From: Streptomyces caniferus
GTDB taxonomy: Bacteria > Actinomycetota > Actinomycetes > Streptomycetales > Streptomycetaceae
Reading direction: 5' to 3'
Assembly (NCBI RefSeq): GCF_009811555.1
Contig: NZ_BLIN01000002.1
Span: 930,001-994,000 of the forward strand
DNA length: 64,000 nt
Within the stretch, counting starts at the first letter, position 1; every line of letters starts with the position of its first letter. Shown in pieces: positions 1 through 64,000 of this stretch. Both the position numbers and the translations under genes were made by a program. The notes beneath the pieces are model-generated. The model searched no databases, had not been told where the DNA came from, and saw nothing but the letters and a program-made list of their open reading frames with translations.

Positions 1-169
1 CCATGCACTCGCCAGCTTGATCAGGGCCACTTTTCTTGTATTCTGCATCATTCATCTGCTGCCAACGCTCCGCCTCGTCCGGGAGACCTTCTTTTCGGGC
101 GGAAAGGCTGCGCAGCACGAGCACAACATTGGAGGGGATGCCTACATTTTCAATGACACTGCCTTCCAT
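1..169 (-). CDS. Hypothetical protein, partial (runs off the left edge)
   Basis: An open reading frame on the minus strand starts at ATG 169 and has no stop before base 1, giving at least 56 residues. The protein begins MEGSVIENVGIPSNVVLVLR and continues with a charged, helical-looking stretch (DEAERWQQMNDAEYKKSG) of ordinary protein composition. The frame is also open upstream of 169, so a GTG or TTG start a few codons earlier is possible; no strong Shine-Dalgarno decides it. The DNA here is less G+C rich than the rest of the window, which fits an accessory gene. I do not recognise the family. Confidence 0.5.
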   Translation of the reverse strand, partial: MEGSVIENVGIPSNVVLVLRSLSARKEGLPDEAERWQQMNDAEYKKSGPDQAGECM

Positions 170-426
170 GGTGGAGTCACATGGAACAACGAAGCGCGGC
201 AAAAGAGAGGTGCAAGCCCCCCTCAGTAGTCGGCTTGTCGCGAGCGGGGGGGCGAAGTCGGGCTCCGCCGTCATCAAGTGCAGCCGGGCGGCGGAACGGG
301 GCCGAGGCGGGAGCGTTGCCCGAGGGGAGGCGGGAGCGTGCCGCGGGCCCGGCGGAGTGAAGTGCGTCCGGGGCTTGGGAGTGCTGGTGTCAGGCCGCCT
401 CCACCGCGCCGGGTTACCGTGCCGCC

Positions 427-966
427 GTGAGCAACTCGGTGGAGCGCCCCCTCCTCTTTCTCGATGTCGACGGCCCCCTCATTCCGTTCGGGGCATCGCC
501 AGGTCGGCTTCAGAGGCCCGCTTCCGGCGCCGAAGTGTTGCCTGATCAGGGGAATCCGTTGCTGGCGCGGCTCGACCGTGCTGTGGGGGCGCGACTGATG
601 GCGCTCGGGTGCGATCTGGTGTGGGCCTCGACGTGGGGAGATGAGGCCAACGAGGCCGTCGCCCCGCGGATCGGGCTGCCCAGGCTGCCTGTGGTGGAGT
701 GGCCCGACGGTTTCACCGAGGACGGCCCACGCGGTCTGCACTGGAAGACCCGCGCCCTCGTGGAGTGGGCCGGTCCTCGCCCGTTCATCTGGGTCGACGA
801 CGAGATCAGCGATATGGATCGGCTCTGGGTCGCCGCTCAGCACCGGGGGCCGGCGCTGCTGCATCGCGTCGACCCGGCCGAGGGCCTCACCGACGATGAC
901 TTCTCCGCGCTTGCTGGGTGGCTCCGTACTGTCGCGCCTTCTCCCGCACCAGGGAAAGGCACCTAG
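427..966 (+). CDS. HAD-like domain protein
   Basis: A 179-residue protein with GTG start. The N-terminus has FLDVDGPLIP, the HAD motif I with Asp13 and Asp15. CDLVWASTW near residue 68 fits motif II, Lys107 may be motif III, and WVDDEISDMD around residues 122-131 supplies the acidic motif IV. This is the short cap-less form common in actinobacteria as HAD domain-containing protein. The family hydrolyses phosphate esters through an aspartyl-phosphate; the substrate here cannot be told. It stands alone between the left-edge gene and a lipoprotein gene. Confidence 0.75.
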   Translation: MSNSVERPLLFLDVDGPLIPFGASPGRLQRPASGAEVLPDQGNPLLARLDRAVGARLMALGCDLVWASTWGDEANEAVAPRIGLPRLPVVEWPDGFTEDGPRGLHWKTRALVEWAGPRPFIWVDDEISDMDRLWVAAQHRGPALLHRVDPAEGLTDDDFSALAGWLRTVAPSPAPGKGT

Positions 967-1079
967 AGGCGTCGGAGGGACCGGCACCAGACTCGCCGGG
1001 GGCTTGTGTTGTTGTCGGTGCCCCATGTATCGCATACGTTGCCTGATCGGGGTATTCCTCGGTCAATGACATTATTCCG

Positions 1080-2213
1080 GTGCGACGGAGTGAGATGGAG
1101 CTATCGGGCATGGTCCGGCGTAGCGGCTTCGGTGTGCGGGGGAGAATTCTCGGGCGGGTCGGCATTCTGGCCGCGTCGGTGTTGGTCGGCGCGGCGTGCA
1201 GTGCGCCCACTGCGGACGATGTGCTGTCGGCCAGGGCGACTACGGGTGGCGCGACGGCTTTTGGCCGGCTGGTGGATGTCGGTCATGGGCGCACGATGTA
1301 TCTGGAGTGTCAGGGCAGCGGATCTCCGACGGTGGTTCTCGTGCCGGGGCTTGTTGCCGCGGCGGATACCTGGAGTTATGTGACCGGCGCCGCCGGAAAG
1401 AGGAAGCCCAGCAGTTCTTCCGTGTATCCCGGGGTGGGGAAGTTCACCAGGGTCTGTTCCTACGATCGTCCGGGGACGGCGCGGGAGAACGGGGAGTTCA
1501 CCACGTCGTCGACGGTGGCCCAGCCCACCACACCCCGCGGGGATGCCGCGGACCTGCACGCGCTGCTGGAAGCGGCGAAGGTGCCCGGTCCCTATGTGCT
1601 CGCGGGATGGTCCGCGGGCGGGCCCATTGCCAGGATCTATGCCGGTGAGTACCCGCATGACGTGGCCGGTCTTGTTCTCGTGGACGCCGAGTCGGAATTC
1701 CTGCAGTCGCGGCTCACGCCGGGGCAGTTCGCCATTTTTCTGGCGACGATCCGAAACGACGACAAGAAGCGTATGGCGCAGTGGAAGGATGTCGAAAGGC
1801 AGGATCCCGCTACCGTCTTCGAGCAAGTGCGTGCCGCTCCGCCGGTGCCGAGGATTCCGGTGGTGGTGCTGTCCGGGGATGAATTCGATGCCGATGCGTT
1901 TCGTGCTCGGCTGCCGGCTCATGCCCCGGAGGATTTCCCGCAGGTGTTCTGGCGGGCGCAACGTGGCTCGCAGCAGGATCTCGCGGCGCAGTTTCCCGGT
2001 GCACAGCACATCACCAAGACCCGTAGTGACCACAACATCCATAACAATCGGCCGCAGCTGGTGATCGATGCGGTGCGGGGTGTTGTTGAGGAAGATCGGC
2101 GTGGGGTGGGTGGTCCCTCGTCGGCTTCCGCTGCGGCTTCGGCTCCTCCCTCTTCCCCTTCTTCTTCCCCTTCTTCTTCGCCCTCGTCCTCGCCGTCGCG
2201 TTCGCGTTCGTAG
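1080..2213 (+). CDS. Alpha/beta hydrolase, probable lipoprotein with Ser/Pro tail
   Basis: Up to 377 residues from ATG 1080; in-frame ATGs at 1095 and 1110 are equally possible starts. A hydrophobic segment at residues 28-40 ends in LVGAACS, a lipobox with Cys40, so the protein is probably exported and lipidated. The hydrolase core has LVPGL (oxyanion region), YDRPG, the nucleophile elbow GWSAGG with Ser178, an acid candidate in VDAESEF or GDEFDAD, and a late His in RSDHNIH. The last 35 residues are a Ser/Pro-rich repeat built on PSSPSSSPSSS, probably a disordered wall-spanning linker. Substrate unknown. Confidence 0.75.
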   Translation: MRRSEMELSGMVRRSGFGVRGRILGRVGILAASVLVGAACSAPTADDVLSARATTGGATAFGRLVDVGHGRTMYLECQGSGSPTVVLVPGLVAAADTWSYVTGAAGKRKPSSSSVYPGVGKFTRVCSYDRPGTARENGEFTTSSTVAQPTTPRGDAADLHALLEAAKVPGPYVLAGWSAGGPIARIYAGEYPHDVAGLVLVDAESEFLQSRLTPGQFAIFLATIRNDDKKRMAQWKDVERQDPATVFEQVRAAPPVPRIPVVVLSGDEFDADAFRARLPAHAPEDFPQVFWRAQRGSQQDLAAQFPGAQHITKTRSDHNIHNNRPQLVIDAVRGVVEEDRRGVGGPSSASAAASAPPSSPSSSPSSSPSSSPSRSRS

Positions 2214-2299
2214 AGGACGCCGCCGGCTTGTTCCCGGGCCAAAGGGTGCCGTGTGCGGGCGGGGGGGACTGTGGGTGCGTCGGCCTACAGTCGTTCGTC

Positions 2300-3313
2300 A
2301 TGGACTGGGTCGAGCGGGTGGGGAATCTTCGGCAGTGGGCGCAGAACGGCGCGCGGGCGCCGCACAAGCCGTTGCTCATGCTCTATGCGTTGGGGTGGTT
2401 CCAGCGGTCTCCGCTCCGGCCGATGCGCTACTCGGAGATCGAGCACGATCTGAGTGAGCTGCTGGAGGATTACGGTCCGACGCACCGGACGTCGCCGTCG
2501 TATCCGTTCCACCATCTCGTCAACGACGGGGTGTGGGAGGTGCGCACCGACAGCGGGGCCGCCAGTCCGGGTACGGGGGTCCGGGTGCTGCGGGAGAGCG
2601 GGGCGCGGGGGCAGTTGGCCGGGGGGTTGCGGGCCGCACTCTCCGACGATCCGGCGCTGCTCGGGCAGTTGGCGCAGGTGCTGTTGGACAGGCACTTTCC
2701 GCCGTCGGTCCATCCGGACCTCACGGCTGCCGTCGGGCTCGACCTGGAGCCGGCGGACGGAACGCGGATCGTGGTCGGGCAGGCACCGGGGCGGCGGCGG
2801 GCCGGTGAGCTGCGCAGGGATGTGCTGATCGCGTACGAGTACCGGTGCGCGTTCTGCGGCTTCGACGGGTCGATCGGCCGGGTGCCGGTCGGGCTGGAGG
2901 CGGCCCATGTCCGGTGGTGGGCCTTCCAGGGGCCGGATGACCTCGCCAACTGTCTGTGCCTGTGCTCCCTGCATCACAAGCTGTTCGACCGTGGGGTGCT
3001 GGGCCTGGACTCCGGCCGGCGGATCACGGTTTCCCGGGAGTTCGTCGGCCAGAGCCAGGCGGCCCGGCAGCACGTGCTCGAACTCACCGGCCGGGCCCTG
3101 ATCGGGCCGCAGAACGGCAGTGCACGGGTCGCCCCGGCGCACATCACCTGGCACACCGCGCAGGTGTTCCGCGGCGAACCCCGTATCGCGGAACAGCACG
3201 GACCGGCGGAGCGGCACGGCCTGACGGGGCGAGAGCGGCACGGCGTGACGAAGCAGCACGGACGCGTACCGGAGCAGCACGGCGTGACCGGGCAGCAGGG
3301 CAGCACGGCGTAA
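2300..3313 (+). CDS. Phosphorothioated-DNA-binding (SBD) HNH restriction endonuclease, type IV
   Basis: ATG 2300 gives 337 residues and is preferred to an upstream in-frame ATG at 2228, which adds only low-quality sequence. The N-terminal part (APHKPLLMLYALG, then RTSPSYPFHHLV at residues 64-74) matches what I know of the sulfur-binding domain of ScoMcrA-type enzymes. The C-terminal part is an HNH module: CAFCG at 183-187, LEAAHVRWW with His203, N217, and LCSLHHKLFDRG with His225/His226. Such enzymes cut DNA carrying phosphorothioate made by Dnd systems. After residue 295 there is an odd tail of repeated QHG/RHG triplets. No dnd genes lie in the window, as expected for a host that excludes modified DNA. 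Confidence 0.8.
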   Translation: MDWVERVGNLRQWAQNGARAPHKPLLMLYALGWFQRSPLRPMRYSEIEHDLSELLEDYGPTHRTSPSYPFHHLVNDGVWEVRTDSGAASPGTGVRVLRESGARGQLAGGLRAALSDDPALLGQLAQVLLDRHFPPSVHPDLTAAVGLDLEPADGTRIVVGQAPGRRRAGELRRDVLIAYEYRCAFCGFDGSIGRVPVGLEAAHVRWWAFQGPDDLANCLCLCSLHHKLFDRGVLGLDSGRRITVSREFVGQSQAARQHVLELTGRALIGPQNGSARVAPAHITWHTAQVFRGEPRIAEQHGPAERHGLTGRERHGVTKQHGRVPEQHGVTGQQGSTA

Positions 3314-3326
3314 CCGAGCGCGGCCG

Positions 3327-3353
3327 AGGGGCGGCGCCATGAGGTCGGCGCCC
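3327..3353. terminator. Hairpin between convergent genes
   Basis: A GC-rich imperfect inverted repeat (AGGGGCGGCGCC with GGCGCCCCT) lies in the 98-bp gap between the converging endonuclease and sulfatase genes. It is suitably placed as a bidirectional terminator, although it has no T-run. Confidence 0.4.
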
Positions 3354-3411
3354 CTGGTGGGTCGGTGCGGGTCGGGGCCGCGCGGGTGCGTGGTGGGCGG
3401 GTGTGCGGCGG

Positions 3412-5256
3412 CTATCGGGAGGTCTTGGGCGCGGGGCCGGGGTGGGAGCCGAAGGCGGTCAGGAAGCGGTTGCGGAAGGAGTCCATCCGCCAGACCGGGG
3501 CCTGGTGGCCGGGGTTGAGGCCGGGTGTCCAGTGCCAGTCGGAGATGCGCTTCAGGACGTCGGGGTCGTGGGCGACGATCGCGACCGGGACGTCCCTGCT
3601 GGCATGGTCGCCGGAGACCTTGGCGACGGGCTGGTGGTCGCCGAGGAAGACGAGCACGGTGTTCTTGTTGCCGTACTTCTCGACGTACGAGACCAGGCTG
3701 TTCAGGGAGTACTGGATGGACTTGCCGTACTCGGTGCGCACCTTGTCGGTCTGCTGCCACACGTCCACGGGGTTCTTGCCGGACTTCTCGATGGAGTCGT
3801 AGACGGAGCCGTCGCCGACCTTGTTCCAGGGGAGGGTCTTGGGGAGGGGTGCCCAGGGGTTGTGACTGGAGGTCAGGATGATCTCGGACATCAGCGGCTT
3901 GGCGTGCGGCTTGCCGTGCTCCAGGCGCTCGAAGGCGGCGAGGCTGTACTGGTCGGGCATGGTCGACCAGCTGAACTTGGGGCCCTTGTAGCCGAGTTCG
4001 CGGGAGTCGTAGACGTGGTCGAGGCCGTAGAACTTGGCCTCCGGCCAGCCCTTGGTGACACCGGGCATGATGCCGACGGTGCGCCAGGCGCCGGTGCGCC
4101 GGAAGGCGCTGGTGAGGGTCAGGTGATCGCCCGCGGTCACGGTGCGGTAGCGCTGCTGGTTGTCGATCCACAGGCCGGACAGGAAGGTCGAGTGGCCCAG
4201 CCAGCTGCTGCCGCCGTACGTCGCCGAGGTGAGCCAGCCGCTGCGGGCGGAGTAGCCGGCCGCCCGCAGCCGGGCGGTGCCCTTCGCGAGCGTGGCATCG
4301 ACGCCCGGTGCCATCAGGGGGTCCTGGACCGCGCTGCGGCCATAGCTCTCTATGAAGGTGAAGATGACGTCCTTGCCGCGCAGTCCGGTCAGCAGCCGGT
4401 TGCCCGGGGTGTGGTGGTAGGGGTCGCTCGCGGCTTCCTTGGCGAACGCCCGCTCGTCCTTCAGGGTCGCGCTCACGCCGTCCATACGGGCCTGGACGAG
4501 GTCGGAGGTGCTGCGGGAGGCGAGCGGCGCACCGGCGATCTGCAGGCCGAGGGCCGCGGAGAGGACCCAGGCGGTGCCGAGGACGAGGGTGGTGCCGGCC
4601 GCCCTGGTGGCGTGCCGGGCCATGAGGTTGCTGAGCCGGACGAGCGCCAGGGCGGGCAGGACCAGCAGGGCGAGGACGAGGAGGGCGGCCGCGATCTCGA
4701 CTCCGATCGTGCCCGCCCGGCCTATGGAGTCCTGGAGGAAAGAGGCGCCGTCGCCGAGCAGGACCCAGTCGAAGACCACGTTGAAGCCCCGGCCGAGGAC
4801 CTCGTTGAAGCCGATGTCGAGGAGGTCGAGTGCGGCCAGCACGCCGAGTGCCACTCCGGCGAGCACCGCGGCCACCCGCCGTGCCGTGGGCGGCAGGAGG
4901 AGGAGCAGGGCGGCACCGGCCACCCCCTCCACCGGGATACGGACGAATTCGGCGGCCGTGAGGCGGTCGGCGCTGTTCGGCAGCAAGAGGGTGACGAGTA
5001 CCAGCGCGCCGGCCAGGGCGGTGGTCGTCCACGCCGCTGCCCGCGCCGCGGCGGGGTGGCGGTCGCGCCAGCCGCCTGGAGGGGTCTCGGTGTGGGGTGC
5101 GTCCGCGGGTTCGGGTTGGGGACCGTCCGAGAGCCCGTCCGCGGGCCCGTCCGCAGGCTCCTCCGGGAGGCCGTCCCCGGGCTCGTCCGGCGGCAGGCTC
5201 TCGGTCTCGGGTGCGTGCTGCTGTGGCAGCTGGTGAGAGCGCGTGGAGTGCGACAA
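3412..5256 (-). CDS. Membrane-anchored sulfatase / LTA-synthase-like phosphotransferase
   Basis: A 614-residue protein. Residues 1-70 are an acidic Pro/Gly-rich cytoplasmic leader. Hydrophobic helices follow at roughly 78-92, 110-122, 128-147, 180-207 and 222-240. From about residue 290 an alkaline-phosphatase-superfamily domain starts with VIFTFIESYGRS (metal-binding Glu303), continues through TYGGSSWLGHSTFLSG (probable nucleophile region), SSHNPW (His465) and FLGDHQP (Asp540, His541). This is the plan of LtaS-type enzymes, which transfer glycerol phosphate or a similar group outside the membrane. The exact substrate is unknown. A C5-tract cluster lies upstream of the start (see 5457-5494). 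Confidence 0.75.
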   Translation of the reverse strand: MSHSTRSHQLPQQHAPETESLPPDEPGDGLPEEPADGPADGLSDGPQPEPADAPHTETPPGGWRDRHPAAARAAAWTTTALAGALVLVTLLLPNSADRLTAAEFVRIPVEGVAGAALLLLLPPTARRVAAVLAGVALGVLAALDLLDIGFNEVLGRGFNVVFDWVLLGDGASFLQDSIGRAGTIGVEIAAALLVLALLVLPALALVRLSNLMARHATRAAGTTLVLGTAWVLSAALGLQIAGAPLASRSTSDLVQARMDGVSATLKDERAFAKEAASDPYHHTPGNRLLTGLRGKDVIFTFIESYGRSAVQDPLMAPGVDATLAKGTARLRAAGYSARSGWLTSATYGGSSWLGHSTFLSGLWIDNQQRYRTVTAGDHLTLTSAFRRTGAWRTVGIMPGVTKGWPEAKFYGLDHVYDSRELGYKGPKFSWSTMPDQYSLAAFERLEHGKPHAKPLMSEIILTSSHNPWAPLPKTLPWNKVGDGSVYDSIEKSGKNPVDVWQQTDKVRTEYGKSIQYSLNSLVSYVEKYGNKNTVLVFLGDHQPVAKVSGDHASRDVPVAIVAHDPDVLKRISDWHWTPGLNPGHQAPVWRMDSFRNRFLTAFGSHPGPAPKTSR

Positions 5257-5567
5257 CCCGAAGGTCCTTCCGTGCGGGGCCCGGTAGTGGCGCGGCGGAC
5301 CGGACCCGGGAGGTCGGCGCCGTCGCTATCTGTACGGGCGGCCGGGGGCCTGCGTTCAACCGGGGGCCTGCGTTCCATCAGTCGGCGTCCGCGGGGGGGG
5401 GAGGAGGCGCGGAAGAAGATGCGGGGCCGGGCCGGCCCCCCGGCCGGCCCGGCCCTCCCCCGTTCCCCCGTTTCCCCCGTTCCCCCGCTCCCCCGCCGTG
5501 GCGCCACGTGTTCTACGGCTGACGCGCAGTCGTGGGTCGGTGGCGCCGGTCCATGGGCGCTGCGCCG
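5257..5567. other. Intergenic region with C5/G5 tract array
   Basis: This is 311 bp between the sulfatase start and the stop of the small membrane protein, both on the minus strand. I see no gene. The notable content is the run of five C5 tracts at 5457-5494. A purine-rich stretch of G tracts lies on the plus strand near 5390-5420. Confidence 0.6.
5457..5494 (-). promoter_or_regulatory. Potential G-quadruplex / i-motif tract upstream of the sulfatase
   Basis: Five C5 runs on the plus strand at 5457-5461, 5465-5469, 5474-5478, 5482-5486 and 5490-5494, separated by 3-4 bases. On the minus strand, which is the coding strand of the downstream sulfatase gene, these become five G5 runs with short loops, about 200 bases before its ATG. 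This meets the usual G-quadruplex rule. Whether it acts on transcription, on the mRNA leader, or is neutral cannot be seen. Confidence 0.5.
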
Positions 5568-6119
5568 TCAGGCGGCGGCCGGCTGTTCCGTGCCCGCGGG
5601 GTCTGCGGCCTCGTGACGGATGCGGCGGCGCTTGTTCACGAGGACCGCGGTCCGGGTGAGGACCATGGCAAGCGACATGAAGACGAAGGCATTTGCGTAG
5701 ACGTCGGGGCCGCTGAGTTCATTTTCGATGCTGAAGCGGATGAGTCCCTCGGAGAACCAGTGCTCGGCACCGTAGGCGAAAAGGACGCGGGCGGAGGAAA
5801 GGACGATCCAGACGAGGGCGTATCCCCATCCGCCCGTGGTGTAGATCCGGCCGTCGGCGCCGCGGTGCGCGGGAAGCAGCACACCGGCGATCAGACCGCA
5901 GATCACGCCCATGCCGAGGCCGATCAGCTGGAACGACGGCGCGTTTCCGGAGGTCGGGAAGGAACGCACGAAGATCGCGATGATGATGGCGACCGCGATC
6001 ACGGAGCGCAGCATGCGCATGTTGGTGACGCGGCGGCAGCCCAGATCGGTCGCCAGAATGATGGTGAGGATGGTGGCGCTGGCGATGAGTGCAGTGGCGA
6101 ACTGACTCAGCTGGTCCAT
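5568..6119 (-). CDS. Small integral membrane protein
   Basis: ATG 6119 gives 183 residues starting MDQLSQFATALIAS, with GAAAGG about 11 bases upstream; the longer frame to 6269 adds an implausible Cys/Arg/Gln-rich leader. Hydrophobic segments are visible near residues 5-22, 37-52, 62-81, 100-116 and 145-160. A polar loop contains HRGADGRIYTTGGWGYALVW. It is divergent from a NarL-type sensor kinase across a 399-bp gap full of inverted repeats, so it may be a target of that system. The topology recalls CcdC-like (DUF1453) proteins, but I cannot confirm this. Confidence 0.65.
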   Translation of the reverse strand: MDQLSQFATALIASATILTIILATDLGCRRVTNMRMLRSVIAVAIIIAIFVRSFPTSGNAPSFQLIGLGMGVICGLIAGVLLPAHRGADGRIYTTGGWGYALVWIVLSSARVLFAYGAEHWFSEGLIRFSIENELSGPDVYANAFVFMSLAMVLTRTAVLVNKRRRIRHEAADPAGTEQPAAA

Positions 6120-6518
6120 GGAATTCCGGGCCTTTCTGCGGTGCTGCGGCTTCTTCTGCTCGGCGTGCGCGTTGCGTGGCGCGCAGTGCGCACTGCGCAC
6201 TGCGCACTGCGGAGATTTCCGTTGTCCGGGAATCCCGTCGTCCGGAGCTCCCTTGTCCGGGAGTTCCATTGGGCAGCGGATTACCGTTCCGGGCGCTTCT
6301 GCGACACCGCGCGGTGTTCGTCAATGACGCTATGGCGAGGGGAGGTTGTCGCGGGACGACCGACCGGTGGAGCGGGCTGTCCACCGGTCGGTGGACAGCG
6401 CTGCGTCGGTGAGGAGGGAGGGTGGTACGACTGTGCGCGGCAGTGTCCGCTTCCCGGGTGCGGGGCTGCGCATATCCGGAAGGGCACAGGGGGACATGGC
6501 GATATCCAGGGGTACGCG
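6120..6518. promoter_or_regulatory. Divergent promoter region rich in inverted repeats
   Basis: This 399-bp gap separates the membrane protein (leftward) from the sensor kinase (rightward). It contains CACTGCG three times in tandem preceded by its inverted copy (6182-6211), a 14-bp palindrome ACACCGCGCGGTGT (6304-6317), and two overlapping inverted repeats: CGACCGGTGGA with TCCACCGGTCG (6361-6390), and GCTGTCCACCG with CGGTGGACAGC (6376-6399). The two hairpins share bases and could not form together. The density suggests operators for both genes. Confidence 0.55.
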
Positions 6519-7904
6519 GTGACGGCTGAGACGCGGCATGCACCCGAGCCGCAGCAGACACCCGGACTACGGCCCACGTACGAGGCCCCCCGCGCACCCG
6601 AAGCGCGGGTGCGGTGGTTCGGCCTGTGGGACAGCTACTTCGTGGTCTGTTATCTGGTGACCACGGGGCTGGTGTTCACCTCCGGGGTCCCGCAGGGCGA
6701 GCGGGTGATCGCCATCGGGGCGCTGACGCTGGTGGTGCCCTGGTATGCGGGGATCGGGCGGCCGTTGATGCTGCGTCATGAGAGCGATCGGCGGAACGTC
6801 GTCTTTCCCGTCGGTCTCTTCGTGCTGTTCGGGGTCGCCACCGCCGTCGATCTGATGAGCTCGTTCGCCCTGTCCGCCCTGGTCCCGATGTTGATGATGA
6901 GCCTGGCGACCAGGCCGGCCCTGGTGGTCGGCGTCCTCGGCAACCTCGTCCCGGTGACGATGCTGTGGCTGCGCGGCGGCGCCGAAGGCCCGGCCGTGCT
7001 GTTCGTGCTGCTGACGTCGCTGCTCGGGATCGCGCTGTCCGTACTCCTCGGGCTGTGGATCAAGAGGGTCGTACGGCAGAACAGGGAGCACGCCGCGCTG
7101 ATCGAGGAGCTGCGGCAGAACCGCGAGCAGGTGGCCCGGCTGTCGCACCAGGCCGGGATCGCCGCCGAGCGCGAGCGGCTCGCGCGGGAGATCCATGACA
7201 CCCTCGCGCAGAGCCTGACCAGCATCATCAGCCTGGTACAGGCCGCGGATTCGGCGGTGGAGGACGCTCCCGCCCTCGCCCGTAAACATCTCGCGCTGGT
7301 CGGGCGGGTGGCCGGGGAGAGCCTGGCCGAGGCGCGCGCCTTCGTGGCCGACCGGACGCCCGCCTCCTTGCAGGAGAGCTCGTTGGCGCAGGCGCTGCGA
7401 CGGCAGGCGGACGGGCTGACCGCGCAGACGGGGCTGCTGGTGCGGTTCGCCGTCGAGGGTGCGGAGCGGCCGTTGCCGATGGCGGTCAATGTCGTCCTGC
7501 TGCGTGCCGCGCAGGAGGCGGGCGCGAATGTGCACAAGCACGCCGAGGCCCGCGCGGTGGACCTGGTGCTCCGGTACGGCGAGGGGCAGGTCGGCCTCCG
7601 TGTCGCCGACGACGGCCGGGGGTTCGACGCGGGAGCGGCAGCGGCCGGGAGGGCGGAACGGCACGGTGCGGCAGTGCACGGGCAGGGTGACGGCGGGGGC
7701 TTCGGGCTGCGGGGGATGGCGGCGCGGGTGGCGGAGATCGGCGGGGTGATGAGCGTGGTGAGCGAGCCCGGGTCGGGCACCGCCGTCGAGGTGAAGGTGC
7801 CCCTCGCGGAGTCGGTGGACGGGGCCGGAGGGCCGGCGACGGGGCGGTCCGAAGAGCAGGGAGCGGCGGGGCGGTTGGTGAAGGCGGCGGATGATGAGCG
7901 TTGA
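6519..7904 (+). CDS. Sensor histidine kinase, NarL/DegS type (HisKA_3)
   Basis: GTG 6519 gives 461 residues and has CCAGGGG about 7 bases upstream; earlier in-frame codons are unsupported. Four to six membrane helices occupy residues 38-182, followed by a coiled stretch (VRQNREHAALIEELRQNREQ). The phosphoacceptor motif EIHDTLAQSLTSI contains His226. The ATPase domain shows the N box around AAQEAGANVHKHAEA and the G box VADDGRGFD, with the final GGGFGLRGMAARV. It overlaps the response regulator gene by 14 bp, so the two are co-translated. The signal is unknown; there is no large extracellular domain, so it may sense membrane state. Confidence 0.88.
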   Translation: MTAETRHAPEPQQTPGLRPTYEAPRAPEARVRWFGLWDSYFVVCYLVTTGLVFTSGVPQGERVIAIGALTLVVPWYAGIGRPLMLRHESDRRNVVFPVGLFVLFGVATAVDLMSSFALSALVPMLMMSLATRPALVVGVLGNLVPVTMLWLRGGAEGPAVLFVLLTSLLGIALSVLLGLWIKRVVRQNREHAALIEELRQNREQVARLSHQAGIAAERERLAREIHDTLAQSLTSIISLVQAADSAVEDAPALARKHLALVGRVAGESLAEARAFVADRTPASLQESSLAQALRRQADGLTAQTGLLVRFAVEGAERPLPMAVNVVLLRAAQEAGANVHKHAEARAVDLVLRYGEGQVGLRVADDGRGFDAGAAAAGRAERHGAAVHGQGDGGGFGLRGMAARVAEIGGVMSVVSEPGSGTAVEVKVPLAESVDGAGGPATGRSEEQGAAGRLVKAADDER

Positions 7905-8532
7905 GGACACGGGCGTGGTGCGGGTGCTGCTCGCCGATGATCACCCCGTCGTGCGCGAGGGGCTGTGCGCGATGCTGGAATCCGACCCGGGCATCGCGGT
8001 CGTGGGGCAGGCGGGGTCCGGCGAGGAGGCCGTGACGCTGGCGGCCCGGCTGACGCCGGACGTCGTGCTGCTCGATCTGCGGATGGGCGGGATGGACGGC
8101 GTCGCCGCGACCGGGCACGTCCTGCGGCAGTCGCCGCGCAGCAAGGTGGTCATCGTCACCACGTACGAGGACGACTCCGACATCCTGCGCGCCGTGGAGG
8201 CGGGCGCGGCCGGCTATCTCCTCAAGGGCAGTTCACGGGCCGAGCTGATCGACGCCGTGTACGGGGCGGCGCGCGGGGCGACGGTGCTGACCCCGTCGCT
8301 GGCCCCCAAGCTGTTCCGGGCGCGGGCGGTGGAGCAGCCGGTGCTGTCGGCGCGGGAGTGCGAGGTGCTGCGGCTGGTCGGCCGGGGGCTGACCAATGCC
8401 GAGATCGGCCGGGAGCTGTTCATCGGCGAGGCCACCGTGAAGACGCATCTCCTGCGGGCGTTCAAGAAGCTGGACGTGTCGGACCGCACGGCGGCCGTGC
8501 TCACGGCCCTGGAGCGCGGGTTGCTCTCGTAG
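7891..8532 (+). CDS. Response regulator, NarL/LuxR family
   Basis: A 213-residue regulator that is the cognate partner of the overlapping upstream kinase. The receiver domain (residues 10-125) has the acidic pair DD at 16-17, phosphoacceptor Asp62 in VVLLDLRMGG, and the conserved Lys in YLLKGSS. The C-terminal LuxR-type helix-turn-helix reads LSARECEVLRLVGRGLTNAE and then TVKTHLLRAFKKL. ATG 7891 or 7894 could start it. Likely targets are the neighbouring divergent promoter region at 6120-6518 and its own operon. Confidence 0.9.
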   Translation: MMSVEDTGVVRVLLADDHPVVREGLCAMLESDPGIAVVGQAGSGEEAVTLAARLTPDVVLLDLRMGGMDGVAATGHVLRQSPRSKVVIVTTYEDDSDILRAVEAGAAGYLLKGSSRAELIDAVYGAARGATVLTPSLAPKLFRARAVEQPVLSARECEVLRLVGRGLTNAEIGRELFIGEATVKTHLLRAFKKLDVSDRTAAVLTALERGLLS

Positions 8533-8656
8533 CCGCCGGGGCACTCCCCCGCAGCCCGCGCTCCGGGGTCAACCACCCCACAGCCCACGCTCGGCGTCAC
8601 CCGCCCCGCAGCCGCGCACCGGGTCACCCGCCCGGCAGGCTCACTCCTCCCCAGCC

Positions 8657-9979
8657 TCACTCCTCCCCCAGCCTCGCCCGGTCCGCCGCCGCTCGGCCCT
8701 GGTGCCAGCCGTCCGCGTCGCGGATGCCGCGGAGGCGGACCGGAGCGGTGTCGGGGAAGAGGGTGCCGGTGGTCTCCTCCACGGCCAGTGCGCGGGCGGC
8801 GAGTACCGGAAGGAGGTCGGGGGCCGCTTCGGCTGACTCGGCGGTGGCGGCGGCCGTGGCGGCAGCGGTGGCCGCCCCGAGCCGGTCGCGGATGCGGTCG
8901 GCGTAGGCGACCAGGAAGGTCTGGCGGAAGTCCCGGGTACGGCGGGAACGGCCGCGGAGGTGGTGGTCGTCGCCCGCGCGGTGCATCGCGGCGGTGGCCT
9001 GGAGCAGCAGCGAGGTGTAGAGCATCTCGGCCGCCTCCAGGTCGGGGGCGAAGCCGACGACGGTGGAGAAACAGACGTCGGCGGCCCAGACGGCCTGGCA
9101 GCGGTTGGCGGCCGCCACCGCGTCGAGCAGCAGCGCCTTGGCCTGTTCGTACGGGCCCTCGATGCCGATACGGACCGCGGACGGGCCGCCGGCCCGTCCG
9201 CCCGGCCCGGCGTCCGCACGGTCGAGCAGCGCCTCGTCGATGCTGTGCCGGGCCATCAGCTCCTGCGCCTTGGCGGACAGCGCCTCCGCCTCCTCGGCGT
9301 AGTCGGTCGCCTCGGCCTTGGCCAGCAGCCCGCGGATCCGTCCGAGGGCACGGTGTGCGGCGGCGCCGGCCGGGCCGCTCTTCCGGCCGGGCTCCGGCGG
9401 GGCCGGGAGCGGGGTGATACGGGGCAGCCGGGCGAGTGCGCGCAGGGCTCCCAGCACGTCGTACGCGGTCTCGAAGCGGGAGGCTCGGCGGCGCGCGGCC
9501 AGGGCGTCGAGGTAGCCGGTGTCGGAGGTCCACCAGACGTCGGCGCCGAGGGTCCGCAGCTGCTCGGCCCAGCGCGGGTCCCGCGCGGACCGTGCGCCCT
9601 GCGGCCGGGCCGCGTCGGCCGCGACGGCGTCGACGACCACCGCCACCAGGGAGGCGTCGGACGCGTCCCGCCGTACGATCCGCTCCAGGTCGGCGGGCTG
9701 CCAGCCGCCCGCCCAGCACTGCCGCACCCCCGCCACGGCGGCGGCGACCACCGCCGCGCTCACCGCCTCCCAGCCGGGCTCGGCCGCGGCCAGCATCGAG
9801 GCGCCCGCCTCGATGGCGTCCTCGGCCCGCGCACCGTCCGGCGCGTAGCGGACGCTGCCGAGCACCTGCCCGACCAGCTCACCCGCCGCCGACGAGGACC
9901 CGCCGCCGCGACCCTTGTCCTCGCGACCTTTGCCCTCGCGACCCCGGCTCTCGCGCCCCTTGTTTCCGCGCTCACTCAC
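8657..9979 (-). CDS. DUF2786 domain protein
   Basis: GTG 9979 (VSERGNKGRE) gives 440 residues. An Arg/Gly-rich leader (1-30) is followed by an Ala-rich helical region. DUF2786 is recognisable at 211-250 (ALGRIRGLLAKAEATDYAEE through MARHSID), with a following region (QAVWAADVCFSTVVGFAPDLEAAEML and FLVAYADRIRDRL) that usually accompanies it in actinobacteria. The function of the family is not known. The gene lies downstream of a strong terminator and a tandem-repeat array, so it probably has its own promoter between about 9980 and 10050. Confidence 0.75.
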   Translation of the reverse strand: MSERGNKGRESRGREGKGREDKGRGGGSSSAAGELVGQVLGSVRYAPDGARAEDAIEAGASMLAAAEPGWEAVSAAVVAAAVAGVRQCWAGGWQPADLERIVRRDASDASLVAVVVDAVAADAARPQGARSARDPRWAEQLRTLGADVWWTSDTGYLDALAARRRASRFETAYDVLGALRALARLPRITPLPAPPEPGRKSGPAGAAAHRALGRIRGLLAKAEATDYAEEAEALSAKAQELMARHSIDEALLDRADAGPGGRAGGPSAVRIGIEGPYEQAKALLLDAVAAANRCQAVWAADVCFSTVVGFAPDLEAAEMLYTSLLLQATAAMHRAGDDHHLRGRSRRTRDFRQTFLVAYADRIRDRLGAATAAATAAATAESAEAAPDLLPVLAARALAVEETTGTLFPDTAPVRLRGIRDADGWHQGRAAADRARLGEE

Positions 9980-10051
9980 CCGGTCACTGTACGGAGGGCT
10001 CCCCCCAGACCGCGCTCCGGTGGCGGCACCGGCGCACCGTGCCCAGCGAAA

Positions 10052-10089
10052 ACGCCGGGTGGCGCCCTGGTCAGGGCGCCACCCGGCGT
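10052..10089 (-). terminator. Rho-independent terminator of the L,D-transpeptidase gene
   Basis: A perfect 17-bp stem (10052-10068 with 10073-10089) and a 4-base loop. Read on the minus strand, the stem is followed by TTTTC. It lies about 200 bases past the transpeptidase stop and before the DUF2786 gene. Confidence 0.8.
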
Positions 10090-10130
10090 CGGTCACGGTG
10101 GGAAGCCGCGGATGACTTCACCCGCGGTCG

Positions 10131-10170
10131 TACGTGGTCCTACGCAGTCTTACGCGGTCATACGCAGTCG
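10131..10170. repeat. 10-bp tandem repeat, four copies
   Basis: Four consecutive units of the form TACGYRGTCN: TACGTGGTCC, TACGCAGTCT, TACGCGGTCA, TACGCAGTCG. The array directly precedes the 15-bp array. Confidence 0.8.
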
Positions 10171-10175
10171 CGCGC

Positions 10176-10265
10176 AGCACCCGTACGGGGAGCGCCCGCA
10201 CGGGGAGCACCCGCACGGGGAGCACCCGCACGGGGAGCACCCGTACGGGGAACACCCGCGCGGGG
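10176..10265. repeat. 15-bp tandem repeat, six copies
   Basis: Six consecutive 15-bp units with consensus AGCACCCGYACGGGG, starting at 10176, 10191, 10206, 10221, 10236 and 10251. Each unit contains the near-palindrome CCCGTACGGG. Copies differ at one to three positions. The array lies just past the 3' end of the transpeptidase gene. Confidence 0.9.
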
Positions 10266-10285
10266 CGCTGCCATCCTCCGCGACG

Positions 10286-11656
10286 TCACTGCACCGGGAT
10301 CTCGGGCTGCACCGCGCTGTCGGGCTGAACGGCGCTGTCGGGCTGCGCCGCATTGCCGGGCTGGGCCGCGCTGCCGGACTGCACCGCGCTGCCGGCCACC
10401 CACTGGGCCCAGTCCATGTTCCAGCCGTTCAGGCCGTTGTCCGGCTTGACGGTCTGGTCAGGGGAATTGACGACCTCCACCACATCGCCGATCTGCGAGT
10501 GGTCGAAGAACCAGGCGCCGGACGTCTTCGGGTCCTTGGCACCCTTGGCGTCCTCCAGGCCTATGCAGCCGTGGCTGGTGTTGGCCTTGCCGAAGACACC
10601 CTTGCCCCAGTAGTTGCCGTGGATGAAGGTGCCCGAGTCCGACAGCCGCTGGGCATGCGGCACGTCGGGGATGTCGTACTCGCCCTTGCCGTCCTTCTTC
10701 TTGAAGCCGACGGTCGAGCCGTCCATCCGGGTCTGCTTGAACCGCTCGGAGATGACCATCGCGCCGTTGTAGGTCGCGTGGTCGTCGCTGCCGGCCGAGA
10801 CCGGGATGGTGTTGACGAGCTGGCCGTCACGCATCACGAACATCATGTGCGCCTGGGTGTCAACGGTGCTGACCTGCGAGTGACCGACGTTGAAGCTGAC
10901 GGTCTTGTTCTGGATGCCCTTGACGCCCGGCGACGCCTCGACGCCGTCGAGGCCGAGCTTCATGGTGACCTTGGAGTGCGCCTTCCAGTACTCCTGGGGT
11001 CGGAAGTCCAGCCGCTTGTCGTTGAACCAGTGGCCGACGACCTGCTGGTTGCTGCTGGACGCCACCTTGATCGCGGACTCGACGGCGGCCTTGTTCTTGA
11101 CCGGCTTGTCGAAGTTGATCGACACCGGCATACCGACGCCGACGGTCGAGCCGTTCTCCGGCGTGAAGTTCCCGACGAAGCTGTGGTCCGGGGCGACGGT
11201 GGTGAAACTGGAGTTCTCGACCGCCGCGCGCCCCTTGGAGTCCTCCGCACGCGCGGTGACCTTGTACTTCGTCCCCCGCTCCAGCGGCTTGTCCGGCTTC
11301 CAGGAGGTGCGGTCGGCGGAGAGGGTTCCGGCAACCGTCTTCTTGGTCTCGGTCGAGGTCATGGTGACCTCGGTGAGCTTTCCGCGGCTGACCGTGACCG
11401 AGGAGTCACTGTTCAGGCCCGCGCCGCTCGCGCCGTCCTCCGGCAAGATCTTGATTTTGGCCTGGGAGGCGTCCTTCGCGGCCGCCTCGTCCACCTGCTG
11501 GGTGTTTTCGTGCCGGGTGCCATCACCGCCGCCGTCGCCATGGTCAGCTGCTGTGCTGCCACCACACGCGGCGAGCGTGAGTGCGCCCCCGAGCAGCGTT
11601 GCGCTGGCTATAAGCCCCTTCCGGCGCTTGCTGTCCGTTATCACACGCATCTCCAT
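10286..11656 (-). CDS. L,D-transpeptidase lipoprotein (YkuD), Ig-like domain
   Basis: ATG 11656 gives 456 residues; ATG 11650 is an alternative. The leader LIASATLLGGALTLAACGGS is a lipoprotein signal with Cys31. Ig-like domains follow (about 65-260: TMTSTETKKTVAGTLS, GTKYKVTARAED, VGMPVSINFDKPV). The YkuD catalytic domain (about 263-395) has FIHGNYW with His346 and NTSHGCIGL with His362 and nucleophile Cys364. The enzyme makes 3-3 cross-links in peptidoglycan outside the membrane. The C-terminal 35 residues are a degenerate AAQP/AVQP repeat (for example AAQPDSAVQPDSAVQP), perhaps grown by slippage as in the DNA repeats next to it. Confidence 0.9.
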   Translation of the reverse strand: MEMRVITDSKRRKGLIASATLLGGALTLAACGGSTAADHGDGGGDGTRHENTQQVDEAAAKDASQAKIKILPEDGASGAGLNSDSSVTVSRGKLTEVTMTSTETKKTVAGTLSADRTSWKPDKPLERGTKYKVTARAEDSKGRAAVENSSFTTVAPDHSFVGNFTPENGSTVGVGMPVSINFDKPVKNKAAVESAIKVASSSNQQVVGHWFNDKRLDFRPQEYWKAHSKVTMKLGLDGVEASPGVKGIQNKTVSFNVGHSQVSTVDTQAHMMFVMRDGQLVNTIPVSAGSDDHATYNGAMVISERFKQTRMDGSTVGFKKKDGKGEYDIPDVPHAQRLSDSGTFIHGNYWGKGVFGKANTSHGCIGLEDAKGAKDPKTSGAWFFDHSQIGDVVEVVNSPDQTVKPDNGLNGWNMDWAQWVAGSAVQSGSAAQPGNAAQPDSAVQPDSAVQPEIPVQ

Positions 11657-12059
11657 TGCTACCGATTTTGCTGACTTCCCCGAGCGAGCTGCCAACTGAA
11701 CGCAGGCATATCTGGACGCAGGCATTCCGGCCGACGCCATATGAACGCCTTTTCCTTTTCGCCCGTTCCATGCCTCCACAAAGTGTGGGGAAGGCCACTA
11801 ATCCCCCCATGTCGGTAAGGAGACGCTCACGCCCTGCGCATGCGGAGCGCAGAAACCGAGGTCGCACGGCCGGAGCAGCCACACCGCAGCGACACCTGCC
11901 ATTCCGGCCATTCCGGCCGCTCCCGCCACTCCGGCCACAGCGGCCGCCCCGGTCGCCCCCCCCCGTAACGAACCCCCACCACGTAACGGACCCCCGTACG
12001 GCGAGGCGGCCGTACGGGGGCCCTGGGTCATCGGACGGGGGCGGGACGAGGTGCCGGTG
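11657..12059. other. Intergenic region upstream of the L,D-transpeptidase
   Basis: These 403 bp hold the transpeptidase promoter region (relatively A+T rich near 11657-11810), short imperfect repeats of the type ATTCCGGCC around 11900-11940, and the terminator at 11991-12020. No gene is seen. Confidence 0.5.
11991..12020 (-). terminator. Hairpin downstream of the 12060-12416 gene
   Basis: A perfect 12-bp stem, CCCCCGTACGGC (11991-12002) with GCCGTACGGGGG (12009-12020), and a 6-base loop. It lies 40 bases past the stop of the minus-strand gene. There is no long T-run, as is usual in Streptomyces. Confidence 0.65.
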
Positions 12060-12416
12060 TCAGCCCACCCCGTCCGCGTCGTCCGCGAGATCCCACTCCG
12101 CCGCGTTCCACTCGGCGTCCGGGTCGTAGTCGGTCAGCTCCTCACTGCTCCACGAGGCCTGTGCGAGTTCGGTGCCCGGCACCGAGGTGACGAGGTCGAA
12201 CGGGTCGATCAGGTGGGCCAGCGCCTCCGCCGGATCCTCCTTGACCGTCTCCACGGACTGTCTGCGCTCCTCCTCCGGCAGCGTCGGGTCGCCGCCGATG
12301 TGATCGAGGGCCGCGCCGGTCAGCTGCCGGGCGTCGGTGACCTCCATGATCAATTCGACATGAAGGCGCACAAAACGTGATGTCTCACCATTGCTCATAG
12401 CACGGAGGTTAGGCAT
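12060..12416 (-). CDS. Conserved small acidic hypothetical protein
   Basis: ATG 12416 (MPNLRAMSNGETSRF) gives 118 residues and has AGGA 8 bases upstream; ATG 12398 (MSNGETSRF) is an alternative. The sequence is strongly acidic towards the C-terminus (YDPDAEWNAAEWDLADDADG). A folded-looking core reads RLHVELIMEVTDARQLTGAALDHI. No signal peptide or membrane segment. It is divergent from the LAxTG surface protein gene with only about 90 bp between the starts. I do not recognise a function. Confidence 0.7.
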   Translation of the reverse strand: MPNLRAMSNGETSRFVRLHVELIMEVTDARQLTGAALDHIGGDPTLPEEERRQSVETVKEDPAEALAHLIDPFDLVTSVPGTELAQASWSSEELTDYDPDAEWNAAEWDLADDADGVG

Positions 12417-12507
12417 GGACGGGTCCTGACTTCCCCGCGACCCGCGGCGGTCACTAACATCTGAGGTCAACGGCCAATTCGCCGAACCCACAAGGGGGAT
12501 CGCTTCC

Positions 12508-12888
12508 GTGACCGCTCGACGACCACTGCTGACCGCCGCAGCCGCGGGATCGGTACTGTTCGCCCTGTGGTTCGTCCCCTCCGCCAATGCGAGCGCGGGG
12601 CATGACGGAGCGACAGATTCCGGCCTCCGGACGGCATCCGCCACGGCCGGTCCCGGCCTGGCCGACCGGGTGAGCGACAAGGCCCGGTCCACCGGCAGCG
12701 GTTCCACGAGTTCCACGACGACCGCCCCGCACCACAGCGCCACGGACGCCGGCGCCCGGCCGCACCTCCTCGCCGACACCGGCAGCCCGGACACCACCCC
12801 GTACGTCATCGGCGGCGTCGCCTGCCTCGCGCTCGGTGCCGGGCTGGTCAGCTACTCCGTCCGCCGCACCCGCGACGACCTCGTCTGA
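12508..12888 (+). CDS. Sortase-anchored surface protein (LAxTG motif)
   Basis: GTG 12508 gives 126 residues and has AGGGGG about 9 bases upstream. A signal peptide covers residues 1-29 (LLTAAAAGSVLFALWFVPSANASA). A short low-complexity Ser/Thr/Gly-rich region follows. The C-terminus has LADTG (88-92), a hydrophobic segment (99-117) and the basic tail VRRTRDD. This is a cell-wall sorting signal of the LAxTG kind used by class E sortases in Streptomyces. At under 60 exposed residues it is a very small anchored protein. No sortase gene is in the window. Confidence 0.82.
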   Translation: MTARRPLLTAAAAGSVLFALWFVPSANASAGHDGATDSGLRTASATAGPGLADRVSDKARSTGSGSTSSTTTAPHHSATDAGARPHLLADTGSPDTTPYVIGGVACLALGAGLVSYSVRRTRDDLV

Positions 12889-13062
12889 GACGGGACGGAC
12901 GGGACAGGGCACGACGGAGACGGGGACGAGGCAGGACGGGACGGGGCGACCGGCCCCCCGTCCGTTGCCGCACCACGTCGGCCGTCCCGCGCAGCCGGCC
13001 GTACCTCGCCGTACTACGCCGACCGCCCCACACCGCACGGGGCCGGTCGCCCTTTCGCCGTC

Positions 13063-14607
13063 TTACGCCAGCTCGCCGGTGACCGACTCCACGGCCGCCA
13101 CCAGCTTCCCGGCCCGCACGAACGCGTAGGCACCCTCCAGGTCCGGCGCCAGGAAACGGTCCTCGCCCGGGCCCTGGATGCCGGCTCCGCGCACCGCGTC
13201 CAGCACGGCCCGGGTGGCAGGGGCCGGGGTCAGCCCCTCGCGCATCTCGACGGCGCGGGTCGCGGCGTAGAGCTCGACGGCGACGACCCGGGTCAGGTTG
13301 TCGACCGCGGTGCGCAGCTTGCGCGCCGCCGACCAGCCCATCGAGACGTGGTCCTCCTGCATGGCGGAGGACGGGATGGAGTCCACCGAAGCGGGCGCGG
13401 CCAGCCGCTTCAGCTCGCTGACCAGCGCGGCCTGGGTGTACTGGGCGATCATCAGCCCGGAGTCGACACCCGGGTCCCCGGCCAGGAAGGCGGGCAGGCC
13501 GTGCGAGCGGTTCTTGTCCAGGAGGCGGTCGGTGCGGCGCTCGGCGATGGAGCCGAGGTCGGCGGCGGCGATGGCCAGGAAGTCCAGGACGTAGGCGACC
13601 GGGGCGCCGTGGAAGTTGCCGTTGGACTCGACCCGGCCGTCCGGGAGGACCACGGGGTTGTCGACGGCCGCGGCCAGTTCGCGGTCGGCGACCAGGCGGG
13701 CGTGGTCCAGGGTGTCCCGGCCGGCGCCGGCGACCTGCGGGGCGCAGCGGATGGAGTAGGCGTCCTGGACGCGCGGGGCGTCGTCCTGGTGGTGGCCGGT
13801 GAAGCCCGAACCCGCCAGCACCTTGGACATGTTGCCGGCGGAGGCGGCCTGCCCGGGGTGCGGGCGGATGGCGTGCAGCTCGGGCGCGAGCACCTTGTCC
13901 GTGCCGAGCAGCGCCTCCAGGGAGAGGGCCGCGGTGATGTCCGCCGAGGTGAACAGCCGGGCGAGGTCGGCGCAGGCCATCACGAGCATGCCGAGCATGC
14001 CGTCGGTGCCGTTGAGGAGGGCCAGGCCCTCCTTCTCGCGCAGTTCGACGGGCTCGATGCCGTGCGCGGCCAGCAGCTCGCCGGCCGGACGGACCACGCC
14101 GTCGGGGCCCTCGGCGTCACCCTCGCCCATCAGCGTCAGCGCGCAGTGCGAGAGCGGGGCCAGGTCACCGGAACAGCCGAGCGAGCCGTACTCGTGCACG
14201 ACGGGCGTGATGCCGGCGTTGAGTATGGCGGCCATCGTCTCGACGACGAGCGGGCGGACACCGGTGTGCCCGGAGGCGAGCGTCTTCAGCCGCAGGAACA
14301 TCAGCGCGCGGACCACCTCGCGCTCGACCCGCGGGCCCATGCCGGCCGCGTGCGAGCGCACGATGTTGCGCTGGAGCTGCACGCGCAGCCCGGGGCTGAT
14401 GTGCCGTACGGCAAGGGCCCCGAAGCCGGTGGAGACGCCGTAGACGGGGTCGGGCTTGGCGGCGAGTTCGTCGATGAAGGCGCGGGAGGTGGCGACGGCC
14501 GCGAGGGCCTCCTCGGACAGCTCGATCCGGGCCGCTCCGCGGGCCACCGCGATGACGTCCTGTGCGGTCGTGCCGGACGTCCCCAGCACCACAGTGTGCA
14601 TATCCAT
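13063..14607 (-). CDS. hutH: Histidine ammonia-lyase
   Basis: A 514-residue protein, the usual length. It converts L-histidine to trans-urocanate and ammonia, the first step of histidine catabolism. YGVSTGFG (56-63) carries the catalytic Tyr. GSLGCSGDLAPLSH contains Cys145-Ser146-Gly147, the tripeptide that cyclises to the MIO cofactor; most family members have Ala in place of Cys, but Cys is accepted. The remaining family motifs, such as HPGQ and QDAYSIRC, are intact. ATG 14607 or 14601 could be the start. The rest of the hut pathway is not adjacent, as is normal in Streptomyces. Confidence 0.95.
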   Translation of the reverse strand: MDMHTVVLGTSGTTAQDVIAVARGAARIELSEEALAAVATSRAFIDELAAKPDPVYGVSTGFGALAVRHISPGLRVQLQRNIVRSHAAGMGPRVEREVVRALMFLRLKTLASGHTGVRPLVVETMAAILNAGITPVVHEYGSLGCSGDLAPLSHCALTLMGEGDAEGPDGVVRPAGELLAAHGIEPVELREKEGLALLNGTDGMLGMLVMACADLARLFTSADITAALSLEALLGTDKVLAPELHAIRPHPGQAASAGNMSKVLAGSGFTGHHQDDAPRVQDAYSIRCAPQVAGAGRDTLDHARLVADRELAAAVDNPVVLPDGRVESNGNFHGAPVAYVLDFLAIAAADLGSIAERRTDRLLDKNRSHGLPAFLAGDPGVDSGLMIAQYTQAALVSELKRLAAPASVDSIPSSAMQEDHVSMGWSAARKLRTAVDNLTRVVAVELYAATRAVEMREGLTPAPATRAVLDAVRGAGIQGPGEDRFLAPDLEGAYAFVRAGKLVAAVESVTGELA

Positions 14608-14714
14608 ATTCAGGCACCCTAGAGACTGAATCGCCGGATGTCACCACCGGATTTCGGGAGCACCCCTTACGGGGCGTGCACGAGGACCCGGAGGCCGGGC
14701 AGGGACGCGACGCC

Positions 14715-15923
14715 TCACCTCCGGAAGCGGCGGCGCTCCGGCCCCGACCGCCGGTCCGGGGCGTCCGCGAGCCGGACGACCGGGTCGTCCTTGCCGCCGT
14801 GCCGCCCGGCGACCACCGGCTCGCCCGACCGCGCCGCCTTGGCCTTGTACTGCGCGGCGTCCGCGAGCCGGAAGAGCCGGCGGGCGCTGCGCACCGGACC
14901 GATCGGATCGCCGGTCGAGGCGACCCCGACCGCGACCCCCTCGCCGAGGTCCAGCTCCCCCGCCCGGTCGCAGAGCTCACCGGCCACCTTGACCACCTCG
15001 TCGGCCGGCGGGCCCACCGCGAGCAGACAGAACTCGTCGCCGCCGAGCCGGGCGGCCAGCATGCCCGGCAGCATCGCCCCGCACAGGGACAGCACCGACC
15101 CGAAGCGCTCCAGCAGGCGGTCCCCGACGGCATGGCCGCGCGAGTCGTTCACCCGCTTCAGGCCGTTGAGGTCGCACACCACCAGACTGACCACCACGTC
15201 GGCCCTGCGGTGCAGCTCCAGCGCCTCGTCCAGCCGCATATCGACGGCACGACGGTTGGCGAGGCCGGTCAGGGAGTCCGTGAAGGCCAGCCGGCGGACC
15301 TCCGCCAGCCGCTCGGTCTGGGCGATCCCGGCGGCCGTCACCGCGGCGAGCACGCTCGCGAAGTCGGCGTCCGGCCGGCCGAAGTCCGGCTCCCCCTTGC
15401 GCCGCGCGACATACAGCTCGCCCCATGCCCTGCCGTGCAGCACGATCGGCGCGACCACACAGCAGCCCCGGCCGCGGCGGCGCAGCGCGGCCACCCGCTG
15501 CGGATTGCCGCCGCTCCTGCTCCGCCGCTCGGCCGCGGCCGCGGACACCGGGCCGTGGTGCGACTCCTCGGCGGTCTCCACCCAGGCGCTGGGCTCGCCG
15601 CCGCCCGCCCACTGTTCGTGCAGAAAGCCGACGATCTCCGGGAACTCGTGGACGGGGTAGCTCTCGTCGTCCGGGAACTCCTCCTCGTCGTCGGCGAGTT
15701 CGCCGACGTTGACCAGCACCCGCAGCTTGCCCAGCTCGCGCTCCCACTTCGAGATCGCCGCGAAGGATCCCCCCAGGGCCTGGCGCACGCCCTGCGCCGC
15801 GGCGTGCGCCGAGTCGCGCGGTGTATGCGCGGCCGCCATCGCCTGCGCCAGCTCCACCACGGCCCGCAGCCTCGCATCGCCCTCGCCCGTCACCGGATCC
15901 TCGCATTCCGTCACCGTGAGCAC
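14715..15923 (-). CDS. GAF-GGDEF protein, probable diguanylate cyclase
   Basis: GTG 15923 gives 402 residues. Residues 20-200 look like a GAF sensor domain (AISKWERELGKLRVLVNVGEL, then CVVAPIVLHGRAWGELYVAR). The GGDEF domain runs from about 205 (FTDSLTGLANRRA) through VVCDLNGLKRVNDSRGHAVGD to RLGGDEF at 292-298. The signature is intact, so c-di-GMP synthesis is plausible. I see no RxxD inhibitory site at the expected place before GGDEF (LPGM instead), so product inhibition may be absent. In Streptomyces c-di-GMP restrains development through BldD. The protein is soluble. Confidence 0.85.
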   Translation of the reverse strand: MLTVTECEDPVTGEGDARLRAVVELAQAMAAAHTPRDSAHAAAQGVRQALGGSFAAISKWERELGKLRVLVNVGELADDEEEFPDDESYPVHEFPEIVGFLHEQWAGGGEPSAWVETAEESHHGPVSAAAAERRSRSGGNPQRVAALRRRGRGCCVVAPIVLHGRAWGELYVARRKGEPDFGRPDADFASVLAAVTAAGIAQTERLAEVRRLAFTDSLTGLANRRAVDMRLDEALELHRRADVVVSLVVCDLNGLKRVNDSRGHAVGDRLLERFGSVLSLCGAMLPGMLAARLGGDEFCLLAVGPPADEVVKVAGELCDRAGELDLGEGVAVGVASTGDPIGPVRSARRLFRLADAAQYKAKAARSGEPVVAGRHGGKDDPVVRLADAPDRRSGPERRRFRR

Positions 15924-16190
15924 GCTCTGTATTACAGCGTAGGAATGTTTAACCCCTTTCGCCCCTTTCCGTGGGTGATTGACACCTAGGCGTTATTCGC
16001 GGCGTTCCTGGCGTCACTCCTGGTCGGGGGCCAGGGTGGAGACCGGGGCGGGATCCGGGGCGGGGCGGGGCAGGCGCGGGTTACGGTGCGTCACCGTGGG
16101 CGGGTGCGTCGGCGCCCGCCCACGGCGCGCGGGGCGGCGGCGATCCCGGTCCGCCCCCGGCGTCGCCGTGGGCGGCGCCTCCGGCCCCGC

Positions 16191-17003
16191 TCACTCCCCG
16201 GGCCACTCCGGGTCCCGCTTCTCGTTGAAGGCCGCCACGCCCTCCGCACGGTCCCCGGAGAAGGCCACGCTGCGCCAGGCGCCGTCCTCCAGGTCCAGGC
16301 CGGTACGCAGGTCGAGCCCGTGCCCGAGGCGCATGGCGCGCTTGGCGGCGCGCAGTCCGACCGGCGAATTACGGGCGATGGCGGTCGCCAGCTCCAGCGC
16401 CGCGGTCCGGTCCTGCCCGTCCGCCACCAGCCGGTCGACCAGCCCCAGCTCGGCGGCCTCGGCGGCCTGCACCCGCCGTGCGGTGAAGACCAGCTCGGCC
16501 GCCCGTGCCGCACCCACCCGGCGCGGCAGCAGCTGGGTGCCGCCACCGCCGGGGATGACGCCCACCGAGACCTCCGGCAGGCCGACCTCCGCCGTACCGT
16601 CCGCGACGATCAGATCGCAGGCCAGCGCCAGTTCGAAGCCGCCGCCGAGGGCGAAGCCGTGCACCGCGGCGATGGTGGGCATCGGCAGCTCCAGTACGCC
16701 GGTGTACGCGGCCCGGGTGTGCGGGCGCTGGCGCATCAGGTCCGCGTCCGTGAAGGAGTTGCGCTCCTTGAGGTCCGCGCCCACGCAGAACGCCCGCTCG
16801 TGGGTGGAGCCGAGGACCACCGCCCGTACGGAGCGGTCCGCGGCCAGCTCGGCGCAGGCCTGCGCCAGGCTGTCGGCCATGGCCGTCGAGACGGCGTTCA
16901 TGGCCTTCGGGCGGTCCAGGATCAGCTCCGCCACGAAGCCGTGGCGCTCGACGGCCACCCAGCCGTCCGCGCCGAACCGTTGCCGTTGCCCCTGCCGTTC
17001 CAT
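16191..17003 (-). CDS. Enoyl-CoA hydratase/isomerase family protein
   Basis: ATG 17003 gives 270 residues with GGAGGG 7 bases upstream, the normal crotonase length. Oxyanion-hole motifs are HERAFCVGADLKER and HGFALGGGFELALACD; the catalytic Glu is in LPEVSVGVIPGGGGTQ. It probably hydrates an enoyl-CoA in fatty-acid or branched-chain degradation. It lies near propionyl-CoA carboxylase and biotin ligase genes, compatible with odd-chain and branched acyl-CoA metabolism. Exact substrate unknown. Confidence 0.88.
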   Translation of the reverse strand: MERQGQRQRFGADGWVAVERHGFVAELILDRPKAMNAVSTAMADSLAQACAELAADRSVRAVVLGSTHERAFCVGADLKERNSFTDADLMRQRPHTRAAYTGVLELPMPTIAAVHGFALGGGFELALACDLIVADGTAEVGLPEVSVGVIPGGGGTQLLPRRVGAARAAELVFTARRVQAAEAAELGLVDRLVADGQDRTAALELATAIARNSPVGLRAAKRAMRLGHGLDLRTGLDLEDGAWRSVAFSGDRAEGVAAFNEKRDPEWPGE

Positions 17004-17263
17004 GGAACCCTCCCTGTTAACGGTCGTTGACCTGACGGAGGGATCATGCCAGGCGGGCGGCCGGGGGGACAGGGACGGCGGCAGCTCGGGTGGTGTGCTC
17101 CGGCCTGGGCGTCGCGGCCCGGCCCGGCAACGCTGCGGCGGGGACCGCGGTGGGTGGGGCGAGGGGGAGCGGGTTGAGCTCGGGCCGGGGGCTCGCGGCG
17201 GGTCGTGGACCGGGGCTCGCCCGGCCGGGTGGCCGTTCGGGGTGGTCCGGGGTGCTCGTGGCC

Positions 17264-18469
17264 TCAGCCGCCGGTGCCCTGGCCGGTGCGGCGGCTCAGC
17301 AGCCAGGGCTCGATCACGCCCAGGCCTCGTACCGGTCGCTGCCACATCGGCTGGAGCGCGAAGCGGTACGACGGCGGCGGGGCGCCGGTGCCCTCCTCGG
17401 CCGCCTTCTCCGCGGCGGCGGCGTCGGCCTCGGAGATCGGGGCGTCACCGATACGGCCCAGTTCCTCGGCGAACGCCTCGTCGACCAGCACGGTGTCCTT
17501 CGGCGCTATCGAAGTGAGGCGGCTGGCGAGGTTCACGGTCGTACCGAAGACATCGCCCATCCGGGTCGTGACCGTGCCGAAGGCGATACCGACCCGCAGC
17601 TCCGGCATCGTCTCGTCGTTGGTCATCGTCTCGATCAGCCGCAGGCCGATCTCGGCGGCGATACCGGCGTCGTCGGCGGAGAAGAGGACCTCGTCGCCGA
17701 GGGTCTTGATGAGCCGGCCGCCGTGCGCGGCCACCAGGTCGGAGCAGGTGGTCTCGAACGCCTCCACCAGCTCGCCCAGTTCCTCCTCCTCCAGGCGGCG
17801 GGTCAGACGGGTGAACCCGACCAGGTCGGCGAAGCCGACGGCGAGCCGGCGGTCGACCATCTCCGCGTCGTCCTGGGCCCGGACGACGCGGCCGGTGGCG
17901 GCGGCGAGCTGGCGCCGCCAGACGTAGACGAGGAACTCCTCCAGCTCGGGCAGGAGCAGTTCGACCAGCGGGTAGGTGATCTCCGTACGGGTCAGGCCGG
18001 AGTCCTGGGGCTCGGTGAGGCCCTCCAGGAAGGAGTCGATCTGCCAGTCGGCCAGACGGGCGGTGGTCTGGCCCGTGGACCGGGCGACCTGGATGGCCAT
18101 GGCCTCGCTCAGCAGGCCCGCCTCGACGAGGCCGGCGAGGCGGCGCAGGGCCAGCACATCGGCCTCGGTGAGGGCCTTGACCTGGCCGATGTCGGCGAAG
18201 CCCATGGCCCGCCAGAAGCGGGCCGCGAGGTCCATGGAGACGCCGGCGCCGCGGGCCGCCTGGAAGGGGGTGTAGCGGCGGTCGGCGCCGAGGATGAGCT
18301 GTTCGAGGCGGACGGCGATGTTGTTCTCGTCGCCGTTGTCGGGGGGCTCGCCCCTGCCGGTCGCGCCCTCGCCACGGCCCCGTGCGGGGTCGTCGACGGG
18401 GACGTCGCGCACGGCGTCGTCGTCGGTCTCCCTGTCGCGCGAGGCGGCGCCCGAGTCGTCGGCGGTCAC
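17264..18469 (-). CDS. cya: Adenylate cyclase, class III
   Basis: A 401-residue soluble protein making cAMP from ATP. Residues 1-50 are acidic and variable. Residues 55-195 form a helical regulatory part (ADRRYTPFQAARGAGVSMDL, TEADVLALRRLAGLVEAGLL). The cyclase domain has Asp215 in VGFADLVGFTRLT and Asp259 in LIKTLGDEVLF (metal ligands), Lys255 for adenine recognition, and Asn313/Arg317 in TTVNLASRL for the transition state. Size and layout match the Streptomyces Cya needed for germination and aerial growth. It lies downstream of birA, on the same strand, beyond an 828-bp repeat-rich gap. Confidence 0.92.
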   Translation of the reverse strand: MTADDSGAASRDRETDDDAVRDVPVDDPARGRGEGATGRGEPPDNGDENNIAVRLEQLILGADRRYTPFQAARGAGVSMDLAARFWRAMGFADIGQVKALTEADVLALRRLAGLVEAGLLSEAMAIQVARSTGQTTARLADWQIDSFLEGLTEPQDSGLTRTEITYPLVELLLPELEEFLVYVWRRQLAAATGRVVRAQDDAEMVDRRLAVGFADLVGFTRLTRRLEEEELGELVEAFETTCSDLVAAHGGRLIKTLGDEVLFSADDAGIAAEIGLRLIETMTNDETMPELRVGIAFGTVTTRMGDVFGTTVNLASRLTSIAPKDTVLVDEAFAEELGRIGDAPISEADAAAAEKAAEEGTGAPPPSYRFALQPMWQRPVRGLGVIEPWLLSRRTGQGTGG

Positions 18470-18730
18470 CGGCCGCTCCCTGTCCGATCCCTGCGCACTG
18501 CCCTTCCGATCACTGCTCGCCGGTGGCCCGCTCCCTGGCGGACCGCCTCAACGATACGGCAGGTGTGCTCTGGCTCACTCTCACATGTCAGCTGTGGACA
18601 AGGAAGTGGTGGGGGTGTGTCGGCGCGGCGGGTGGGGCGGGCGCGGTGGGGCGGTGCCGTGGCCCTGCGCGGTGGTCCGCTTGGGCCGAGTGGGTCTGTC
18701 GTCGTCGGCGGGTGGGCCGGTGGGCCGCGG

Positions 18731-18773
18731 GTCGGTGAGCCGCGGGTCGGTGAGCCGCGGGTCGGTGGGTCGG
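18731..18773. repeat. 15-bp tandem repeat, about three copies
   Basis: Two exact copies of GTCGGTGAGCCGCGG at 18731-18745 and 18746-18760, followed by a partial third copy to 18773. Confidence 0.85.
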
Positions 18774-18838
18774 TTAGGCCGGTGGGGCTGGGGCCGGTGC
18801 GCCTATGGCTCGTGGGTGGTGGGTCGGAGGGGACGCCC

Positions 18839-18881
18839 GGTACCCCTCCCCCCAGCCTTCGGCCGGGAGGTGCCCCCACGG
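18839..18881. repeat. REP-like intergenic element of the GGGGGCACCTCCC type
   Basis: On the minus strand the element reads GTGGGGGCACCTCCC, a short variable loop, then TGGGGGGAGGGG. Elements of this build are scattered in Streptomyces intergenic DNA. A second, diverged copy lies at 32967-33005. Confidence 0.6.
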
Positions 18882-18992
18882 CGCGGGCGCATCTGGTGCG
18901 TGGGAAAGATCGACCCGGCGTTCGCTCCGGTCCTGCGGGCGGGGCACCGGACATCCCCTCCGACCGCCGTGGGTCGGCGACCGTCCCGCCGT

Positions 18993-19220
18993 GCCGGTTG
19001 CCGTCACGGCTACGGGCAGCACGACGCCTTCCCGCCGTACCGGTTCCCCCATTCCGGTTCCCCTCACGGCTACAGGCAGCACGACGTCGCCCCGCCGCAC
19101 CGGTTGCTGTCACGGCTACGGGCAGCACGACGCCCCCCGCCATACGGGTTGCTGTCACACCTACAGGCAGCGCGACGCCGCCCCGCCGCACCGGTTCCCG
19201 TCACAGCTACGAGCAGGTAC
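18993..19220. repeat. Degenerate tandem repeat of about 46 bp, five copies
   Basis: Five units begin with CCGGTT(G/C)CYGTCACGGC or a close variant at 18993, 19054, 19100, 19145 and 19191. Each continues with TAC(G/A)GGCAGC(A/G)CGACG and a CCCCGCCG stretch. A 14-bp partial unit sits between the first and second copies; the last is incomplete. Identity between units is high enough to see by eye but not perfect. Confidence 0.85.
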
Positions 19221-19297
19221 GGGCAGCGGCGGCCGCCCCTCCGTCCCCATGGCCGGCCGGCTGTTGCGGAGCTGGAGAAGCCGCCGGGCCGGGCCGC

Positions 19298-20200
19298 CTA
19301 CGACTCCGTCGCCGGGCGCAAGTGGACGATGTCGCCGGCGCCTACCGGCTGCTGTACGCCGTTCGCGGTGGCCAGGACGAGGCGGCCGTCGGTGTCGATG
19401 GCCACGGCCTCGCCGGTGATGTCGGTGTCGCCGGGGAGTTCGGCGCGTACGGTGCGGCCGAGGGTGGCGCAGCCTGCGGCGTAGGCCTCCTGGAGGCGGC
19501 TGGTGGTGGGGTCGCCGTCGGCGGACTGCCACTCCTGGTACCAGTGCTCCAGGGAGCGGAGCACGGCGCGCAGCAGCGGGTCGCGGTCGGTGGTGTGGGC
19601 GCCGGCCAGGGCCAGTGAGCCCGCGGTGGGCACGGGGAGTTCGGCGGCGGTGAGGGAGACGTTGAGGCCGATGCCGATGACGACGCCGGGGCCGGCCCGT
19701 TCGGCGAGGATGCCGCCCACCTTGCGTTCGGTGAGGGTGCCGCCCGGACGCAGGGCGTCGGAGTCTTCGGAAGTTACCAGCAGGTCGTTGGGCCACTTGA
19801 GGGCCGTGTCGACGTCGGCCGTCCGGGAGAGGGCGGTGGCCGTGGCGACTCCGGCGAGGAGGGGGAGCCAGCCCCAGCGCTCCACGGGGACGCGCGGGGT
19901 GAGGTAGACGGAGAAGAAGAGGCCGGAGCGCGGGGGCGCCGACCAGGTGCGGTCGAGGCGGCCGCGGCCGGCGGACTGTTCCTCCGCCACCAGAATGGCG
20001 CCCTCGGTCTCCCCCTTTGCCGCGCGGGCCGCCAGGTCGGTGTTGGTGGAGCCGGTGGCGGAGACGACATCGAGGGCGGTCCAGAGCGAACCGGGCCGTA
20101 CGAGTGCGCGGCGCAGTGCCGTGGCGTTCAGCGGGGGGCGGCCCAGATCGCTCCAGCGACCGGCATCTTTGTCCCGGTTTTCCGGTGGTTGAGGCGTCAT
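19298..20200 (-). CDS. birA: Biotin-[acetyl-CoA-carboxylase] ligase
   Basis: A 300-residue protein that activates biotin with ATP and attaches it to the carboxylase BCCP lysine. The biotinyl-AMP loop GRGRLDRTW lies at 78-86, KWPNDLL at 135-141, and the catalytic region KVGGILAE at 160-167. A C-terminal SH3-like domain ends in GDIVHLRP. There is no N-terminal DNA-binding domain, so it is a ligase only, not a repressor. It is divergent from pccB-pccE; its likely substrate, the AccA2 subunit, is at 33366. Confidence 0.93.
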   Translation of the reverse strand: MTPQPPENRDKDAGRWSDLGRPPLNATALRRALVRPGSLWTALDVVSATGSTNTDLAARAAKGETEGAILVAEEQSAGRGRLDRTWSAPPRSGLFFSVYLTPRVPVERWGWLPLLAGVATATALSRTADVDTALKWPNDLLVTSEDSDALRPGGTLTERKVGGILAERAGPGVVIGIGLNVSLTAAELPVPTAGSLALAGAHTTDRDPLLRAVLRSLEHWYQEWQSADGDPTTSRLQEAYAAGCATLGRTVRAELPGDTDITGEAVAIDTDGRLVLATANGVQQPVGAGDIVHLRPATES

Positions 20201-20331
20201 GGGACCAGCCTAGGTGTGGTCAACGACGCAGTGCCTCTGAGCAGTCCCGCCGATACGCTACGAATCAGTAGCCCAACCCATACCACCCTCAGCACGAGCA
20301 CCAGTCCAGGACGAGCAGGAGCCGCATCCCG

Positions 20332-21921
20332 ATGTCCGAGCCGGAAGCAAACATCCACACCACCGCGGGCAAATTGGCGGATCTGCAGCGACGGGTCGAA
20401 GAAGCCACGCATGCCGGTTCCGCCCGCGCAGTGGAAAAGCAGCACGCAAAGGGAAAGTTGACGGCGCGTGAGCGCATCGATCTGCTGCTGGACGAGGGCT
20501 CCTTCGTCGAGCTGGACGAGTTCGCGCGGCATCGGTCGACCAATTTCGGGCTGGACCAGACCCGGCCCTACGGCGACGGTGTGGTGTCCGGCTACGGCAC
20601 GGTCGACGGCCGCCCGGTGGCCGTCTTCTCCCAGGACTTCACGGTCTTCGGCGGGGCGCTGGGCGAGGTCTTCGGCGAGAAGATCGTCAAGGTGATGGAC
20701 TTCGCGCTCAAGACCGGCTGCCCGGTCATCGGCATCAACGACTCCGGTGGCGCGCGCATCCAGGAGGGTGTCGCCTCGCTGGGCATGTACGGCGAGATCT
20801 TCCGCCGCAACACCCATGCCTCCGGCGTGATCCCGCAGATCAGCCTGATCGTCGGCCCGTGCGCGGGCGGTGCGGTCTACTCCCCCGCCATCACCGACTT
20901 CACGGTGATGGTGGACCAGACCTCGCACATGTTCATCACCGGTCCCGACGTCATCAAGACGGTGACCGGTGAGGACGTCGGCTTCGAGGAGCTGGGCGGC
21001 GCCCGTACGCACAACACCACCTCGGGCGTGGCGCACCACATGGCGGGTGACGAGAAGGACGCCATCGAGTACGTCAAGGGGCTGCTGTCCTACCTCCCGT
21101 CCAACAACCTCTCCGAGGCTCCGGCCTTCCCGGAGGAGGCGGACCTGGAGACCTCGGACACCGACCGCGAGCTGGACGCGCTGATCCCGGATTCGGCCAA
21201 TCAGCCGTACGACATGCACGTCGCGATCGAGCATGTCCTGGACGACAACGAATTCCTGGAGACCCAGGCGCTGTTCGCGCCGAACATCCTGACCGGCTTC
21301 GGGCGGGTCGAGGGCCATGCGGTCGGTGTGGTCGCCAACCAGCCGATGCAGTTCGCGGGCATCCTGGACATCAAGGCCTCGGAGAAGGCCGCGCGGTTCG
21401 TGCGGACCTGCGACGCCTTCAACGTCCCGGTGATCACCTTCGTGGACGTGCCCGGCTTCCTGCCCGGCACCGACCAGGAGTACGACGGGATCATCCGGCG
21501 CGGCGCCAAGCTGATCTACGCGTACGCGGAGGCGACGGTCCCGCTGATCACGGTCATCACGCGCAAGGCGTTCGGTGGCGCGTACGACGTCATGGGCTCC
21601 AAGCACCTGGGCGCGGACCTCAACCTGGCCTGGCCGACCGCGCAGATCGCCGTCATGGGCGCCCAGGGCGCGGTCAACATCCTGCACCGCCGCACGCTGG
21701 CCGCGATCGAGGACCCGGCCGCGCAGGACGAGCGGCGCCAGGAGCTGATCCGGGAGTACGAGGACACCCTGCTCAACCCGTACGTCGCGGCCGAGCGCGG
21801 CTACGTCGACGCGGTGATCATGCCGTCCGAGACGCGCCGGCACATCGTCCGCGGGCTGCGCACGCTGCGCAACAAGCGCGAGTCGCTGCCGCCGAAGAAG
21901 CACGGCAACATCCCGCTCTGA
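20332..21921 (+). CDS. pccB: Acyl-CoA (propionyl-CoA) carboxylase beta subunit
   Basis: A 529-residue carboxyltransferase subunit that moves CO2 from biotin to propionyl- or acetyl-CoA, giving (methyl)malonyl-CoA. Motifs include [14 protein letters not shown] near residue 46, the acyl-CoA oxyanion region [11 protein letters not shown], and the biotin-side region [19 protein letters not shown] precedes the ATG by about 8 bases. It is followed by the epsilon subunit gene after 40 bp and works with the biotinylated alpha subunit at 33366. The product feeds fatty-acid and polyketide synthesis. Confidence 0.95.
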
Positions 21922-21961
21922 CCGGCAGAACCAGCGGAACCGGCGAAGGGAGCCGTTCTCC

Positions 21962-22174
21962 ATGATCAAGGTCGTACGGGGCAATCCCACACCCGAGGAG
22001 CTGGCCGCCGCACTGGCGGTGGTGCAGGTCCGCGCGGCGGCCGCCGCTGCCGTCGCACCCGGCGGGTCCGATCACGGCACCGAGTGGTCGGACCCCGCGT
22101 CCACGGTTCCGGCGCGGGCGCGGATGCCGCATCCGGGTCCGCGGGCCTGGCGCACGAGCTACTGGCCGCACTGA
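21962..22174 (+). CDS. pccE: Acyl-CoA carboxylase epsilon subunit
   Basis: A 70-residue protein starting MIKVVRGNPTPEELAAALAV, the diagnostic start of the small epsilon subunits of actinobacterial acyl-CoA carboxylases. It ends RAWRTSYWPH, also typical. The middle is Ala-rich and variable. The epsilon subunit binds the beta hexamer and raises activity. It lies 40 bp after pccB with an AAGGGAG ribosome site and is surely co-transcribed. Confidence 0.93.
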   Translation: MIKVVRGNPTPEELAAALAVVQVRAAAAAAVAPGGSDHGTEWSDPASTVPARARMPHPGPRAWRTSYWPH

Positions 22175-22241
22175 CCCGCCGACCTCATGTGGTGACCGCC
22201 GGGTCAGGTCGGTGCATAGTGCATTGACTAGTCCATTACGC

Positions 22242-22275
22242 CGTGGCGCCTGAGTACGCGTACTCAGGCGCCACG
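22242..22275. terminator. Perfect 34-bp palindrome after pccE
   Basis: The halves CGTGGCGCCTGAGTACG (22242-22258) and CGTACTCAGGCGCCACG (22259-22275) are exact complements. As RNA this gives a hairpin of about 15 bp with a tight loop. It lies 67 bases after pccE and 25 bases before a small ORF, so it may terminate the pccB-pccE operon; there is no T-run. An operator role is the alternative. Confidence 0.55.
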
Positions 22276-22300
22276 CGCGTATCGGGCACAGGATCGGTAC

Positions 22301-22429
22301 ATGCTGTGGTCAGATCCGCCCGATGAGCCTCCTGAGGAGCTGCGCGACGTGCAGGCCAAGCTCCGGCGGATGGGCATCGTGCTGGCCGTGGTCGCGGTGG
22401 TGATGATGCTCCTGCTCCTGGGGTGGTAG
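22301..22429 (+). CDS. Small single-pass membrane protein (42 aa)
   Basis: ATG 22301 to TAG 22427-22429 encodes MLWSDPPDEPPEELRDVQAK then LRRMGIVLAVVAVVMMLLLL and GW. An acidic/proline N-terminal half is followed by a basic LRR and a hydrophobic helix of about 17 residues, a clean bitopic design. A GGA lies about 8 bases upstream. It is below normal gene-calling length. The position between pccE and a penicillin-binding protein suggests a conserved small protein, but the function is unknown. Confidence 0.75.
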   Translation: MLWSDPPDEPPEELRDVQAKLRRMGIVLAVVAVVMMLLLLGW

Positions 22430-22568
22430 CCGCGTTCCCGTCCTCGGGGAGGTAAGCCTCACAGCTCCCGCGCGCAACCATCGCCCCTGAAATCGCTTCT
22501 TTCTCTCCCGACAGCGCAATTCGGGCGTCCGGCCGCCGGGGCCGCCTGGGACCGGGAGTGGGAGAGCG

Positions 22569-24053
22569 ATGAACAGGCCGCTGAGACACATAGCCGTCTT
22601 CTGCGGGGTGCTGGTGCTGGCCCTGCTGGCCCGTGCGACATGGGTCCAGTTCGTCCAGGGCGACGAACTCGCCAACGATCCCCACAACCGGCGGGTCAAG
22701 ATCGAGGCGTTCTCCTACCCCCGCGGCAACATCATCGTCGGCGGCAAGCCGGTCACCGGCTCGGTGGCGACCTCCGGTGACTTCAAGTACAAGCGGACGT
22801 ACACGGACGGCCCGATGTACGCGCCGGTCACCGGCTTCGCCTCGCAGGCGCAGGGCACGACCTTCCTGGAGGGCATCTACAACAAGGTGCTCAGCGGCAA
22901 GGACGACCGGCTCGCCTTCAACCGCGCCCAGGACATCCTGACCGGCAAGAAGCCGCGCGGCGGCGATGTCGTCACCACCATCGACCCCAAGGCGCAGAAG
23001 GCCGCGTACAAGGGGCTGACCGACCTCAACGCGAAGGGGGCGGTGGTCGCCCTCGACCCGCGCGACGGCCGGGTCCTCGCGCTCGCCTCCACTCCCTCCT
23101 ACGACCCGTCGGTGTTCGCCGGCATCTCCAACGCCGAGAGCCGGAAGTTCCAGGCGATGGACACCGACAAGACCAAGCCGCTGAGCAACCGGGCGCTGCG
23201 CGAGACCTTCGCCCCCGGCTCCACCTTCAAGATCCTCACCGCGGCGGCGGCCCTGGAGAACGGCGTGGTCTCGGACATCGACGCCCCGACGGACGCCCCC
23301 GCCCCCTACCAGCTGCCGCAGAGCACGACGAAGATCGGCAACGACGTCCCGGGCGCGCCCTGCGACAAGGCCTCGCTGAAGACGGGCATGCAGTGGTCGT
23401 GCAACAACGTCTTCCTCGACACCGCGCTGAAGGTCGGCAAGGACAAGATGCGCGAGACCGCGGAGAAGTTCGGTTTCAACTCCGACGTCTACGACAAGGA
23501 GCTCGGGGACCTGCTGGCCAGCAAGAGCCTCTACCCGGACAAGCTCGACAAGCCGCAGACCGCGCTGACCGGTATGGGCCAGGGCAGCCTCACCAGCACC
23601 CCGATGCAGATGGCGATGGTGGCCGCGGGTCTCGCCAACGACGGCAAGGTGATGATGCCGCACATCGTCGACGAGCTGCGCGGCCCCGACCTGTCCACGA
23701 TCGAGAAGATCGAGCCGAAGTTGCTGTCCCAGGCCGTCTCGGCCGGCACCGCGAAGAAGGTGCAGCAGATGATGGAGTACACGGTCAGCGACGGCACCGC
23801 CGCGAAGGCCAAGATCGACGGCGTGACGGTCGGCGGCAAGACCGGCACCGCCCAGCACGGCGCGAACGTCAACGACGAGCGCCCGTACGCCTGGTTCGTC
23901 TCCTACGCCAAGCAGAGCGACGGCAGCTCCCCCGTCGCGGTCGCCGTCTTCGTCGACCCCAAGGACATGGACATCCCCCGGTCGGAGATCGCCGGCGGCA
24001 AGCTGGGCGGCCCGATCGCGAAGTCCGTGATGAAGGCCGTCCTCAACAAGTAG
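22569..24053 (+). CDS. Class B penicillin-binding protein (D,D-transpeptidase)
   Basis: A 494-residue protein with one N-terminal membrane anchor (8-26). The transpeptidase domain has the full active site: SxxK at Ser218-Thr-Phe-Lys221 in FAPGSTFK, SxN at Ser277-Cys-Asn279, and KTG at 424-426 in GGKTGTAQ. The dimerisation (PBP_dimer) region between 50 and 140 is short. It cross-links peptidoglycan on the outer face of the membrane and is a beta-lactam target. GGGAG precedes the ATG. It is not beside rodA or ftsW, so it is one of the several accessory class B PBPs of Streptomyces. Confidence 0.92.
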
Positions 24054-24096
24054 TCCGGGCGTCTCTCGGCGCCCGCGGCTCCGTACGATGGCGGGC

Positions 24097-24711
24097 ATGA
24101 CCGAAGAGTCCCGCCCCCGCCGCCTCGTCCTCGCCTCCCAGTCCCCCGCCCGGCTGGGCCTGCTGCGGCAGGCCGGGCTGGCGCCCGAGGTCATCGTCAG
24201 CGGCGTCGACGAGGACGCGATCACCGCCGCCACGCCCGGTGAGCTGGCCCGCGTACTGGCCGAGGCGAAGGCCGCCGCCGTCGCCGAGCGCCCGCAGGCG
24301 GCCGGCGCACTGGTCGTCGGCTGCGACTCGGTCCTGGAGCTGGACGGGCGGGCGCTGGGCAAGCCCGCGGACGCCGAGGACGCCACCGCCCGCTGGAAGT
24401 CCATGCGCGGCTGCTCCGGCATCCTGCAGACCGGCCACTGCGTCATCGACACCGCGGCGGACGGGCGCCGGGTCTCCGCCACCGCCTCGACCACGGTCCG
24501 CTTCGGCGAACCCACGGACGACGAGATCGCCGCCTACGTCGCGAGCGGCGAGCCGCTGTTCGTCGCCGGCGCCTTCACCCTCGACGGCCGCTCCGCCCCC
24601 TTCATCGACGGCATCGACGGCGACCCCGGCAACGTCATCGGCCTCTCCCTGCCGCTGCTCCGCCGGCTGCTGGCCGACCTGGACGTCGCGATCACCGATT
24701 TGTGGACCTGA
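24097..24711 (+). CDS. maf: Maf-family nucleoside-triphosphate pyrophosphatase
   Basis: ATG 24097 (MTEESRPRR) gives 204 residues; ATG 24088 would add three residues and cannot be excluded. The family signature [18 protein letters not shown] is at the N-terminus. Further motifs are [18 protein letters not shown] and the later ATASTTVRF. Maf proteins hydrolyse modified or canonical NTPs to NMPs and can arrest septation when overproduced. It follows the PBP gene by about 40 bp. Confidence 0.9.
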
Positions 24712-24745
24712 GCGCCGACAGGGCGTTCCTACGGGGGGAAAGTTC

Positions 24746-25228
24746 ATGAGTGGATTACCCGGACCGGTCGTCGGCACGCTGATCGTGGCGCTGATCATCC
24801 GGCGCCAGCTGCGCACCCGACCGGTACGCGGCACAGCACCGGTCATCGCGCAGGCCGTCCTCGGCGTGCTGGGGGTGGCCGCGCTCGCCCTGGGCGTGGC
24901 GTCGGCGACGAAGGACCGTCCGCTGACGGCGCCGACGGTCGTGCTGGTGGCCGTCACACTCGCCCTGGCGGTCCCGCTCGGCATCGTGCGGGCGCGGACC
25001 GTACGGGTGTGGCGCGGTCCGGAGGGCAGGGCGCTGCGCCGGGGCACGGCGCTCACCACGGCGCTGTGGGTGGTGTCGGCCGCCGTGCACTTCGGGATGG
25101 AGGAGTGGATCGACCACACCACCGCCGCGGGGCTGCTGGGCCTCTCCACGCTCTACCTCTACCTGGCGCTCACCTACGCGGTGCAGGGCCATCTCGTCAG
25201 GCGTCAGGCGGCCCGCGCCGGGGTGTGA
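24746..25228 (+). CDS. Integral membrane protein, four helices
   Basis: ATG 24746 gives 160 residues with GGGGGGAAAG just upstream. Hydrophobic segments lie near 8-22, 32-54, 62-80, 98-112 and 125-148. The loop VHFGMEEWIDHTTAAG is conserved-looking. The fold resembles DUF1453-like proteins, and it shares general shape with the 5568-6119 gene. It follows maf by 34 bp and may be in its operon. No function can be given. Confidence 0.7.
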   Translation: MSGLPGPVVGTLIVALIIRRQLRTRPVRGTAPVIAQAVLGVLGVAALALGVASATKDRPLTAPTVVLVAVTLALAVPLGIVRARTVRVWRGPEGRALRRGTALTTALWVVSAAVHFGMEEWIDHTTAAGLLGLSTLYLYLALTYAVQGHLVRRQAARAGV

Positions 25229-25305
25229 GCCCGGCCCGCGTCGGGGTGTGAGCCCGACGCGGTAAAAGCCGGTGCCCGGCGCCCGTCCGGTCCTACGCTG
25301 CCCGT

Positions 25306-26136
25306 ATGGCCACCGTCATCGCAATGACCAGCTATCCCGTCAAGGGCTGCGCCGGCGTCCCGGCGACCGAGGCGGAACTCACCCCGGCCGGCCTCGCCCA
25401 TGACCGCAGCTTCCTGGTCGTCGGCCCCGGAGGGGTCTTCCGCAGTCAGCGCAAGGACCCACGGCTGGCGGTGATCCGTCCCGAGGTCAGCGCCGACGGG
25501 GCGCAACTCGCCCTGGGCGCGCCGGGGGTGGAGACCTTCCACCTGGACATCGACTTCGGCACCGGGTCGCCGGCCAGGGCCGAGGTCGAGATGTTCGGTC
25601 AGCCGTACCGCGCGGTCGACCAGGGGAAGGCGGCGGCCGACTGGCTGTCCGAGGTGCTCGGCGCGGAGAGCCGCCTGGTGCGGGTGCCGCCGGAGCACGG
25701 CCGGGTGACCGACGGGCTCACCCCCGGCACCTCCGGTTTCGCCGACAGCAGTCCCGTGCACGTGCTCTCCCTGGCCAGCTTCGAGGACCTCAACCGCCGG
25801 ATCACCGCGGCCGGCCGCCCGCCGGTGCCGATGGACCGTTTCCGGCCGAACCTCGTGGTGGACGGGTGGGACGCGCCGCAGACCGAGGACCGGGCGCGGC
25901 GGGTCACGGTCGGCGGCGGTGTGCTGGGGTTCGCCAAGCTCGCCGTCCGCTGCGCGGTCACCCTCGTCGACCAGCACACGGGCGGCAAGGCGGGGCCCGA
26001 ACCGCTGCGCACGCTCGCCTCGTACCGGCGGGTGCCCGAGGGCGGGGTGGCGTTCGGATCGAAGTTCTCGGTGCTGGAGACCGGGAAGTTGGCGGTGGGC
26101 GACGCATTCGAGGTCACCGAGTGGGGAACCGATTGA
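25306..26136 (+). CDS. MOSC domain protein with N-terminal beta-barrel (mARC-like)
   Basis: A 276-residue protein. The N-terminal part (SYPVKGCAGVPATEAELTPAG) is the MOSC_N beta-barrel. The MOSC part includes FADSSPVHVLSLASFEDLN, MDRFRPNLVVDG and KLAVRCAVTLVDQHTG; the Cys in VRCAVT is at the place of the molybdenum-ligating Cys of mARC enzymes. A molybdenum-cofactor-dependent reductase of N-hydroxylated compounds is the best family-based guess. It is about 50 bp upstream of the DJ-1 gene. Confidence 0.82.
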   Translation: MATVIAMTSYPVKGCAGVPATEAELTPAGLAHDRSFLVVGPGGVFRSQRKDPRLAVIRPEVSADGAQLALGAPGVETFHLDIDFGTGSPARAEVEMFGQPYRAVDQGKAAADWLSEVLGAESRLVRVPPEHGRVTDGLTPGTSGFADSSPVHVLSLASFEDLNRRITAAGRPPVPMDRFRPNLVVDGWDAPQTEDRARRVTVGGGVLGFAKLAVRCAVTLVDQHTGGKAGPEPLRTLASYRRVPEGGVAFGSKFSVLETGKLAVGDAFEVTEWGTD

Positions 26137-26187
26137 TCCGAAACGAGTCGATCGCCCCGATCGACACCATCGTGAGGAGTCCGCACC

Positions 26188-26754
26188 ATGCCGAAGGTTC
26201 TGCTCATCGCCGGTGACGCCACCGAGGACCTGGAGTTCTTCTACCCCTACCAGCGGCTGCTGGAGGAGGGGTACGAGCCCCTGATCGCGGCTCCCTCGCG
26301 CAAGAAGCTGCAGTTCGTCGTCCATGACTTCGTCGACAACTTCGACACCTACGTCGAGCGCGAGGGCCACTCCTGGCCGTCCGACCTCGCCCTGTCCGAG
26401 GTCGATCCGGCCGACTACGCGGCGCTGGTGCTCCCCGGCGGCCGGGCACCCGAGTACCTCCGCAACGACGCCGACTACCGACGGGTCGTCACCCACTTCT
26501 TCGACGCCGACAAGCCCGTCGCCCACATCTGCCACGCGGCCCTCTCCCTGGCCCCGCTGGGCGTCCTCAAGGGCCGCCGCACCTCCGCCTATCCGGCCTG
26601 CGCACCGGACGTGGAGATGGGCGGCGGCACCTTCGTCGACGGCGCGGCGGTGGTCGACGGCAAGGTCGTCTCGGCCCGCGCCTGGCCCGACCACCCCGAG
26701 TGGATGCGCGCGTTCCTGGAGGTGCTGCGGGAGCATGCGCCGGTGAAGGGCTGA
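26188..26754 (+). CDS. DJ-1/PfpI family protein
   Basis: A 188-residue protein. The family nucleophile is Cys115 in VAHICHAALS, with the acid region around LPGGRAPEYLR. The N-terminus MPKVLLIAGDATEDLEFFYP and the end region WPDHPEWMRAFLEVL are typical of the PfpI/YhbO branch. These proteins act as glyoxalase III or deglycase-like stress enzymes; the exact activity is disputed in the family. GAGG precedes the ATG by about 9 bases. Confidence 0.87.
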   Translation: MPKVLLIAGDATEDLEFFYPYQRLLEEGYEPLIAAPSRKKLQFVVHDFVDNFDTYVEREGHSWPSDLALSEVDPADYAALVLPGGRAPEYLRNDADYRRVVTHFFDADKPVAHICHAALSLAPLGVLKGRRTSAYPACAPDVEMGGGTFVDGAAVVDGKVVSARAWPDHPEWMRAFLEVLREHAPVKG

Positions 26755-26767
26755 GGCGGGCGGGCCC

Positions 26768-26796
26768 GGGGGCGCGGGCGAGCCGTGCCCCCGGCC
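26768..26796. terminator. Hairpin between convergent genes
   Basis: CCGGGGGC and GCCCCCGG face each other across a 13-base loop in the 44-bp gap between the DJ-1 gene and the kinase gene that converge here. Confidence 0.4.
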
Positions 26797-26798
26797 GT

Positions 26799-28931
26799 TC
26801 AGAACACCGGCAGGGCGTACAGCGAGTCGTCGTTCATGGCGAAGACCCGGTTGCCGTCGGCGACCAGCCACTGGCGGTCGGCCTTGCCCACCTTGTACTC
26901 CCAGACCGGACTGCCGTCCTTGGCGCTGACCACGTTGACCGTGTACCAGGGGTCGCCTTCGATCATCCAGAGGCCGTTGCCCTGGGGGACCACAGGCGTG
27001 GCGATGTTGGAGCTGCCGTGGAGCTGGAAGGCCTCGCTGCCGTCGCCGGGCTTCCATTTGTTGGGGAGGCTGGACTCGTCGTCGACGTAGCCCTGGTTCG
27101 TGGCGTACAGGGCGTCCGCGGTGGCGGTCACCGGGCCGAACGTGATGAAGGGCGGCTTCTTCTTTTCGAGCGCGCCGGCCAGGGCTCGCCTCCTGACGGT
27201 CCACAGTTCCTTGCCGTCGGTGGCCCTCCGGGCCGTCATCGACTTGCCGTCGAGGTAGACGGTGCCGCCGTAACAGGCGGGCCGGACGAAGGTGTCGGAC
27301 TGGCCGCGGAGGTCCCAGGCGTGCCGGCCTGTGGCGGTGTCGACGGCGAGGACGTTGCCGTCCTCCGTGCCGAGGACCAGGCGGCCGGGGGCGACGACGC
27401 CGGGCGGGGTGGCCTTGCGGAAGGGCGTGTCGAGGGGCGGGGTGGTCCAGCGGATCTTCGCGTCCGAGCGGCCGACGGCGCGCAGCCGGTGGTCCTTGGT
27501 CACCAGGTAGACCGCCTCGTCGTCGGCGGCCAGCAGCTGATGGGCCTGAACGTCGGCGGTCCAGCGGCGCTCCCCCGTGGAGGGGACGAAGGTGCGCAGC
27601 GTCCCCTTGCTGTCGACGGCGGCGATCAGGCGGTCCGAAAGGGAGAGGTAGCGTCCGGTCGCCTTGATGTCGCGGGCGGCCCAACGGCGTTTGCCGTCCA
27701 CGACGTTGTGGGCGGCGATCCCGCCACCGCGCGCGCCGAAGACGATGACGTCCCGGACGGGCAGGGGCGCGGGGGTGTCCTCGGCCAGGACGTGCACGGC
27801 CCACAGCTCCTTCGGCGACCCACCGACGATCATGTCGCCGTTGTCCGGGTTCAGCACGTGCGCCGCGGGCGTCGTGACCGCGGGCGGGAAGGCGAAGAGG
27901 TCGGTCTTCTTCGTGGGCGACTCCGGCGACCGCGGCCACCAGGCAGCGGCCGCCCCGCCGCCCGCGGTGAGCACCACCCCGCCCGCCGCCAGGCCGGTGA
28001 GCAGCCGGCGGCGCGAGACCTGCCCGGGAGCCACGCCTCCGTCGAGCATGGTGGTCAGCTCGTGGACGCCGCTCTCCCGCTCCTTGATCGCCTGGCTCAC
28101 CGGGCCGCGCCGCCAGGCCCGTTCGGCGCCGCGCGGCGGTGCGAAGGCGGCGGCGATCTGGGCGGGGGTGGGGCGGACGGCCGGGTCCTTGGCCAGGAGG
28201 GGGGCGATGAGCGGGCGCAGGGTGTCCGGGACGCCGGTCAGATCGGGCTCGTCGTGCACGACCTTGTACTGGAGGGCGGCGATATGACTGCCGTCGAAGG
28301 CCCGCCGCCCACTGGCCGCGTGGACGAGGACGGCGCCCAGCGAGAAGACGTCGGCAGGGGCCGCGACCCGGTGGCCCAGGACCTGTTCGGGGGCGCCGTA
28401 GCCGGGGGTGACCGGGACCTGTCCGGTGGTGGTCAGGGTCAGGCCGTGCTCGGGGCGGGCGATGCCGAAGTCGATGACGCGCGGGCCGCTCGACGTCAGG
28501 ACGATGTTCGGGGGCTTGAGGTCGCGGTGGATCAGGCCGGTGGCGTGGATGTCCGCGAGGGTGTGCGCGAGCGAGGCGGCGAGGGCGCGTACGGCGGGTT
28601 CGTCGAAGGGGCCGTACGCCTCGACGGCCTCGTCGAGGGTCGGACCGGCCAGGAACTCGGTGGCGATCCACGGGCGTCCGCCCTCCGTGTCCGTGCCCAG
28701 CACCCGGGCCACGCCCTTGCCGGTCACGGCCGCCGCCGCCTGCGCCTCGCGGACGAAGCGGCGGGCGAGGTTCGCCTCGTCGGTGAGCTCGGGCCGCAGG
28801 ACCTTGACCGCGGCGACGGTGCCCACGGCGTCCTGGCCGACGTAGACCTTGCCCATACCGCCCTCGCCGAGCACGCCGAGCAGGCGGTACGGACCGAGGC
28901 GGAGCGGGTCGCCGGTGCCGAGCGGTTTCAT
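26799..28931 (-). CDS. Ser/Thr protein kinase with PQQ-type beta-propeller
   Basis: A 710-residue protein with AAGGA upstream of ATG 28931. The cytoplasmic kinase domain (12-265) is complete: GEGGMGKVY (22-30), Lys43 in AAVKVL, HRDLKP (135-140, Asp137), DFG (154-156) and APEQ. At 306-331 there is SRRRLLTGLAAGG followed by a hydrophobic run, so the single membrane segment looks like a twin-arginine signal. Residues 340-710 form a PQQ/WD-like propeller with repeats such as GTLRTFVPSTGERRWTADVQ. Probably a receptor kinase sensing an extracellular ligand. It lies 81 bp downstream of a second kinase of the same plan. Confidence 0.9.
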   Translation of the reverse strand: MKPLGTGDPLRLGPYRLLGVLGEGGMGKVYVGQDAVGTVAAVKVLRPELTDEANLARRFVREAQAAAAVTGKGVARVLGTDTEGGRPWIATEFLAGPTLDEAVEAYGPFDEPAVRALAASLAHTLADIHATGLIHRDLKPPNIVLTSSGPRVIDFGIARPEHGLTLTTTGQVPVTPGYGAPEQVLGHRVAAPADVFSLGAVLVHAASGRRAFDGSHIAALQYKVVHDEPDLTGVPDTLRPLIAPLLAKDPAVRPTPAQIAAAFAPPRGAERAWRRGPVSQAIKERESGVHELTTMLDGGVAPGQVSRRRLLTGLAAGGVVLTAGGGAAAAWWPRSPESPTKKTDLFAFPPAVTTPAAHVLNPDNGDMIVGGSPKELWAVHVLAEDTPAPLPVRDVIVFGARGGGIAAHNVVDGKRRWAARDIKATGRYLSLSDRLIAAVDSKGTLRTFVPSTGERRWTADVQAHQLLAADDEAVYLVTKDHRLRAVGRSDAKIRWTTPPLDTPFRKATPPGVVAPGRLVLGTEDGNVLAVDTATGRHAWDLRGQSDTFVRPACYGGTVYLDGKSMTARRATDGKELWTVRRRALAGALEKKKPPFITFGPVTATADALYATNQGYVDDESSLPNKWKPGDGSEAFQLHGSSNIATPVVPQGNGLWMIEGDPWYTVNVVSAKDGSPVWEYKVGKADRQWLVADGNRVFAMNDDSLYALPVF

Positions 28932-29012
28932 GGGCGGTGTCCTTCGGGCGAGTTCAGTGCGTTCAGGTGCGTTCAGGCGCGTTCAGACGAGTGCCGGTGA
29001 GTTCCGGCGGGT

Positions 29013-31256
29013 TCAGCGGAGGGGGAACCCGGCGAGGAAGTGGGGCCCGGACGCGATGACCATCCGGCTCTTCTCATGGGCGGTGAACCGGGTCCCGCTG
29101 GTCTTGTACAGCTGCTCGGTGGTGTGCGAGGCGAGGCCGACGGCCCGCAGGACCTCGTCGGTGCGGCTGTACGTGTAGGCGTACTCGGAGCCGATCACGG
29201 GGCGTACGACGTGGTCGGCCCGCGGACCCTCCGCGCTCTTCTCCGACCACCGCGGCTTCCCGCTGCCGGTGCCGAACGCGACCAGGCCGAGGCCCTTCTC
29301 CACCGTGTACAGCACACCGCCCTTGAGGACCGGCGGTCCGTACGTCTTCCCCGGGCGGGTGGCGGACGTGTCCCACGCCTGCCCGCCGTCGCTCAGCCGC
29401 AGCGCCCGCAACGGGCCGTAGCCCAGGTAGAGATGCTGCTCGTCGGCCGTGAGCGGGTCCCGCACGAGCCGCCTGTCGGCGCCCTTCCACGGCTTGTCCC
29501 AGGTGACCTTCCCGGTGCGGGTGTCGCGGGCGACGATGCGGACCGTGCCGTCGTTCATCTGCTGCAGGAGCACCAGGAGACGGCCGACGACCTTGGCGGA
29601 CAGGAAGTGGTTCTCGTCGCTCTCGGCGGAGTGGAACGCCAGGGGGTCCGTCCACTTCCGGCGCCCGGTGGTGAGGTCGACCGCGGCCACCGACCAGGGG
29701 AGCTGGCGTTCGTACCGCTTGACCTTCCCGTGGGAGATCGCCAGGTAGGCCGTGTCGTCGACGACGGCCAGCAACCGGCTGATGAGGCCGTTGTGCTGAG
29801 CGTCCGACACCGGCGCGAGGTGCTTGCCCGCCTTGCCCGTGGCGGGGTCGAGCCGGGCGAGGAACCACGAGACGGTCTGCAGGGAGCCGGCCCGGTCGTG
29901 CACCTCGTCCCGCGTGATCCCGTAGACGTGGGTACCGTCCGAGGCGACCTGCCAGGAGTCGTCCGCATAGAGCGAGTACGTCCACCGGGACGCACCGGAC
30001 TTCGGGTCCACCCCGCGCGCCTCGGCATTGGCCACCAGGACGACCTGGTCGCCGGCCACCATGGGCACTTCGGGGTTCTGGTCGTCGTCGGGGCCGCCGT
30101 ACTGCTTCTGCCACACCGAGTCCAGCCGTTTCTTCTTCGGCGCGCCGACGCTGGGCCCCGGCTTCGGCTGGGTGTACCCCGGCCCGGTGCCGGGCCCCGA
30201 CGCCCGCGCGTCCCGTCCCAGCCAGGCCCACACGCCCGCGCCGGCCCCCGCGACGCCGAGTGCCGAGCCCGCACCCGCCATCAGCAGCCCCCGGCGGGAC
30301 AGGCCGCGGGAGGCGGGAACGCCGGCGGACGGTACGGTCGCCGGCTGGTCGGGCGGTGCGGGCAGCCGGCGCGGCACGATCTGCCACACCTCGCTCGCCC
30401 GCCGTCCGATCTCGGCGAGCACCGCGTCCGGCAGATGATCGGTGAACTCCCCGCCGCCGTCGTGGAGTTCGGCCGCCAGCTCGGTGGTGGTCGGGCGCTC
30501 GGCGGGGTCCTTGGCCAGCGCGCGGGACAGGACCGGGACGAGGGCCGTGGGGGTGCCGGTGAGGTCGGGCTCGCTGTAGCGCACGCGGTACAGGAGGTCG
30601 GCGGGCTGTCCCTCGCCGAACGGGCCGCGGCCGGTGGCGGCGAAGACCAGGACCCCGGCGAGCGCGAAGACGTCGCCGGCCGGGGTGTGCTCCTGCCCGG
30701 TGGCCTGCTCCGGTGACATGAACGCCGGGGTGCCGACCGCGGCGCCGGTGTGCGTCAGCCGGTCGTCGCCGAGGGCACGGGCGATGCCGAAGTCGATGAC
30801 CTTCGGGCCGTGCGCCGTGACCATGATGTTCGACGGCTTGAGGTCACGGTGCACGACATCGGAGCGATGGAGCTGTCCGAGCGCCGCGCACAGCGCCGCC
30901 CCCAGGGCGCGCACCGACGCCTCGGGCAGCGGACCGGCGCGCTCCACCGCCTCGTCGAGCGGCGGGCCGAGCACGTACTCGGTGGCCATCCAGGGGGTCT
31001 CGGCGAGCGGATCGGCATCGACGACCTGGGCGCCGTAGCGGCCGCCGATGACCCGGGCGGCATCCGCCTCCAGCCGGAACCGGGTACGGAACTCGGTGGT
31101 GGTGGCGATCCTGGCGTGCATCGTCTTGAGCGCCAGGGTCCGGCCGCCCGGGGAGCGGGCCAGATAGACGGTGCCCATACCGCCGCTGCCCAGCCGGGCG
31201 AGGAGGCGGTACGTGCCCAGGCCGGGCGGATCGTCGTGGGCGAGGGGGAAGGGCAT
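29013..31256 (-). CDS. Ser/Thr protein kinase with PQQ-type beta-propeller (second copy)
   Basis: ATG 31256 gives 747 residues; the stop of the upstream pseudokinase gene is only 5 bp away, so they are co-translated. The kinase domain is complete: GSGGMGTVY (23-31), Lys44 in LALKTM, HRDLKP (136-141), DFG (155-157), SPEQ. At 320-325 SRRGLL begins a hydrophobic run to about 346, again like a Tat signal. The C-terminal part is a propeller with repeats such as GRRKWTDPLAFHS and GKVTWDKPWKGADRR. It is paralogous to the 26799-28931 gene, but the propeller sequences have diverged, suggesting different ligands. Confidence 0.9.
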   Translation of the reverse strand: MPFPLAHDDPPGLGTYRLLARLGSGGMGTVYLARSPGGRTLALKTMHARIATTTEFRTRFRLEADAARVIGGRYGAQVVDADPLAETPWMATEYVLGPPLDEAVERAGPLPEASVRALGAALCAALGQLHRSDVVHRDLKPSNIMVTAHGPKVIDFGIARALGDDRLTHTGAAVGTPAFMSPEQATGQEHTPAGDVFALAGVLVFAATGRGPFGEGQPADLLYRVRYSEPDLTGTPTALVPVLSRALAKDPAERPTTTELAAELHDGGGEFTDHLPDAVLAEIGRRASEVWQIVPRRLPAPPDQPATVPSAGVPASRGLSRRGLLMAGAGSALGVAGAGAGVWAWLGRDARASGPGTGPGYTQPKPGPSVGAPKKKRLDSVWQKQYGGPDDDQNPEVPMVAGDQVVLVANAEARGVDPKSGASRWTYSLYADDSWQVASDGTHVYGITRDEVHDRAGSLQTVSWFLARLDPATGKAGKHLAPVSDAQHNGLISRLLAVVDDTAYLAISHGKVKRYERQLPWSVAAVDLTTGRRKWTDPLAFHSAESDENHFLSAKVVGRLLVLLQQMNDGTVRIVARDTRTGKVTWDKPWKGADRRLVRDPLTADEQHLYLGYGPLRALRLSDGGQAWDTSATRPGKTYGPPVLKGGVLYTVEKGLGLVAFGTGSGKPRWSEKSAEGPRADHVVRPVIGSEYAYTYSRTDEVLRAVGLASHTTEQLYKTSGTRFTAHEKSRMVIASGPHFLAGFPLR

Positions 31257-31261
31257 GGCGG

Positions 31262-32236
31262 TCAGTCCTGTGGGGCGGGCGGAGCCGGGAGGGTGGCGGC
31301 GAGCAGTTCGGCCGACTGGCGGGCGAGGGCCGCGATGATGCGGCCGGGCAGCCAGCCGGGACCGAGCAGGGCGGCGGCGCGGCCGGCCGGGTTCCCCGCG
31401 GCGTCGGGCATCGTGGCGGGGCGCGGCGGTCCGGCGGCGGCCCCGGCTTCCGGTGCGGGCGGGGCGGCGGCCGGGCTCAGCGCGTCGAGCAGTTCGGCGG
31501 GGCGCGGGCGGGCCGCCGGGTCCCGGGACAGACAGGCGGTGACGACGGCGCGCAGGGCGGCCGGGAGCTCGTCCCGCTCCGGCACGGTGTACCCGGTCGC
31601 GGCATAGGCGAGGGTCGCGCCGAGCGCGTAGACGTCCCCCGCCGGATGCGGCTGCCCGCCGGCCGCCTGCTCCGGGGGCAGGCTCCCCGACTCCAGGCCC
31701 GGCAGCCCGGAGCGCGGTGTGCCGTCCTCGGCGGCGGCCCGGACCGCCCCGAAGCACATGAGCCGGGGCCCGTCGGCCGCCAGCAGCACGGCCGCGGGCG
31801 ACACCCCGGCATGGGCCAGGCCCTGCCCGTGCCCGATGAGCAGGGTCTCGACGAGGGCCGTGCCGAGGGCCCGTACGGTGCGCTCGGGCAGCGGTCCGCC
31901 GTGCACGGTGAGCGCGGCGGGCAGCGGGAGCGCGGGCACGTACGGGCGGGCGTGCCAGGGGGCGTCACCGGGCGCGGCGACCTCGGCGGCCGGCGAGGAC
32001 CAGGGGCCGAGCAGGTAGCGCGAGGTCTCCGCCTCGGCCAGGAACCGGGCGGGATCGGCGCCCGGCAGCGGCGCGCCGATCAGGACCGTACGGTCGCCGT
32101 CCGCGCTCCGTCCGATGAACCGCCGCTCCGGTACGGGTATGCCGGACGCTTCGTCATCCAGCTCCCGCAACACCGCGTAGGGGCCCATCGCGCCCGTTCG
32201 CGCCCGGCCCTCCGCACCCGCAACCGATGCAGGCAT
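31262..32236 (-). CDS. Degenerate Ser/Thr kinase-like protein (pseudokinase)
   Basis: ATG 32236 gives 324 residues; GGGGG lies 9 bases upstream, and ATG 32245 is an alternative. The C-lobe pattern of Streptomyces Ser/Thr kinases is visible (LPPEQAAGGQPHPAGDVYALGATLAYAATG and SRDPAARPRPAELLDAL). However, HRDLKP is replaced by HAGVSP (142-147), DFG by CFG (161-163), the N-lobe lacks a clear glycine loop, and no VAIK-type Lys is recognisable. It cannot be an ordinary active kinase. As it is translated just before an active receptor kinase it may be a scaffold or regulator of it. Confidence 0.78.
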   Translation of the reverse strand: MPASVAGAEGRARTGAMGPYAVLRELDDEASGIPVPERRFIGRSADGDRTVLIGAPLPGADPARFLAEAETSRYLLGPWSSPAAEVAAPGDAPWHARPYVPALPLPAALTVHGGPLPERTVRALGTALVETLLIGHGQGLAHAGVSPAAVLLAADGPRLMCFGAVRAAAEDGTPRSGLPGLESGSLPPEQAAGGQPHPAGDVYALGATLAYAATGYTVPERDELPAALRAVVTACLSRDPAARPRPAELLDALSPAAAPPAPEAGAAAGPPRPATMPDAAGNPAGRAAALLGPGWLPGRIIAALARQSAELLAATLPAPPAPQD

Positions 32237-32386
32237 GCGCACCATCCCCCGTGTCCTACGACATCGCGAAGAGCCTACCCGGGCGTGTCGCACGGCCCCG
32301 GGGGAGTCGATCCACCCCGGGGAACGGGGAGTTCGGAGCTGTCCGGCGAGGGGCGGGACCGGGCCGCCGGACGGGAGGCGAGGGGG

Positions 32387-32938
32387 TCAGGCGGAGGTGG
32401 GGGCCACCGGCGGTGCGCCGTTCGGGGTGTTTTCCGCGTTTCCGTGCGCGTCGCCCGCCGGGCCCTCGCCGTACGCCATCAGCGTCAGGACCAGCAGCCC
32501 CAGCACGACCATCATCGCGAGGAAGGCGACCCAGCCGACCAGGCCGACGGCGAAGGCGCCCAGGACGCCGTGCACCACCGCGCAGCTGATGAGGGCGATA
32601 CGGGTGAACCCGCCGGGGGCGCGGTCGCGCAGGGCGCTGCGGACCAGAACGCCGGCGCAGAACAGCAGGTAGAGGCCGAAGAGGATGCCGCCGATCCAGG
32701 AACCGGCGGACATCGCGCGGGGCTGCAGACCGGCCAGCGACATCTGCTGGCGGTCCACGACGATGCTCAGAATCCAGTTGAGCAGCACGATCCCGAACGC
32801 CTCCAGGACCAGTACCACCGCCGCGGCCAAGGCCACCGGCCGTCGCGCCACCCTCACGCCGTCCACCCACTTCCGCCGTAATGCCCAGCTTGATGCGCCA
32901 TGTGGACGCCTGTTGCCGCCGTTACCCCTGTTACCCAT
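32387..32938 (-). CDS. Integral membrane protein
   Basis: A 183-residue protein from ATG 32938; there is no good ribosome site, and a GTG at about residue 25 (VDGVRVARRP) could be the real start. Four hydrophobic helices are near 34-60, 78-98, 112-130 and 133-152. The tail is Gly/Ala/Pro-rich and polar. It is read in the same direction as the pseudokinase gene, about 150 bp upstream of it. Function unknown. Confidence 0.65.
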   Translation of the reverse strand: MGNRGNGGNRRPHGASSWALRRKWVDGVRVARRPVALAAAVVLVLEAFGIVLLNWILSIVVDRQQMSLAGLQPRAMSAGSWIGGILFGLYLLFCAGVLVRSALRDRAPGGFTRIALISCAVVHGVLGAFAVGLVGWVAFLAMMVVLGLLVLTLMAYGEGPAGDAHGNAENTPNGAPPVAPTSA

Positions 32939-32966
32939 GGGTACGGGAAGACATCGGGCACGCTAC

Positions 32967-33005
32967 TGGGGGTCCCCCCTGCCCGTGAAGAGGTTGGGGG
33001 AGGGT
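32967..33005. repeat. REP-like intergenic element, second copy
   Basis: TGGGGGTCCCCCCT, a 14-base variable part, then GTTGGGGGAGGG. It has the same architecture as the element at 18839-18881. Confidence 0.5.
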
Positions 33006-33223
33006 AATGGTCTGGGCAAGGGTTGTGCACGGGTGGGTATGGACGACTGCGGCGGGAGGCCGACGGCACACCGACGGACGAAGCCGCCCGCAAAGATTCC
33101 TTCGCCCATTCGTAGGGACTCCACAAAGAATTGACGATCCGCTGGACGCCCGAAGCGCGAGACCTAAGCCACACCAGGACTCGACTCGGAGCCCAGGAAT
33201 CCGGGCCTACCCTGGGATACCAG

Positions 33224-33237
33224 GGGACTTAGGTCCC
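33224..33237. promoter_or_regulatory. GGGAC-N4-GTCCC dyad upstream of accA2
   Basis: The 14 bases GGGACTTAGGTCCC form a dyad with GGGAC and GTCCC arms. This resembles the box bound by DosR/DevR-type regulators in actinobacteria. It is about 130 bases before the accA2 start. The assignment is by resemblance only. Confidence 0.4.
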
Positions 33238-33365
33238 TCACTGGCGCCCCGAGCACACTCCGTGTGGGCAAGCTCACCCCAGGGAACGGGTCGGCACGCG
33301 GTGTCGCCAGTCCCTAAAATCGCCGCATCCATTTGTTACGGCGAAGCGCCAAGGAAGGACCCATC

Positions 33366-35135
33366 GTGCGCAAGGTGCTCATCGCCAACCGTGGCGAAAT
33401 CGCTGTTCGCGTTGCCCGTGCATGCCGGGACGCGGGGATCGGAAGCGTAGCCGTCTACGCCGACCCCGACCGGGACGCACTGCACGTACGCGCGGCAGAC
33501 GAGGCGTACGCCTTGGGCGGTGACACTCCTGCCACCAGTTACCTGGACATCGCCAAGGTCCTGGCTGCCGCCGCCGATTCGGGTGCGGACGCCATCCACC
33601 CGGGGTACGGCTTCCTGTCGGAGAACGCCGAGTTCGCGCAGGCCGTCCTGGACGCGGGGCTGACCTGGATCGGCCCGCCCCCGCAGGCCATCCGCGACCT
33701 CGGTGACAAGGTCGCCGCCCGGCACATCGCCCAGCGGGCCGGTGCGCCGCTGGTCGCCGGCACGCCCGACCCGGTCTCCGGATCGGACGAGGTCGTGGCG
33801 TTCGCCAAGGAGCACGGCCTGCCGATCGCGATCAAGGCCGCCTTCGGTGGCGGCGGCCGCGGTCTGAAGGTCGCCCGCAACCTCGAAGAGGTCCCGGAGC
33901 TGTATGACTCCGCGGTGCGCGAGGCGGTGGCCGCGTTCGGCCGCGGCGAGTGCTTCGTGGAGCGCTACCTGGACCGCCCGCGGCACGTCGAGACCCAGTG
34001 CCTGGCCGACAAGCACGGCAATGTCGTCGTGGTCTCGACCCGTGACTGCTCGCTGCAGCGCCGCCACCAGAAGCTGGTGGAGGAGGCCCCGGCCCCGTTC
34101 CTGACGAAGGAGCAGAACGCCGAGCTGTACCGCGCCTCCAAGGCCATCCTCAAGGAGGCCGGCTACGAGGGCGCCGGCACCTGTGAATTCCTCGTCGGCC
34201 AGGACGGCACCATCTCGTTCCTGGAGGTCAACACCCGCCTCCAGGTCGAGCACCCGGTCACCGAGGAGGTCACCGGCCTCGACCTGGTCCGCGAGATGTT
34301 CCGGATCGCCGACGGCGAGAAGCTCGGCTACGACGACCCGGCGGTGCGCGGCCACTCCTTCGAGTTCCGCATCAACGGCGAGGACCCGGGCCGCAACTTC
34401 CTCCCGGCCCCCGGCACGGTCACCACGTTCGACGCGCCGGCCGGGCCCGGCGTCCGGCTGGACGCGGGCGTGGAGTCCGGCTCGGTCATCGGCCCCGCCT
34501 GGGACTCCCTGCTGGCCAAGCTGATCGTCACCGGCGCCACCCGCCGGCAGGCCCTGCAGCGCGCGGCCCGTGCGCTGGCGGAGTTCACGGTCGAGGGCAT
34601 GGCCACCGCCATCCCCTTCCACCGCGCGGTCGTCACGGACCCGGCGTTCGCCCCCGAACTCACCGGCTCCGCGGACCCGTTCACGGTCCACACCCGCTGG
34701 ATCGAGACCGAGTTCGTCAACGAGATCCCCCCGTTCGCCGCACCGGGCGCGGACGAGGCCGAGACCGACTCCCGCGAGACGGTCGTCGTCGAGGTCGGCG
34801 GCAAGCGCCTGGAGGTCTCGCTGCCGTCCTCGCTGGGCATGCCGCTGGCCCGGGCCGCGGTCGCCGGCGGTGCCAAGCCCAAGCGCAAGGCCACCAAGAA
34901 GTCCGGCTCCGCCGCCTCCGGCGACGCGCTCGCCTCCCCGATGCAGGGCACCATCGTCAAGGTGGCCGTCGAGGAGGGCCAGCAGGTCACCGAGGGCGAG
35001 CTGGTCGTCGTCCTGGAGGCCATGAAGATGGAGCAGCCGCTCAACGCGCACCGCTCCGGCACCATCAAGGGCCTGACCGCCGAGGTCGGCGCCGCCCTCA
35101 CGTCCGGCGCCGTGATCTGCGAGATCAAGGACTGA
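33366..35135 (+). CDS. accA2: Acetyl/propionyl-CoA carboxylase alpha subunit (biotin carboxylase + BCCP)
   Basis: GTG 33366 gives 589 residues and has GGAAGGA about 9 bases upstream. The biotin carboxylase domain starts [20 protein letters not shown] and has the ATP-grasp loop [13 protein letters not shown] with Lys157 just before it, and [16 protein letters not shown] near 290. A basic Lys-rich linker ([12 protein letters not shown]) joins the BCCP domain, whose biotin site is Lys554 in EAMKMEQP. It carboxylates its own biotin using ATP and bicarbonate and passes CO2 to PccB-type beta subunits. It is modified by BirA (19298-20200). Confidence 0.95.
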
Positions 35136-35157
35136 CGCGACGGCATCCCGTATACGC

Positions 35158-35193
35158 CCGAGGGGCTCCCGGCACCGCCCGGGGGCCCCTCGG
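35158..35193. terminator. Terminator hairpin between accA2 and the convergent esterase gene
   Basis: CCGAGGGGC (35158-35166) pairs with GCCCCTCGG (35185-35193), and CCCGG/CCGGG pair inside. It lies 22 bases after the accA2 stop and can serve both converging genes. Confidence 0.7.
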
Positions 35194-35215
35194 TCGTTCC
35201 CGCCCGGCCGGGGCG

Positions 35216-36400
35216 CTAGGAGTTGCCCACCACGTCCTCCGGGAAGCTCAGCGACCGGCTGATCCACTGGAGCGCGGCGGGCAGTTCCCGCCGCCAGGTG
35301 GCGAAGTTGTGGCTGCCGTGGTCGAGGACGACCGAGTCCGCCGTCATCGGCGGCTTGACGGCGGCGAGGAAGGCGCGGGCCGCCGGGTAGTTCTTCTCGC
35401 CGGTACGGCTCGTGCCCACCAGGACGTTCACCTGCGGAGCGGGCAGATGCCGCAGACGCCACATCAGGTCGTGTTCCTGGCGGCGGCGGACCCGGTCCCG
35501 GCCCTCGCCGAAGAGGTTGCCGGTCGTGGGGTCGTTGCTGACCTTGTAGTCGGGCGAGAGGGCGGCCGCCGAGGTGTACGTACGGTCGTGCCGCATGGCG
35601 AGCTGGAGGGCGCAGCTGCCGCCCGAGGAGTACCCCAGCACGCCCCAGCCGCCGGGGTCGTGACCGACCCGGTAGCGCGAGCGCAGCGCGTCCGGCACAT
35701 CGCGGGCGAAGAAGGTCTCGGCCTGCGGGCCGCCCGGCACGTCGACGCACTGGGTGTCGCGCGGCGGCGCGATGGTGGGCCGCAGCATCACGATGACGGT
35801 CGGCTGCATCCGGCCCGCCCGGATCAGCTGGGCCGCGGTCTGCGGCAGCCGCAGATGCTGGCCCAGCAGGAAGGTGCCGCCCGGGTAGCCGCTGAGCGCG
35901 ACGACGACGGGGAACCGCTGGCGGGCGTACTGGGGCTGGAAGTACTGCGGCGGCAGATAGACGTACGCCGGGTCCACGGCCCGGGTCCGCTTCCCGACGA
36001 TCCGTACGGACTCGACCTTGCCCACCAGGGACGGCTCCCCCTTCGGCAGCCCGTGCACCTTGTCCAGCCCGTCCGCTCCCGAGGGCTGCACCAGGCCCTT
36101 CGACGGATCGCCCGCGGGCCCGGCCGTCCCCGCGTCCCCCCATTTGCCGACGGCGGCCGGCGCGTCGTCGTACAGGCCGAGCAGCTCGTGCCAGGAGGCG
36201 TAGAACTGGAAGTTGGCGTTCACCGCGAGCCCGAGGGCCGCCACGATGGTCAGCTGGGTCGCGGCGATCGACCCGAGCCGCCCCAGCAGCGCCCGCGGCC
36301 CGCCCCCCGCGAACCGCGGCCACAGCCAGAGCGTGAGCCCCACGCAGACCACGGCGACCGCGGCCACGGCGTAGAACAGCGAGCGGCTGGTCAGTCCCAT
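35216..36400 (-). CDS. Membrane-anchored esterase (alpha/beta hydrolase, antigen-85/Fes-like)
   Basis: A 394-residue protein. Two hydrophobic segments (8-28 and 45-62) anchor it, leaving the catalytic domain outside. The esterase domain includes YVYLPPQYFQPQYARQRFPV, LSGYPGG, the nucleophile elbow LGYSSGGSCALQLA with Ser in GYSSGG, and a late His in LDHGSHNFATW. The layout is that of the putative-esterase family that includes mycolyltransferases and enterobactin esterase. Streptomyces make no mycolic acids, so a lipid or siderophore ester is more likely. It converges on accA2. Confidence 0.82.
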   Translation of the reverse strand: MGLTSRSLFYAVAAVAVVCVGLTLWLWPRFAGGGPRALLGRLGSIAATQLTIVAALGLAVNANFQFYASWHELLGLYDDAPAAVGKWGDAGTAGPAGDPSKGLVQPSGADGLDKVHGLPKGEPSLVGKVESVRIVGKRTRAVDPAYVYLPPQYFQPQYARQRFPVVVALSGYPGGTFLLGQHLRLPQTAAQLIRAGRMQPTVIVMLRPTIAPPRDTQCVDVPGGPQAETFFARDVPDALRSRYRVGHDPGGWGVLGYSSGGSCALQLAMRHDRTYTSAAALSPDYKVSNDPTTGNLFGEGRDRVRRRQEHDLMWRLRHLPAPQVNVLVGTSRTGEKNYPAARAFLAAVKPPMTADSVVLDHGSHNFATWRRELPAALQWISRSLSFPEDVVGNS

Positions 36401-36750
36401 GACTCTTCCCCAGGTGTTCCGCGCCGCGACCCGCTCCCCCGGCGGCCCGTCACGGCGTCTTCCACAGCCTCCGGAAGACCCCGGAAGACCTCATTGCGCC
36501 TGGTTTGATGTCTTCTCCCGACGGGACGTTGCGGGCCCGGCGAGGAGTTCGGCCGCGCGACCACCGGGGTATGCCGGGGCTTCATGCCCGGTCCGCCGGA
36601 CGGACACCCGGCGGGCGGGCGGCACGGCCCGCGGACGCCCGGCCGGCCGTCCCGCCACACTCGTGCCCACCGCACCGGAGCACCTCCCGATGGCGCAATG
36701 GCATCCTGGAGCCACCGGGCCGCGACCGGCCGGGTCGAGGGAGGACGGCG
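36401..36750. promoter_or_regulatory. Divergent promoter region with 10-bp direct repeat
   Basis: These 350 bp lie between the esterase (leftward) and the TetR gene (rightward). CCGGAAGACC occurs twice in tandem at 36471-36480 and 36481-36490, with an inverted GTCTTC about 20 bases further on. A TetR operator at this place would control both genes. No gene is seen. Confidence 0.45.
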
Positions 36751-37440
36751 ATGGCGACCGAGACGGCAGGGCAGCGGCAGTCGACGCGGGGTCCGGTGGC
36801 ACCCGCACCGGCGCGGACGCCTGACGTGCGCCCCATGCGGGCCGATGCGCGCCGCAACTACGAGCGGCTGCTGACCGAGGCCCGTACGGCCTTCACCGAG
36901 CACGGCACGGACACCTCGCTGGAGGACATCGCCCGCCGCGCCGGGGTCGGCATCGGCACCCTCTACCGGCACTTCCCCAACCGGACCGCCCTGATGGGCG
37001 CGGTCTTCCAGGGGGAGGTGGACGCCCTGCTGGCACACGCCAGGGAGCTCGCCGACGCGCCGCAGCCGTGCGCCGCGCTGGTCGAATGGCTGCGCGCGAT
37101 CATCACCCACGCCAGCACCTACCGCGGGCTGTCGCGCGCGCTGATGACGGCGTCGGCGGACGACAGCTCGGGGATGGCGCGGTGCAGCGTGCCGATGCGG
37201 GAGGCCGGCGGCGCGCTGCTGACCCGCGCCCAGCAGGCCGGAGCCGTCCGCGCCGATGTGAGCATCAGCGATCTGATGCAGCTGACCAACGGCATCTCGC
37301 TGGCCGTCGAGGAGTCCCCGGACGACCCCCAGCTCGCCGACCGGCTGCTGACCCTCACCCTGAGCGGGCTGAAGGGCGGCGAGCGGAAGCGCCAGAGCGT
37401 GCCGGAGACCTCCCCGGAGAGGCCGCCCGCGGCCTCCTGA
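36751..37440 (+). CDS. TetR family transcriptional regulator
   Basis: ATG 36751 gives 229 residues with GGGAGGA 6 bases upstream; the longer frame from 36505 is unsupported. The HTH lies at about 31-80: ADARRNYERLLTEARTAFTE and then TSLEDIARRAGVGIGTLYRHFPNRTAL. The ligand domain has Cys residues but no recognisable specificity. It is divergent from the esterase gene, which is its most likely target. Confidence 0.88.
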   Translation: MATETAGQRQSTRGPVAPAPARTPDVRPMRADARRNYERLLTEARTAFTEHGTDTSLEDIARRAGVGIGTLYRHFPNRTALMGAVFQGEVDALLAHARELADAPQPCAALVEWLRAIITHASTYRGLSRALMTASADDSSGMARCSVPMREAGGALLTRAQQAGAVRADVSISDLMQLTNGISLAVEESPDDPQLADRLLTLTLSGLKGGERKRQSVPETSPERPPAAS

Positions 37441-37523
37441 CGCCGCGGAGCGCCGACGGGGCCCCGCGAGCGGGCCCCGGCGCCGGGGCGGCGCGCCCGG
37501 ACGGCGCGCCTCCGGCTCCGGGT

Positions 37524-38507
37524 TCAGCGCCGTCGTGGGGCCAGATCGGCGACCCGGCCGCCCGACGCCTCGGACAGCGGGGTGGCCGAGCGGAGCTGTG
37601 GTCCGCCGGCCCCGCCGCCGGGCGCATGGCTGCGCCGCTGGCCCGGCAGCGGGACGTCCCGCCGGGGGCCTCTGCGCTCTCCCGCGCCGTCCATCCCCGG
37701 CTGCCCCGGCCCGCGGCCCGCGCCCGAGCCGCCGGCGACGGCGATCTGCACGCCCTGATCGGCCAGGGCCTGCAGCTCCGTGGCGGCCCGGTCGTCGTGG
37801 CCCGGCGGCTCGTCGGTGACGAGCCGTGTGATCACGTCCGTCGGCACGGTCTGGAACATCGTGTCGGAGCCGAGCTTGGTGTGGTCGGCGAGCACCACCA
37901 CCTCCCCCGCCGCCTGCACCAGCGCCCGGTCGACGCTGGCGGAGAGCATGTTGGAGGTGGACAGCCCGCGCTCGGCGGTCAGACCGCTGCCCGACAGGAA
38001 GGCGCGGGAGACCCGCAGCCCCTGGAGGGACTGTTCGGCACCGCTGCCGACCAGCGCGTAGTTGGAGCCGCGCAGGGTGCCGCCGGTCATGACGACCTCG
38101 ACGCGGTTGGCATGGGCCAACGCCTGGGCGACCAGCAGGGAGTTGGTGACGACGGTCAGGCCGGGGACCCGGGCGAGCCGGCGGGCCAGCTCCTGGGTGG
38201 TCGTACCGGCACCGACGACGATGGCCTCGCCCTCTTCGACGAAGCCGGCCGCGAGATCGGCGATGGCCGTTTTCTCCGCGGTCGCTAGATGGGACTTCTG
38301 GGGGAATCCGGATTCGCGAGTAAAGCCTCCCGGCAGGACCGCACCGCCGTGTCGGCGGTCGAGCAGCCCCTCTGCCTCCAGCGCCCGCACGTCCCGCCGT
38401 ACGGTTACTTCGGAGGTCTGGACGACGCGGGCGAGCTCCCGGAGCGATACGGCTCCATTGGCGCGCACCATTTCAAGGATCAATTGGCGACGTTCTGCAG
38501 CGAACAC
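37524..38507 (-). CDS. DeoR family transcriptional regulator
   Basis: GTG 38507 gives 327 residues. The N-terminal DeoR HTH is intact (RRQLILEMVRANGAVSLREL and then VRRDVRALEAEGLL). The sugar-phosphate sensor domain shows VVGAGTTTQELARRL, VVTNSLLVAQAL, GGTLRGSNYALVG and LADHTKLG. The last 70 residues are a Gly/Pro/Arg-rich extension not usual for the family. DeoR-type proteins sense phosphosugars. Being a few kb from PNP, mutase and deoC genes, it is a candidate controller of the CTACGCGCGTAG sites, but such a palindrome is not proven to be a DeoR site. Confidence 0.88.
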   Translation of the reverse strand: MFAAERRQLILEMVRANGAVSLRELARVVQTSEVTVRRDVRALEAEGLLDRRHGGAVLPGGFTRESGFPQKSHLATAEKTAIADLAAGFVEEGEAIVVGAGTTTQELARRLARVPGLTVVTNSLLVAQALAHANRVEVVMTGGTLRGSNYALVGSGAEQSLQGLRVSRAFLSGSGLTAERGLSTSNMLSASVDRALVQAAGEVVVLADHTKLGSDTMFQTVPTDVITRLVTDEPPGHDDRAATELQALADQGVQIAVAGGSGAGRGPGQPGMDGAGERRGPRRDVPLPGQRRSHAPGGGAGGPQLRSATPLSEASGGRVADLAPRRR

Positions 38508-38810
38508 GAAACTGACAGTAACGCCAACGACCGTCTGTTTTCAGCAGGTTGCACCAATTAACGGAAGTTGTGCGCACCGCGGAGCGTGACGTGGTATGCG
38601 GTGTGCATATGTCGTGCGGATGTCGAACTGCCGGGCGGTGCGACCCGCTTGCCGCCTGGTCAGCCGCCGTGCGCGACCCGTACGGCGGCGGTCCGGCGGG
38701 GCGGGCCGGCCACCGGCCGATGCAGGGACGTTTCATCCCAAGTGCTCACCGGTGGCACAAACATTTCAATCGCCCGACCGCCCGCGGTGCGTTTATCGCC
38801 CGATGGCCGG
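38508..38810. other. Intergenic region upstream of the DeoR-type gene
   Basis: These 303 bp separate the stop of the LpdA-like gene from the DeoR-type start. A relatively A+T-rich stretch at 38508-38570 should hold the regulator promoter; GTTGCAC and GTTGTGC occur there as near direct repeats. No gene with a credible start and composition is seen. Confidence 0.5.
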
Positions 38811-40256
38811 TTACTCGCCGGCCGTCTTGCGGATGTGCAGCTGGCGGGCGACCTCGGCGATCGAACCGGACAGCGACGGGTAGACCGTGAAGGTGTTGGC
38901 GATCTGCTCGACGGTCAGATTGTTGTCGACCGCGATCGAGATCGGATGGATCAGCTCACTCGCGCGCGGGGAGACGACCACACCGCCGACGACGATGCCG
39001 GTGCCGGGGCGGCAGAACAGCTTCACGAAGCCGTCGCGGATGCCCTGCATCTTGGCCCGCGGGTTGCGCAGCAGCGGGAGCTTCACGACCCGGGCGTCGA
39101 TCCTGCCGCTGTCGACGTCGGCCTGGGAGTAGCCGACGGTGGCGATCTCCGGGTCGGTGAAGACGTTCGCGGAGACGGTCTTGAGGTTCAGCGGCGTGAC
39201 CGCGTCGCCGAGGAAGTGGTACATCGCGATCCGGCCCTGCATCGCGGCGACCGACGCCAGCGCGAAGATGCCGGTGCAGTCACCGGCCGCGTACACGCCC
39301 GGGGCGGTGGTGCGGGAGACCTTGTCGGTCCAGACGTGGCCGGACTCCTTGAGCTTGACGCCGGCCGCTTCCAGACCGATGCCCTCGGTGTTGGGGATGG
39401 AGCCGACCGCCATCAGGCAGTGCGTACCGGAGATCGTGCGGCCGTCGGCCAGGGTGACCTCGACGCGGTCGCCGACCCGTTTGGCGGACTGGGCCCGGGA
39501 GCGCGACATGACGTTCATGCCGCGGCGGCGGAAGACGTCCTCCAGGACGGCGGCCGCGTCCGGGTCCTCGCCCGGCAGCACGCGGTCACGGGAGGAGACG
39601 AGGGTGACGCGGGAGCCGAGCGCCTGGTAGGCGCCGGCGAACTCGGCACCGGTGACACCGGAGCCGACCACGATCAGCTCTTCGGGCAGCTCGTCGAGGT
39701 CGTAGACCTGCGTCCAGTTCAGGATCCGCTCGCCGTCGGGGAGCGCGTCGGGGATCTCGCGGGGGTGCGCGCCGGTGGCGATCAGCACCGCGTCGGCGAT
39801 CAGGCCCTCGGTCGTGCCGTCGGCGGCGGTGACCGTCACCTTGCGGGAGCCGTCCGGCGCCTGGCCCGGCTCCAGCCGGCCGCGACCGCGCATGACCCGG
39901 CCGCCGGCGCGGGTCACGGAGGCGGTGATGTCGTGCGACTGGGCGAGCGCGAGGCGCTTGACCCGTCGGTTGACCTTGCCGAGGTCGACGCCGACGACCC
40001 GGGCGGGCCGGTCGTTGTACGGGGTGTCGTCCTCGACGATGATGCCGAGCTCTTCGTACGACGAATCGAAGGTGGTCATCACCTCGGCCGTGGCGATCAG
40101 AGTCTTCGACGGCACGCAGTCGGTCAGCACCGACGCCCCGCCCAGACCGTCGCAGTCGACGACGGTCACCTCCGCGCCGAGAGAGGCGGCCACGAGGGCC
40201 GCTTCGTATCCGCCGGGTCCGCCACCGATGATCACGATCCGAGTCACGTACTCCAT
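38811..40256 (-). CDS. LpdA-like flavoprotein, NAD(P)H-quinone dehydrogenase type
   Basis: ATG 40256 gives 481 residues; the longer frame adds unsupported leader. FAD-binding GGGPGGYEAALVAASLG (11-27), NAD-binding GSGVTGAEFAGAYQALGS, and the second FAD motif YAAGDCTG are all present. At the redox-disulfide site the sequence is GGASVLTDCVPSK (39-51): the first Cys of the usual CxxxxC is Ser42 and only Cys47 remains. The C-terminal HPT/HxxxxE dyad is YPSLSGS. This matches the M. tuberculosis LpdA (Rv3303c) subgroup, which is not a true lipoamide dehydrogenase but reduces quinones. Confidence 0.85.
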   Translation of the reverse strand: MEYVTRIVIIGGGPGGYEAALVAASLGAEVTVVDCDGLGGASVLTDCVPSKTLIATAEVMTTFDSSYEELGIIVEDDTPYNDRPARVVGVDLGKVNRRVKRLALAQSHDITASVTRAGGRVMRGRGRLEPGQAPDGSRKVTVTAADGTTEGLIADAVLIATGAHPREIPDALPDGERILNWTQVYDLDELPEELIVVGSGVTGAEFAGAYQALGSRVTLVSSRDRVLPGEDPDAAAVLEDVFRRRGMNVMSRSRAQSAKRVGDRVEVTLADGRTISGTHCLMAVGSIPNTEGIGLEAAGVKLKESGHVWTDKVSRTTAPGVYAAGDCTGIFALASVAAMQGRIAMYHFLGDAVTPLNLKTVSANVFTDPEIATVGYSQADVDSGRIDARVVKLPLLRNPRAKMQGIRDGFVKLFCRPGTGIVVGGVVVSPRASELIHPISIAVDNNLTVEQIANTFTVYPSLSGSIAEVARQLHIRKTAGE

Positions 40257-40396
40257 TGTCCCGCACGCCCGTACGTCGCTCTCCCCCGGGGGCGGCCTGC
40301 GTCCCCCGCGGGCGATCGGGGCGCGCCCGGCCAGGCCTCTTGTGCGAACCTCCGCCACCACGAGCCCGGCGGGCATCCTCCCGTACCCTCGGAACC

Positions 40397-40834
40397 ATGT
40401 CGCTCTACGCCGCGTACGCCGGCAACCTCGACGCGCGGCTGATGTCCCGCCGCGCACCGCACTCGCCGCTGCGCGGCACGGGCTGGCTCAACGGCTGGCG
40501 GCTGACCTTCGGCGGCGAGCAGATGGGCTGGGAAGGCGCGCTGGCGACGATCGTCGAGGCCCCCGCCTCCCAGGTCTTCGTCGCCCTCTACGACATCGCG
40601 CCCATGGACGAGGAGTCCATGGACCGCTGGGAGGGCGTCGGCATGGACATCTACCGCCGGATGCGGGTGCGGGTGCACACGCTCGACGGCGACGAGGCCG
40701 CCTGGCTCTACGTCCTCAACGGCTACGAGGGCGGTCTGCCGTCCGCCCGCTATCTGGGCGAGATCGCGGACGCCGCGGAGTCGGCGGGCGCACCGCACGA
40801 CTATGTGATGGAGCTGCGCAAGCGGCCCTGCTGA
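40397..40834 (+). CDS. Gamma-glutamylcyclotransferase-fold protein
   Basis: ATG 40397 gives 145 residues. The start MSLYAAYAGNLDARLMSRRA is the GGCT signature (normally YGSN, here YAGN), and GTGWLNGWRLTFGG plus ATIVEAPASQVFVALYDIAP follow the fold. The expected acidic residue lies in the DEESMDRWEGV helix. The family contains gamma-glutamyl and glutathione-degrading cyclotransferases; the activity here is not certain. It is divergent from the LpdA-like gene and upstream of the PNP gene. Confidence 0.82.
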   Translation: MSLYAAYAGNLDARLMSRRAPHSPLRGTGWLNGWRLTFGGEQMGWEGALATIVEAPASQVFVALYDIAPMDEESMDRWEGVGMDIYRRMRVRVHTLDGDEAAWLYVLNGYEGGLPSARYLGEIADAAESAGAPHDYVMELRKRPC

Positions 40835-40953
40835 GCGGCGGCCGGGGTGGGCGCACGCCGGGCGCACCGCCGTACGGGTGCCGCGACGCGCCCGGGGCGA
40901 CACCTTTGGCAAAACCCACAAGACAACGATCCCGGTACCGTGAGCAGCGACAT

Positions 40954-40965
40954 CTACGCGCGTAG
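40954..40965. promoter_or_regulatory. CTACGCGCGTAG operator upstream of the PNP gene
   Basis: A perfect 12-bp palindrome that ends 25 bases before the GTG start at 40991. Identical copies precede deoC (44825-44836) and add (59692-59703). Confidence 0.75.
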
Positions 40966-40990
40966 GGGAATACCGGCTACCCTCGTCCGC

Positions 40991-41812
40991 GTGAACGCAT
41001 CTGTTACCCCGGACATCGCGCGCGACCCGCAGGGTGCCGCCGCCGACGCCGCCGCCCGTCTGCGCGAGCTGACCGGCGCCGAAACCCACGACGTGGCCCT
41101 GGTGATGGGCTCCGGCTGGGCGCCGGCAGCCGAGGCCCTGGGCGCGCCCGAGCACGAATTTTCCGTCACCGAGCTGCCCGGCTTCCCGCCGCCGGCCGTC
41201 GCAGGACACGGCGGCACGATCCGCTCGTACCGGGTCGGCGAGAAGCGGGCGCTGGTCTTCCTGGGCCGTACGCACTACTACGAGGGCCGCGGTGTCGCCG
41301 CGGTCGCGCACGGCGTCCGTACCGCCGTCGCGGCCGGCTGCAAGACCATCGTGCTCACCAACGGGTGCGGCGGTCTGCGCGAGGGCATGCGCCCCGGCCA
41401 GCCGGTCCTCATCAGCGACCACCTCAACCTGACCGCCACCTCCCCGATCGTCGGCGCGAACTTCGTCGACCTGACGGACCTGTACTCGCCGCGGCTGCGC
41501 GCGCTGTGCAAGGAGGTCGACCCGAGCCTGGAGGAGGGCGTCTACGCCCAGTTCCCCGGCCCGCACTACGAGACCCCGGCCGAGATCAAGATGATCCGGA
41601 CGCTGGGCGCCGACCTGGTCGGGATGTCCACGGTCCTGGAGGCCATCGCGGCGCGCGAGGCCGGCGCCGAGGTGCTCGGTCTGTCGCTGGTGACGAACCT
41701 CGCCGCCGGCATGACGGGCGAGCCGCTCAACCACGAAGAGGTGCTGCAGGCCGGCCGCGACTCCGCGACCCGGATGGGCAGCCTGCTCGCCCAGGTGCTC
41801 GGCAAGCTCTGA
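40991..41812 (+). CDS. Purine-nucleoside phosphorylase
   Basis: GTG 40991 gives 273 residues, normal for the trimeric PNP family. Motifs: [12 protein letters not shown] (phosphate loop), [40 protein letters not shown] and the purine-site GMSTVLEA. It splits (deoxy)inosine or guanosine with phosphate to a purine base and (deoxy)ribose-1-phosphate. The longer frame from 40847 reaches over the operator and is unlikely. The operator CTACGCGCGTAG immediately upstream links it to deoC and add. Confidence 0.93.
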
Positions 41813-42114
41813 GGCACCCCGGCACCCCGGCGCCCCGCGCGCCGGGCCCAGCACGAGGACGGGCGACGGCCACGGCGGGTGCGTGCCACCCGCCGGGCCG
41901 TCCCGCCGCCGTCCCCACCGCACCGGCCGGGCCGCCGAACGGTCCGTCCCCACCGCGCGGCGCCGCCGTCCCCCGCACGCTGCCATCCAGCGGCATTGGC
42001 CGGTTCTGCGGCTCCCCTCATGCGCGCAATGGGTATGCGTGACGAGCCGGGAGGGGTCTCCCCCGGCAGCCGTCCCAGCGCGCCCCCACCCGCATCCACC
42101 GTCAGGAGCATCAC
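41813..42114. other. Gap between PNP and phosphosugar mutase genes
   Basis: 302 bp. CGGCGGGT (41873-41880) and ACCCGCCG (41888-41895) form an 8-bp hairpin that may end the PNP transcript. No CTACGCGCGTAG site occurs here. The last 120 bp before GTG 42115 are somewhat less G+C rich and may hold the mutase promoter. No gene is seen. Confidence 0.5.
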
Positions 42115-43797
42115 GTGGCTACCGATCCCGCGGAGCTGATCAACCGGGCCCAGGCATGGCTGGCCGAGGACCCCGACCCGGAGACCCGGGAAGAGCTGTC
42201 CAAGCTCATCGCGGCCGAGGAGACCGACGAGCTGGCCGCCCGGTTCGCCGGCACCCTCCAGTTCGGCACCGCCGGGCTGCGCGGGGAGCTGGGCGCGGGC
42301 CCGATGCGGATGAACCGCTCCGTGGTCATCCGGGCGGCGGCCGGTCTCGCCGGGTACCTCAAGGCGCAGGGCGACGGCGCGGGGCTGGTCGTCATCGGCT
42401 ACGACGCCCGCCACAAGAGCGCCGACTTCGCCCGCGACACGGCGGCCGTGATGGTCGGCGCCGGCCTGCGCGCCGCGGTGCTGCCGCGCCCGCTGCCCAC
42501 CCCGGTCCTGGCCTTCGCGATCCGGCATCTGGGCGCGGTGGCCGGGGTCGAGGTCACCGCCAGCCACAACCCGCCGCGCGACAACGGCTACAAGGTCTAC
42601 CTGGGCGACGGTTCGCAGATCGTGCCGCCCGCGGACGGCGAGATCGCCGACCAGATCGCCGCGGTCGGCCCGCTGGCCGGCGTACCGCGCCCGGAGGCCG
42701 GCTGGGAGACCCTCGACGAGGCCGTCCTGAACGCCTACCTGGCGCGTACGGACGCGGTGCTGACGCCAGGCTCGCCCCGGGACACGAAGGTCGTCTACAC
42801 GCCGATGCACGGCGTCGGCCGGGACACCCTCGTCGCCGCCTTCGCCCGCGCCGGATTCCCGGCCCCGACCGTCGTCGCGGAGCAGGCCGAGCCCGACCCG
42901 GACTTCCCCACGGTCGCCTTCCCCAACCCGGAGGAGCCGGGCGCGATGGACCTCGCGTTCGCCACCGCCCGCGCGCAGGGCGCTTCCGGCGTCGACATCG
43001 TGATCGCCAACGACCCCGACGCGGACCGCTGCGCCGTCGCCGTCCCCGACCCCGCCGCGCCGGACGGCTGGCGGATGCTGCGCGGCGACGAGGTCGGCGC
43101 CCTGCTCGCCTCCCACCTGGTGAGCAAGCGCGCGACCGGCACCTTCGCGACGACCATCGTCTCGTCCCAGCTGATGTCCCGTATCGCGGCCGGCGCGTCG
43201 CTCCCGTACGAGGAGACGCTGACCGGCTTCAAGTGGCTGGCGCGGGTGGACGGCCTGCGGTACGCCTTCGAGGAGGCGCTCGGCTACTGCGTCGACCCGG
43301 AGGGCGTGCGCGACAAGGACGGCATCACCGCGGCCCTGCTGATCACCGAGCTGGCCGCCGAGCTCAAGCAGGCCGGGCGCACCCTCACCGACCTGCTCGA
43401 CGACCTGGCGCTGGAATGCGGGCTGCACGCCACCGACCAGCTCTCGGTCCGGGTCGAGGACCTGTCGCTGATCGCCGATGCGATGCGCAGGCTGCGCGAG
43501 CAGCCGCCGACCGTGCTGGCGGGCCTGGCCGTGACCCGGGCCGACGACCTGAACCGGGGCACGGAGACGCTGCCGCCGACCGACGGTCTGCGCTACTACC
43601 TCTCCGGCTCGCCGGAGGCCGGCATCGAGGCCGCCCGCGTGGTGGTCCGTCCCAGCGGCACCGAGCCGAAGCTCAAGTGCTACCTGGAGGTCGTGGTCCC
43701 GGTGGCCGCCGCCGAGGCGCTGCCCGGGGCCCGGACGAAGGCGGCCGCGACGCTGGCCGCCCTGAAGCGTGATCTGGCGGCCGCGGCCGGGATCTGA
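42115..43797 (+). CDS. Phospho-sugar mutase (phosphomannomutase/phosphoglucomutase family)
   Basis: GTG 42115 gives 560 residues with AGGAG 7 bases upstream. The phosphoserine loop is TASHNPPRDNGYK with Ser150. The metal loop NDPDADR has Asp299, Asp301 and Asp303. The sugar loop around GDEVGALLA and the phosphate loop RPSGTEPKLKCYLE are intact. The 560-residue length and its place between PNP and deoC resemble the mutases that act as phosphopentomutase in other bacteria, so conversion of (deoxy)ribose-1-P to the 5-P is a reasonable proposal next to a hexose-phosphate role. Confidence 0.9.
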   Translation: MATDPAELINRAQAWLAEDPDPETREELSKLIAAEETDELAARFAGTLQFGTAGLRGELGAGPMRMNRSVVIRAAAGLAGYLKAQGDGAGLVVIGYDARHKSADFARDTAAVMVGAGLRAAVLPRPLPTPVLAFAIRHLGAVAGVEVTASHNPPRDNGYKVYLGDGSQIVPPADGEIADQIAAVGPLAGVPRPEAGWETLDEAVLNAYLARTDAVLTPGSPRDTKVVYTPMHGVGRDTLVAAFARAGFPAPTVVAEQAEPDPDFPTVAFPNPEEPGAMDLAFATARAQGASGVDIVIANDPDADRCAVAVPDPAAPDGWRMLRGDEVGALLASHLVSKRATGTFATTIVSSQLMSRIAAGASLPYEETLTGFKWLARVDGLRYAFEEALGYCVDPEGVRDKDGITAALLITELAAELKQAGRTLTDLLDDLALECGLHATDQLSVRVEDLSLIADAMRRLREQPPTVLAGLAVTRADDLNRGTETLPPTDGLRYYLSGSPEAGIEAARVVVRPSGTEPKLKCYLEVVVPVAAAEALPGARTKAAATLAALKRDLAAAAGI

Positions 43798-44007
43798 GAG
43801 GCCGGGTGACGGGGCGCCGGCGGCGCCCCGGCCGGCGGGCCGGGTGGCACCGGTCCGTCGGCACCTGCCGGTCGGCCTCCGCCGGCCGACACTTGCGGAC
43901 CGGCACCGGCCGGCCGTCGCCCGCCCGTCGGCAGCGACCGCCGAGGCGCACCGCGCGCCCCGAGCCGGGCCCCCGCCGCCGCAGGGTTCCCACGGCCCCG
44001 CAACGCC

Positions 44008-44643
44008 CTACAGCGCCACCATCACGGCCAGCCCGACCGCACCCACCGCCATCGGCGCGAGGATCGCGTACGACCAGCGCACCACCGGCTCGCCCTGGGC
44101 ACTCTCGCGGGCCGCGGCGCGCTCCTTGACCTCACGGAGCTCTTCGAGGGCCTGGTCGGCCACGGCCCGCGTCACCGAACCGTCCTCGCCGGCATGGGCC
44201 TGCGGTCCGAACCGGGGCCCGGATGCGGCCCCGCGCTGCGCCTGGCGACTGGCCTTCTTGCGCTGCCGCAGCGAGACCGGAATCGCCCACAGCTGGTACG
44301 TCGTGCCCGCAGCGGTGACCACCTCCGTGGAGAACGCCGCGCGCAGCGTCTCCACCGCGCTCCACGGCAGCGTGACCGTACGGAACGGATTGCGCACCGT
44401 CAGCCGGTCCTCGCCCGCCCGCACCAGCGGCCGCAGGGTGTAGGCGACCACCAGCGGCACGCCGAGGAGCAGCGCGAACACCGCCATGAGCTTGGTGTGT
44501 GCGACGCCCCGCAGCAGCGCGTCGCCGCCGAGCCAGCCGCCGAGCAGGAGGAGCAGCACGCCGCCCGCGAGGGCCGCGGGCGAGCGGTAGCTGCGCTCCG
44601 CGTACTGCTGCTGGGGCGGGGTGGACCGGTCCTGACTCGTCAT
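44008..44643 (-). CDS. PH domain-containing membrane protein
   Basis: ATG 44643 gives 211 residues. Two membrane helices (about 25-45 and 50-70), then a bacterial PH-like domain (GEDRLTVRNPFRTVTLPWSAVETLRAAFS ... TYQLWAIPVSLRQRKKASR), a charged helix, and a C-terminal membrane segment (SYAILAPMAVGAVGLAVMVA). Actinobacterial proteins of this plan are common and uncharacterised. It is divergent from deoC with about 200 bp between. Confidence 0.78.
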   Translation of the reverse strand: MTSQDRSTPPQQQYAERSYRSPAALAGGVLLLLLGGWLGGDALLRGVAHTKLMAVFALLLGVPLVVAYTLRPLVRAGEDRLTVRNPFRTVTLPWSAVETLRAAFSTEVVTAAGTTYQLWAIPVSLRQRKKASRQAQRGAASGPRFGPQAHAGEDGSVTRAVADQALEELREVKERAAARESAQGEPVVRWSYAILAPMAVGAVGLAVMVAL

Positions 44644-44824
44644 GCCGCCGATTCTGCCCGACCGTCCGGATGCCGGACATTGCGTTACGGCATCATTCGT
44701 GCGCGGGGAGGGAAGCGGCCGCGACCCGGATACGGCCGCGTCCGGCGCCCGGGACCGGGCATGTTGTCCCATCGGCGCCCTCCCACCCGGCCGGATTCGG
44801 ACGGCCGGAGGGGATGACATGGTG

Positions 44825-44836
44825 CTACGCGCGTAG
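44825..44836. promoter_or_regulatory. CTACGCGCGTAG operator upstream of deoC
   Basis: A perfect 12-bp palindrome 13 bases before GTG 44850. The adjoining TAGATATGCT could be a -10 region, so a bound protein would cover the promoter. Identical to the sites before the PNP and add genes. Confidence 0.78.
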
Positions 44837-44849
44837 ATATGCTCCCCTC

Positions 44850-45851
44850 GTGACCATGCCCATCACTGTTCCCGCATACGGCAAGGAAGCCGCGGGGCGT
44901 CTGGCGTCAATGGCGGACGTGACCGCCGACGACGGTGCGCTGCGCCGCTTCCTCCACGGCCTGCCGGGTGTCGACGCGGTCGGCCTCGAGGCCCGCGCCG
45001 CCACCCTCGGCACCCGCTCGATCAAGACGACGGCGAAGGCGTACGCCATCGACCTCGCCATCTCGATGATCGACCTGACGACCCTCGAAGGCGCGGACAC
45101 CCCGGGCAAGGTCCGGGCGCTGTGCGCCAAGGGCGTCCACCCGGACCCCACGGACCGCACCAGCCCCAAGGTCGCGGCGATCTGCGTCTACCCGGACATG
45201 GTCGCGACGGCCAAGGAGGCGCTCGGCGACTCCGGCGTCCACGTCGCGTCCGTCGCCACCGCCTTCCCGGCCGGCCGCGCCGCGCTGCCGGTCAAGCTCG
45301 CCGACACCCGTGACGCGGTCGCGGCCGGCGCCGACGAGATCGACATGGTGATCGACCGGGGCGCCTTCCTCTCCGGCCGCTACATGGACGTCTTCGAGGA
45401 GATCAAGGCCGTCAAGGAGGCGTGCGCCCGGCCCGATGGCAGCGCCGCGCACCTCAAGGTCATCTTCGAGACCGGCGAGCTCCAGACGTACGACAACGTC
45501 CGCCGGGTCTCCTGGCTCGCGATGCTCGCGGGCGCCGACTTCATCAAGACCTCGACCGGCAAGGTCGCCGTCAACGCCACCCCGCCGGTCACCCTCCTGA
45601 TGCTGGAGGCGGTCCGTGACTTCCACGCCGCGACCGGCGTCCAGGTCGGGGTGAAGCCGGCCGGCGGTATCCGTACGACCAAGGACGCGATCAAGTACCT
45701 GGTCATGGTCAACGAGACCCTCGGCGAGCCCTGGCTGACCGCCGACTGGTTCCGCTTCGGCGCCTCCAGCCTCCTCAACGACCTGCTGATGCAGCGCCAG
45801 AAGCTCAGCACCGGCCGCTACTCCGGCCCCGACTACGTCACGGTGGACTGA
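44850..45851 (+). CDS. deoC: Deoxyribose-phosphate aldolase
   Basis: GTG 44850 gives 333 residues; ATG 44856 is an alternative. It cleaves 2-deoxyribose-5-phosphate to acetaldehyde and glyceraldehyde-3-phosphate. The Schiff-base lysine is Lys233 in FIKTSTGK; supporting residues are Asp165 in DEIDMVID, Lys203 in LKVIFETGEL and Lys269 in VGVKPAGGIR. It is longer than E. coli DERA, with about 60 extra N-terminal residues, as in other actinobacteria. Aldehyde dehydrogenase genes follow after 7 bp, fitting disposal of the acetaldehyde. Confidence 0.95.
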   Translation: MTMPITVPAYGKEAAGRLASMADVTADDGALRRFLHGLPGVDAVGLEARAATLGTRSIKTTAKAYAIDLAISMIDLTTLEGADTPGKVRALCAKGVHPDPTDRTSPKVAAICVYPDMVATAKEALGDSGVHVASVATAFPAGRAALPVKLADTRDAVAAGADEIDMVIDRGAFLSGRYMDVFEEIKAVKEACARPDGSAAHLKVIFETGELQTYDNVRRVSWLAMLAGADFIKTSTGKVAVNATPPVTLLMLEAVRDFHAATGVQVGVKPAGGIRTTKDAIKYLVMVNETLGEPWLTADWFRFGASSLLNDLLMQRQKLSTGRYSGPDYVTVD

Positions 45852-45858
45852 GGCTCCC

Positions 45859-47310
45859 ATGACCTTCGATTACGCACCCGCACCCGAGTCCCGCGCGGTC
45901 GTCGACATCGCGCCGTCCTACGGCCTGTTCATCGACGGCGAGTTCGCCCCGGCCTCCGACGGCAAGGTCTTCAAGACCGTCTCCCCGTCGACCGAGGAGG
46001 TCCTCTCCGAGGTCGCCCAGGCGAGCGCGGACGATGTCGACCGCGCCGTGAAGGCGGCCCGCAAGGCCTTCGAGAAGTGGTCCGCGCTGCCCGGCGCCGA
46101 GCGCGCCAAGTACCTCTTCCGGATCGCCCGGATCATCCAGGAGCGCTCGCGCGAGCTGGCCGTGCTGGAGTCGCTCGACAACGGCAAACCGATCCGCGAG
46201 TCCCGGGACGCCGACCTGCCGCTGGTCGCCGCGCACTTCTTCTACTACGCGGGCTGGGCCGACAAGCTCGACCACGCGGGGTACGGCGCCAACCCGCGCC
46301 CCCTGGGCGTGGCCGGCCAGGTCATCCCCTGGAACTTCCCCCTCCTCATGCTCGCGTGGAAGATCGCCCCGGCACTGGCGACCGGCAACACGGTCGTACT
46401 CAAGCCCGCCGAGACGACCCCGCTCTCCGCCCTGTTCTTCGCGGACATCTGCCGCCAGGCGGGTCTGCCCAAGGGCGTCGTCAACATCCTCACGGGCGAC
46501 GGCTCCACCGGCGCCTCGCTGGTCGGGCACCCCGACGTCAACAAGGTGGCCTTCACGGGCTCCACCGAGGTCGGCAAGGCCATCGCCCGTACGGTCGCCG
46601 GCACGGACAAGAAGGTCACCCTGGAGCTCGGCGGCAAGGCGGCGAACATCGTCTTCGACGACGCGCCGCTGGACCAGGCCGTCGAGGGCATCGTCAACGG
46701 CATCTTCTTCAACCAGGGCCACGTCTGCTGCGCGGGCTCGCGCCTGCTGGTCCAGGAGTCGGTCGCCGACGAGCTGCTGGACGCGCTCAAGCGCCGGATG
46801 CGGACCCTGCGCGTGGGCGACCCGCTCGACAAGAACACCGACATCGGCGCCATCAACTCCGCCGAACAGCTGGCCCGGATCACCGCGCTGGCCGACGCGG
46901 GCGAGGCCGAGGGCGCCGAGCGCTGGTCGCCGTCCTGCGAACTCCCCTCCTCCGGCTACTGGTTCGCCCCGACGCTGTTCACCGGTGTCACCCAGGCGCA
47001 CCGCATCGCCCGTGAGGAGATCTTCGGCCCGGTGCTCTCCGTGCTGACCTTCCGCACCCCCGCGGAGGCCGTGGAGAAGGCCAACAACACCCCGTACGGC
47101 CTCTCCGCCGGCATCTGGACGGAGAAGGGCTCGCGGATGCTGTGGATGGCGAACAAGCTGCGTGCGGGCATCATCTGGTCCAACACGTTCAACAAGTTCG
47201 ACCCGGCCTCGCCCTTCGGCGGCTACAAGGAGTCGGGCTACGGCCGCGAGGGCGGCCGGCACGGTCTGGAGGCGTACCTCGCCCCGTCGAGCCCGGAGGG
47301 CGCGCGCTGA
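45859..47310 (+). CDS. Aldehyde dehydrogenase, ALDH16-like catalytic half
   Basis: A 483-residue NAD(P)-dependent aldehyde dehydrogenase with all catalytic residues: Asn159 in IPWNFP, Lys182 in VVLKPAE, Glu256 in LELGGKAANIV and nucleophile Cys290 in QGHVCCAGSR. Family C-terminal features FGGYKESGYGREGG and GLEAYL are present. It starts 7 bp after deoC, so acetaldehyde from DERA is the likely substrate. Its stop overlaps the next gene by one base (TGATG), so the two are translationally coupled and probably form one complex. Confidence 0.92.
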   Translation: MTFDYAPAPESRAVVDIAPSYGLFIDGEFAPASDGKVFKTVSPSTEEVLSEVAQASADDVDRAVKAARKAFEKWSALPGAERAKYLFRIARIIQERSRELAVLESLDNGKPIRESRDADLPLVAAHFFYYAGWADKLDHAGYGANPRPLGVAGQVIPWNFPLLMLAWKIAPALATGNTVVLKPAETTPLSALFFADICRQAGLPKGVVNILTGDGSTGASLVGHPDVNKVAFTGSTEVGKAIARTVAGTDKKVTLELGGKAANIVFDDAPLDQAVEGIVNGIFFNQGHVCCAGSRLLVQESVADELLDALKRRMRTLRVGDPLDKNTDIGAINSAEQLARITALADAGEAEGAERWSPSCELPSSGYWFAPTLFTGVTQAHRIAREEIFGPVLSVLTFRTPAEAVEKANNTPYGLSAGIWTEKGSRMLWMANKLRAGIIWSNTFNKFDPASPFGGYKESGYGREGGRHGLEAYLAPSSPEGAR

Positions 47311-48176
47311 TGAACACCGTTGACCGCTTGAGTGTGCTCAAGACCTACAAGCTGTACGTCGGGGGCAAGTTCCCCCGGTCCGAGAGCGGGCGGGTGTACG
47401 AGGTGACCGACTCCAAGGGCGCATGGCTCGCCAACGCGCCGCTGGCCTCCCGCAAGGACGCCCGGGACGCGGTGGTCGCCGCCCGTAAGGCGTTCGGCGG
47501 CTGGTCGGGCGCCACGGCCTACAACCGCGGGCAGATCCTCTACCGCGTCGCCGAGATGCTGGAGGGCCGCCGCGACCAGTTCGTCGCCGAGGTGGCCGCC
47601 GCCGAGGGCCTGTCGAAGGCGAAGGCCACGGCGCAGGTGGACGCGGCGACCGACCGCTGGGTCTGGTACGCGGGCTGGTCCGACAAGGTCGCCCAGATCG
47701 CCGGCGGCGCCAACCCGGTGGCCGGTCCGTACTTCAACCTCTCCTCCCCCGAGCCGACCGGTGTGGTCGCGGTCCTGGCCCCGCAGGACTCGTCCTTCCT
47801 CGGCCTGGTCTCGGTGATCGCCCCGGCGATCGTCACGGGCAACACGGTGGTCGTGGCGGCCGCCGAGGACGCCCCGCTGCCCGCTCTCTCCCTGGCCGAG
47901 GTGCTCGCCACCTCCGACCTCCCGGGCGGCGTGGTCAACATCCTCTCGGGCCGTACCGCGGAGCTGGGCGCCCCGCTCGCCGCCCACCAGGACGTCAACG
48001 CCCTCGACCTCGCGGGCGCCGACGAGGAGCTGGCGAAGGAGCTGGAGACGGCCGCGGCCGACAACCTCAAGCGGGTGCTCCGCCCGGGGACGGTGAACTG
48101 GACCGCCGACCCCGGAACCGGCCGCCTGCTGAGCTTCCTGGAGACGAAGACCGTGTGGCATCCGATGGGCGTTTAG
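47310..48176 (+). CDS. Truncated aldehyde dehydrogenase-like protein without catalytic residues
   Basis: A 288-residue protein, ATG overlapping the upstream stop. Residues 1-250 follow the ALDH NAD-binding half (KLYVGGKFPRSESGRVYEV, FGGWSGATAYNRGQILYRVA, LPGGVVNILSG), yet PWNFP is replaced by APQDSS, the cofactor Lys by Ala (VVVAAAEDAPL), and the catalytic Glu and Cys regions are absent. The end KTVWHPMG resembles the very C-terminus of ALDHs, so the catalytic part looks deleted from the middle. ALDH16 proteins carry just such a non-catalytic second ALDH domain; here it is a separate gene. Not a pseudogene: the frame is clean and tightly coupled. Confidence 0.87.
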   Translation: MNTVDRLSVLKTYKLYVGGKFPRSESGRVYEVTDSKGAWLANAPLASRKDARDAVVAARKAFGGWSGATAYNRGQILYRVAEMLEGRRDQFVAEVAAAEGLSKAKATAQVDAATDRWVWYAGWSDKVAQIAGGANPVAGPYFNLSSPEPTGVVAVLAPQDSSFLGLVSVIAPAIVTGNTVVVAAAEDAPLPALSLAEVLATSDLPGGVVNILSGRTAELGAPLAAHQDVNALDLAGADEELAKELETAAADNLKRVLRPGTVNWTADPGTGRLLSFLETKTVWHPMGV

Positions 48177-48237
48177 GCCTGTTCCCGGCCTGCTCTGGGC
48201 CTATTACGGCGGTCTCATGACGCGCCGTCACCAATGC

Positions 48238-48275
48238 CCGTGCGGGGTCTCGCCTGATGGCGGGGCCCCGCACGG
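48238..48275 (+). terminator. Terminator hairpin after the deoC-ALDH operon
   Basis: CCGTGCGGGG (48238-48247) pairs with CCCCGCACGG (48266-48275), with CGCC/GGCG pairing inside. It lies about 60 bases after the stop of the second ALDH gene and closes that operon before the type VII-like cassette. Confidence 0.75.
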
Positions 48276-48337
48276 CTGTCCGGTTCTTTAACTACGATTG
48301 GCTTGACAGCACGACGACAACATTTCGGGGGAGATTC

Positions 48338-48673
48338 GTGCCGGAGCAATTCAGCGCTGCCCAGGAAGCGCTGCACAAGTTCGCCAAGAGCGCCGACCAG
48401 CGGGCCGAGAAGCTGCGGGCGATCCGCAGCAAGCTCGCCTCGCACGAGCTCAGCAAGGAGGCCTTCGGGAAGCTCCCGGAGTCCGATGAGCTCTACCAGG
48501 CCTACGACGAGCAGAGCGAGCACTGCCTGGACACGCTCGACTCCGCGGCCAAGCTGGAGGAGAAGATCAGCGAGGGCGTCACGGAGACGGCGCGGGCCTA
48601 CCAGTCCGACGAGGACGCGACCGCCGCGTCGATGCGGCAGATCCACTCGGGCGGACCGGGGAGCACGCGATGA
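48338..48673 (+). CDS. Small WXG100/EspC-like type VII secretion protein
   Basis: GTG 48338 gives 111 residues with a GGGGGAG ribosome site. The predicted structure is two helices (EQFSAAQEALHKFAKSADQR and DEQSEHCLDTLDSAAKLEEK) with a helical end. Near the C-terminus Tyr88-Gln-Ser-Asp-Glu92 fits the YxxxD/E secretion signal of type VII substrates. WxG itself is missing from the turn, where FGKLPESDEL stands, as in EspC/DUF2580-like partners. It overlaps the next gene by 4 bp (ATGA), and probably pairs with its product. No EccC or other secretion-core gene is in the window. Confidence 0.72.
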   Translation: MPEQFSAAQEALHKFAKSADQRAEKLRAIRSKLASHELSKEAFGKLPESDELYQAYDEQSEHCLDTLDSAAKLEEKISEGVTETARAYQSDEDATAASMRQIHSGGPGSTR

Positions 48674-49830
48674 GCGGCCCGGTATCGGGGGCGTTGGGCG
48701 CCTACAACAAGGTCAACGACTGGATGAGCGGCTTCGACTCCGCAGTCGACACCATCATGCGTCCGCTCGTCGAACCGCTCGCCGAGCACCTGGAGGCGGT
48801 GACCGGCGACGACGAGGGCATCCAGGAAGCCGCGAAGCTGTGGCGCGACCAGGCGGCCGAGCTGCGCGATCTGATCGCTGACCAGCGGCGCGACCGCGCG
48901 GACCTCGCCCACGAGTGGACCGGCGAGGCCGCCGAGGCGTTCCAGGGGCACCTCGCCGAGCTGGAAACCGCCCTGGAGGCGGAAGCCGAGGACATGGACG
49001 CCGTGGCCGACGTCCTGGAACAGGCCGGCGCACAGGCGAAGATGGCCGAGCAGGTCGTCGAGACGCTCATCCGCGAGCTGATCGAATGGGCCATCATCGA
49101 ACTCGCGGTGGCTTTGGCCACCTCGATCGTCACCGCCGGCATCTCGGCCGCTGCCGCCGCGGCGGCAGCGGTGGCCGAGGCCAGTTTCGTGTCGGCGCGC
49201 ATCGCCAGGGTGCTGGCCGAACTGGCCAAGGAACTCAAGGCCTTCGTCAACATCATCAAGCTGCTGAAAAAAGCCAAGAAGATGTCGAAGATCAAAAAGC
49301 TCAAGCCCTGGACCTGGAAGCACCTCAAGGACCCGGTCGAGGCTGAGAAGTTCGCGAAGGCGCTGGCCGCCAAGAAGGCGCTGAAGGCCATCAAGACGCC
49401 GATGAAGGGGGCCGTGGGGCTCGGGATGGGCGCCCTCGGCTTCTCCGGCGACCCGACCCAGGCCGTCTCTCCCATCGTCCAGCACGAGGCCGACAAGCTC
49501 GACGATGCGCTGAGCGGCAAGGGTTCCCACGACAGCGGCGGCAGCAGTGGACACGGCAGCCCCCATCTGCCCCCCGCATCCGACTTCGAGGGGCCGCCCG
49601 CGCCGGGCTTCGCCCCCTCGCGCGACGTCCAGGAGCCCGCCTCCCCGCTGCCCGGCGGACGGCCCACCGCCCCGGACCCGGGGTTCGCGTCGCTGCCCGA
49701 CGAGCCCGTCGCCCAGGACCCGCTCAGCCGCTACCGCGAACCGGCCGTTGCGGAGAATCCCGGAGTGACCACCATGCCGGCGCCGGCCCGGACGACCACG
49801 CCCCGCGATCCCGACAACCCGTTCGGCTGA
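48670..49830 (+). CDS. Large type VII secretion-like substrate with WTG motif and Pro-rich tail
   Basis: A 386-residue protein. An N-terminal helical hairpin has HEWTGEAAEAFQGHL (81-95), matching the WxG turn with Trp83-Thr-Gly85. A hydrophobic Ala-rich stretch at about 138-172 could insert in a membrane, followed by a very basic segment (KLLKKAKKMSKIKKLKPWTWK, shown to 19 residues as LLKKAKKMSKIKKLKPWTW). The last 100 residues are Pro/Gly/Asp-rich and disordered-looking, with no recognisable toxin domain. The layout resembles the LXG/WXG effectors of ESX systems. Coupled by overlap to the small partner upstream. Confidence 0.72.
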   Translation: MSGPVSGALGAYNKVNDWMSGFDSAVDTIMRPLVEPLAEHLEAVTGDDEGIQEAAKLWRDQAAELRDLIADQRRDRADLAHEWTGEAAEAFQGHLAELETALEAEAEDMDAVADVLEQAGAQAKMAEQVVETLIRELIEWAIIELAVALATSIVTAGISAAAAAAAAVAEASFVSARIARVLAELAKELKAFVNIIKLLKKAKKMSKIKKLKPWTWKHLKDPVEAEKFAKALAAKKALKAIKTPMKGAVGLGMGALGFSGDPTQAVSPIVQHEADKLDDALSGKGSHDSGGSSGHGSPHLPPASDFEGPPAPGFAPSRDVQEPASPLPGGRPTAPDPGFASLPDEPVAQDPLSRYREPAVAENPGVTTMPAPARTTTPRDPDNPFG

Positions 49831-49861
49831 GCCGCACACCCGACGAGAGGAGCGGCACCGG

Positions 49862-50632
49862 ATGACGCCGTTTTACCGCGACTGTTTTCCTCCTTTCCTC
49901 CAGCCAGGGGAACGGCTGATCATCGCCTCGGACTACTGCCACAATGCGGCGCTGCCCTTCGTCCCTGCCGAGCTGCGCACCCCGCGCACCCCGTCCCCTC
50001 TCGAACAGCGGGTACGGGGCGCGCTGGGGAACGCTCTGGGCAAGGTGACCAAGCCGCTGGGTCCGGCGATCAACAACCGGCTGGCGAACAACCCCGTGAC
50101 GCGGGCCGTCAGCGGGTCCGCCGGCAACAGCGCGCCGCGGCCCGTCGGCCGAGAGGGCGAAACCGTCGCCACGTATGCCGCCGGAGACTTCGGCGACAAC
50201 TACGGGAGACGGCCGGACCGCGATCTCAGCGAGGCGGTGTTCGAACTTCAGGACACGATCGAGGACGCCGCGTCCGACGCCATCGAGCACATGATGTACG
50301 GCAAGCCCATGGAGGGCGGCTGGTCGAGCATGGCCGGGCGTTTCCTGGTCGATCTGACGAACGCGGGCGACGAACCCAGGTTCCAGGCGCTGACCGACCG
50401 CCGGCTGATCGTGCTCGTGAACCGCAACAAGAGCTGGCTGGACGGCACCCCGAAGTGTGATCTCGGGGTGGCGGTGCCCCGTACGAACATCGCCCGGGTC
50501 ACCGCGCATTCGAAGGCCGTCACCAAGGGGCGGTTCGACGTCACCTTCGCCGACGGATCGTGGATCGCCCTGGGCAGTCTGCACCGCGAGAACATGGAGG
50601 GCATCGTCGCCGCCTTCCACCAAGGCCTCTGA
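49862..50632 (+). CDS. Uncharacterised protein of the type VII-like cassette (paralog A)
   Basis: A 256-residue soluble protein, family unknown to me. It begins CFPPFLQPGERLIIASDY. A variable middle is followed by a conserved second half: MEGGWSSMAGRFLVDLTNAG, FQALTDRRLIVLVN, then GRFDVTFADGSWIALGSLHR. The alternation of short strands and GSWIAL/RRLIVL pattern recalls a PH-like (GRAM/bPH) domain. It is clearly paralogous to the next gene. It starts 31 bp after the large substrate gene and must be in the same operon. A chaperone, immunity or adaptor role for the upstream proteins is a guess. Confidence 0.7.
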   Translation: MTPFYRDCFPPFLQPGERLIIASDYCHNAALPFVPAELRTPRTPSPLEQRVRGALGNALGKVTKPLGPAINNRLANNPVTRAVSGSAGNSAPRPVGREGETVATYAAGDFGDNYGRRPDRDLSEAVFELQDTIEDAASDAIEHMMYGKPMEGGWSSMAGRFLVDLTNAGDEPRFQALTDRRLIVLVNRNKSWLDGTPKCDLGVAVPRTNIARVTAHSKAVTKGRFDVTFADGSWIALGSLHRENMEGIVAAFHQGL

Positions 50633-50658
50633 AGACATGATCCAGGAAGGCTGACCAC

Positions 50659-51354
50659 GTGCCGAAGACCGACCATGCAACGCCCTGCCGCCGGTTCCTC
50701 CAGCCCGGCGAGGCGCTGTGGGAGGCCAGGGACTACCACGAGTACCCCGACCTTCCGCTCGTGCCCGGCCACCTCAGGGCACCTAGGAAGCGGCCGACCC
50801 GCGGCAAGGGCCTCCTGGGAAAGCTGAGCGACATCCTCGACAAGGCATCGCAGCCGTCCGCCGGTGCGGTTGCCGGCCGGCCGTCGGACAGCCGCCTGCT
50901 CGACAACCGGCTGCTCGACAACCGGGCGACGCGTGTGGTCGGCACGGTCGCCGAGGGGCTGAACGAGGCCCAGGACGACATCGAGGACGCCCTCGACGAC
51001 GCGGCGAACCGCGCGCTGTTCGGCAAGACCATGGAGGGTGACTGGTCCAGCATGGCCGGCCGGTTCCTCGTCCAGGTCACCAACGCGGGCGGCTCGCCCC
51101 GGCATCAGGCGCTCACCGACCGGCGGCTGTTCGTGCTGACCGACCATGCCACGGGGTGGCGGGAGCGCGAGCCGGAGCTGGAGGTCGCGGCGCAGATACA
51201 GCTGTCGAACATCGCGGAGCTGCGGCCCAGGCCGCGTATGACGTTCCCCCGCGGGCGCTTCGACCTGGTCTTCATCGACGGTTCGTGGCTGGCGCTGTGC
51301 TGTTCGCTCCAGGACGACATGCAGGCGATGGTCTCGGCCTTCCAGGGGCGCTGA
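50659..51354 (+). CDS. Uncharacterised protein of the type VII-like cassette (paralog B)
   Basis: GTG 50659 gives 231 residues. It shares with the preceding protein FLQPGEALWEARDYHEYPDL near the start, MEGDWSSMAGRFLVQVTNAG in the middle and GRFDLVFIDGSWLALCCSL near the end, so the pair arose by duplication. Differences concentrate in the 50-110 region, where this copy has the internal repeat SRLLDNRLLDNR. No signal peptide or membrane segment. Last gene of the cassette. Function unknown. Confidence 0.7.
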   Translation: MPKTDHATPCRRFLQPGEALWEARDYHEYPDLPLVPGHLRAPRKRPTRGKGLLGKLSDILDKASQPSAGAVAGRPSDSRLLDNRLLDNRATRVVGTVAEGLNEAQDDIEDALDDAANRALFGKTMEGDWSSMAGRFLVQVTNAGGSPRHQALTDRRLFVLTDHATGWREREPELEVAAQIQLSNIAELRPRPRMTFPRGRFDLVFIDGSWLALCCSLQDDMQAMVSAFQGR

Positions 51355-51430
51355 GCCCGGCGGGCGGGGCGGCGGGCGCGACCGGCCCGGTGGCTGGGGA
51401 GCCGCCGGGGCAGCGCCCGCCGCGCCGGCC

Positions 51431-51832
51431 TCACCCCGGCAGCACCCTCGTCAACGTCCCCACCAGCGGCAGGTCCTTGAGCGCGCCGCCGTTCGACAGG
51501 GCGCCGGTCAACAGCGTGGTGCCCACCGGCTTGAAGTCGGCGATCTGGGTGCTGACCGCATTGGCCAGCGGGTCGACGGGGGTGTTGGCCAAGGGGTCCA
51601 CCTGGAGGTTCTTGACCGGACCGAGGCCGCCGCCGAGCGAGTTCACGAGGGCTCCGGTCAGCGCCGAGGCCGTGGCGCCGGTGTCGCTGCTGCGTGCCGC
51701 GGACGCGGGGGCGGCGGACGCCGTAGCCGCACCGCCCGCTGCGAGCGCGGCACCGGCCGCGGAGAACACCAGCCCCGCCCGCAGCAAAGTGCGCGGAACA
51801 CGGCTGGGCTTGGGACGTGCATGGGAGGGCAT
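51431..51832 (-). CDS. Small secreted protein
   Basis: ATG 51832 gives 133 residues; AGGCAGG lies 8 bases upstream. A clear signal peptide ends near residue 35 (LLRAGLVFSAAGAALAAGGA and then ASAAPASA). The mature part is short, Gly/Leu/Asn-rich, with the internal repeat DPLANTPVDPLANAV. No cysteines and no known domain. It looks like the small exported proteins of unknown role that Streptomyces release during development. It converges with the type VII-like cassette. Confidence 0.75.
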   Translation of the reverse strand: MPSHARPKPSRVPRTLLRAGLVFSAAGAALAAGGAATASAAPASAARSSDTGATASALTGALVNSLGGGLGPVKNLQVDPLANTPVDPLANAVSTQIADFKPVGTTLLTGALSNGGALKDLPLVGTLTRVLPG

Positions 51833-51981
51833 GGGCACCTGCCTGGGGATCGAAGGGGTCGAAGCGCTGTGCGAGCGAGAGCCGTCGGGTAATCGATTGA
51901 CTGCGTAGCGTAGTTGAGGCGGCAGGGTCGAGCCACCTCGCGCGCCAGGGGTACCCCACACGGCCCCATACGCGACAATGG

Positions 51982-52716
51982 GTGCCCGTGAGCTCCCACT
52001 CCCGCACCCGGCCGCCCGCCCCCGAGCCCTCGACCCCGTTCGAGCAGGGAGGCGCCCCCGTCCGGGTCATTCTGCTGACCGGCCCCTCGGGCTCCGGCAA
52101 GACGTCCCTGGCCGCACTCAGCGGCCTCCCCGCCCTCAACCTCGACGACTTCTACAAGGAGGGGACGGACCCGACGCTGCCGCAACTGCCCGACGGCGGC
52201 GGCGCCGACTGGGACGCGCCGTTGTCCTGGGACGCCTCCGCCGCGGTCGCGGCCATCGACGCCCTGTGCCGTTCGGGGCGCACCGACGTCCCGGTCTACG
52301 ACCTTTCGGCCAGCGCCCGGGTCGGCACGACGGGGCTCGACCTCGGGGGCGCCCCGCTGTTCATCGCGGAGGGCATCTTCGCCGCCGATGTCATCGCGGA
52401 CTGCCGGGCGGCGGGACTGCTGGCCGACGCGCTGTGCCTGCGCGGCCGCCCCGCCACCACCTTCCGCCGTCGGCTGGCGCGGGATCTGCGCGAGGGCCGC
52501 AAGTCCGCCCCGTATCTCGTACGCCGCGGACTGCGGCTGCTGCGCGCCGAGCGGTCGGTCGTCGCCCGGCACACCGCGCTGGGCGCGCACCCCTGCGCCA
52601 AGCCGGAGGCGCTGGCACGGATATCGGCGGCACGGACGGCGGACACGGCGGACGCGGTGCAGGCGGCGGACGCGGTGGACACGATGCAGGCGGTGGACGC
52701 GCCCGTACGCTCCTGA
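51982..52716 (+). CDS. Uridine kinase-like P-loop protein
   Basis: GTG 51982 (or GTG 51988) gives up to 244 residues. Walker A is GPSGSGKTSLAAL near residue 33, followed by LPALNLDDFYKEGTDPTLP, where the NLDDFY motif matches uridine/panthothenate kinases. VYDLSASARVG and FIAEGIFAADVI correspond to later uridine-kinase elements. It probably phosphorylates uridine/cytidine or a related small molecule. The C-terminal 35 residues are a low-complexity AADAVDTMQAVDA repeat with no expected role. Confidence 0.82.
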   Translation: MPVSSHSRTRPPAPEPSTPFEQGGAPVRVILLTGPSGSGKTSLAALSGLPALNLDDFYKEGTDPTLPQLPDGGGADWDAPLSWDASAAVAAIDALCRSGRTDVPVYDLSASARVGTTGLDLGGAPLFIAEGIFAADVIADCRAAGLLADALCLRGRPATTFRRRLARDLREGRKSAPYLVRRGLRLLRAERSVVARHTALGAHPCAKPEALARISAARTADTADAVQAADAVDTMQAVDAPVRS

Positions 52717-52767
52717 CGGGCCGGACCGCCCCGCTCCCGGCGCACACGAAGCCGTCCCGTCACACGT

Positions 52768-52816
52768 GAAGAAGCGGGCTCGGACAGACCCCCCGGCCGC
52801 CCGAACCCGCTTCTTC
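52768..52816. terminator. Terminator hairpin after the uridine kinase-like gene
   Basis: GAAGAAGCGGGCTCGG (52768-52783) pairs with CCGAACCCGCTTCTTC (52801-52816) with one mismatch, loop of 17 bases, followed by TTCC. It sits between convergent genes. A long pyrimidine-rich tract (52800-52945, with many C4-C6 runs) follows up to the sigQ stop. Confidence 0.7.
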
Positions 52817-52953
52817 TTCCCCGTGATCCCCCGTATCCCCCGATACGTCCGGCTTGTTCGGATTGCTCCGCTTCCGCCGGTTCCCCCGCATCCCCTTTTC
52901 CCCTTGCCCCCCTCGGGCGTTCCCCCTGGTCCCCCCTCGGGCTCCCCCGATCC

Positions 52954-53757
52954 TCAGGCCACCAGCTCGCCGAAGGACTCCTCCTGGTCACGGCCGAAGC
53001 TGAGGACCTCGTCCTCGCGCAGCCGGCGCAGGGCGCGCCAGATGCTGGACTTCACCGTGCCGACACTGATGTCGAGAATGTCCGCGATCTCCGGGTCCGT
53101 ACGGCCCTCGTAGTAGCGCAGCACCAGCATCGTGCGCTGCGTCTCGGGCAGCCGGACCAGCGCCTGCCACAGAACGGCGCGCAGCTCGGTGCCGCGCATC
53201 GCGTCCACGTCGCCCGCCGTCTCCGGCAGCTCCTCGGTCGGGTACTCGTTGAGCTTGCGCCGACGCCAGGCGCTGATGTGCAGATTGGTCATGGTGCGGC
53301 GCAGATAGCCGCCGAGCGCCGCCTTGTCGCTGATCCGGTCCCACGCCCGGTAGGTCGAGAACAGCGCGCTCTGCAGCAGGTCCTCGGCCTCGTAGCGGTC
53401 ACCGGTCAGGTGGTAGGCGGTGGCGTACAGGGAGGCGCGGCGCTCCTGGACGTAGGCGGTGAAGGCCGCTTCGGCCTCCGCCGTCTCCGCCGGGGAACGC
53501 CGTTCCCCCGTGGCCTCCCTGTACTCCGCTCCCCCGTTGTTTCCCCCGTGGGCGGCGTTGCCCCCGTGCCCCCCGTCCGCGTCGGCCCCGTTGACCGTGA
53601 CCGTCGTGGCATCGATGGCCACCATGTACGGCGGCCGCTGGCGTCCGATGCCGCGGGCGCATCCCCGCACGCCGGCAGCGGACTTCTCGCCGGTCCTGAC
53701 GACGTCGTGGAGCCGCGTGATAACTGCGCTGTTGGTGGTGCCGTGCAGTGTGTTCAT
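52954..53757 (-). CDS. sigQ: ECF-type RNA polymerase sigma factor (SigQ-like)
   Basis: ATG 53757 gives 267 residues; the longer frame runs through the afsQ1 promoter and is rejected. Region 2 reads YATAYHLTGDRYEAEDLLQS; region 4 reads LPETQRTMLVLRYYEGRTD then DISVGTVKSSIWRALRRL. About 95 residues before region 2 form a Gly/Asn-rich extension, unusual for an ECF sigma. It is divergent from afsQ1, the arrangement known in S. coelicolor where AfsQ1 activates sigQ. No anti-sigma gene is adjacent, so control is probably transcriptional. Confidence 0.88.
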   Translation of the reverse strand: MNTLHGTTNSAVITRLHDVVRTGEKSAAGVRGCARGIGRQRPPYMVAIDATTVTVNGADADGGHGGNAAHGGNNGGAEYREATGERRSPAETAEAEAAFTAYVQERRASLYATAYHLTGDRYEAEDLLQSALFSTYRAWDRISDKAALGGYLRRTMTNLHISAWRRRKLNEYPTEELPETAGDVDAMRGTELRAVLWQALVRLPETQRTMLVLRYYEGRTDPEIADILDISVGTVKSSIWRALRRLREDEVLSFGRDQEESFGELVA

Positions 53758-53863
53758 CTCGCGCCCCCCGTCGTAGAGCCAGCTCGTTCGGTGTGTCGGG
53801 GTGTTGATCTCTCCCGATGCCCCAAAGACTGCCAACCCAGTTTCATCGCGTTGTCCGCCGACT

Positions 53864-53879
53864 GTCACAGGCCTGTCAC
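53864..53879. promoter_or_regulatory. AfsQ1 binding site between sigQ and afsQ1
   Basis: GTCAC (53864-53868), six bases, GTCAC (53875-53879): an exact fit to the published AfsQ1 consensus GTnAC-N6-GTnAC. It lies about 105 bases upstream of both start codons in the divergent region 53758-53982. Confidence 0.82.
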
Positions 53880-53982
53880 AGGGGCCGGTGCGGCGCGTCG
53901 CGGCGGCCTCGCGGGTGCGGGGCTTGTGTACGAGAGCGCCACTGGTCGATCTCCCGGCGTCCCATGGGCCAGAATGGCCGAC

Positions 53983-54660
53983 GTGCCTTTCCTGTTGCTG
54001 ATCGAGGACGACGACGCCATCCGCACGGCCCTCGAACTCTCGCTGTCGCGCCAGGGTCACCGTGTGGTGACCGCGGCGACGGGCGAGGACGGCCTGAAGC
54101 TGCTGCGCGAGCAGCGCCCGGACCTGATCGTGCTGGATGTGATGCTGCCGGGCATCGACGGCTTCGAGGTGTGCCGGCGGATCAGGCGTACGGACCAGCT
54201 GCCCATCATCCTGCTCACGGCGCGCAACGACGACATCGACGTCGTGGTGGGCCTGGAGTCGGGCGCCGACGACTACGTCGTCAAACCGGTCCAGGGAAGG
54301 GTGCTGGACGCCCGGATCCGGGCCGTGCTGCGCCGCGGCGAGCGCGAGTCCAGCGACTCGGCGACGTTCGGCTCGCTGGTGATCGACCGGTCGGCGATGA
54401 CGGTCACCAAGAACGGCGAGGACCTGCAACTGACACCGACCGAGCTGCGGTTGCTGCTGGAGCTGAGCCGCCGGCCCGGCCAGGCGCTGTCCCGGCAGCA
54501 GTTGCTGCGGCTGGTGTGGGAGCACGACTACCTCGGCGACTCGCGCCTGGTGGACGCCTGTGTCCAGCGGCTGCGCGCGAAGGTGGAGGACGTGCCCTCC
54601 TCACCGACCCTGATCCGTACGGTCCGGGGCGTCGGCTACCGGCTGGACTCGCCGCAGTGA
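53983..54660 (+). CDS. afsQ1: Response regulator AfsQ1 (OmpR family)
   Basis: GTG 53983 gives 225 residues, the length known for AfsQ1; ATG 53974 would add three. The receiver domain has the acidic pocket EDDD, Asp52 in LIVLDVMLPG, Thr and Lys switch residues in ILLTARND and VVKP. The winged-helix domain includes LQLTPTELRLLLELSRRPGQ and RLRAKVEDVPSS with the final RGVGYRLD. It works with AfsQ2 to respond to nitrogen/carbon imbalance and to regulate antibiotic genes and sigQ. It overlaps the kinase gene by 4 bp. Confidence 0.93.
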   Translation: MPFLLLIEDDDAIRTALELSLSRQGHRVVTAATGEDGLKLLREQRPDLIVLDVMLPGIDGFEVCRRIRRTDQLPIILLTARNDDIDVVVGLESGADDYVVKPVQGRVLDARIRAVLRRGERESSDSATFGSLVIDRSAMTVTKNGEDLQLTPTELRLLLELSRRPGQALSRQQLLRLVWEHDYLGDSRLVDACVQRLRAKVEDVPSSPTLIRTVRGVGYRLDSPQ

Positions 54661-56432
54661 GGGAGCGTTCCACGGACGGCGCGACGACGGACGACGGTGC
54701 GGACGACGAGGCCGGGGCCGGCGCGCCCGTGGCCGGGCGGCGGGTGCTGCGGTTGCTGGGGCGTCCGTCGGGGCTGCTGCGCTGGACGAGTCTGCGGCTC
54801 CGGCTGGTCGTGGTCTTCGCGCTGGTGGCGCTGACCGCCGCGGTCTCCGCCTCGGGCATCGCGTACTGGCTCAACCGCAACACCGTTCTGGACCGCACGC
54901 AGAACGCCGTCCTCAAGGACTTCCGCAAGGCGCTGGAGGACAGTACGCGGTCGCTGCCGCTGCGTCCGCGGTGCGCCGAACTCCAGGATGCCGCCCGGCA
55001 GATGGCGGGCGGGCCGCAGAACTACGCGGTACTGCTGATAGGCGTGGACCGCGAGGGCAAGGACTGCGCCGCCACCACGGACAAGGACCTGCTGACGCTC
55101 AAGAACGTGCCCGTGCCGCTGCGCAACGCGGTCAACGAGGTGCGTCCGGTCGACGAGGCCAACCAGTACTCCCACCATCTCTACTGGCAGCGCAAACAGG
55201 TCGAGGACACCCCCTACCTCGTCGCCGGGGCGAAGGTGATCGGCGGCGGGCCCACCGGCTACATGATGAAGTCGCTCGCCACCGAGCGGCAGGACCTCAA
55301 CTCGCTGGCCTGGTCGCTGGGTATCGCGACGGCGCTCGCCCTGGTCGGCTCGGCGCTGCTGGCGCAGGCCGCGGCGACGACGGTGCTGCGGCCCGTACAG
55401 CGGCTGGGGCATGCGGCGCGGCAGCTCGGCGAGGGCCGCCTGGACACCCGGCTGCGGGTGACCGGCACGGATGAACTCGCCGATCTCTCCCGGACGTTCA
55501 ACCGGACGGCGGAGCGTCTGGAGCAGCGGGTCGAAGAACTGAGCGGGCGCGAGGCGGCGTCCCGGCGGTTCGTCGCAGACATGTCGCACGAGCTGCGGAC
55601 GCCGCTGACCGCGATCACCGCCGTCTCGGAGGTGCTGGAGGAGGAGGCCGACTCCCTCGACCCGATGATCGCGCCGGCGGTGCAACTGGTGGTCAGCGAG
55701 ACCCGGCGGCTGAACGACCTCGTGGAGAACCTGATGGAGGTCACCCGCTTCGACGCGGGCACGGCCCGTCTCGTGCTGGACGATGTCGACGTCGCGGACC
55801 AGGTGACCGCCTGTATCGACGCCCGGGCCTGGCTGGATGCGGTCGAGCTCGACGCGGACCGCGGCATCGTGGTCCGGCTGGACCCGCGGCGGCTCGATGT
55901 GATCCTGGCGAATCTGATCGGCAACGCCCTCAAGCACGGTGGCTCGCCGGTGCGGGTCTCGGTGCGCACGGAAGGCGCCGCGGGCGACGGCGAGGGCGGC
56001 AGGACGGGCAGCACGGCGGTCTCCGGTGGCGGCGCGGACGGGGCCGAGGCGGCCGGCGGACCGGCGGCCGGTGCGGGGGACGGCGGACCGGAGCGGGCCG
56101 GACGGACCGCGGACGAGGTGCGGTCCGGGAGCGGGCAACTGGTGATCCGCGTACGGGACCACGGCCCCGGCATCCCGGAGGAGGTCCTCCCGCACGTCTT
56201 CGACCGCTTCTACAAGGCGAGCGCCTCCCGGCCGCGGTCGGAGGGCAGCGGTCTGGGCCTGTCGATCGCCATGGAGAACGCACACATCCACGGCGGGGAG
56301 ATCACCGCGGCCAACCTCCCCGAGGGCGGCGCGGTCTTCACCCTGCGGCTGCCGATGGACGCCTCCCCGCTGACGGACGGCGACCGGCAGGACGACGGCA
56401 CGGCCGACGAGGGCACGGAGGGCGGGCGATGA
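54657..56432 (+). CDS. afsQ2: Sensor histidine kinase AfsQ2
   Basis: GTG 54657 gives 591 residues. Two membrane helices (48-71 and 217-240) flank an extracellular sensor domain of about 145 residues. HAMP follows (241-295); the phosphoacceptor is His311 in DMSHELRTPL. The ATPase domain has the N box NLIGNALKHG (419-428) and G boxes DHGPGIPEE and GSGLGLSIA. Between the N and G1 boxes lies an extra Gly/Ala/Glu-rich insertion of about 55 residues (439-493), making this protein longer than the 535 residues I recall for S. coelicolor AfsQ2. Confidence 0.9.
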   Translation: MRERSTDGATTDDGADDEAGAGAPVAGRRVLRLLGRPSGLLRWTSLRLRLVVVFALVALTAAVSASGIAYWLNRNTVLDRTQNAVLKDFRKALEDSTRSLPLRPRCAELQDAARQMAGGPQNYAVLLIGVDREGKDCAATTDKDLLTLKNVPVPLRNAVNEVRPVDEANQYSHHLYWQRKQVEDTPYLVAGAKVIGGGPTGYMMKSLATERQDLNSLAWSLGIATALALVGSALLAQAAATTVLRPVQRLGHAARQLGEGRLDTRLRVTGTDELADLSRTFNRTAERLEQRVEELSGREAASRRFVADMSHELRTPLTAITAVSEVLEEEADSLDPMIAPAVQLVVSETRRLNDLVENLMEVTRFDAGTARLVLDDVDVADQVTACIDARAWLDAVELDADRGIVVRLDPRRLDVILANLIGNALKHGGSPVRVSVRTEGAAGDGEGGRTGSTAVSGGGADGAEAAGGPAAGAGDGGPERAGRTADEVRSGSGQLVIRVRDHGPGIPEEVLPHVFDRFYKASASRPRSEGSGLGLSIAMENAHIHGGEITAANLPEGGAVFTLRLPMDASPLTDGDRQDDGTADEGTEGGR

Positions 56433-57043
56433 CGCCGAGCAGGCGGACAGGACGGCGCACCGCCGCCGTGGTGGTGCTCGCGCTCGCCGCCGCGGGCTGC
56501 GGAATCCGGGGCACGTCCGTCCCCGTCGACGCGGGCGGCGCGCCCTCCCGGGTCAGCTGCAAGGCTCCGACGTCGCGACCGAGTCCGTCCGGCGAGAACT
56601 CCACGACGAGTGTGTACCTGGTGTGCGGCTCGGCGCTGGCCCAGGTCGAGCGGCCGGTACCCCCGTCCAAGGCCACCGATCCACGGCTGCCGACCGCCCG
56701 TGCGCTGCTGCACGAGCTGCAGCACAAGCCGTCCGCCGACGAGGAGAAGGCCGGTTTCAGCAGCGCGCTTCCCCAGGACCTGAAGGTCTCGGGGCCCCGC
56801 ACGGGCGACCCCGCGGATGCGCTGCGGCTGAGCATGCGGCCGGATGATCTGCCGTCGTTCGCCCTGGCGCAGCTGGTGTGCACCTACGGCGCCAGCACGG
56901 CGCTGGGCCGCACCCATGCGGCGGTGCTGGGCGGTCCGGGCGACGATACGGCGCACCGCTACGACTGCTCCGCGGATGTGCTGGCCAATCCGGACATCGC
57001 GGAGAACGCCGGGTGGGGTGACCCGTTGTCGGAAGAGGGGTGA
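56429..57043 (+). CDS. Lipoprotein of the afsQ operon (GerMN-like)
   Basis: A 204-residue protein overlapping afsQ2 by 4 bp (ATGA). The leader TAAVVVLALAAAGCGIRG is a lipoprotein signal with Cys24. The mature part has a sequence pattern (VYLVCGSALAQVERPVP, ALLHELQHKPSADEEKAG, SALPQDLKV) like the GerMN domain of actinobacterial lipoproteins beside sensor kinases. In S. coelicolor the corresponding product has been called AfsQ3 in some work; a role in tuning AfsQ2 sensing is plausible but not shown by sequence. Confidence 0.82.
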   Translation: MTPSRRTGRRTAAVVVLALAAAGCGIRGTSVPVDAGGAPSRVSCKAPTSRPSPSGENSTTSVYLVCGSALAQVERPVPPSKATDPRLPTARALLHELQHKPSADEEKAGFSSALPQDLKVSGPRTGDPADALRLSMRPDDLPSFALAQLVCTYGASTALGRTHAAVLGGPGDDTAHRYDCSADVLANPDIAENAGWGDPLSEEG

Positions 57044-57687
57044 ATCGGGGGCCACGACGGGGCCTGTGGGACGGACCAAGACGGGCGCAACTGGGCGGAA
57101 CCGCAGCCCCCACTCCCCGCGTCCTGGCCTGTGTGCAGCCTCATGGCCCCGGCACCACCGCCGCCCCCCGTATGCGCGTCACCGGACTTCTCCTCCTCGT
57201 GGCGCATCTGTCGACAGTCGGCTGGCTGACACTGCGTCCCCGTACGGTGCCGTGGGTGCCCGCCGCGAACCTCGAACCGCTGGCCACGATCCGCGCCGAG
57301 CTGGCGCACGGCCCGTCGTGGGAGGTCGTACAGCATCTGGGCGGCTCGATCCTGCTGCTGGCGCCCCTCGGGGTACTGCTGCCGCTCTCGGCGGGCCGCC
57401 TGAACGTTTCGCCCCTGGTGTCCCTGACCCGTACCGCCTTCGCCGGAGCGATGATCGCGCTGGCCATCGAGCTGCTGCAGTCCGGGGTCCCCGGCCGGGT
57501 CCCGGACGTCGACTCGGTGCTGCTCGGCACCCTCGGGGTGGCCGTGGTGCACCTGGCGGTCGTCCCCCGGGCCCGCCGCCGGCTCCGTCGCAGGTACGGG
57601 GATCTCGGGGCTGCGACCCCGACAATCCCCAGGGGTGGACTGGCCCTGCAGGCTGATGCTCTCTCCGGCAGCCGGACCTACCTTTGA
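57040..57687 (+). CDS. VanZ-like family membrane protein
   Basis: GTG 57040 overlaps the upstream stop and gives 215 residues; ATG 57172 (MRVTGLLLL) would give 171 and removes a non-hydrophobic leader, so the start is open. Four hydrophobic segments follow. The VanZ core is LEPLATIRAEL, VQHLGGSILLLAPLGVLLPL and AIELLQSGVPGRVPDVDSVLLGTLG; the ELLQ...R..D.DD-type motif is recognisable. The family includes the teicoplanin-resistance VanZ but most members have no known function. It appears to be the last gene of the afsQ operon. Confidence 0.82.
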   Translation: MNRGPRRGLWDGPRRAQLGGTAAPTPRVLACVQPHGPGTTAAPRMRVTGLLLLVAHLSTVGWLTLRPRTVPWVPAANLEPLATIRAELAHGPSWEVVQHLGGSILLLAPLGVLLPLSAGRLNVSPLVSLTRTAFAGAMIALAIELLQSGVPGRVPDVDSVLLGTLGVAVVHLAVVPRARRRLRRRYGDLGAATPTIPRGGLALQADALSGSRTYL

Positions 57688-57732
57688 GACATCGGGGCAG
57701 CCGCCCCGCAGAGTCGAAAAGGAGTCGTTCTC

Positions 57733-57942
57733 ATGGCCGCCGCACTGGTCCGCCCCCGCAACAACCGAATGATCGCCGGAGTGTGCGCGGGCCTGGCCCG
57801 TCGCTTCGGTACGACCCCGGCGACGATGCGCGTGCTCTTCGTGGTGTCGTGTCTGCTCCCCGGCCCGCAGTTCCTCGTCTACCTGGCGCTGTGGATATTC
57901 CTCCCCTCGGAGGAGAAGGCCACCGGCGCCGCCGCCTGGTGA
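57733..57942 (+). CDS. PspC domain protein
   Basis: A 69-residue protein with AAAAGGAG upstream. The PspC signature is intact: LVRPRNNRMIAGVCAGLARR, then FGTTPATMRVLFVVSCL and a membrane helix (LVYLALWIFLPSEE). PspC-type proteins sit in the membrane and in some bacteria take part in envelope stress sensing. Here it is a free-standing small PspC, as is frequent in actinobacteria. The strong hairpin at 58025-58061 follows it. Confidence 0.9.
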   Translation: MAAALVRPRNNRMIAGVCAGLARRFGTTPATMRVLFVVSCLLPGPQFLVYLALWIFLPSEEKATGAAAW

Positions 57943-58024
57943 CCCTCCCGGCCGGCCGCCCGGCGCGCGCCGCCGATCCGGCGCTCCGCCGTCCCGCGGT
58001 CCGCTCCCCCGGCCGCACATGACG

Positions 58025-58061
58025 GTGCCCCGGCCGTACGCGAGGCGTACGGCCGGGGCAC
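58025..58061. terminator. Bidirectional terminator hairpin
   Basis: A perfect 17-bp stem (58025-58041 with 58045-58061) closed by GAG. It lies between the PspC gene and the convergent small secreted protein gene. Confidence 0.82.
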
Positions 58062-58102
58062 GGCGCGGCGCCCGTCCCCCGCGGGACGGGCCGCGTCCGG
58101 TG

Positions 58103-58372
58103 TCAGCCGCCGAGGAGGCTGCCGGGCTGCAGGCCGCCGAGCAGCTTGTTGCCCTGGGACTTGACCTTGGTCTTGACGTCCTGGCCGGCCGGCTTGGCCT
58201 TGGTGAGGCCGGAGACGGTCTTGGCGGCGTCCTTCACCGGCAGGCTCTTCAGCACCCCGGTGGTGTCGGAGCTGCCGACGACCGGCGCCGCGCTGGCGAC
58301 GCCCGCGGCGGTGACGACGAAAGCGGCACCGAGCGCGACGGTACCGAGAGTCTTGATGGTTCCCTGCTTCAT
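58103..58372 (-). CDS. Small secreted protein
   Basis: An 89-residue protein. The signal peptide is clear (TLGTVALGAAFVVTAAGVAS then AAPVV, cleavage near residue 29). The mature part is basic and Lys/Gly-rich (KDAAKTVSGLTKAKPAGQDV) ending GGLQPGSLLGG. It has no cysteine and no known domain. Comparable tiny exported proteins are common in Streptomyces. The sequence resembles the 51431-51832 product in general style (both have VVGSS/GALVN-like, Gly-Leu rich mature parts), but I would not call them homologous. Confidence 0.78.
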   Translation of the reverse strand: MKQGTIKTLGTVALGAAFVVTAAGVASAAPVVGSSDTTGVLKSLPVKDAAKTVSGLTKAKPAGQDVKTKVKSQGNKLLGGLQPGSLLGG

Positions 58373-58454
58373 CGAATTACGTCCTCGTGATGGGGGCTTG
58401 ACCGGCCAATCAACCTAGTGATGCGGCAACCGGCGCCGCAAACAGCCACGAGGA

Positions 58455-58490
58455 AAGAAAAAACGGCCGGTGGACATTCCACCGGCCGTT
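58455..58490 (-). terminator. Rho-independent terminator of add
   Basis: A 13-bp perfect stem (58462-58474 with 58478-58490) and a 3-base loop. Read on the minus strand it is followed by TTTTTTCTTTCC, a proper T-run. It lies just past the add stop. Confidence 0.92.
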
Positions 58491-58514
58491 GCGCTATAAG
58501 CTCGCGCCGTCTCC

Positions 58515-59675
58515 TTACACAGAGTCAGAAGACCTGTTGACAGGGGCAGTTGTACCCTGCGGACGGAACAGCCATTCGGCCCGCAGTTCCGCGTAACCGG
58601 GCTTGATGACGTCATTGATCATGGCCAGACGTTCATCGAAAGGAATGAACGCTGATTTCATCGCATTGACTGTAAACCACTGCATGTCATCGAGCGTGTA
58701 TCGAAATGTCTTGACCAGGTGCTCGAATTCCCGGGACATGTTCGTGCCGCTCATCAGCCGGTTGTCGGTGTTGACCGTGAGCCGGAACTGCAGTCGGCGC
58801 AGCAGGCCGATGGGGTGCTCCGCGTAGGAGGGCGCGGCGCCGGTCTGCAGGTTGGAGGTCGGGCACATCTCCAGCGGGATGCGCTTGTCCCGTACGTACG
58901 AGGCGAGCCGGCCGAGCTTGACCGAGCCGTCGTCGGCGACCTCGATGTCGTCGATGATCCGGACGCCGTGGCCGAGGCGGTCGGCGCCGCACCACTGCAG
59001 GGCCTGCCAGATGGACGGCAGTCCGAAGGCCTCACCGGCGTGGATGGTGAAGTGGTTGTTCTCCCGCTTGAGGTACTCGAACGCGTCGAGGTGGCGGGTG
59101 GGCGGGTAGCCGGCCTCCGCGCCCGCGATGTCGAAGCCGACGACGCCGGTGTCGCGGTAGCGGTTGGCGAGTTCGGCGATCTCCAGGGCGCGGGCGGCGT
59201 GCCGCATCGCGGTCAGCAGGGCACCGACCCGGATGCGGTGACCGTTCTCCCGGGCCCGCCGCTCGCCCTCGCGGAACCCCTCGTTGACGGCCTCGACGAC
59301 CTCTTCGAGGGTCAGCCCCTGCTCGAGGTGCTGCTCGGGCGCGTACCGGACCTCGGCATAGACGACACCGTCCGCGGCGAGGTCCTCGGCGCACTCGGCG
59401 GCCACCCGGGCCAGTGCGTCGCGGGTCTGCATGACGGCGCAGGTGTGCGCGAAGGTCTCCAGGTACCGCTCGAGCGAGCCGGAGTCGGCGGCCTCACGGA
59501 ACCAGATCCCAAGCTTTTCCGGGTCGGTTTCGGGCAGTCCCTCGTAGCCGTTCTCGCGGGCCAGCTCGACGACGGTGGCGGGGCGCAGGCCGCCGTCGAG
59601 GTGATCGTGGAGCAGCACCTTGGGGGCGCGGAGGATCTGTTCACTGGTCGGCAGTGTGGTGGTCTCGCTCGTCAT
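58515..59675 (-). CDS. add: Adenosine deaminase
   Basis: A 386-residue protein converting (deoxy)adenosine to (deoxy)inosine. Zinc ligands begin with His23-x-His25 in [27 protein letters not shown] holds the catalytic Glu region, GHGVRIIDD the next His, and SNLQTGAAP the last Asp-side motif typical of the family. The start ATG 59675 is 16 bases downstream of the CTACGCGCGTAG palindrome. Its product inosine is the substrate of PNP, linking it to 40991-41812. It ends at a strong terminator and is monocistronic. Confidence 0.95.
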
Positions 59676-59691
59676 CTCGGCACTCTAGCCC

Positions 59692-59703
59692 CTACGCGCG
59701 TAG
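59692..59703. promoter_or_regulatory. CTACGCGCGTAG operator upstream of add
   Basis: A perfect 12-bp palindrome, 16 bases before the add ATG on the minus strand. It also lies about 75 bases before the start of the divergent hydrolase-fold gene. Third copy of the same sequence in the window. Confidence 0.78.
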
Positions 59704-59778
59704 ATCTCATCGAACGATACGTAACAGTGACCCGTCCACGGGGTGGCGGGCACGCCTCCTTCTGCCATCGTTCTGGTC

Positions 59779-60597
59779 ATGGCTCAGCAAGCACTGCCGG
59801 TGCGCGAGGCCCGGCTGGGAAAACCGCTGGGAACGGCCGGCAAGGAGGGAGCGCGCGAGGCGCTCCGGTGGCGGGGTGGCGGCGCGCGGAGCACCGGCCG
59901 GGAGGTGAGCGGGGTCGCGCTTTTACTGCCCGGGGGCGTGCCGACCGGGGTGCGGCGGCCGTCGCCGGTGGCGGCACTGGCGGTGCGGCCACTGGCGGTC
60001 CGGCTGGCGAAGGCGGGACGCCCTGAGGGCCTGACGGCCCATGTCGTCCGCTACCGCTGCAGCGGCTGGAACGGCCCCGACGCCCATCCGGCACGGGACG
60101 CGGCCTGGGCCCTCGACGAGGTGGTCCGCCGCTACGGCGATGTCCCGGTCTGCCTCGTCGGCACGGGCATGGGCGCCCGCGCCGCCCTGCACGCCGCGGG
60201 CCACCCCGCCGTCAACTCCGTACTGGCGCTGGCCCCTTGGCTGCCCGGCCCCGGCGAGGACGACGAGCGGCCCGACCCGGTGAAACAGCTCATCGGCCGA
60301 CAGGTCCTGCTGGTCCACGGCACGAACGACGAACGCACCGATCCCGATCTGTCCTACCGCTACGCCGAACGCGCCAAGAAGGTCAACCGCGACACCTGCC
60401 GCTTCGAGGTCCACTCCGACGGCCACTCCCTGCACCAGCACCGCACCGAAGTCCTCTCCCTGGCCGCCGACTTCATGCTCGGCTCCCTCTTCACCCGCGA
60501 CTACTCCAGACCCGTCAAGGACGCCCTGGCCGCCCCACCACCCCTGGGCCTGCGCATGCCCCTCGCCGCGGGCTTCGGGGCGTCGCTGCGGCACTGA
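59779..60597 (+). CDS. Alpha/beta hydrolase-fold protein lacking the nucleophile Ser
   Basis: ATG 59779 gives 272 residues. The fold is that of a dienelactone-hydrolase-like protein: LLLPGGVPTG, CLVGTGMGARAALHAAG, VLALAPWLPGP, VLLVHGTNDERTDPDLS with Asp184, and VHSDGHSLHQH with His216. At the nucleophile elbow the normal GxSxG is GTGMG, so residue 130 is Gly, not Ser. The acid and His are still present. Either the protein works without classical hydrolysis or another residue acts. Divergent from add. Confidence 0.8.
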   Translation: MAQQALPVREARLGKPLGTAGKEGAREALRWRGGGARSTGREVSGVALLLPGGVPTGVRRPSPVAALAVRPLAVRLAKAGRPEGLTAHVVRYRCSGWNGPDAHPARDAAWALDEVVRRYGDVPVCLVGTGMGARAALHAAGHPAVNSVLALAPWLPGPGEDDERPDPVKQLIGRQVLLVHGTNDERTDPDLSYRYAERAKKVNRDTCRFEVHSDGHSLHQHRTEVLSLAADFMLGSLFTRDYSRPVKDALAAPPPLGLRMPLAAGFGASLRH

Positions 60598-60641
60598 GGG
60601 GTTGCCGGGCGCCGGGGTCCTGCCGCCGGTGTTCGCCCCCC

Positions 60642-61658
60642 TCACCTCGGCAGCAGCTTCCCCCGGCGGCTGAGGAGGAACTTCTTGAAGGCGGCTACCG
60701 GTGGGGTGTCCGGATGGCCGTCCAGCCAGGCGACGCCGATCTCGCGGACGGCGCGGGGGGCCGTCACCGTCAGTTCGGCGACTCCGGGGCGGGGCACGGC
60801 GGGCGGGGGCAGCAGGGCCACGCCGAGGCCGGCCGCGACCAGGCCGCGCAGGGTCTCGGCCTCCTCGCCCTCGAAGGCGACCCGTGGGGTGAAGCCCGCC
60901 TCGGCGCACAGCGCGTCGGTGATCCGGCGCAGCCCGTAGCCGGGTTCGAGGGTGACGAAGAGCTCGCCGGCGGCCTCCGCGAGCCGGACCCGCTTGCGGG
61001 CGGCCAGCGCATGGTCGTCCGGGACGACGAGGCGCAGCTTCTGTTCGTCGAGCCGGCGGGCGACCAGGTCCGGGTAGTCCGGGACCGGCGAGGTCAGGCA
61101 CAGGTCGAGGTCGCCGGCGCGGAGGCGTTCGATCATGGCCTCGCCGTAGTTCTGGACGAGCTGGAAGCGGACGCGCGGGTGGTCGGCGCGGAAGCTGCGG
61201 ATGAGGCCGGGCACGGTCTCCGAGCCCATGGTGTGCAGAAAGCCGAACGCCACCTTCCCGGCGGCGGGGTCGACATCGGCCCGTACGGACTCCGTTGCCC
61301 GCTCCAGATCCGTCAGCGCCCGCTCGGTGGAGGCGAGAAAGGCGCGGCCGGCCGGGGTGAGGGCCAAGGTGCGGCCGTGCCGGGCGAAGAGGGCGACGCC
61401 GAGGTCGTCCTCCAGGCGGACGAGGGCGCGGCTGAGCGTCGGCTGCGGCATGCCGAGCTCCTGCGCGGCGCGGGTGACGTGTTCGTGCCGGGCGACGGCG
61501 GTGAACTGGGCGAGCCGCGGGGCGAGGACCGCCGCCCAGGAGTCGCCTCCGAGCTCGGCCGGCTCCCTCGCCTCCGCACCGGCCCGCGGCGCTGCGGCAC
61601 TCTCTTTTCTGTCGCGACCTTGCAACAGCGGCCCTTGCGACCTGGGATCATGTGTCAC
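60642..61658 (-). CDS. LysR family transcriptional regulator
   Basis: GTG 61658 gives 338 residues and leaves the inverted repeat at 61672-61701 upstream; the ATG at 61694 would lie inside that repeat. Residues 1-45 are an unusual extension, then the HTH: LAQFTAVARHEHVTRAAQEL and MPQPTLSRALVRLEDDLG. The effector domain has VAFGFLHTMGSETVPGLIRS and typical LysR folds. It is divergent from an MFS transporter and very likely controls it in response to an exported compound. Confidence 0.9.
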   Translation of the reverse strand: MTHDPRSQGPLLQGRDRKESAAAPRAGAEAREPAELGGDSWAAVLAPRLAQFTAVARHEHVTRAAQELGMPQPTLSRALVRLEDDLGVALFARHGRTLALTPAGRAFLASTERALTDLERATESVRADVDPAAGKVAFGFLHTMGSETVPGLIRSFRADHPRVRFQLVQNYGEAMIERLRAGDLDLCLTSPVPDYPDLVARRLDEQKLRLVVPDDHALAARKRVRLAEAAGELFVTLEPGYGLRRITDALCAEAGFTPRVAFEGEEAETLRGLVAAGLGVALLPPPAVPRPGVAELTVTAPRAVREIGVAWLDGHPDTPPVAAFKKFLLSRRGKLLPR

Positions 61659-61671
61659 AGCATCGATTATG

Positions 61672-61701
61672 GCGTTTCTATGCATTGGACGCATGAAACG
61701 C
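61672..61701. promoter_or_regulatory. Probable LysR operator between the regulator and MFS genes
   Basis: GCGTTTC (61672-61678) and GAAACGC (61695-61701) are exact inverted arms, with ATGC (61680-61683) and GCAT (61691-61694) forming a second inner pair. It sits 20 bases before the MFS ATG (61721) and 14 bases from the regulator start, the usual place for a LysR recognition site. Confidence 0.68.
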
Positions 61702-61720
61702 GGCGTCCTACCTTCGAAGC

Positions 61721-63037
61721 ATGCCTCCCGCTGATACCGGGGCGTCCGTCATCGACCGTGCGGCCGCCTCTCCCCAGTCGTCCACTGACTCTTCTCCTTC
61801 CGCCGCTCCCGACCCCGAGTCGGGCAAGCTGCGGCCGGGCGGCCCCGGCTACCGCCGGATGAGCTTCGCCCTCTTCGCCGCCGGGATCGCGACCTTCGCA
61901 CTCCTCTACTCCACGCAGGCGCTGCTGCCCGCGATCTCCACCGACCTCGGGGTCAGCCCGGACCAGGCGAGCTGGACGGTGTCCGCGGCCACCTTCGGCC
62001 TGGCCCTCGGTGTGATCCCGCTGAGCGCGGTGTCCGAGCGCTTCGGCCGGCGCACGCTGATGACGGTGTCCCTCTCCGTCGCCGCGTTGATCGCCATGGC
62101 GGTGCCGTTCGCCCCGTCGCTCGGTGCGCTGATCGCGCTGCGCGGCATCCAGGGCGTCGCGCTGGCCGGGCTGCCGGCGTCGGCGATGGCCTTCCTGGCC
62201 GAGGAGGTGCGCGCCAAGGCGCTGGTGGCGGCCATCGGACTGTTCGTGGCGGGCAACAGCATCGGCGGCATGTCGGGCCGGATCGTGACCGGCTGGGTCG
62301 CCCAGGCGTGGGGCTGGCGGGCCGCGCTGGCCGCGGTGGGTGTCCTGGCCGTGGTGTGCGCGGTGACGTTCCGGCTGCTGGTTCCCAAGGCCCGGCACTT
62401 CGCGCCGCGTTCGGTGGGCCCGCGGGCGCTGGCCCGCACGCTCGGCGGCCACCTCGCCGACCCGCTGCTGCGCCGCCTGTACGCCATCGGCGGGCTGTTC
62501 ATGACGGTCTTCGGCGCGGTCTACACGGTCATCGGCTACCGCCTGGTGTCCGAGCCGTTCAACCTCCCGCAGGGCATCGTCGGTTCGATCTTCGTGGTCT
62601 ACCTGGTCGGTACGGTCTCCTCGGCCGCGGCCGGGAAGCTGGTCGCCCGCACGGGCCGCCGCGGCGCGCTCTACCTGGCCGTCGGCACCACTTCCACGGG
62701 CCTGCTGCTCTCCCTCTCCGACTCCGTCTACTCGGTGCTGGCAGGCCTCGTCCTGATCACCGCGGGCTTCTTCGCGGGCCACGCGGTCGCCTCGTCCTCG
62801 GTCAGCCGCACCGCCAAGACGGCCCGCGCCCAGGCGTCGGCGCTGTACCAGTGCGCGTACTACGTCGGCAGCAGCCTGGGCGGTGCGCTCGGCGCCGCCG
62901 CCTTCCACGCCGTCGGCTGGGAGGGCACCGTCCTCCTGGGCCTCGCCGCGATGGTGGGCGCCGCCTCGATCACCCTCTACGCCACCCGCAAGGCCGTGGC
63001 CGAACGCCGCCTGCTCCACCTGGAGAAGGCCGCGTAA
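61721..63037 (+). CDS. MFS transporter
   Basis: A 438-residue protein with twelve hydrophobic segments between residues 45 and 425 and a Ser/Pro-rich cytoplasmic start. The motif ERFGRRTLM (loop 2-3) and LAGLPASAMAFLAEEV (helix 5 region) are those of drug/metabolite exporters. LysR-controlled MFS genes commonly export small toxic compounds or amino acids; the YnfM/arabinose-efflux-like type fits. Substrate unknown. Confidence 0.88.
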   Translation: MPPADTGASVIDRAAASPQSSTDSSPSAAPDPESGKLRPGGPGYRRMSFALFAAGIATFALLYSTQALLPAISTDLGVSPDQASWTVSAATFGLALGVIPLSAVSERFGRRTLMTVSLSVAALIAMAVPFAPSLGALIALRGIQGVALAGLPASAMAFLAEEVRAKALVAAIGLFVAGNSIGGMSGRIVTGWVAQAWGWRAALAAVGVLAVVCAVTFRLLVPKARHFAPRSVGPRALARTLGGHLADPLLRRLYAIGGLFMTVFGAVYTVIGYRLVSEPFNLPQGIVGSIFVVYLVGTVSSAAAGKLVARTGRRGALYLAVGTTSTGLLLSLSDSVYSVLAGLVLITAGFFAGHAVASSSVSRTAKTARAQASALYQCAYYVGSSLGGALGAAAFHAVGWEGTVLLGLAAMVGAASITLYATRKAVAERRLLHLEKAA

Positions 63038-63050
63038 CTCCCCTCGGTCC

Positions 63051-63093
63051 GAAGGGCCCGTCCCGCCACCTGTCCTGGTGGGGCGGGCCCTTC
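63051..63093 (+). terminator. Terminator hairpin after the MFS gene
   Basis: GAAGGGCCCG (63051-63060) pairs with CGGGCCCTTC (63084-63093), with partial pairing inside (CCACC with GGTGG). It lies 13 bases past the stop. Confidence 0.75.
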
Positions 63094-63261
63094 GCCGTCG
63101 ACCGGCTTGGCAGAGCGGGGTGCCGGGGTGCCGGGGTCCTGTCGAACGGCTCGGGTCGGCTCGCCGAGGCGGACGGAGCGCGGGTCGCGGTGGTGCGTGG
63201 GGGCGGCGGAGCGGCACTGTCACTGTGTGCGGCAGCGCTCGGCCCTCCAGATCCTGAAGGG

Positions 63262-63483
63262 CTACTCCCTGACAGGGTCGGCGCCGGGGCGCTTGACGAT
63301 CCGGTCGCCGACCGCGACCGACTTCCAGAGCCGGCGGCTGATCCGGACCTTCACCGCTTCGCCCTCGGCAAGGCGGACCTCGACGGAGTGGTACATGTTC
63401 GAGCCGTCGAGCATGCCCCGCGACTTGTTGAGGACGACGCCTTCCCAGGCGTCGTCTTGTCCGGCTTTGCGAGATGTGAACAT
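63262..63483 (-). CDS. Small DUF7489-like protein
   Basis: ATG 63483 gives 73 residues: MFTSRKAGQDDAWEGVVLNK, then YHSVEVRLAEGEAVKVRISR and WKSVAVGDRIVKRPGADPVR. The short beta-rich pattern is that of the small family found throughout Streptomyces (DUF7489 in recent databases, from memory). The longer frame to 63792 is rejected because its leader is low complexity. No signal peptide. Function unknown. Confidence 0.78.
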   Translation of the reverse strand: MFTSRKAGQDDAWEGVVLNKSRGMLDGSNMYHSVEVRLAEGEAVKVRISRRLWKSVAVGDRIVKRPGADPVRE

Positions 63484-63684
63484 GCTACGGAGCCTACGAG
63501 GGCCGGTGGCCGGCCTGCAGAGCCGTGCGTCACCTCCTGGCGATGACATATGTCCTGCCGGGGCGTTGACCGCCACTCGACCGCAGACCGGCGGCTCGTG
63601 CGGGTGCGCGGGGCGTCGCCCGGCGAGCCTGGTCGGCGGCTGCGGCGGACGCGTGGGCACGGCACGCCGGGATACGTGTATGAT

Positions 63685-63830
63685 CATGATGCAACTTCGG
63701 TGCACAGCACGGAAGTCACGCGTCTGTGGTCCAAGGAAAGACGTCCGCCAGCCGGCGGGAAATGCAGGTGCAAGGCCTGCCGGGCGCTCCACACAAGGGT
63801 CCCCGCCTCATTCGAGGCGGGGACCCTTCG
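63685..63830 (+). ncRNA. Candidate small RNA ending at a terminator
   Basis: A TATGAT hexamer (63679-63684) resembling a -10 box is followed about 110 bases later by a perfect hairpin: AAGGGTCCCCGCCTC (63795-63809), loop ATTC, GAGGCGGGGACCCTT (63814-63828), then CGTCGTT. In between are local inverted repeats such as GCAGG/CCTGC and no credible reading frame. The -35 region is poor. It could be a leader instead of a free RNA. Confidence 0.4.
63795..63828 (+). terminator. Perfect 15-bp terminator hairpin
   Basis: A 15-bp perfect stem with a 4-base loop (ATTC). No protein gene precedes it on the plus strand, and on the minus strand it lies far upstream of the DUF7489 gene, so it implies an unannotated transcript. 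Confidence 0.7.
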
Positions 63831-63888
63831 TCGTTCGGGCCCGCACCCCGCCGGACGGCAGACGTACGAGGCCCTCGATGACGGGCAG

Positions 63889-63942
63889 GCGTCGCGGCCG
63901 GTCCGGGCGTCGCGGCCGGTCCGGGCGTCGCGGCCGGTCCGG
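63889..63942. repeat. 18-bp tandem repeat, three copies
   Basis: GCGTCGCGGCCGGTCCGG occurs three times without change at 63889, 63907 and 63925. Confidence 0.92.
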
Positions 63943-64000
63943 GCGCCCCTGACACGGTCCTCCTGCCGGAAGCGCTCGGCGGTGGGTGCGATCGCTGCGG

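Follow-up and report, generated by a model that had tools for sequence, protein, structure and literature searches.

The 64-kb stretch of Streptomyces caniferus DNA analyzed here (the window) carries three exact copies of the 12-bp palindrome CTACGCGCGTAG, each preceding a gene, and we confirmed the statement of the initial annotation that there are no further exact copies in the window. The copy at 40954..40965 lies upstream of a purine nucleoside phosphorylase (PNP) gene (40991..41812, plus strand; TIGR01698, 336.3 bits, cut-off 302.6), the copy at 44825..44836 upstream of the deoxyribose-phosphate aldolase gene deoC (44850..45851, plus strand; TIGR00126, 179.6 bits, cut-off 117.3), and the copy at 59692..59703 upstream of the adenosine deaminase gene add (58515..59675, minus strand; NF006847, 644.5 bits, cut-off 412). 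The deoC profile match was scored on 44910-45851, and the GTG at 44850 was picked as the start by frame and spacing. Measured to the predicted gene starts, the distances are 25 nt for PNP (GTG 40991), 13 nt for deoC (GTG 44850) and 16 nt for add (ATG 59675, minus strand), in agreement with the 13-25 nt given previously. The sites had also been described as occurring on both strands; the genes do differ in direction, but the strand of a site is uninformative, because CTACGCGCGTAG is its own reverse complement. By eye, an apparent -10 hexamer is found downstream of each site: TACCCT for PNP (40978..40983, plus strand; the layout is kept in relatives), TATGCT for deoC (44838..44843, plus strand) and TAGAGT for add (59682..59687, minus strand), with site-to-hexamer gaps of 12, 1 and 4 nt, respectively. 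A candidate regulator gene, encoding a DeoR-type protein with HTH_DeoR and DeoRC domains, is located at 37524..38507 on the minus strand.

The number of exact copies expected per 64 kb is 0.0015-0.0026 (~0.002) under Markov models of orders 1-4 with the three sites masked. Two places in the window, at 22271 and 54571, match with two mismatches, and the count of places with up to two mismatches (5, versus 4.0 in shuffles) is near the shuffle level, which leaves the exact copies as the only notable ones. The whole S. caniferus genome has four exact copies, three of them in the window; the fourth (C3:994867) lies within a 721-codon coding ORF and was taken as chance. Places with at most one mismatch are not in excess genome-wide (24 versus 40 for the reversed pattern). 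We inspected the gene context of all 20 one-mismatch places. Eight adjoin purine or nucleic-acid genes, namely those for NCS1, NCS2, two 5´-nucleotidase-type proteins, an ExeM-like nuclease, a GmrSD_C-domain protein, an acid phosphatase and purS, and conservation was examined for three of these (purS, NCS2 and the nucleotidase of L009). The remaining 12 look like chance. One one-mismatch site (L006) is 178 bp away from a MarR gene; we regard this as probable chance, since another palindrome, seen by eye, is located alongside. The ABC ATPase gene of this genome has no site.

Exact copies are present in all 121 genomes of a same-genus sample that includes the source genome, at 2-6 per genome, and 100 of 101 genomes in a Streptomycetaceae sample have at least one. 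The sole exception in the family sample, G417, has inexact sites instead: one with a single mismatch, lying 13 nt before deoC, and one with two mismatches upstream of PNP. Outside the family, an exact copy was found in 10 of 265 genomes of a class sample. The context check there covered seven of these ten (all except G208, G254 and G333), with the three sites of G191 additionally inspected gene by gene; none of the nine sites from the seven genomes is at a reference gene, and they were rejected as regulon members. Random scatter with respect to gene starts and function had been named as an outcome that would count against a regulon. Instead, 317 of 335 distinct exact-site contexts are at PNP, deoC, add, a nucleoside ABC transporter or other recurrent targets, mostly nucleic-acid or purine genes, in a sample that is biased in that 80 loci were chosen by deoC and extra sites were deliberately sought. 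Seven exact sites in the family have no recognized target (L004, L111, L150, L191, L192, L200, L202), and contig ends truncate two further ones (L043 and L167). Counts from the named loci and the genome samples are not independent because the two have strains in common, with one contig of 8,270,461 bases, for example, present in both.

Sites were kept at the orthologous promoters of deoC, purS, NCS2 and the 5´-nucleotidase gene; a lack of such conservation was the second outcome named beforehand as refuting, and it was not observed. Among the 79 readable named loci, the deoC site is exact in 76 and has one mismatch in the other three; the exact sites are followed by ATATGCT (72/76) or ATATGGT (4/76). 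In 57 named loci, an exact copy is located 2-9 kb upstream of deoC, and 50 of these have the spacing seen at PNP in the window (site, 12 nt, TAnn(C/G)T, 6 or 7 nt, GTG). The add gene is likewise among the exact-site targets in relatives, and in 10 genomes a second add has a site spanning codons 3-7. Footprinting across 30 genomes revealed a one-mismatch site at purSQL (purS) in 29 and at the NCS2 purine permease gene in 29, and the secreted 5´-nucleotidase gene has a one-mismatch site in 29/29. The gene for a Bmp lipoprotein is preceded by CTACGCGCGTTA in 16 of 18 rows, and the ABC ATPase gene of the nucleoside transporter by an exact site in 12 of 13. For deoA, a site with at most two mismatches was present in 4 of 11 rows, and no site was detected for cdd in 11 rows; the survey of pur genes covered purS and purN, both of which were seen with sites. 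The name nucleoside-catabolism regulon, suggested in the initial annotation, holds for the site common to PNP, deoC and add but is too narrow, as sites are also found at genes for de novo purine synthesis (purSQL), for the uptake of purine bases and for a secreted nucleotidase.

The positions of the sites relative to promoter elements, which like the leaderless starts were judged by eye, bear on how they might act. At deoC, add, the 5´-nucleotidase gene and the Bmp gene, the site is directly adjacent to the apparent -10 or overlaps it. An activator bound to the palindrome is improbable given these positions and the varying distances, although the NCS2 site seemingly lies immediately upstream of the -35, a position that would suit an activator as well. 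The variable site-to-hexamer gap, together with the second-add site within codons 3-7, fits occlusion and does not fit activation with a fixed geometry. A perfect palindrome close to start codons could in principle be an RNA hairpin, a chromosome-structure mark or a methylation mark, which we consider scarcely credible: the palindrome lies upstream of the apparent -10 of seemingly leaderless promoters and would therefore be absent from the RNA, and 2-6 copies per genome at one gene class are unlike a genome-wide mark. WblC (WhiB7) is a very improbable factor at these promoters, in that WhiB7-type sites are AT-rich stretches. In its favor, a ChIP study places SCO4914 and guaB2 among WblC-repressed promoters (PMC7157823), and SCO4914 is a deoxyribose-phosphate aldolase gene (PMC3293853); the WblC passage of the former contains nothing on PNP, add or the palindrome.

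Because the sites occupy varying spots in predicted core promoters, a repressor is the best reading, and the shared repressor proposed earlier is supported to this extent. From the sites, their conservation and the set of genes that have them, we infer protein binding and repression, as well as a possible effector and repressor. CTACGCGCGTAG is thus likely the operator of one dedicated repressor acting on core promoters, with a regulon for purine supply. The repressor would probably bind as a homodimer, each subunit occupying one CTACGC half-site, and would block RNA polymerase when bound to the core promoter. Its regulon would comprise the secreted nucleotidase, the nucleoside ABC transporter, the purine-base permease, adenosine deaminase, PNP and deoC, probably also a nuclease, with purSQL controlled through a weaker site. 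Plentiful purines would keep the target genes shut, and the repressor would let go when purines are short or when nucleosides or DNA are offered.

As for its identity, the DeoR-type protein had been pointed out as a nearby candidate, and it is indeed linked to PNP in 43 of the 43 loci with both genes (of 80 named loci; 2.2-3.4 kb apart), though synteny within one family is weak evidence and its own promoter is without the site. That it is the repressor, sensing a pentose phosphate (deoxyribose-5-P, ribose phosphate or PRPP), strikes us as rather unlikely. Consistent with such a role, it combines HTH_DeoR with a DeoRC sensor domain, has a distant solved relative (7l6l, E 3.5e-7) named deoxyribose operon repressor, and has an ortholog in each of the 16 family genomes examined (identity 76-100%, with the first 60 residues nearly invariant) and none in one outgroup genome (G191). 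Against it, the protein scores below the cut-off of every NCBIfam equivalog, DeoR included, and the strongly conserved promoter of the 16 orthologs contains a different element and lacks the palindrome. Self-control by this protein was rejected on the same promoters; a self-site is not a strict requirement.

A regulator from another family, either LacI (as PurR and CytR) or BlaI/MecI/CopY-like, is possible, if on balance doubtful. In E. coli, control of this kind is exercised by the LacI-family proteins PurR and CytR, a precedent for the former. Among the 20 LacI loci of G113, however, a place with at most two mismatches was found in only two, once inside the LacI ORF and once inside a neighboring gene. 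No self-control was recognized in these 20 loci, for several of which the upstream DNA is incomplete (at least L323, L330, L335 and L336). A LacI-type regulator need not control itself. BlaI/CopY operators consist of TACA/TGTA boxes, TACANNTGTA, with the TAC-N4-GTA spacing seen here as TAC-GCGC-GTA; the A..T of the CopY box is missing from CTACGCGCGTAG, leaving only the TAC-N4-GTA frame in common, and 10 bases are described as necessary and not sufficient for CopY (PMC7253601).

The putative regulon of purine supply can be compared with known systems. The E. coli PurR regulon likewise links purine synthesis with salvage and uptake genes through one operator, and purine synthesis genes, the targets expected of a PurR-type regulator, are reached here via the purSQL site. 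The PurR operator, ACGCAAACGTTTGCGT, nevertheless differs from CTACGCGCGTAG, and here the nucleotidase, nucleoside transporter, add, PNP and deoC genes have a common site. The E. coli CytR and DeoR regulons resemble the present one in covering deoC, nucleoside phosphorylase, deaminase and nucleoside uptake genes, but there two regulators act through other operators and on no purine synthesis genes. Bacillus subtilis PurR, which binds PRPP, also places purine synthesis and purine transporters under one repressor, with another operator. The CopY/BlaI/MecI boxes share the spacing noted above but differ in sequence (TACANNTGTA versus TACGCGCGTA) and control copper or beta-lactam genes (PMC7253601). 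In Streptomyces, the TetR-family XdhR is a purine-salvage repressor, but its described targets are xdhABC and act genes, and it answers to ppGpp (PMC6627660); it is the only purine regulator named in the part of that paper drawn on here, which makes no link to the present promoters, and our comparison covers its targets and effector.

A search confined to a library of open-licence papers turned up no account of this motif or of a corresponding regulon; the string or its core occurs in 2 and 8 papers there, whose titles concern unrelated subjects. S. coelicolor contains more of three nucleases and of the adenosine deaminase SCO4901 than S. lividans does (PMC7244524), which is compatible with co-regulation and is no test of it. 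A bolder proposal, about which we are slightly more hesitant than confident, is that purine supply in Streptomycetaceae is governed by a master repressor particular to the family and of a type that other organisms do not employ for purines. One operator with affinities tuned promoter by promoter would then tie the scavenging of DNA and nucleosides to deoxyribose use and to the making of purines de novo: catabolic genes have the perfect site, uptake and nucleotidase genes have fixed variants altered on one side, and purSQL nearly always has exactly one mismatch, but one that changes.

Across Streptomycetaceae, the palindrome marks promoters of genes turning DNA and nucleosides into usable purines. 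The putative 12-bp operator, conserved in exact form throughout the family, offers a ready bait for the missing regulator, with a target list included, and suggests a role for unnamed genes carrying the site, such as a Kitasatospora gene for a secreted Ig-domain protein. GTP-derived signals underlie development and antibiotic production in Streptomyces (PMC6627660), and the putative operator offers a way to address purine flow in organisms that make antibiotics. A master repressor of this kind, if it exists, would determine how DNA from the mycelium's own lysed cells is reused, and would supply the GTP pool on which (p)ppGpp and c-di-GMP draw.

A pattern search found the palindrome CTACGCGCGTAG exactly where the initial annotation had placed it, before the purine nucleoside phosphorylase (PNP) gene (site 40954-40965; gene 40991..41812, +), deoC (44825-44836; 44850..45851, +) and add (59692-59703; 58515..59675, -), and likewise returned only these three exact copies from the window. 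The gene identities held as well, with PNP (TIGR01698), deoxyribose-phosphate aldolase (TIGR00126) and adenosine deaminase (NF006847 and TIGR01430) all above curated family cut-offs. Chance expectation, from Markov models of order 1-4 with the sites masked, is 0.0015-0.0026 copies per 64 kb and 0.2-0.4 genome-wide; the whole genome (9,147,309 bases) has four, the fourth inside a 721-codon ORF. Allowing up to one mismatch, S. caniferus has no surplus of sites genome-wide (24 vs 40 for the reversed pattern), so the extent of a wider regulon must be decided by conservation. Downstream of PNP is a phosphoglucomutase/phosphomannomutase-family gene and downstream of deoC an aldehyde dehydrogenase gene and, given these neighbours, the two operons could also process pentose phosphate and acetaldehyde. 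Between deoC and add (52954-56432), Pfam matches identify a sigma factor, an OmpR-type response regulator and a histidine kinase, which we take to resemble sigQ-afsQ1-afsQ2 in position and order.

Exact copies were present in 121/121 sampled same-genus genomes (S. caniferus included), two to six in each and 460 in total vs 64 for the pattern read backwards, and at least one was present in 100 of 101 genomes sampled from the family (22 same-genus, 79 from other genera). In the sole exception (G417), CTACTCGCGTAG precedes deoC by 13 nt, and the PNP gene has a two-mismatch site upstream. Outside the family, 10 of 265 genomes in the class sample had an exact copy, and none of the nine sites inspected, from seven such genomes, lies at a target gene. 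Upstream of deoC, the palindrome is exact in 76 and has one mismatch in three of the 79 named loci (out of 80) with readable upstream DNA.

The first relatives inspected have the site ahead of PNP, deoC and add, plus a fourth copy that separates a PnrA/Bmp-type lipoprotein gene from the ABC ATPase gene in a transporter cluster. In S. caniferus this cluster extends to a cytidine deaminase gene. We classed 335 distinct exact-site contexts by target, in a non-random sample whose named loci and genome samples overlap: PNP (103), deoC (99), add (59, including a second paralogue in 10 genomes), the ABC ATPase (29), purN (11), a secreted Ig-domain protein (9), 5'-nucleotidase, purS and a Cof-type HAD protein (2 each) and an ExeM-like nuclease (1). 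The 18 contexts without an assigned target comprise nine outside the family, two at contig ends (L043, L167) and seven unexplained. The purN assignment is uncertain, since these sites lie between a divergent gene pair, 206-282 bp upstream. The gene of the Ig-domain protein, from Kitasatospora (g118) and G011, carries an unaltered palindrome in its promoter (L153-L158, L169, L193, L205); the protein is without known function and is labelled a hydrolase in some records. In the second adenosine deaminase gene (L060, L144, L145, L146, L182, L184, L194, L197, L198, L219), the exact site falls at codons 3-7 of the predicted start, with ATGACCGCTACGCGCGTAG there in several genomes, making the putative operator also coding sequence. 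At L199 (G063), exact sites at 2413 and 2736 are 323 bp apart, and after the latter the deoC promoter and start occur once more in the opposite direction, which reads as a partial inverted duplication. An exact site 136 bp before the called start of a Cof-type HAD phosphatase gene (PF08282) in two genomes (L059, L195) marks a possible further regulon member.

Conserved near-sites would extend the putative regulon. Among 30 same-genus genomes, the purS(QL) site has one mismatch in 29 and two in one, and the one-mismatch sites occur as five variants (CTACCCGCGTAG, CTACTCGCGTAG, CTACGCGAGTAG, CGACGCGCGTAG and CTATGCGCGTAG). A mismatch that varies in identity but not in number points to selection for weaker binding sites. 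In two other genomes (L196, L220) the purS palindrome is exact. The NCS2-type permease has one mismatch in 29/30 genomes (CTACGCGCGGAG in 26 of these), the 30th match, with 63% identity and four mismatches, probably being a paralogue. A search of 30 genomes for the secreted 5'-nucleotidase, one without a match at threshold, gave 29 genes, with CTACGCGCGTTG in 27 and CTACGCGCGTCG in two. For the Bmp lipoprotein, CTACGCGCGTTA is present in 16/18 rows, the other two being cut off or mis-extrapolated. The ABC ATPase site is exact in 12/13 rows; the S. caniferus gene has no exact site. A site with at most two mismatches precedes deoA in 4/11 rows, and cdd has none in 11. ExeM/NucH-like nucleases with an exact site in G113 (L190) and a one-mismatch site in S. 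caniferus (L015) share 55% identity over 573 residues, and both match ExeM_NucH_DNase with scores under its cut-off. As a control, random stretches were drawn from the 64-kb window, 400 of 650 nt and 400 of 430 nt; none had a one-mismatch best site, and an exact one occurred in 10 and 8, for which the three known copies are the only possible source. Of 2000 stretches of 420 nt taken from loci with one near-site each, 45 had a one-mismatch site. Near 1501-1545 of L006, a palindrome-like TGGCATGGCCATACCA adjoins a one-mismatch site between MarR and GH25 lysozyme genes.

Judged by eye, the promoters read CTACGCGCGTAG-A-TATGCT-6 nt-GTG for deoC, site-4 nt-TAGAGT-6 nt-ATG for add and site-12 nt-TACCCT-7 nt-GTG for PNP. 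In named relatives, ATATGCT comes directly after 72 of the 76 exact deoC sites and ATATGGT after the other 4; of 57 exact copies located 2-9 kb before deoC, 50 keep the PNP layout. All three transcripts look leaderless, which would put the palindrome outside the RNA. The distance from site to apparent -10 hexamer varies (1 nt for deoC, 4 nt for add, 12 nt for PNP, larger at NCS2), yet the site stays around the core promoter, crossing codons 3-7 in the second add. This variation favours a repressor that would sterically block the core promoter, and would not fit activation with a fixed geometry.

The initial annotation named the DeoR-type protein at 37524-38507 (-) as a nearby candidate for the regulator. 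Its HTH_DeoR and DeoRC domains, and a distant solved relative named deoxyribose operon repressor (7l6l), keep it a candidate, as does its linkage to PNP, which was 2.2-3.4 kb away in all 43 of 80 named loci where the gene was found (PNP itself was found in 57, many loci ending too early). Orthologues, with nearly invariant first 60 residues, occur in 16/16 family genomes tested, with none found in the single outgroup (G191); G417, which lacks exact sites, retains one. Against this candidate, the gene's own promoter is conserved among these 16, but with another element and no palindrome copy. That element, in 38508-38600 (-), shows strong conservation around CTGAAAGCAGACGGTC and is perhaps the protein's own operator. 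Upstream DNA examined at 20 LacI-type loci of G113, several stretches of it short, held no near-copy. The TAC-N4-GTA frame resembles the TACA/TGTA boxes given for CopY, BlaI and MecI operators in PMC7253601, and by this analogy a regulator of that kind may be a lead. SCO4914, deoC of S. coelicolor (PMC3293853), is listed among WblC-repressed promoters in a ChIP study (PMC7157823); such repression leaves the palindrome unaccounted for. By eye, MarR-like and MFS genes adjoin the NCS2 permease gene (L369, L374, L377, L384, L390), with a short ribbon-helix-helix-like protein gene also beside it in L369, L384 and L390; the MarR-like and ribbon-helix-helix-like neighbours are candidate regulators.

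The putative palindrome regulon would combine control of the kind exerted by the PurR regulons of E. coli and B. subtilis with that of CytR/DeoR, and differs from both in its operator. We found no description of the palindrome or regulon in the open-licence literature searched; XdhR is described, in passages of PMC6627660, for xdh and act genes. The putative targets are purine sources: secreted nucleotidase and nuclease, nucleoside uptake, add, PNP, deoC, purine-base uptake and purSQL. Because synthesis and scavenging would be under joint control, the regulator may sense purine state rather than one single nucleoside.
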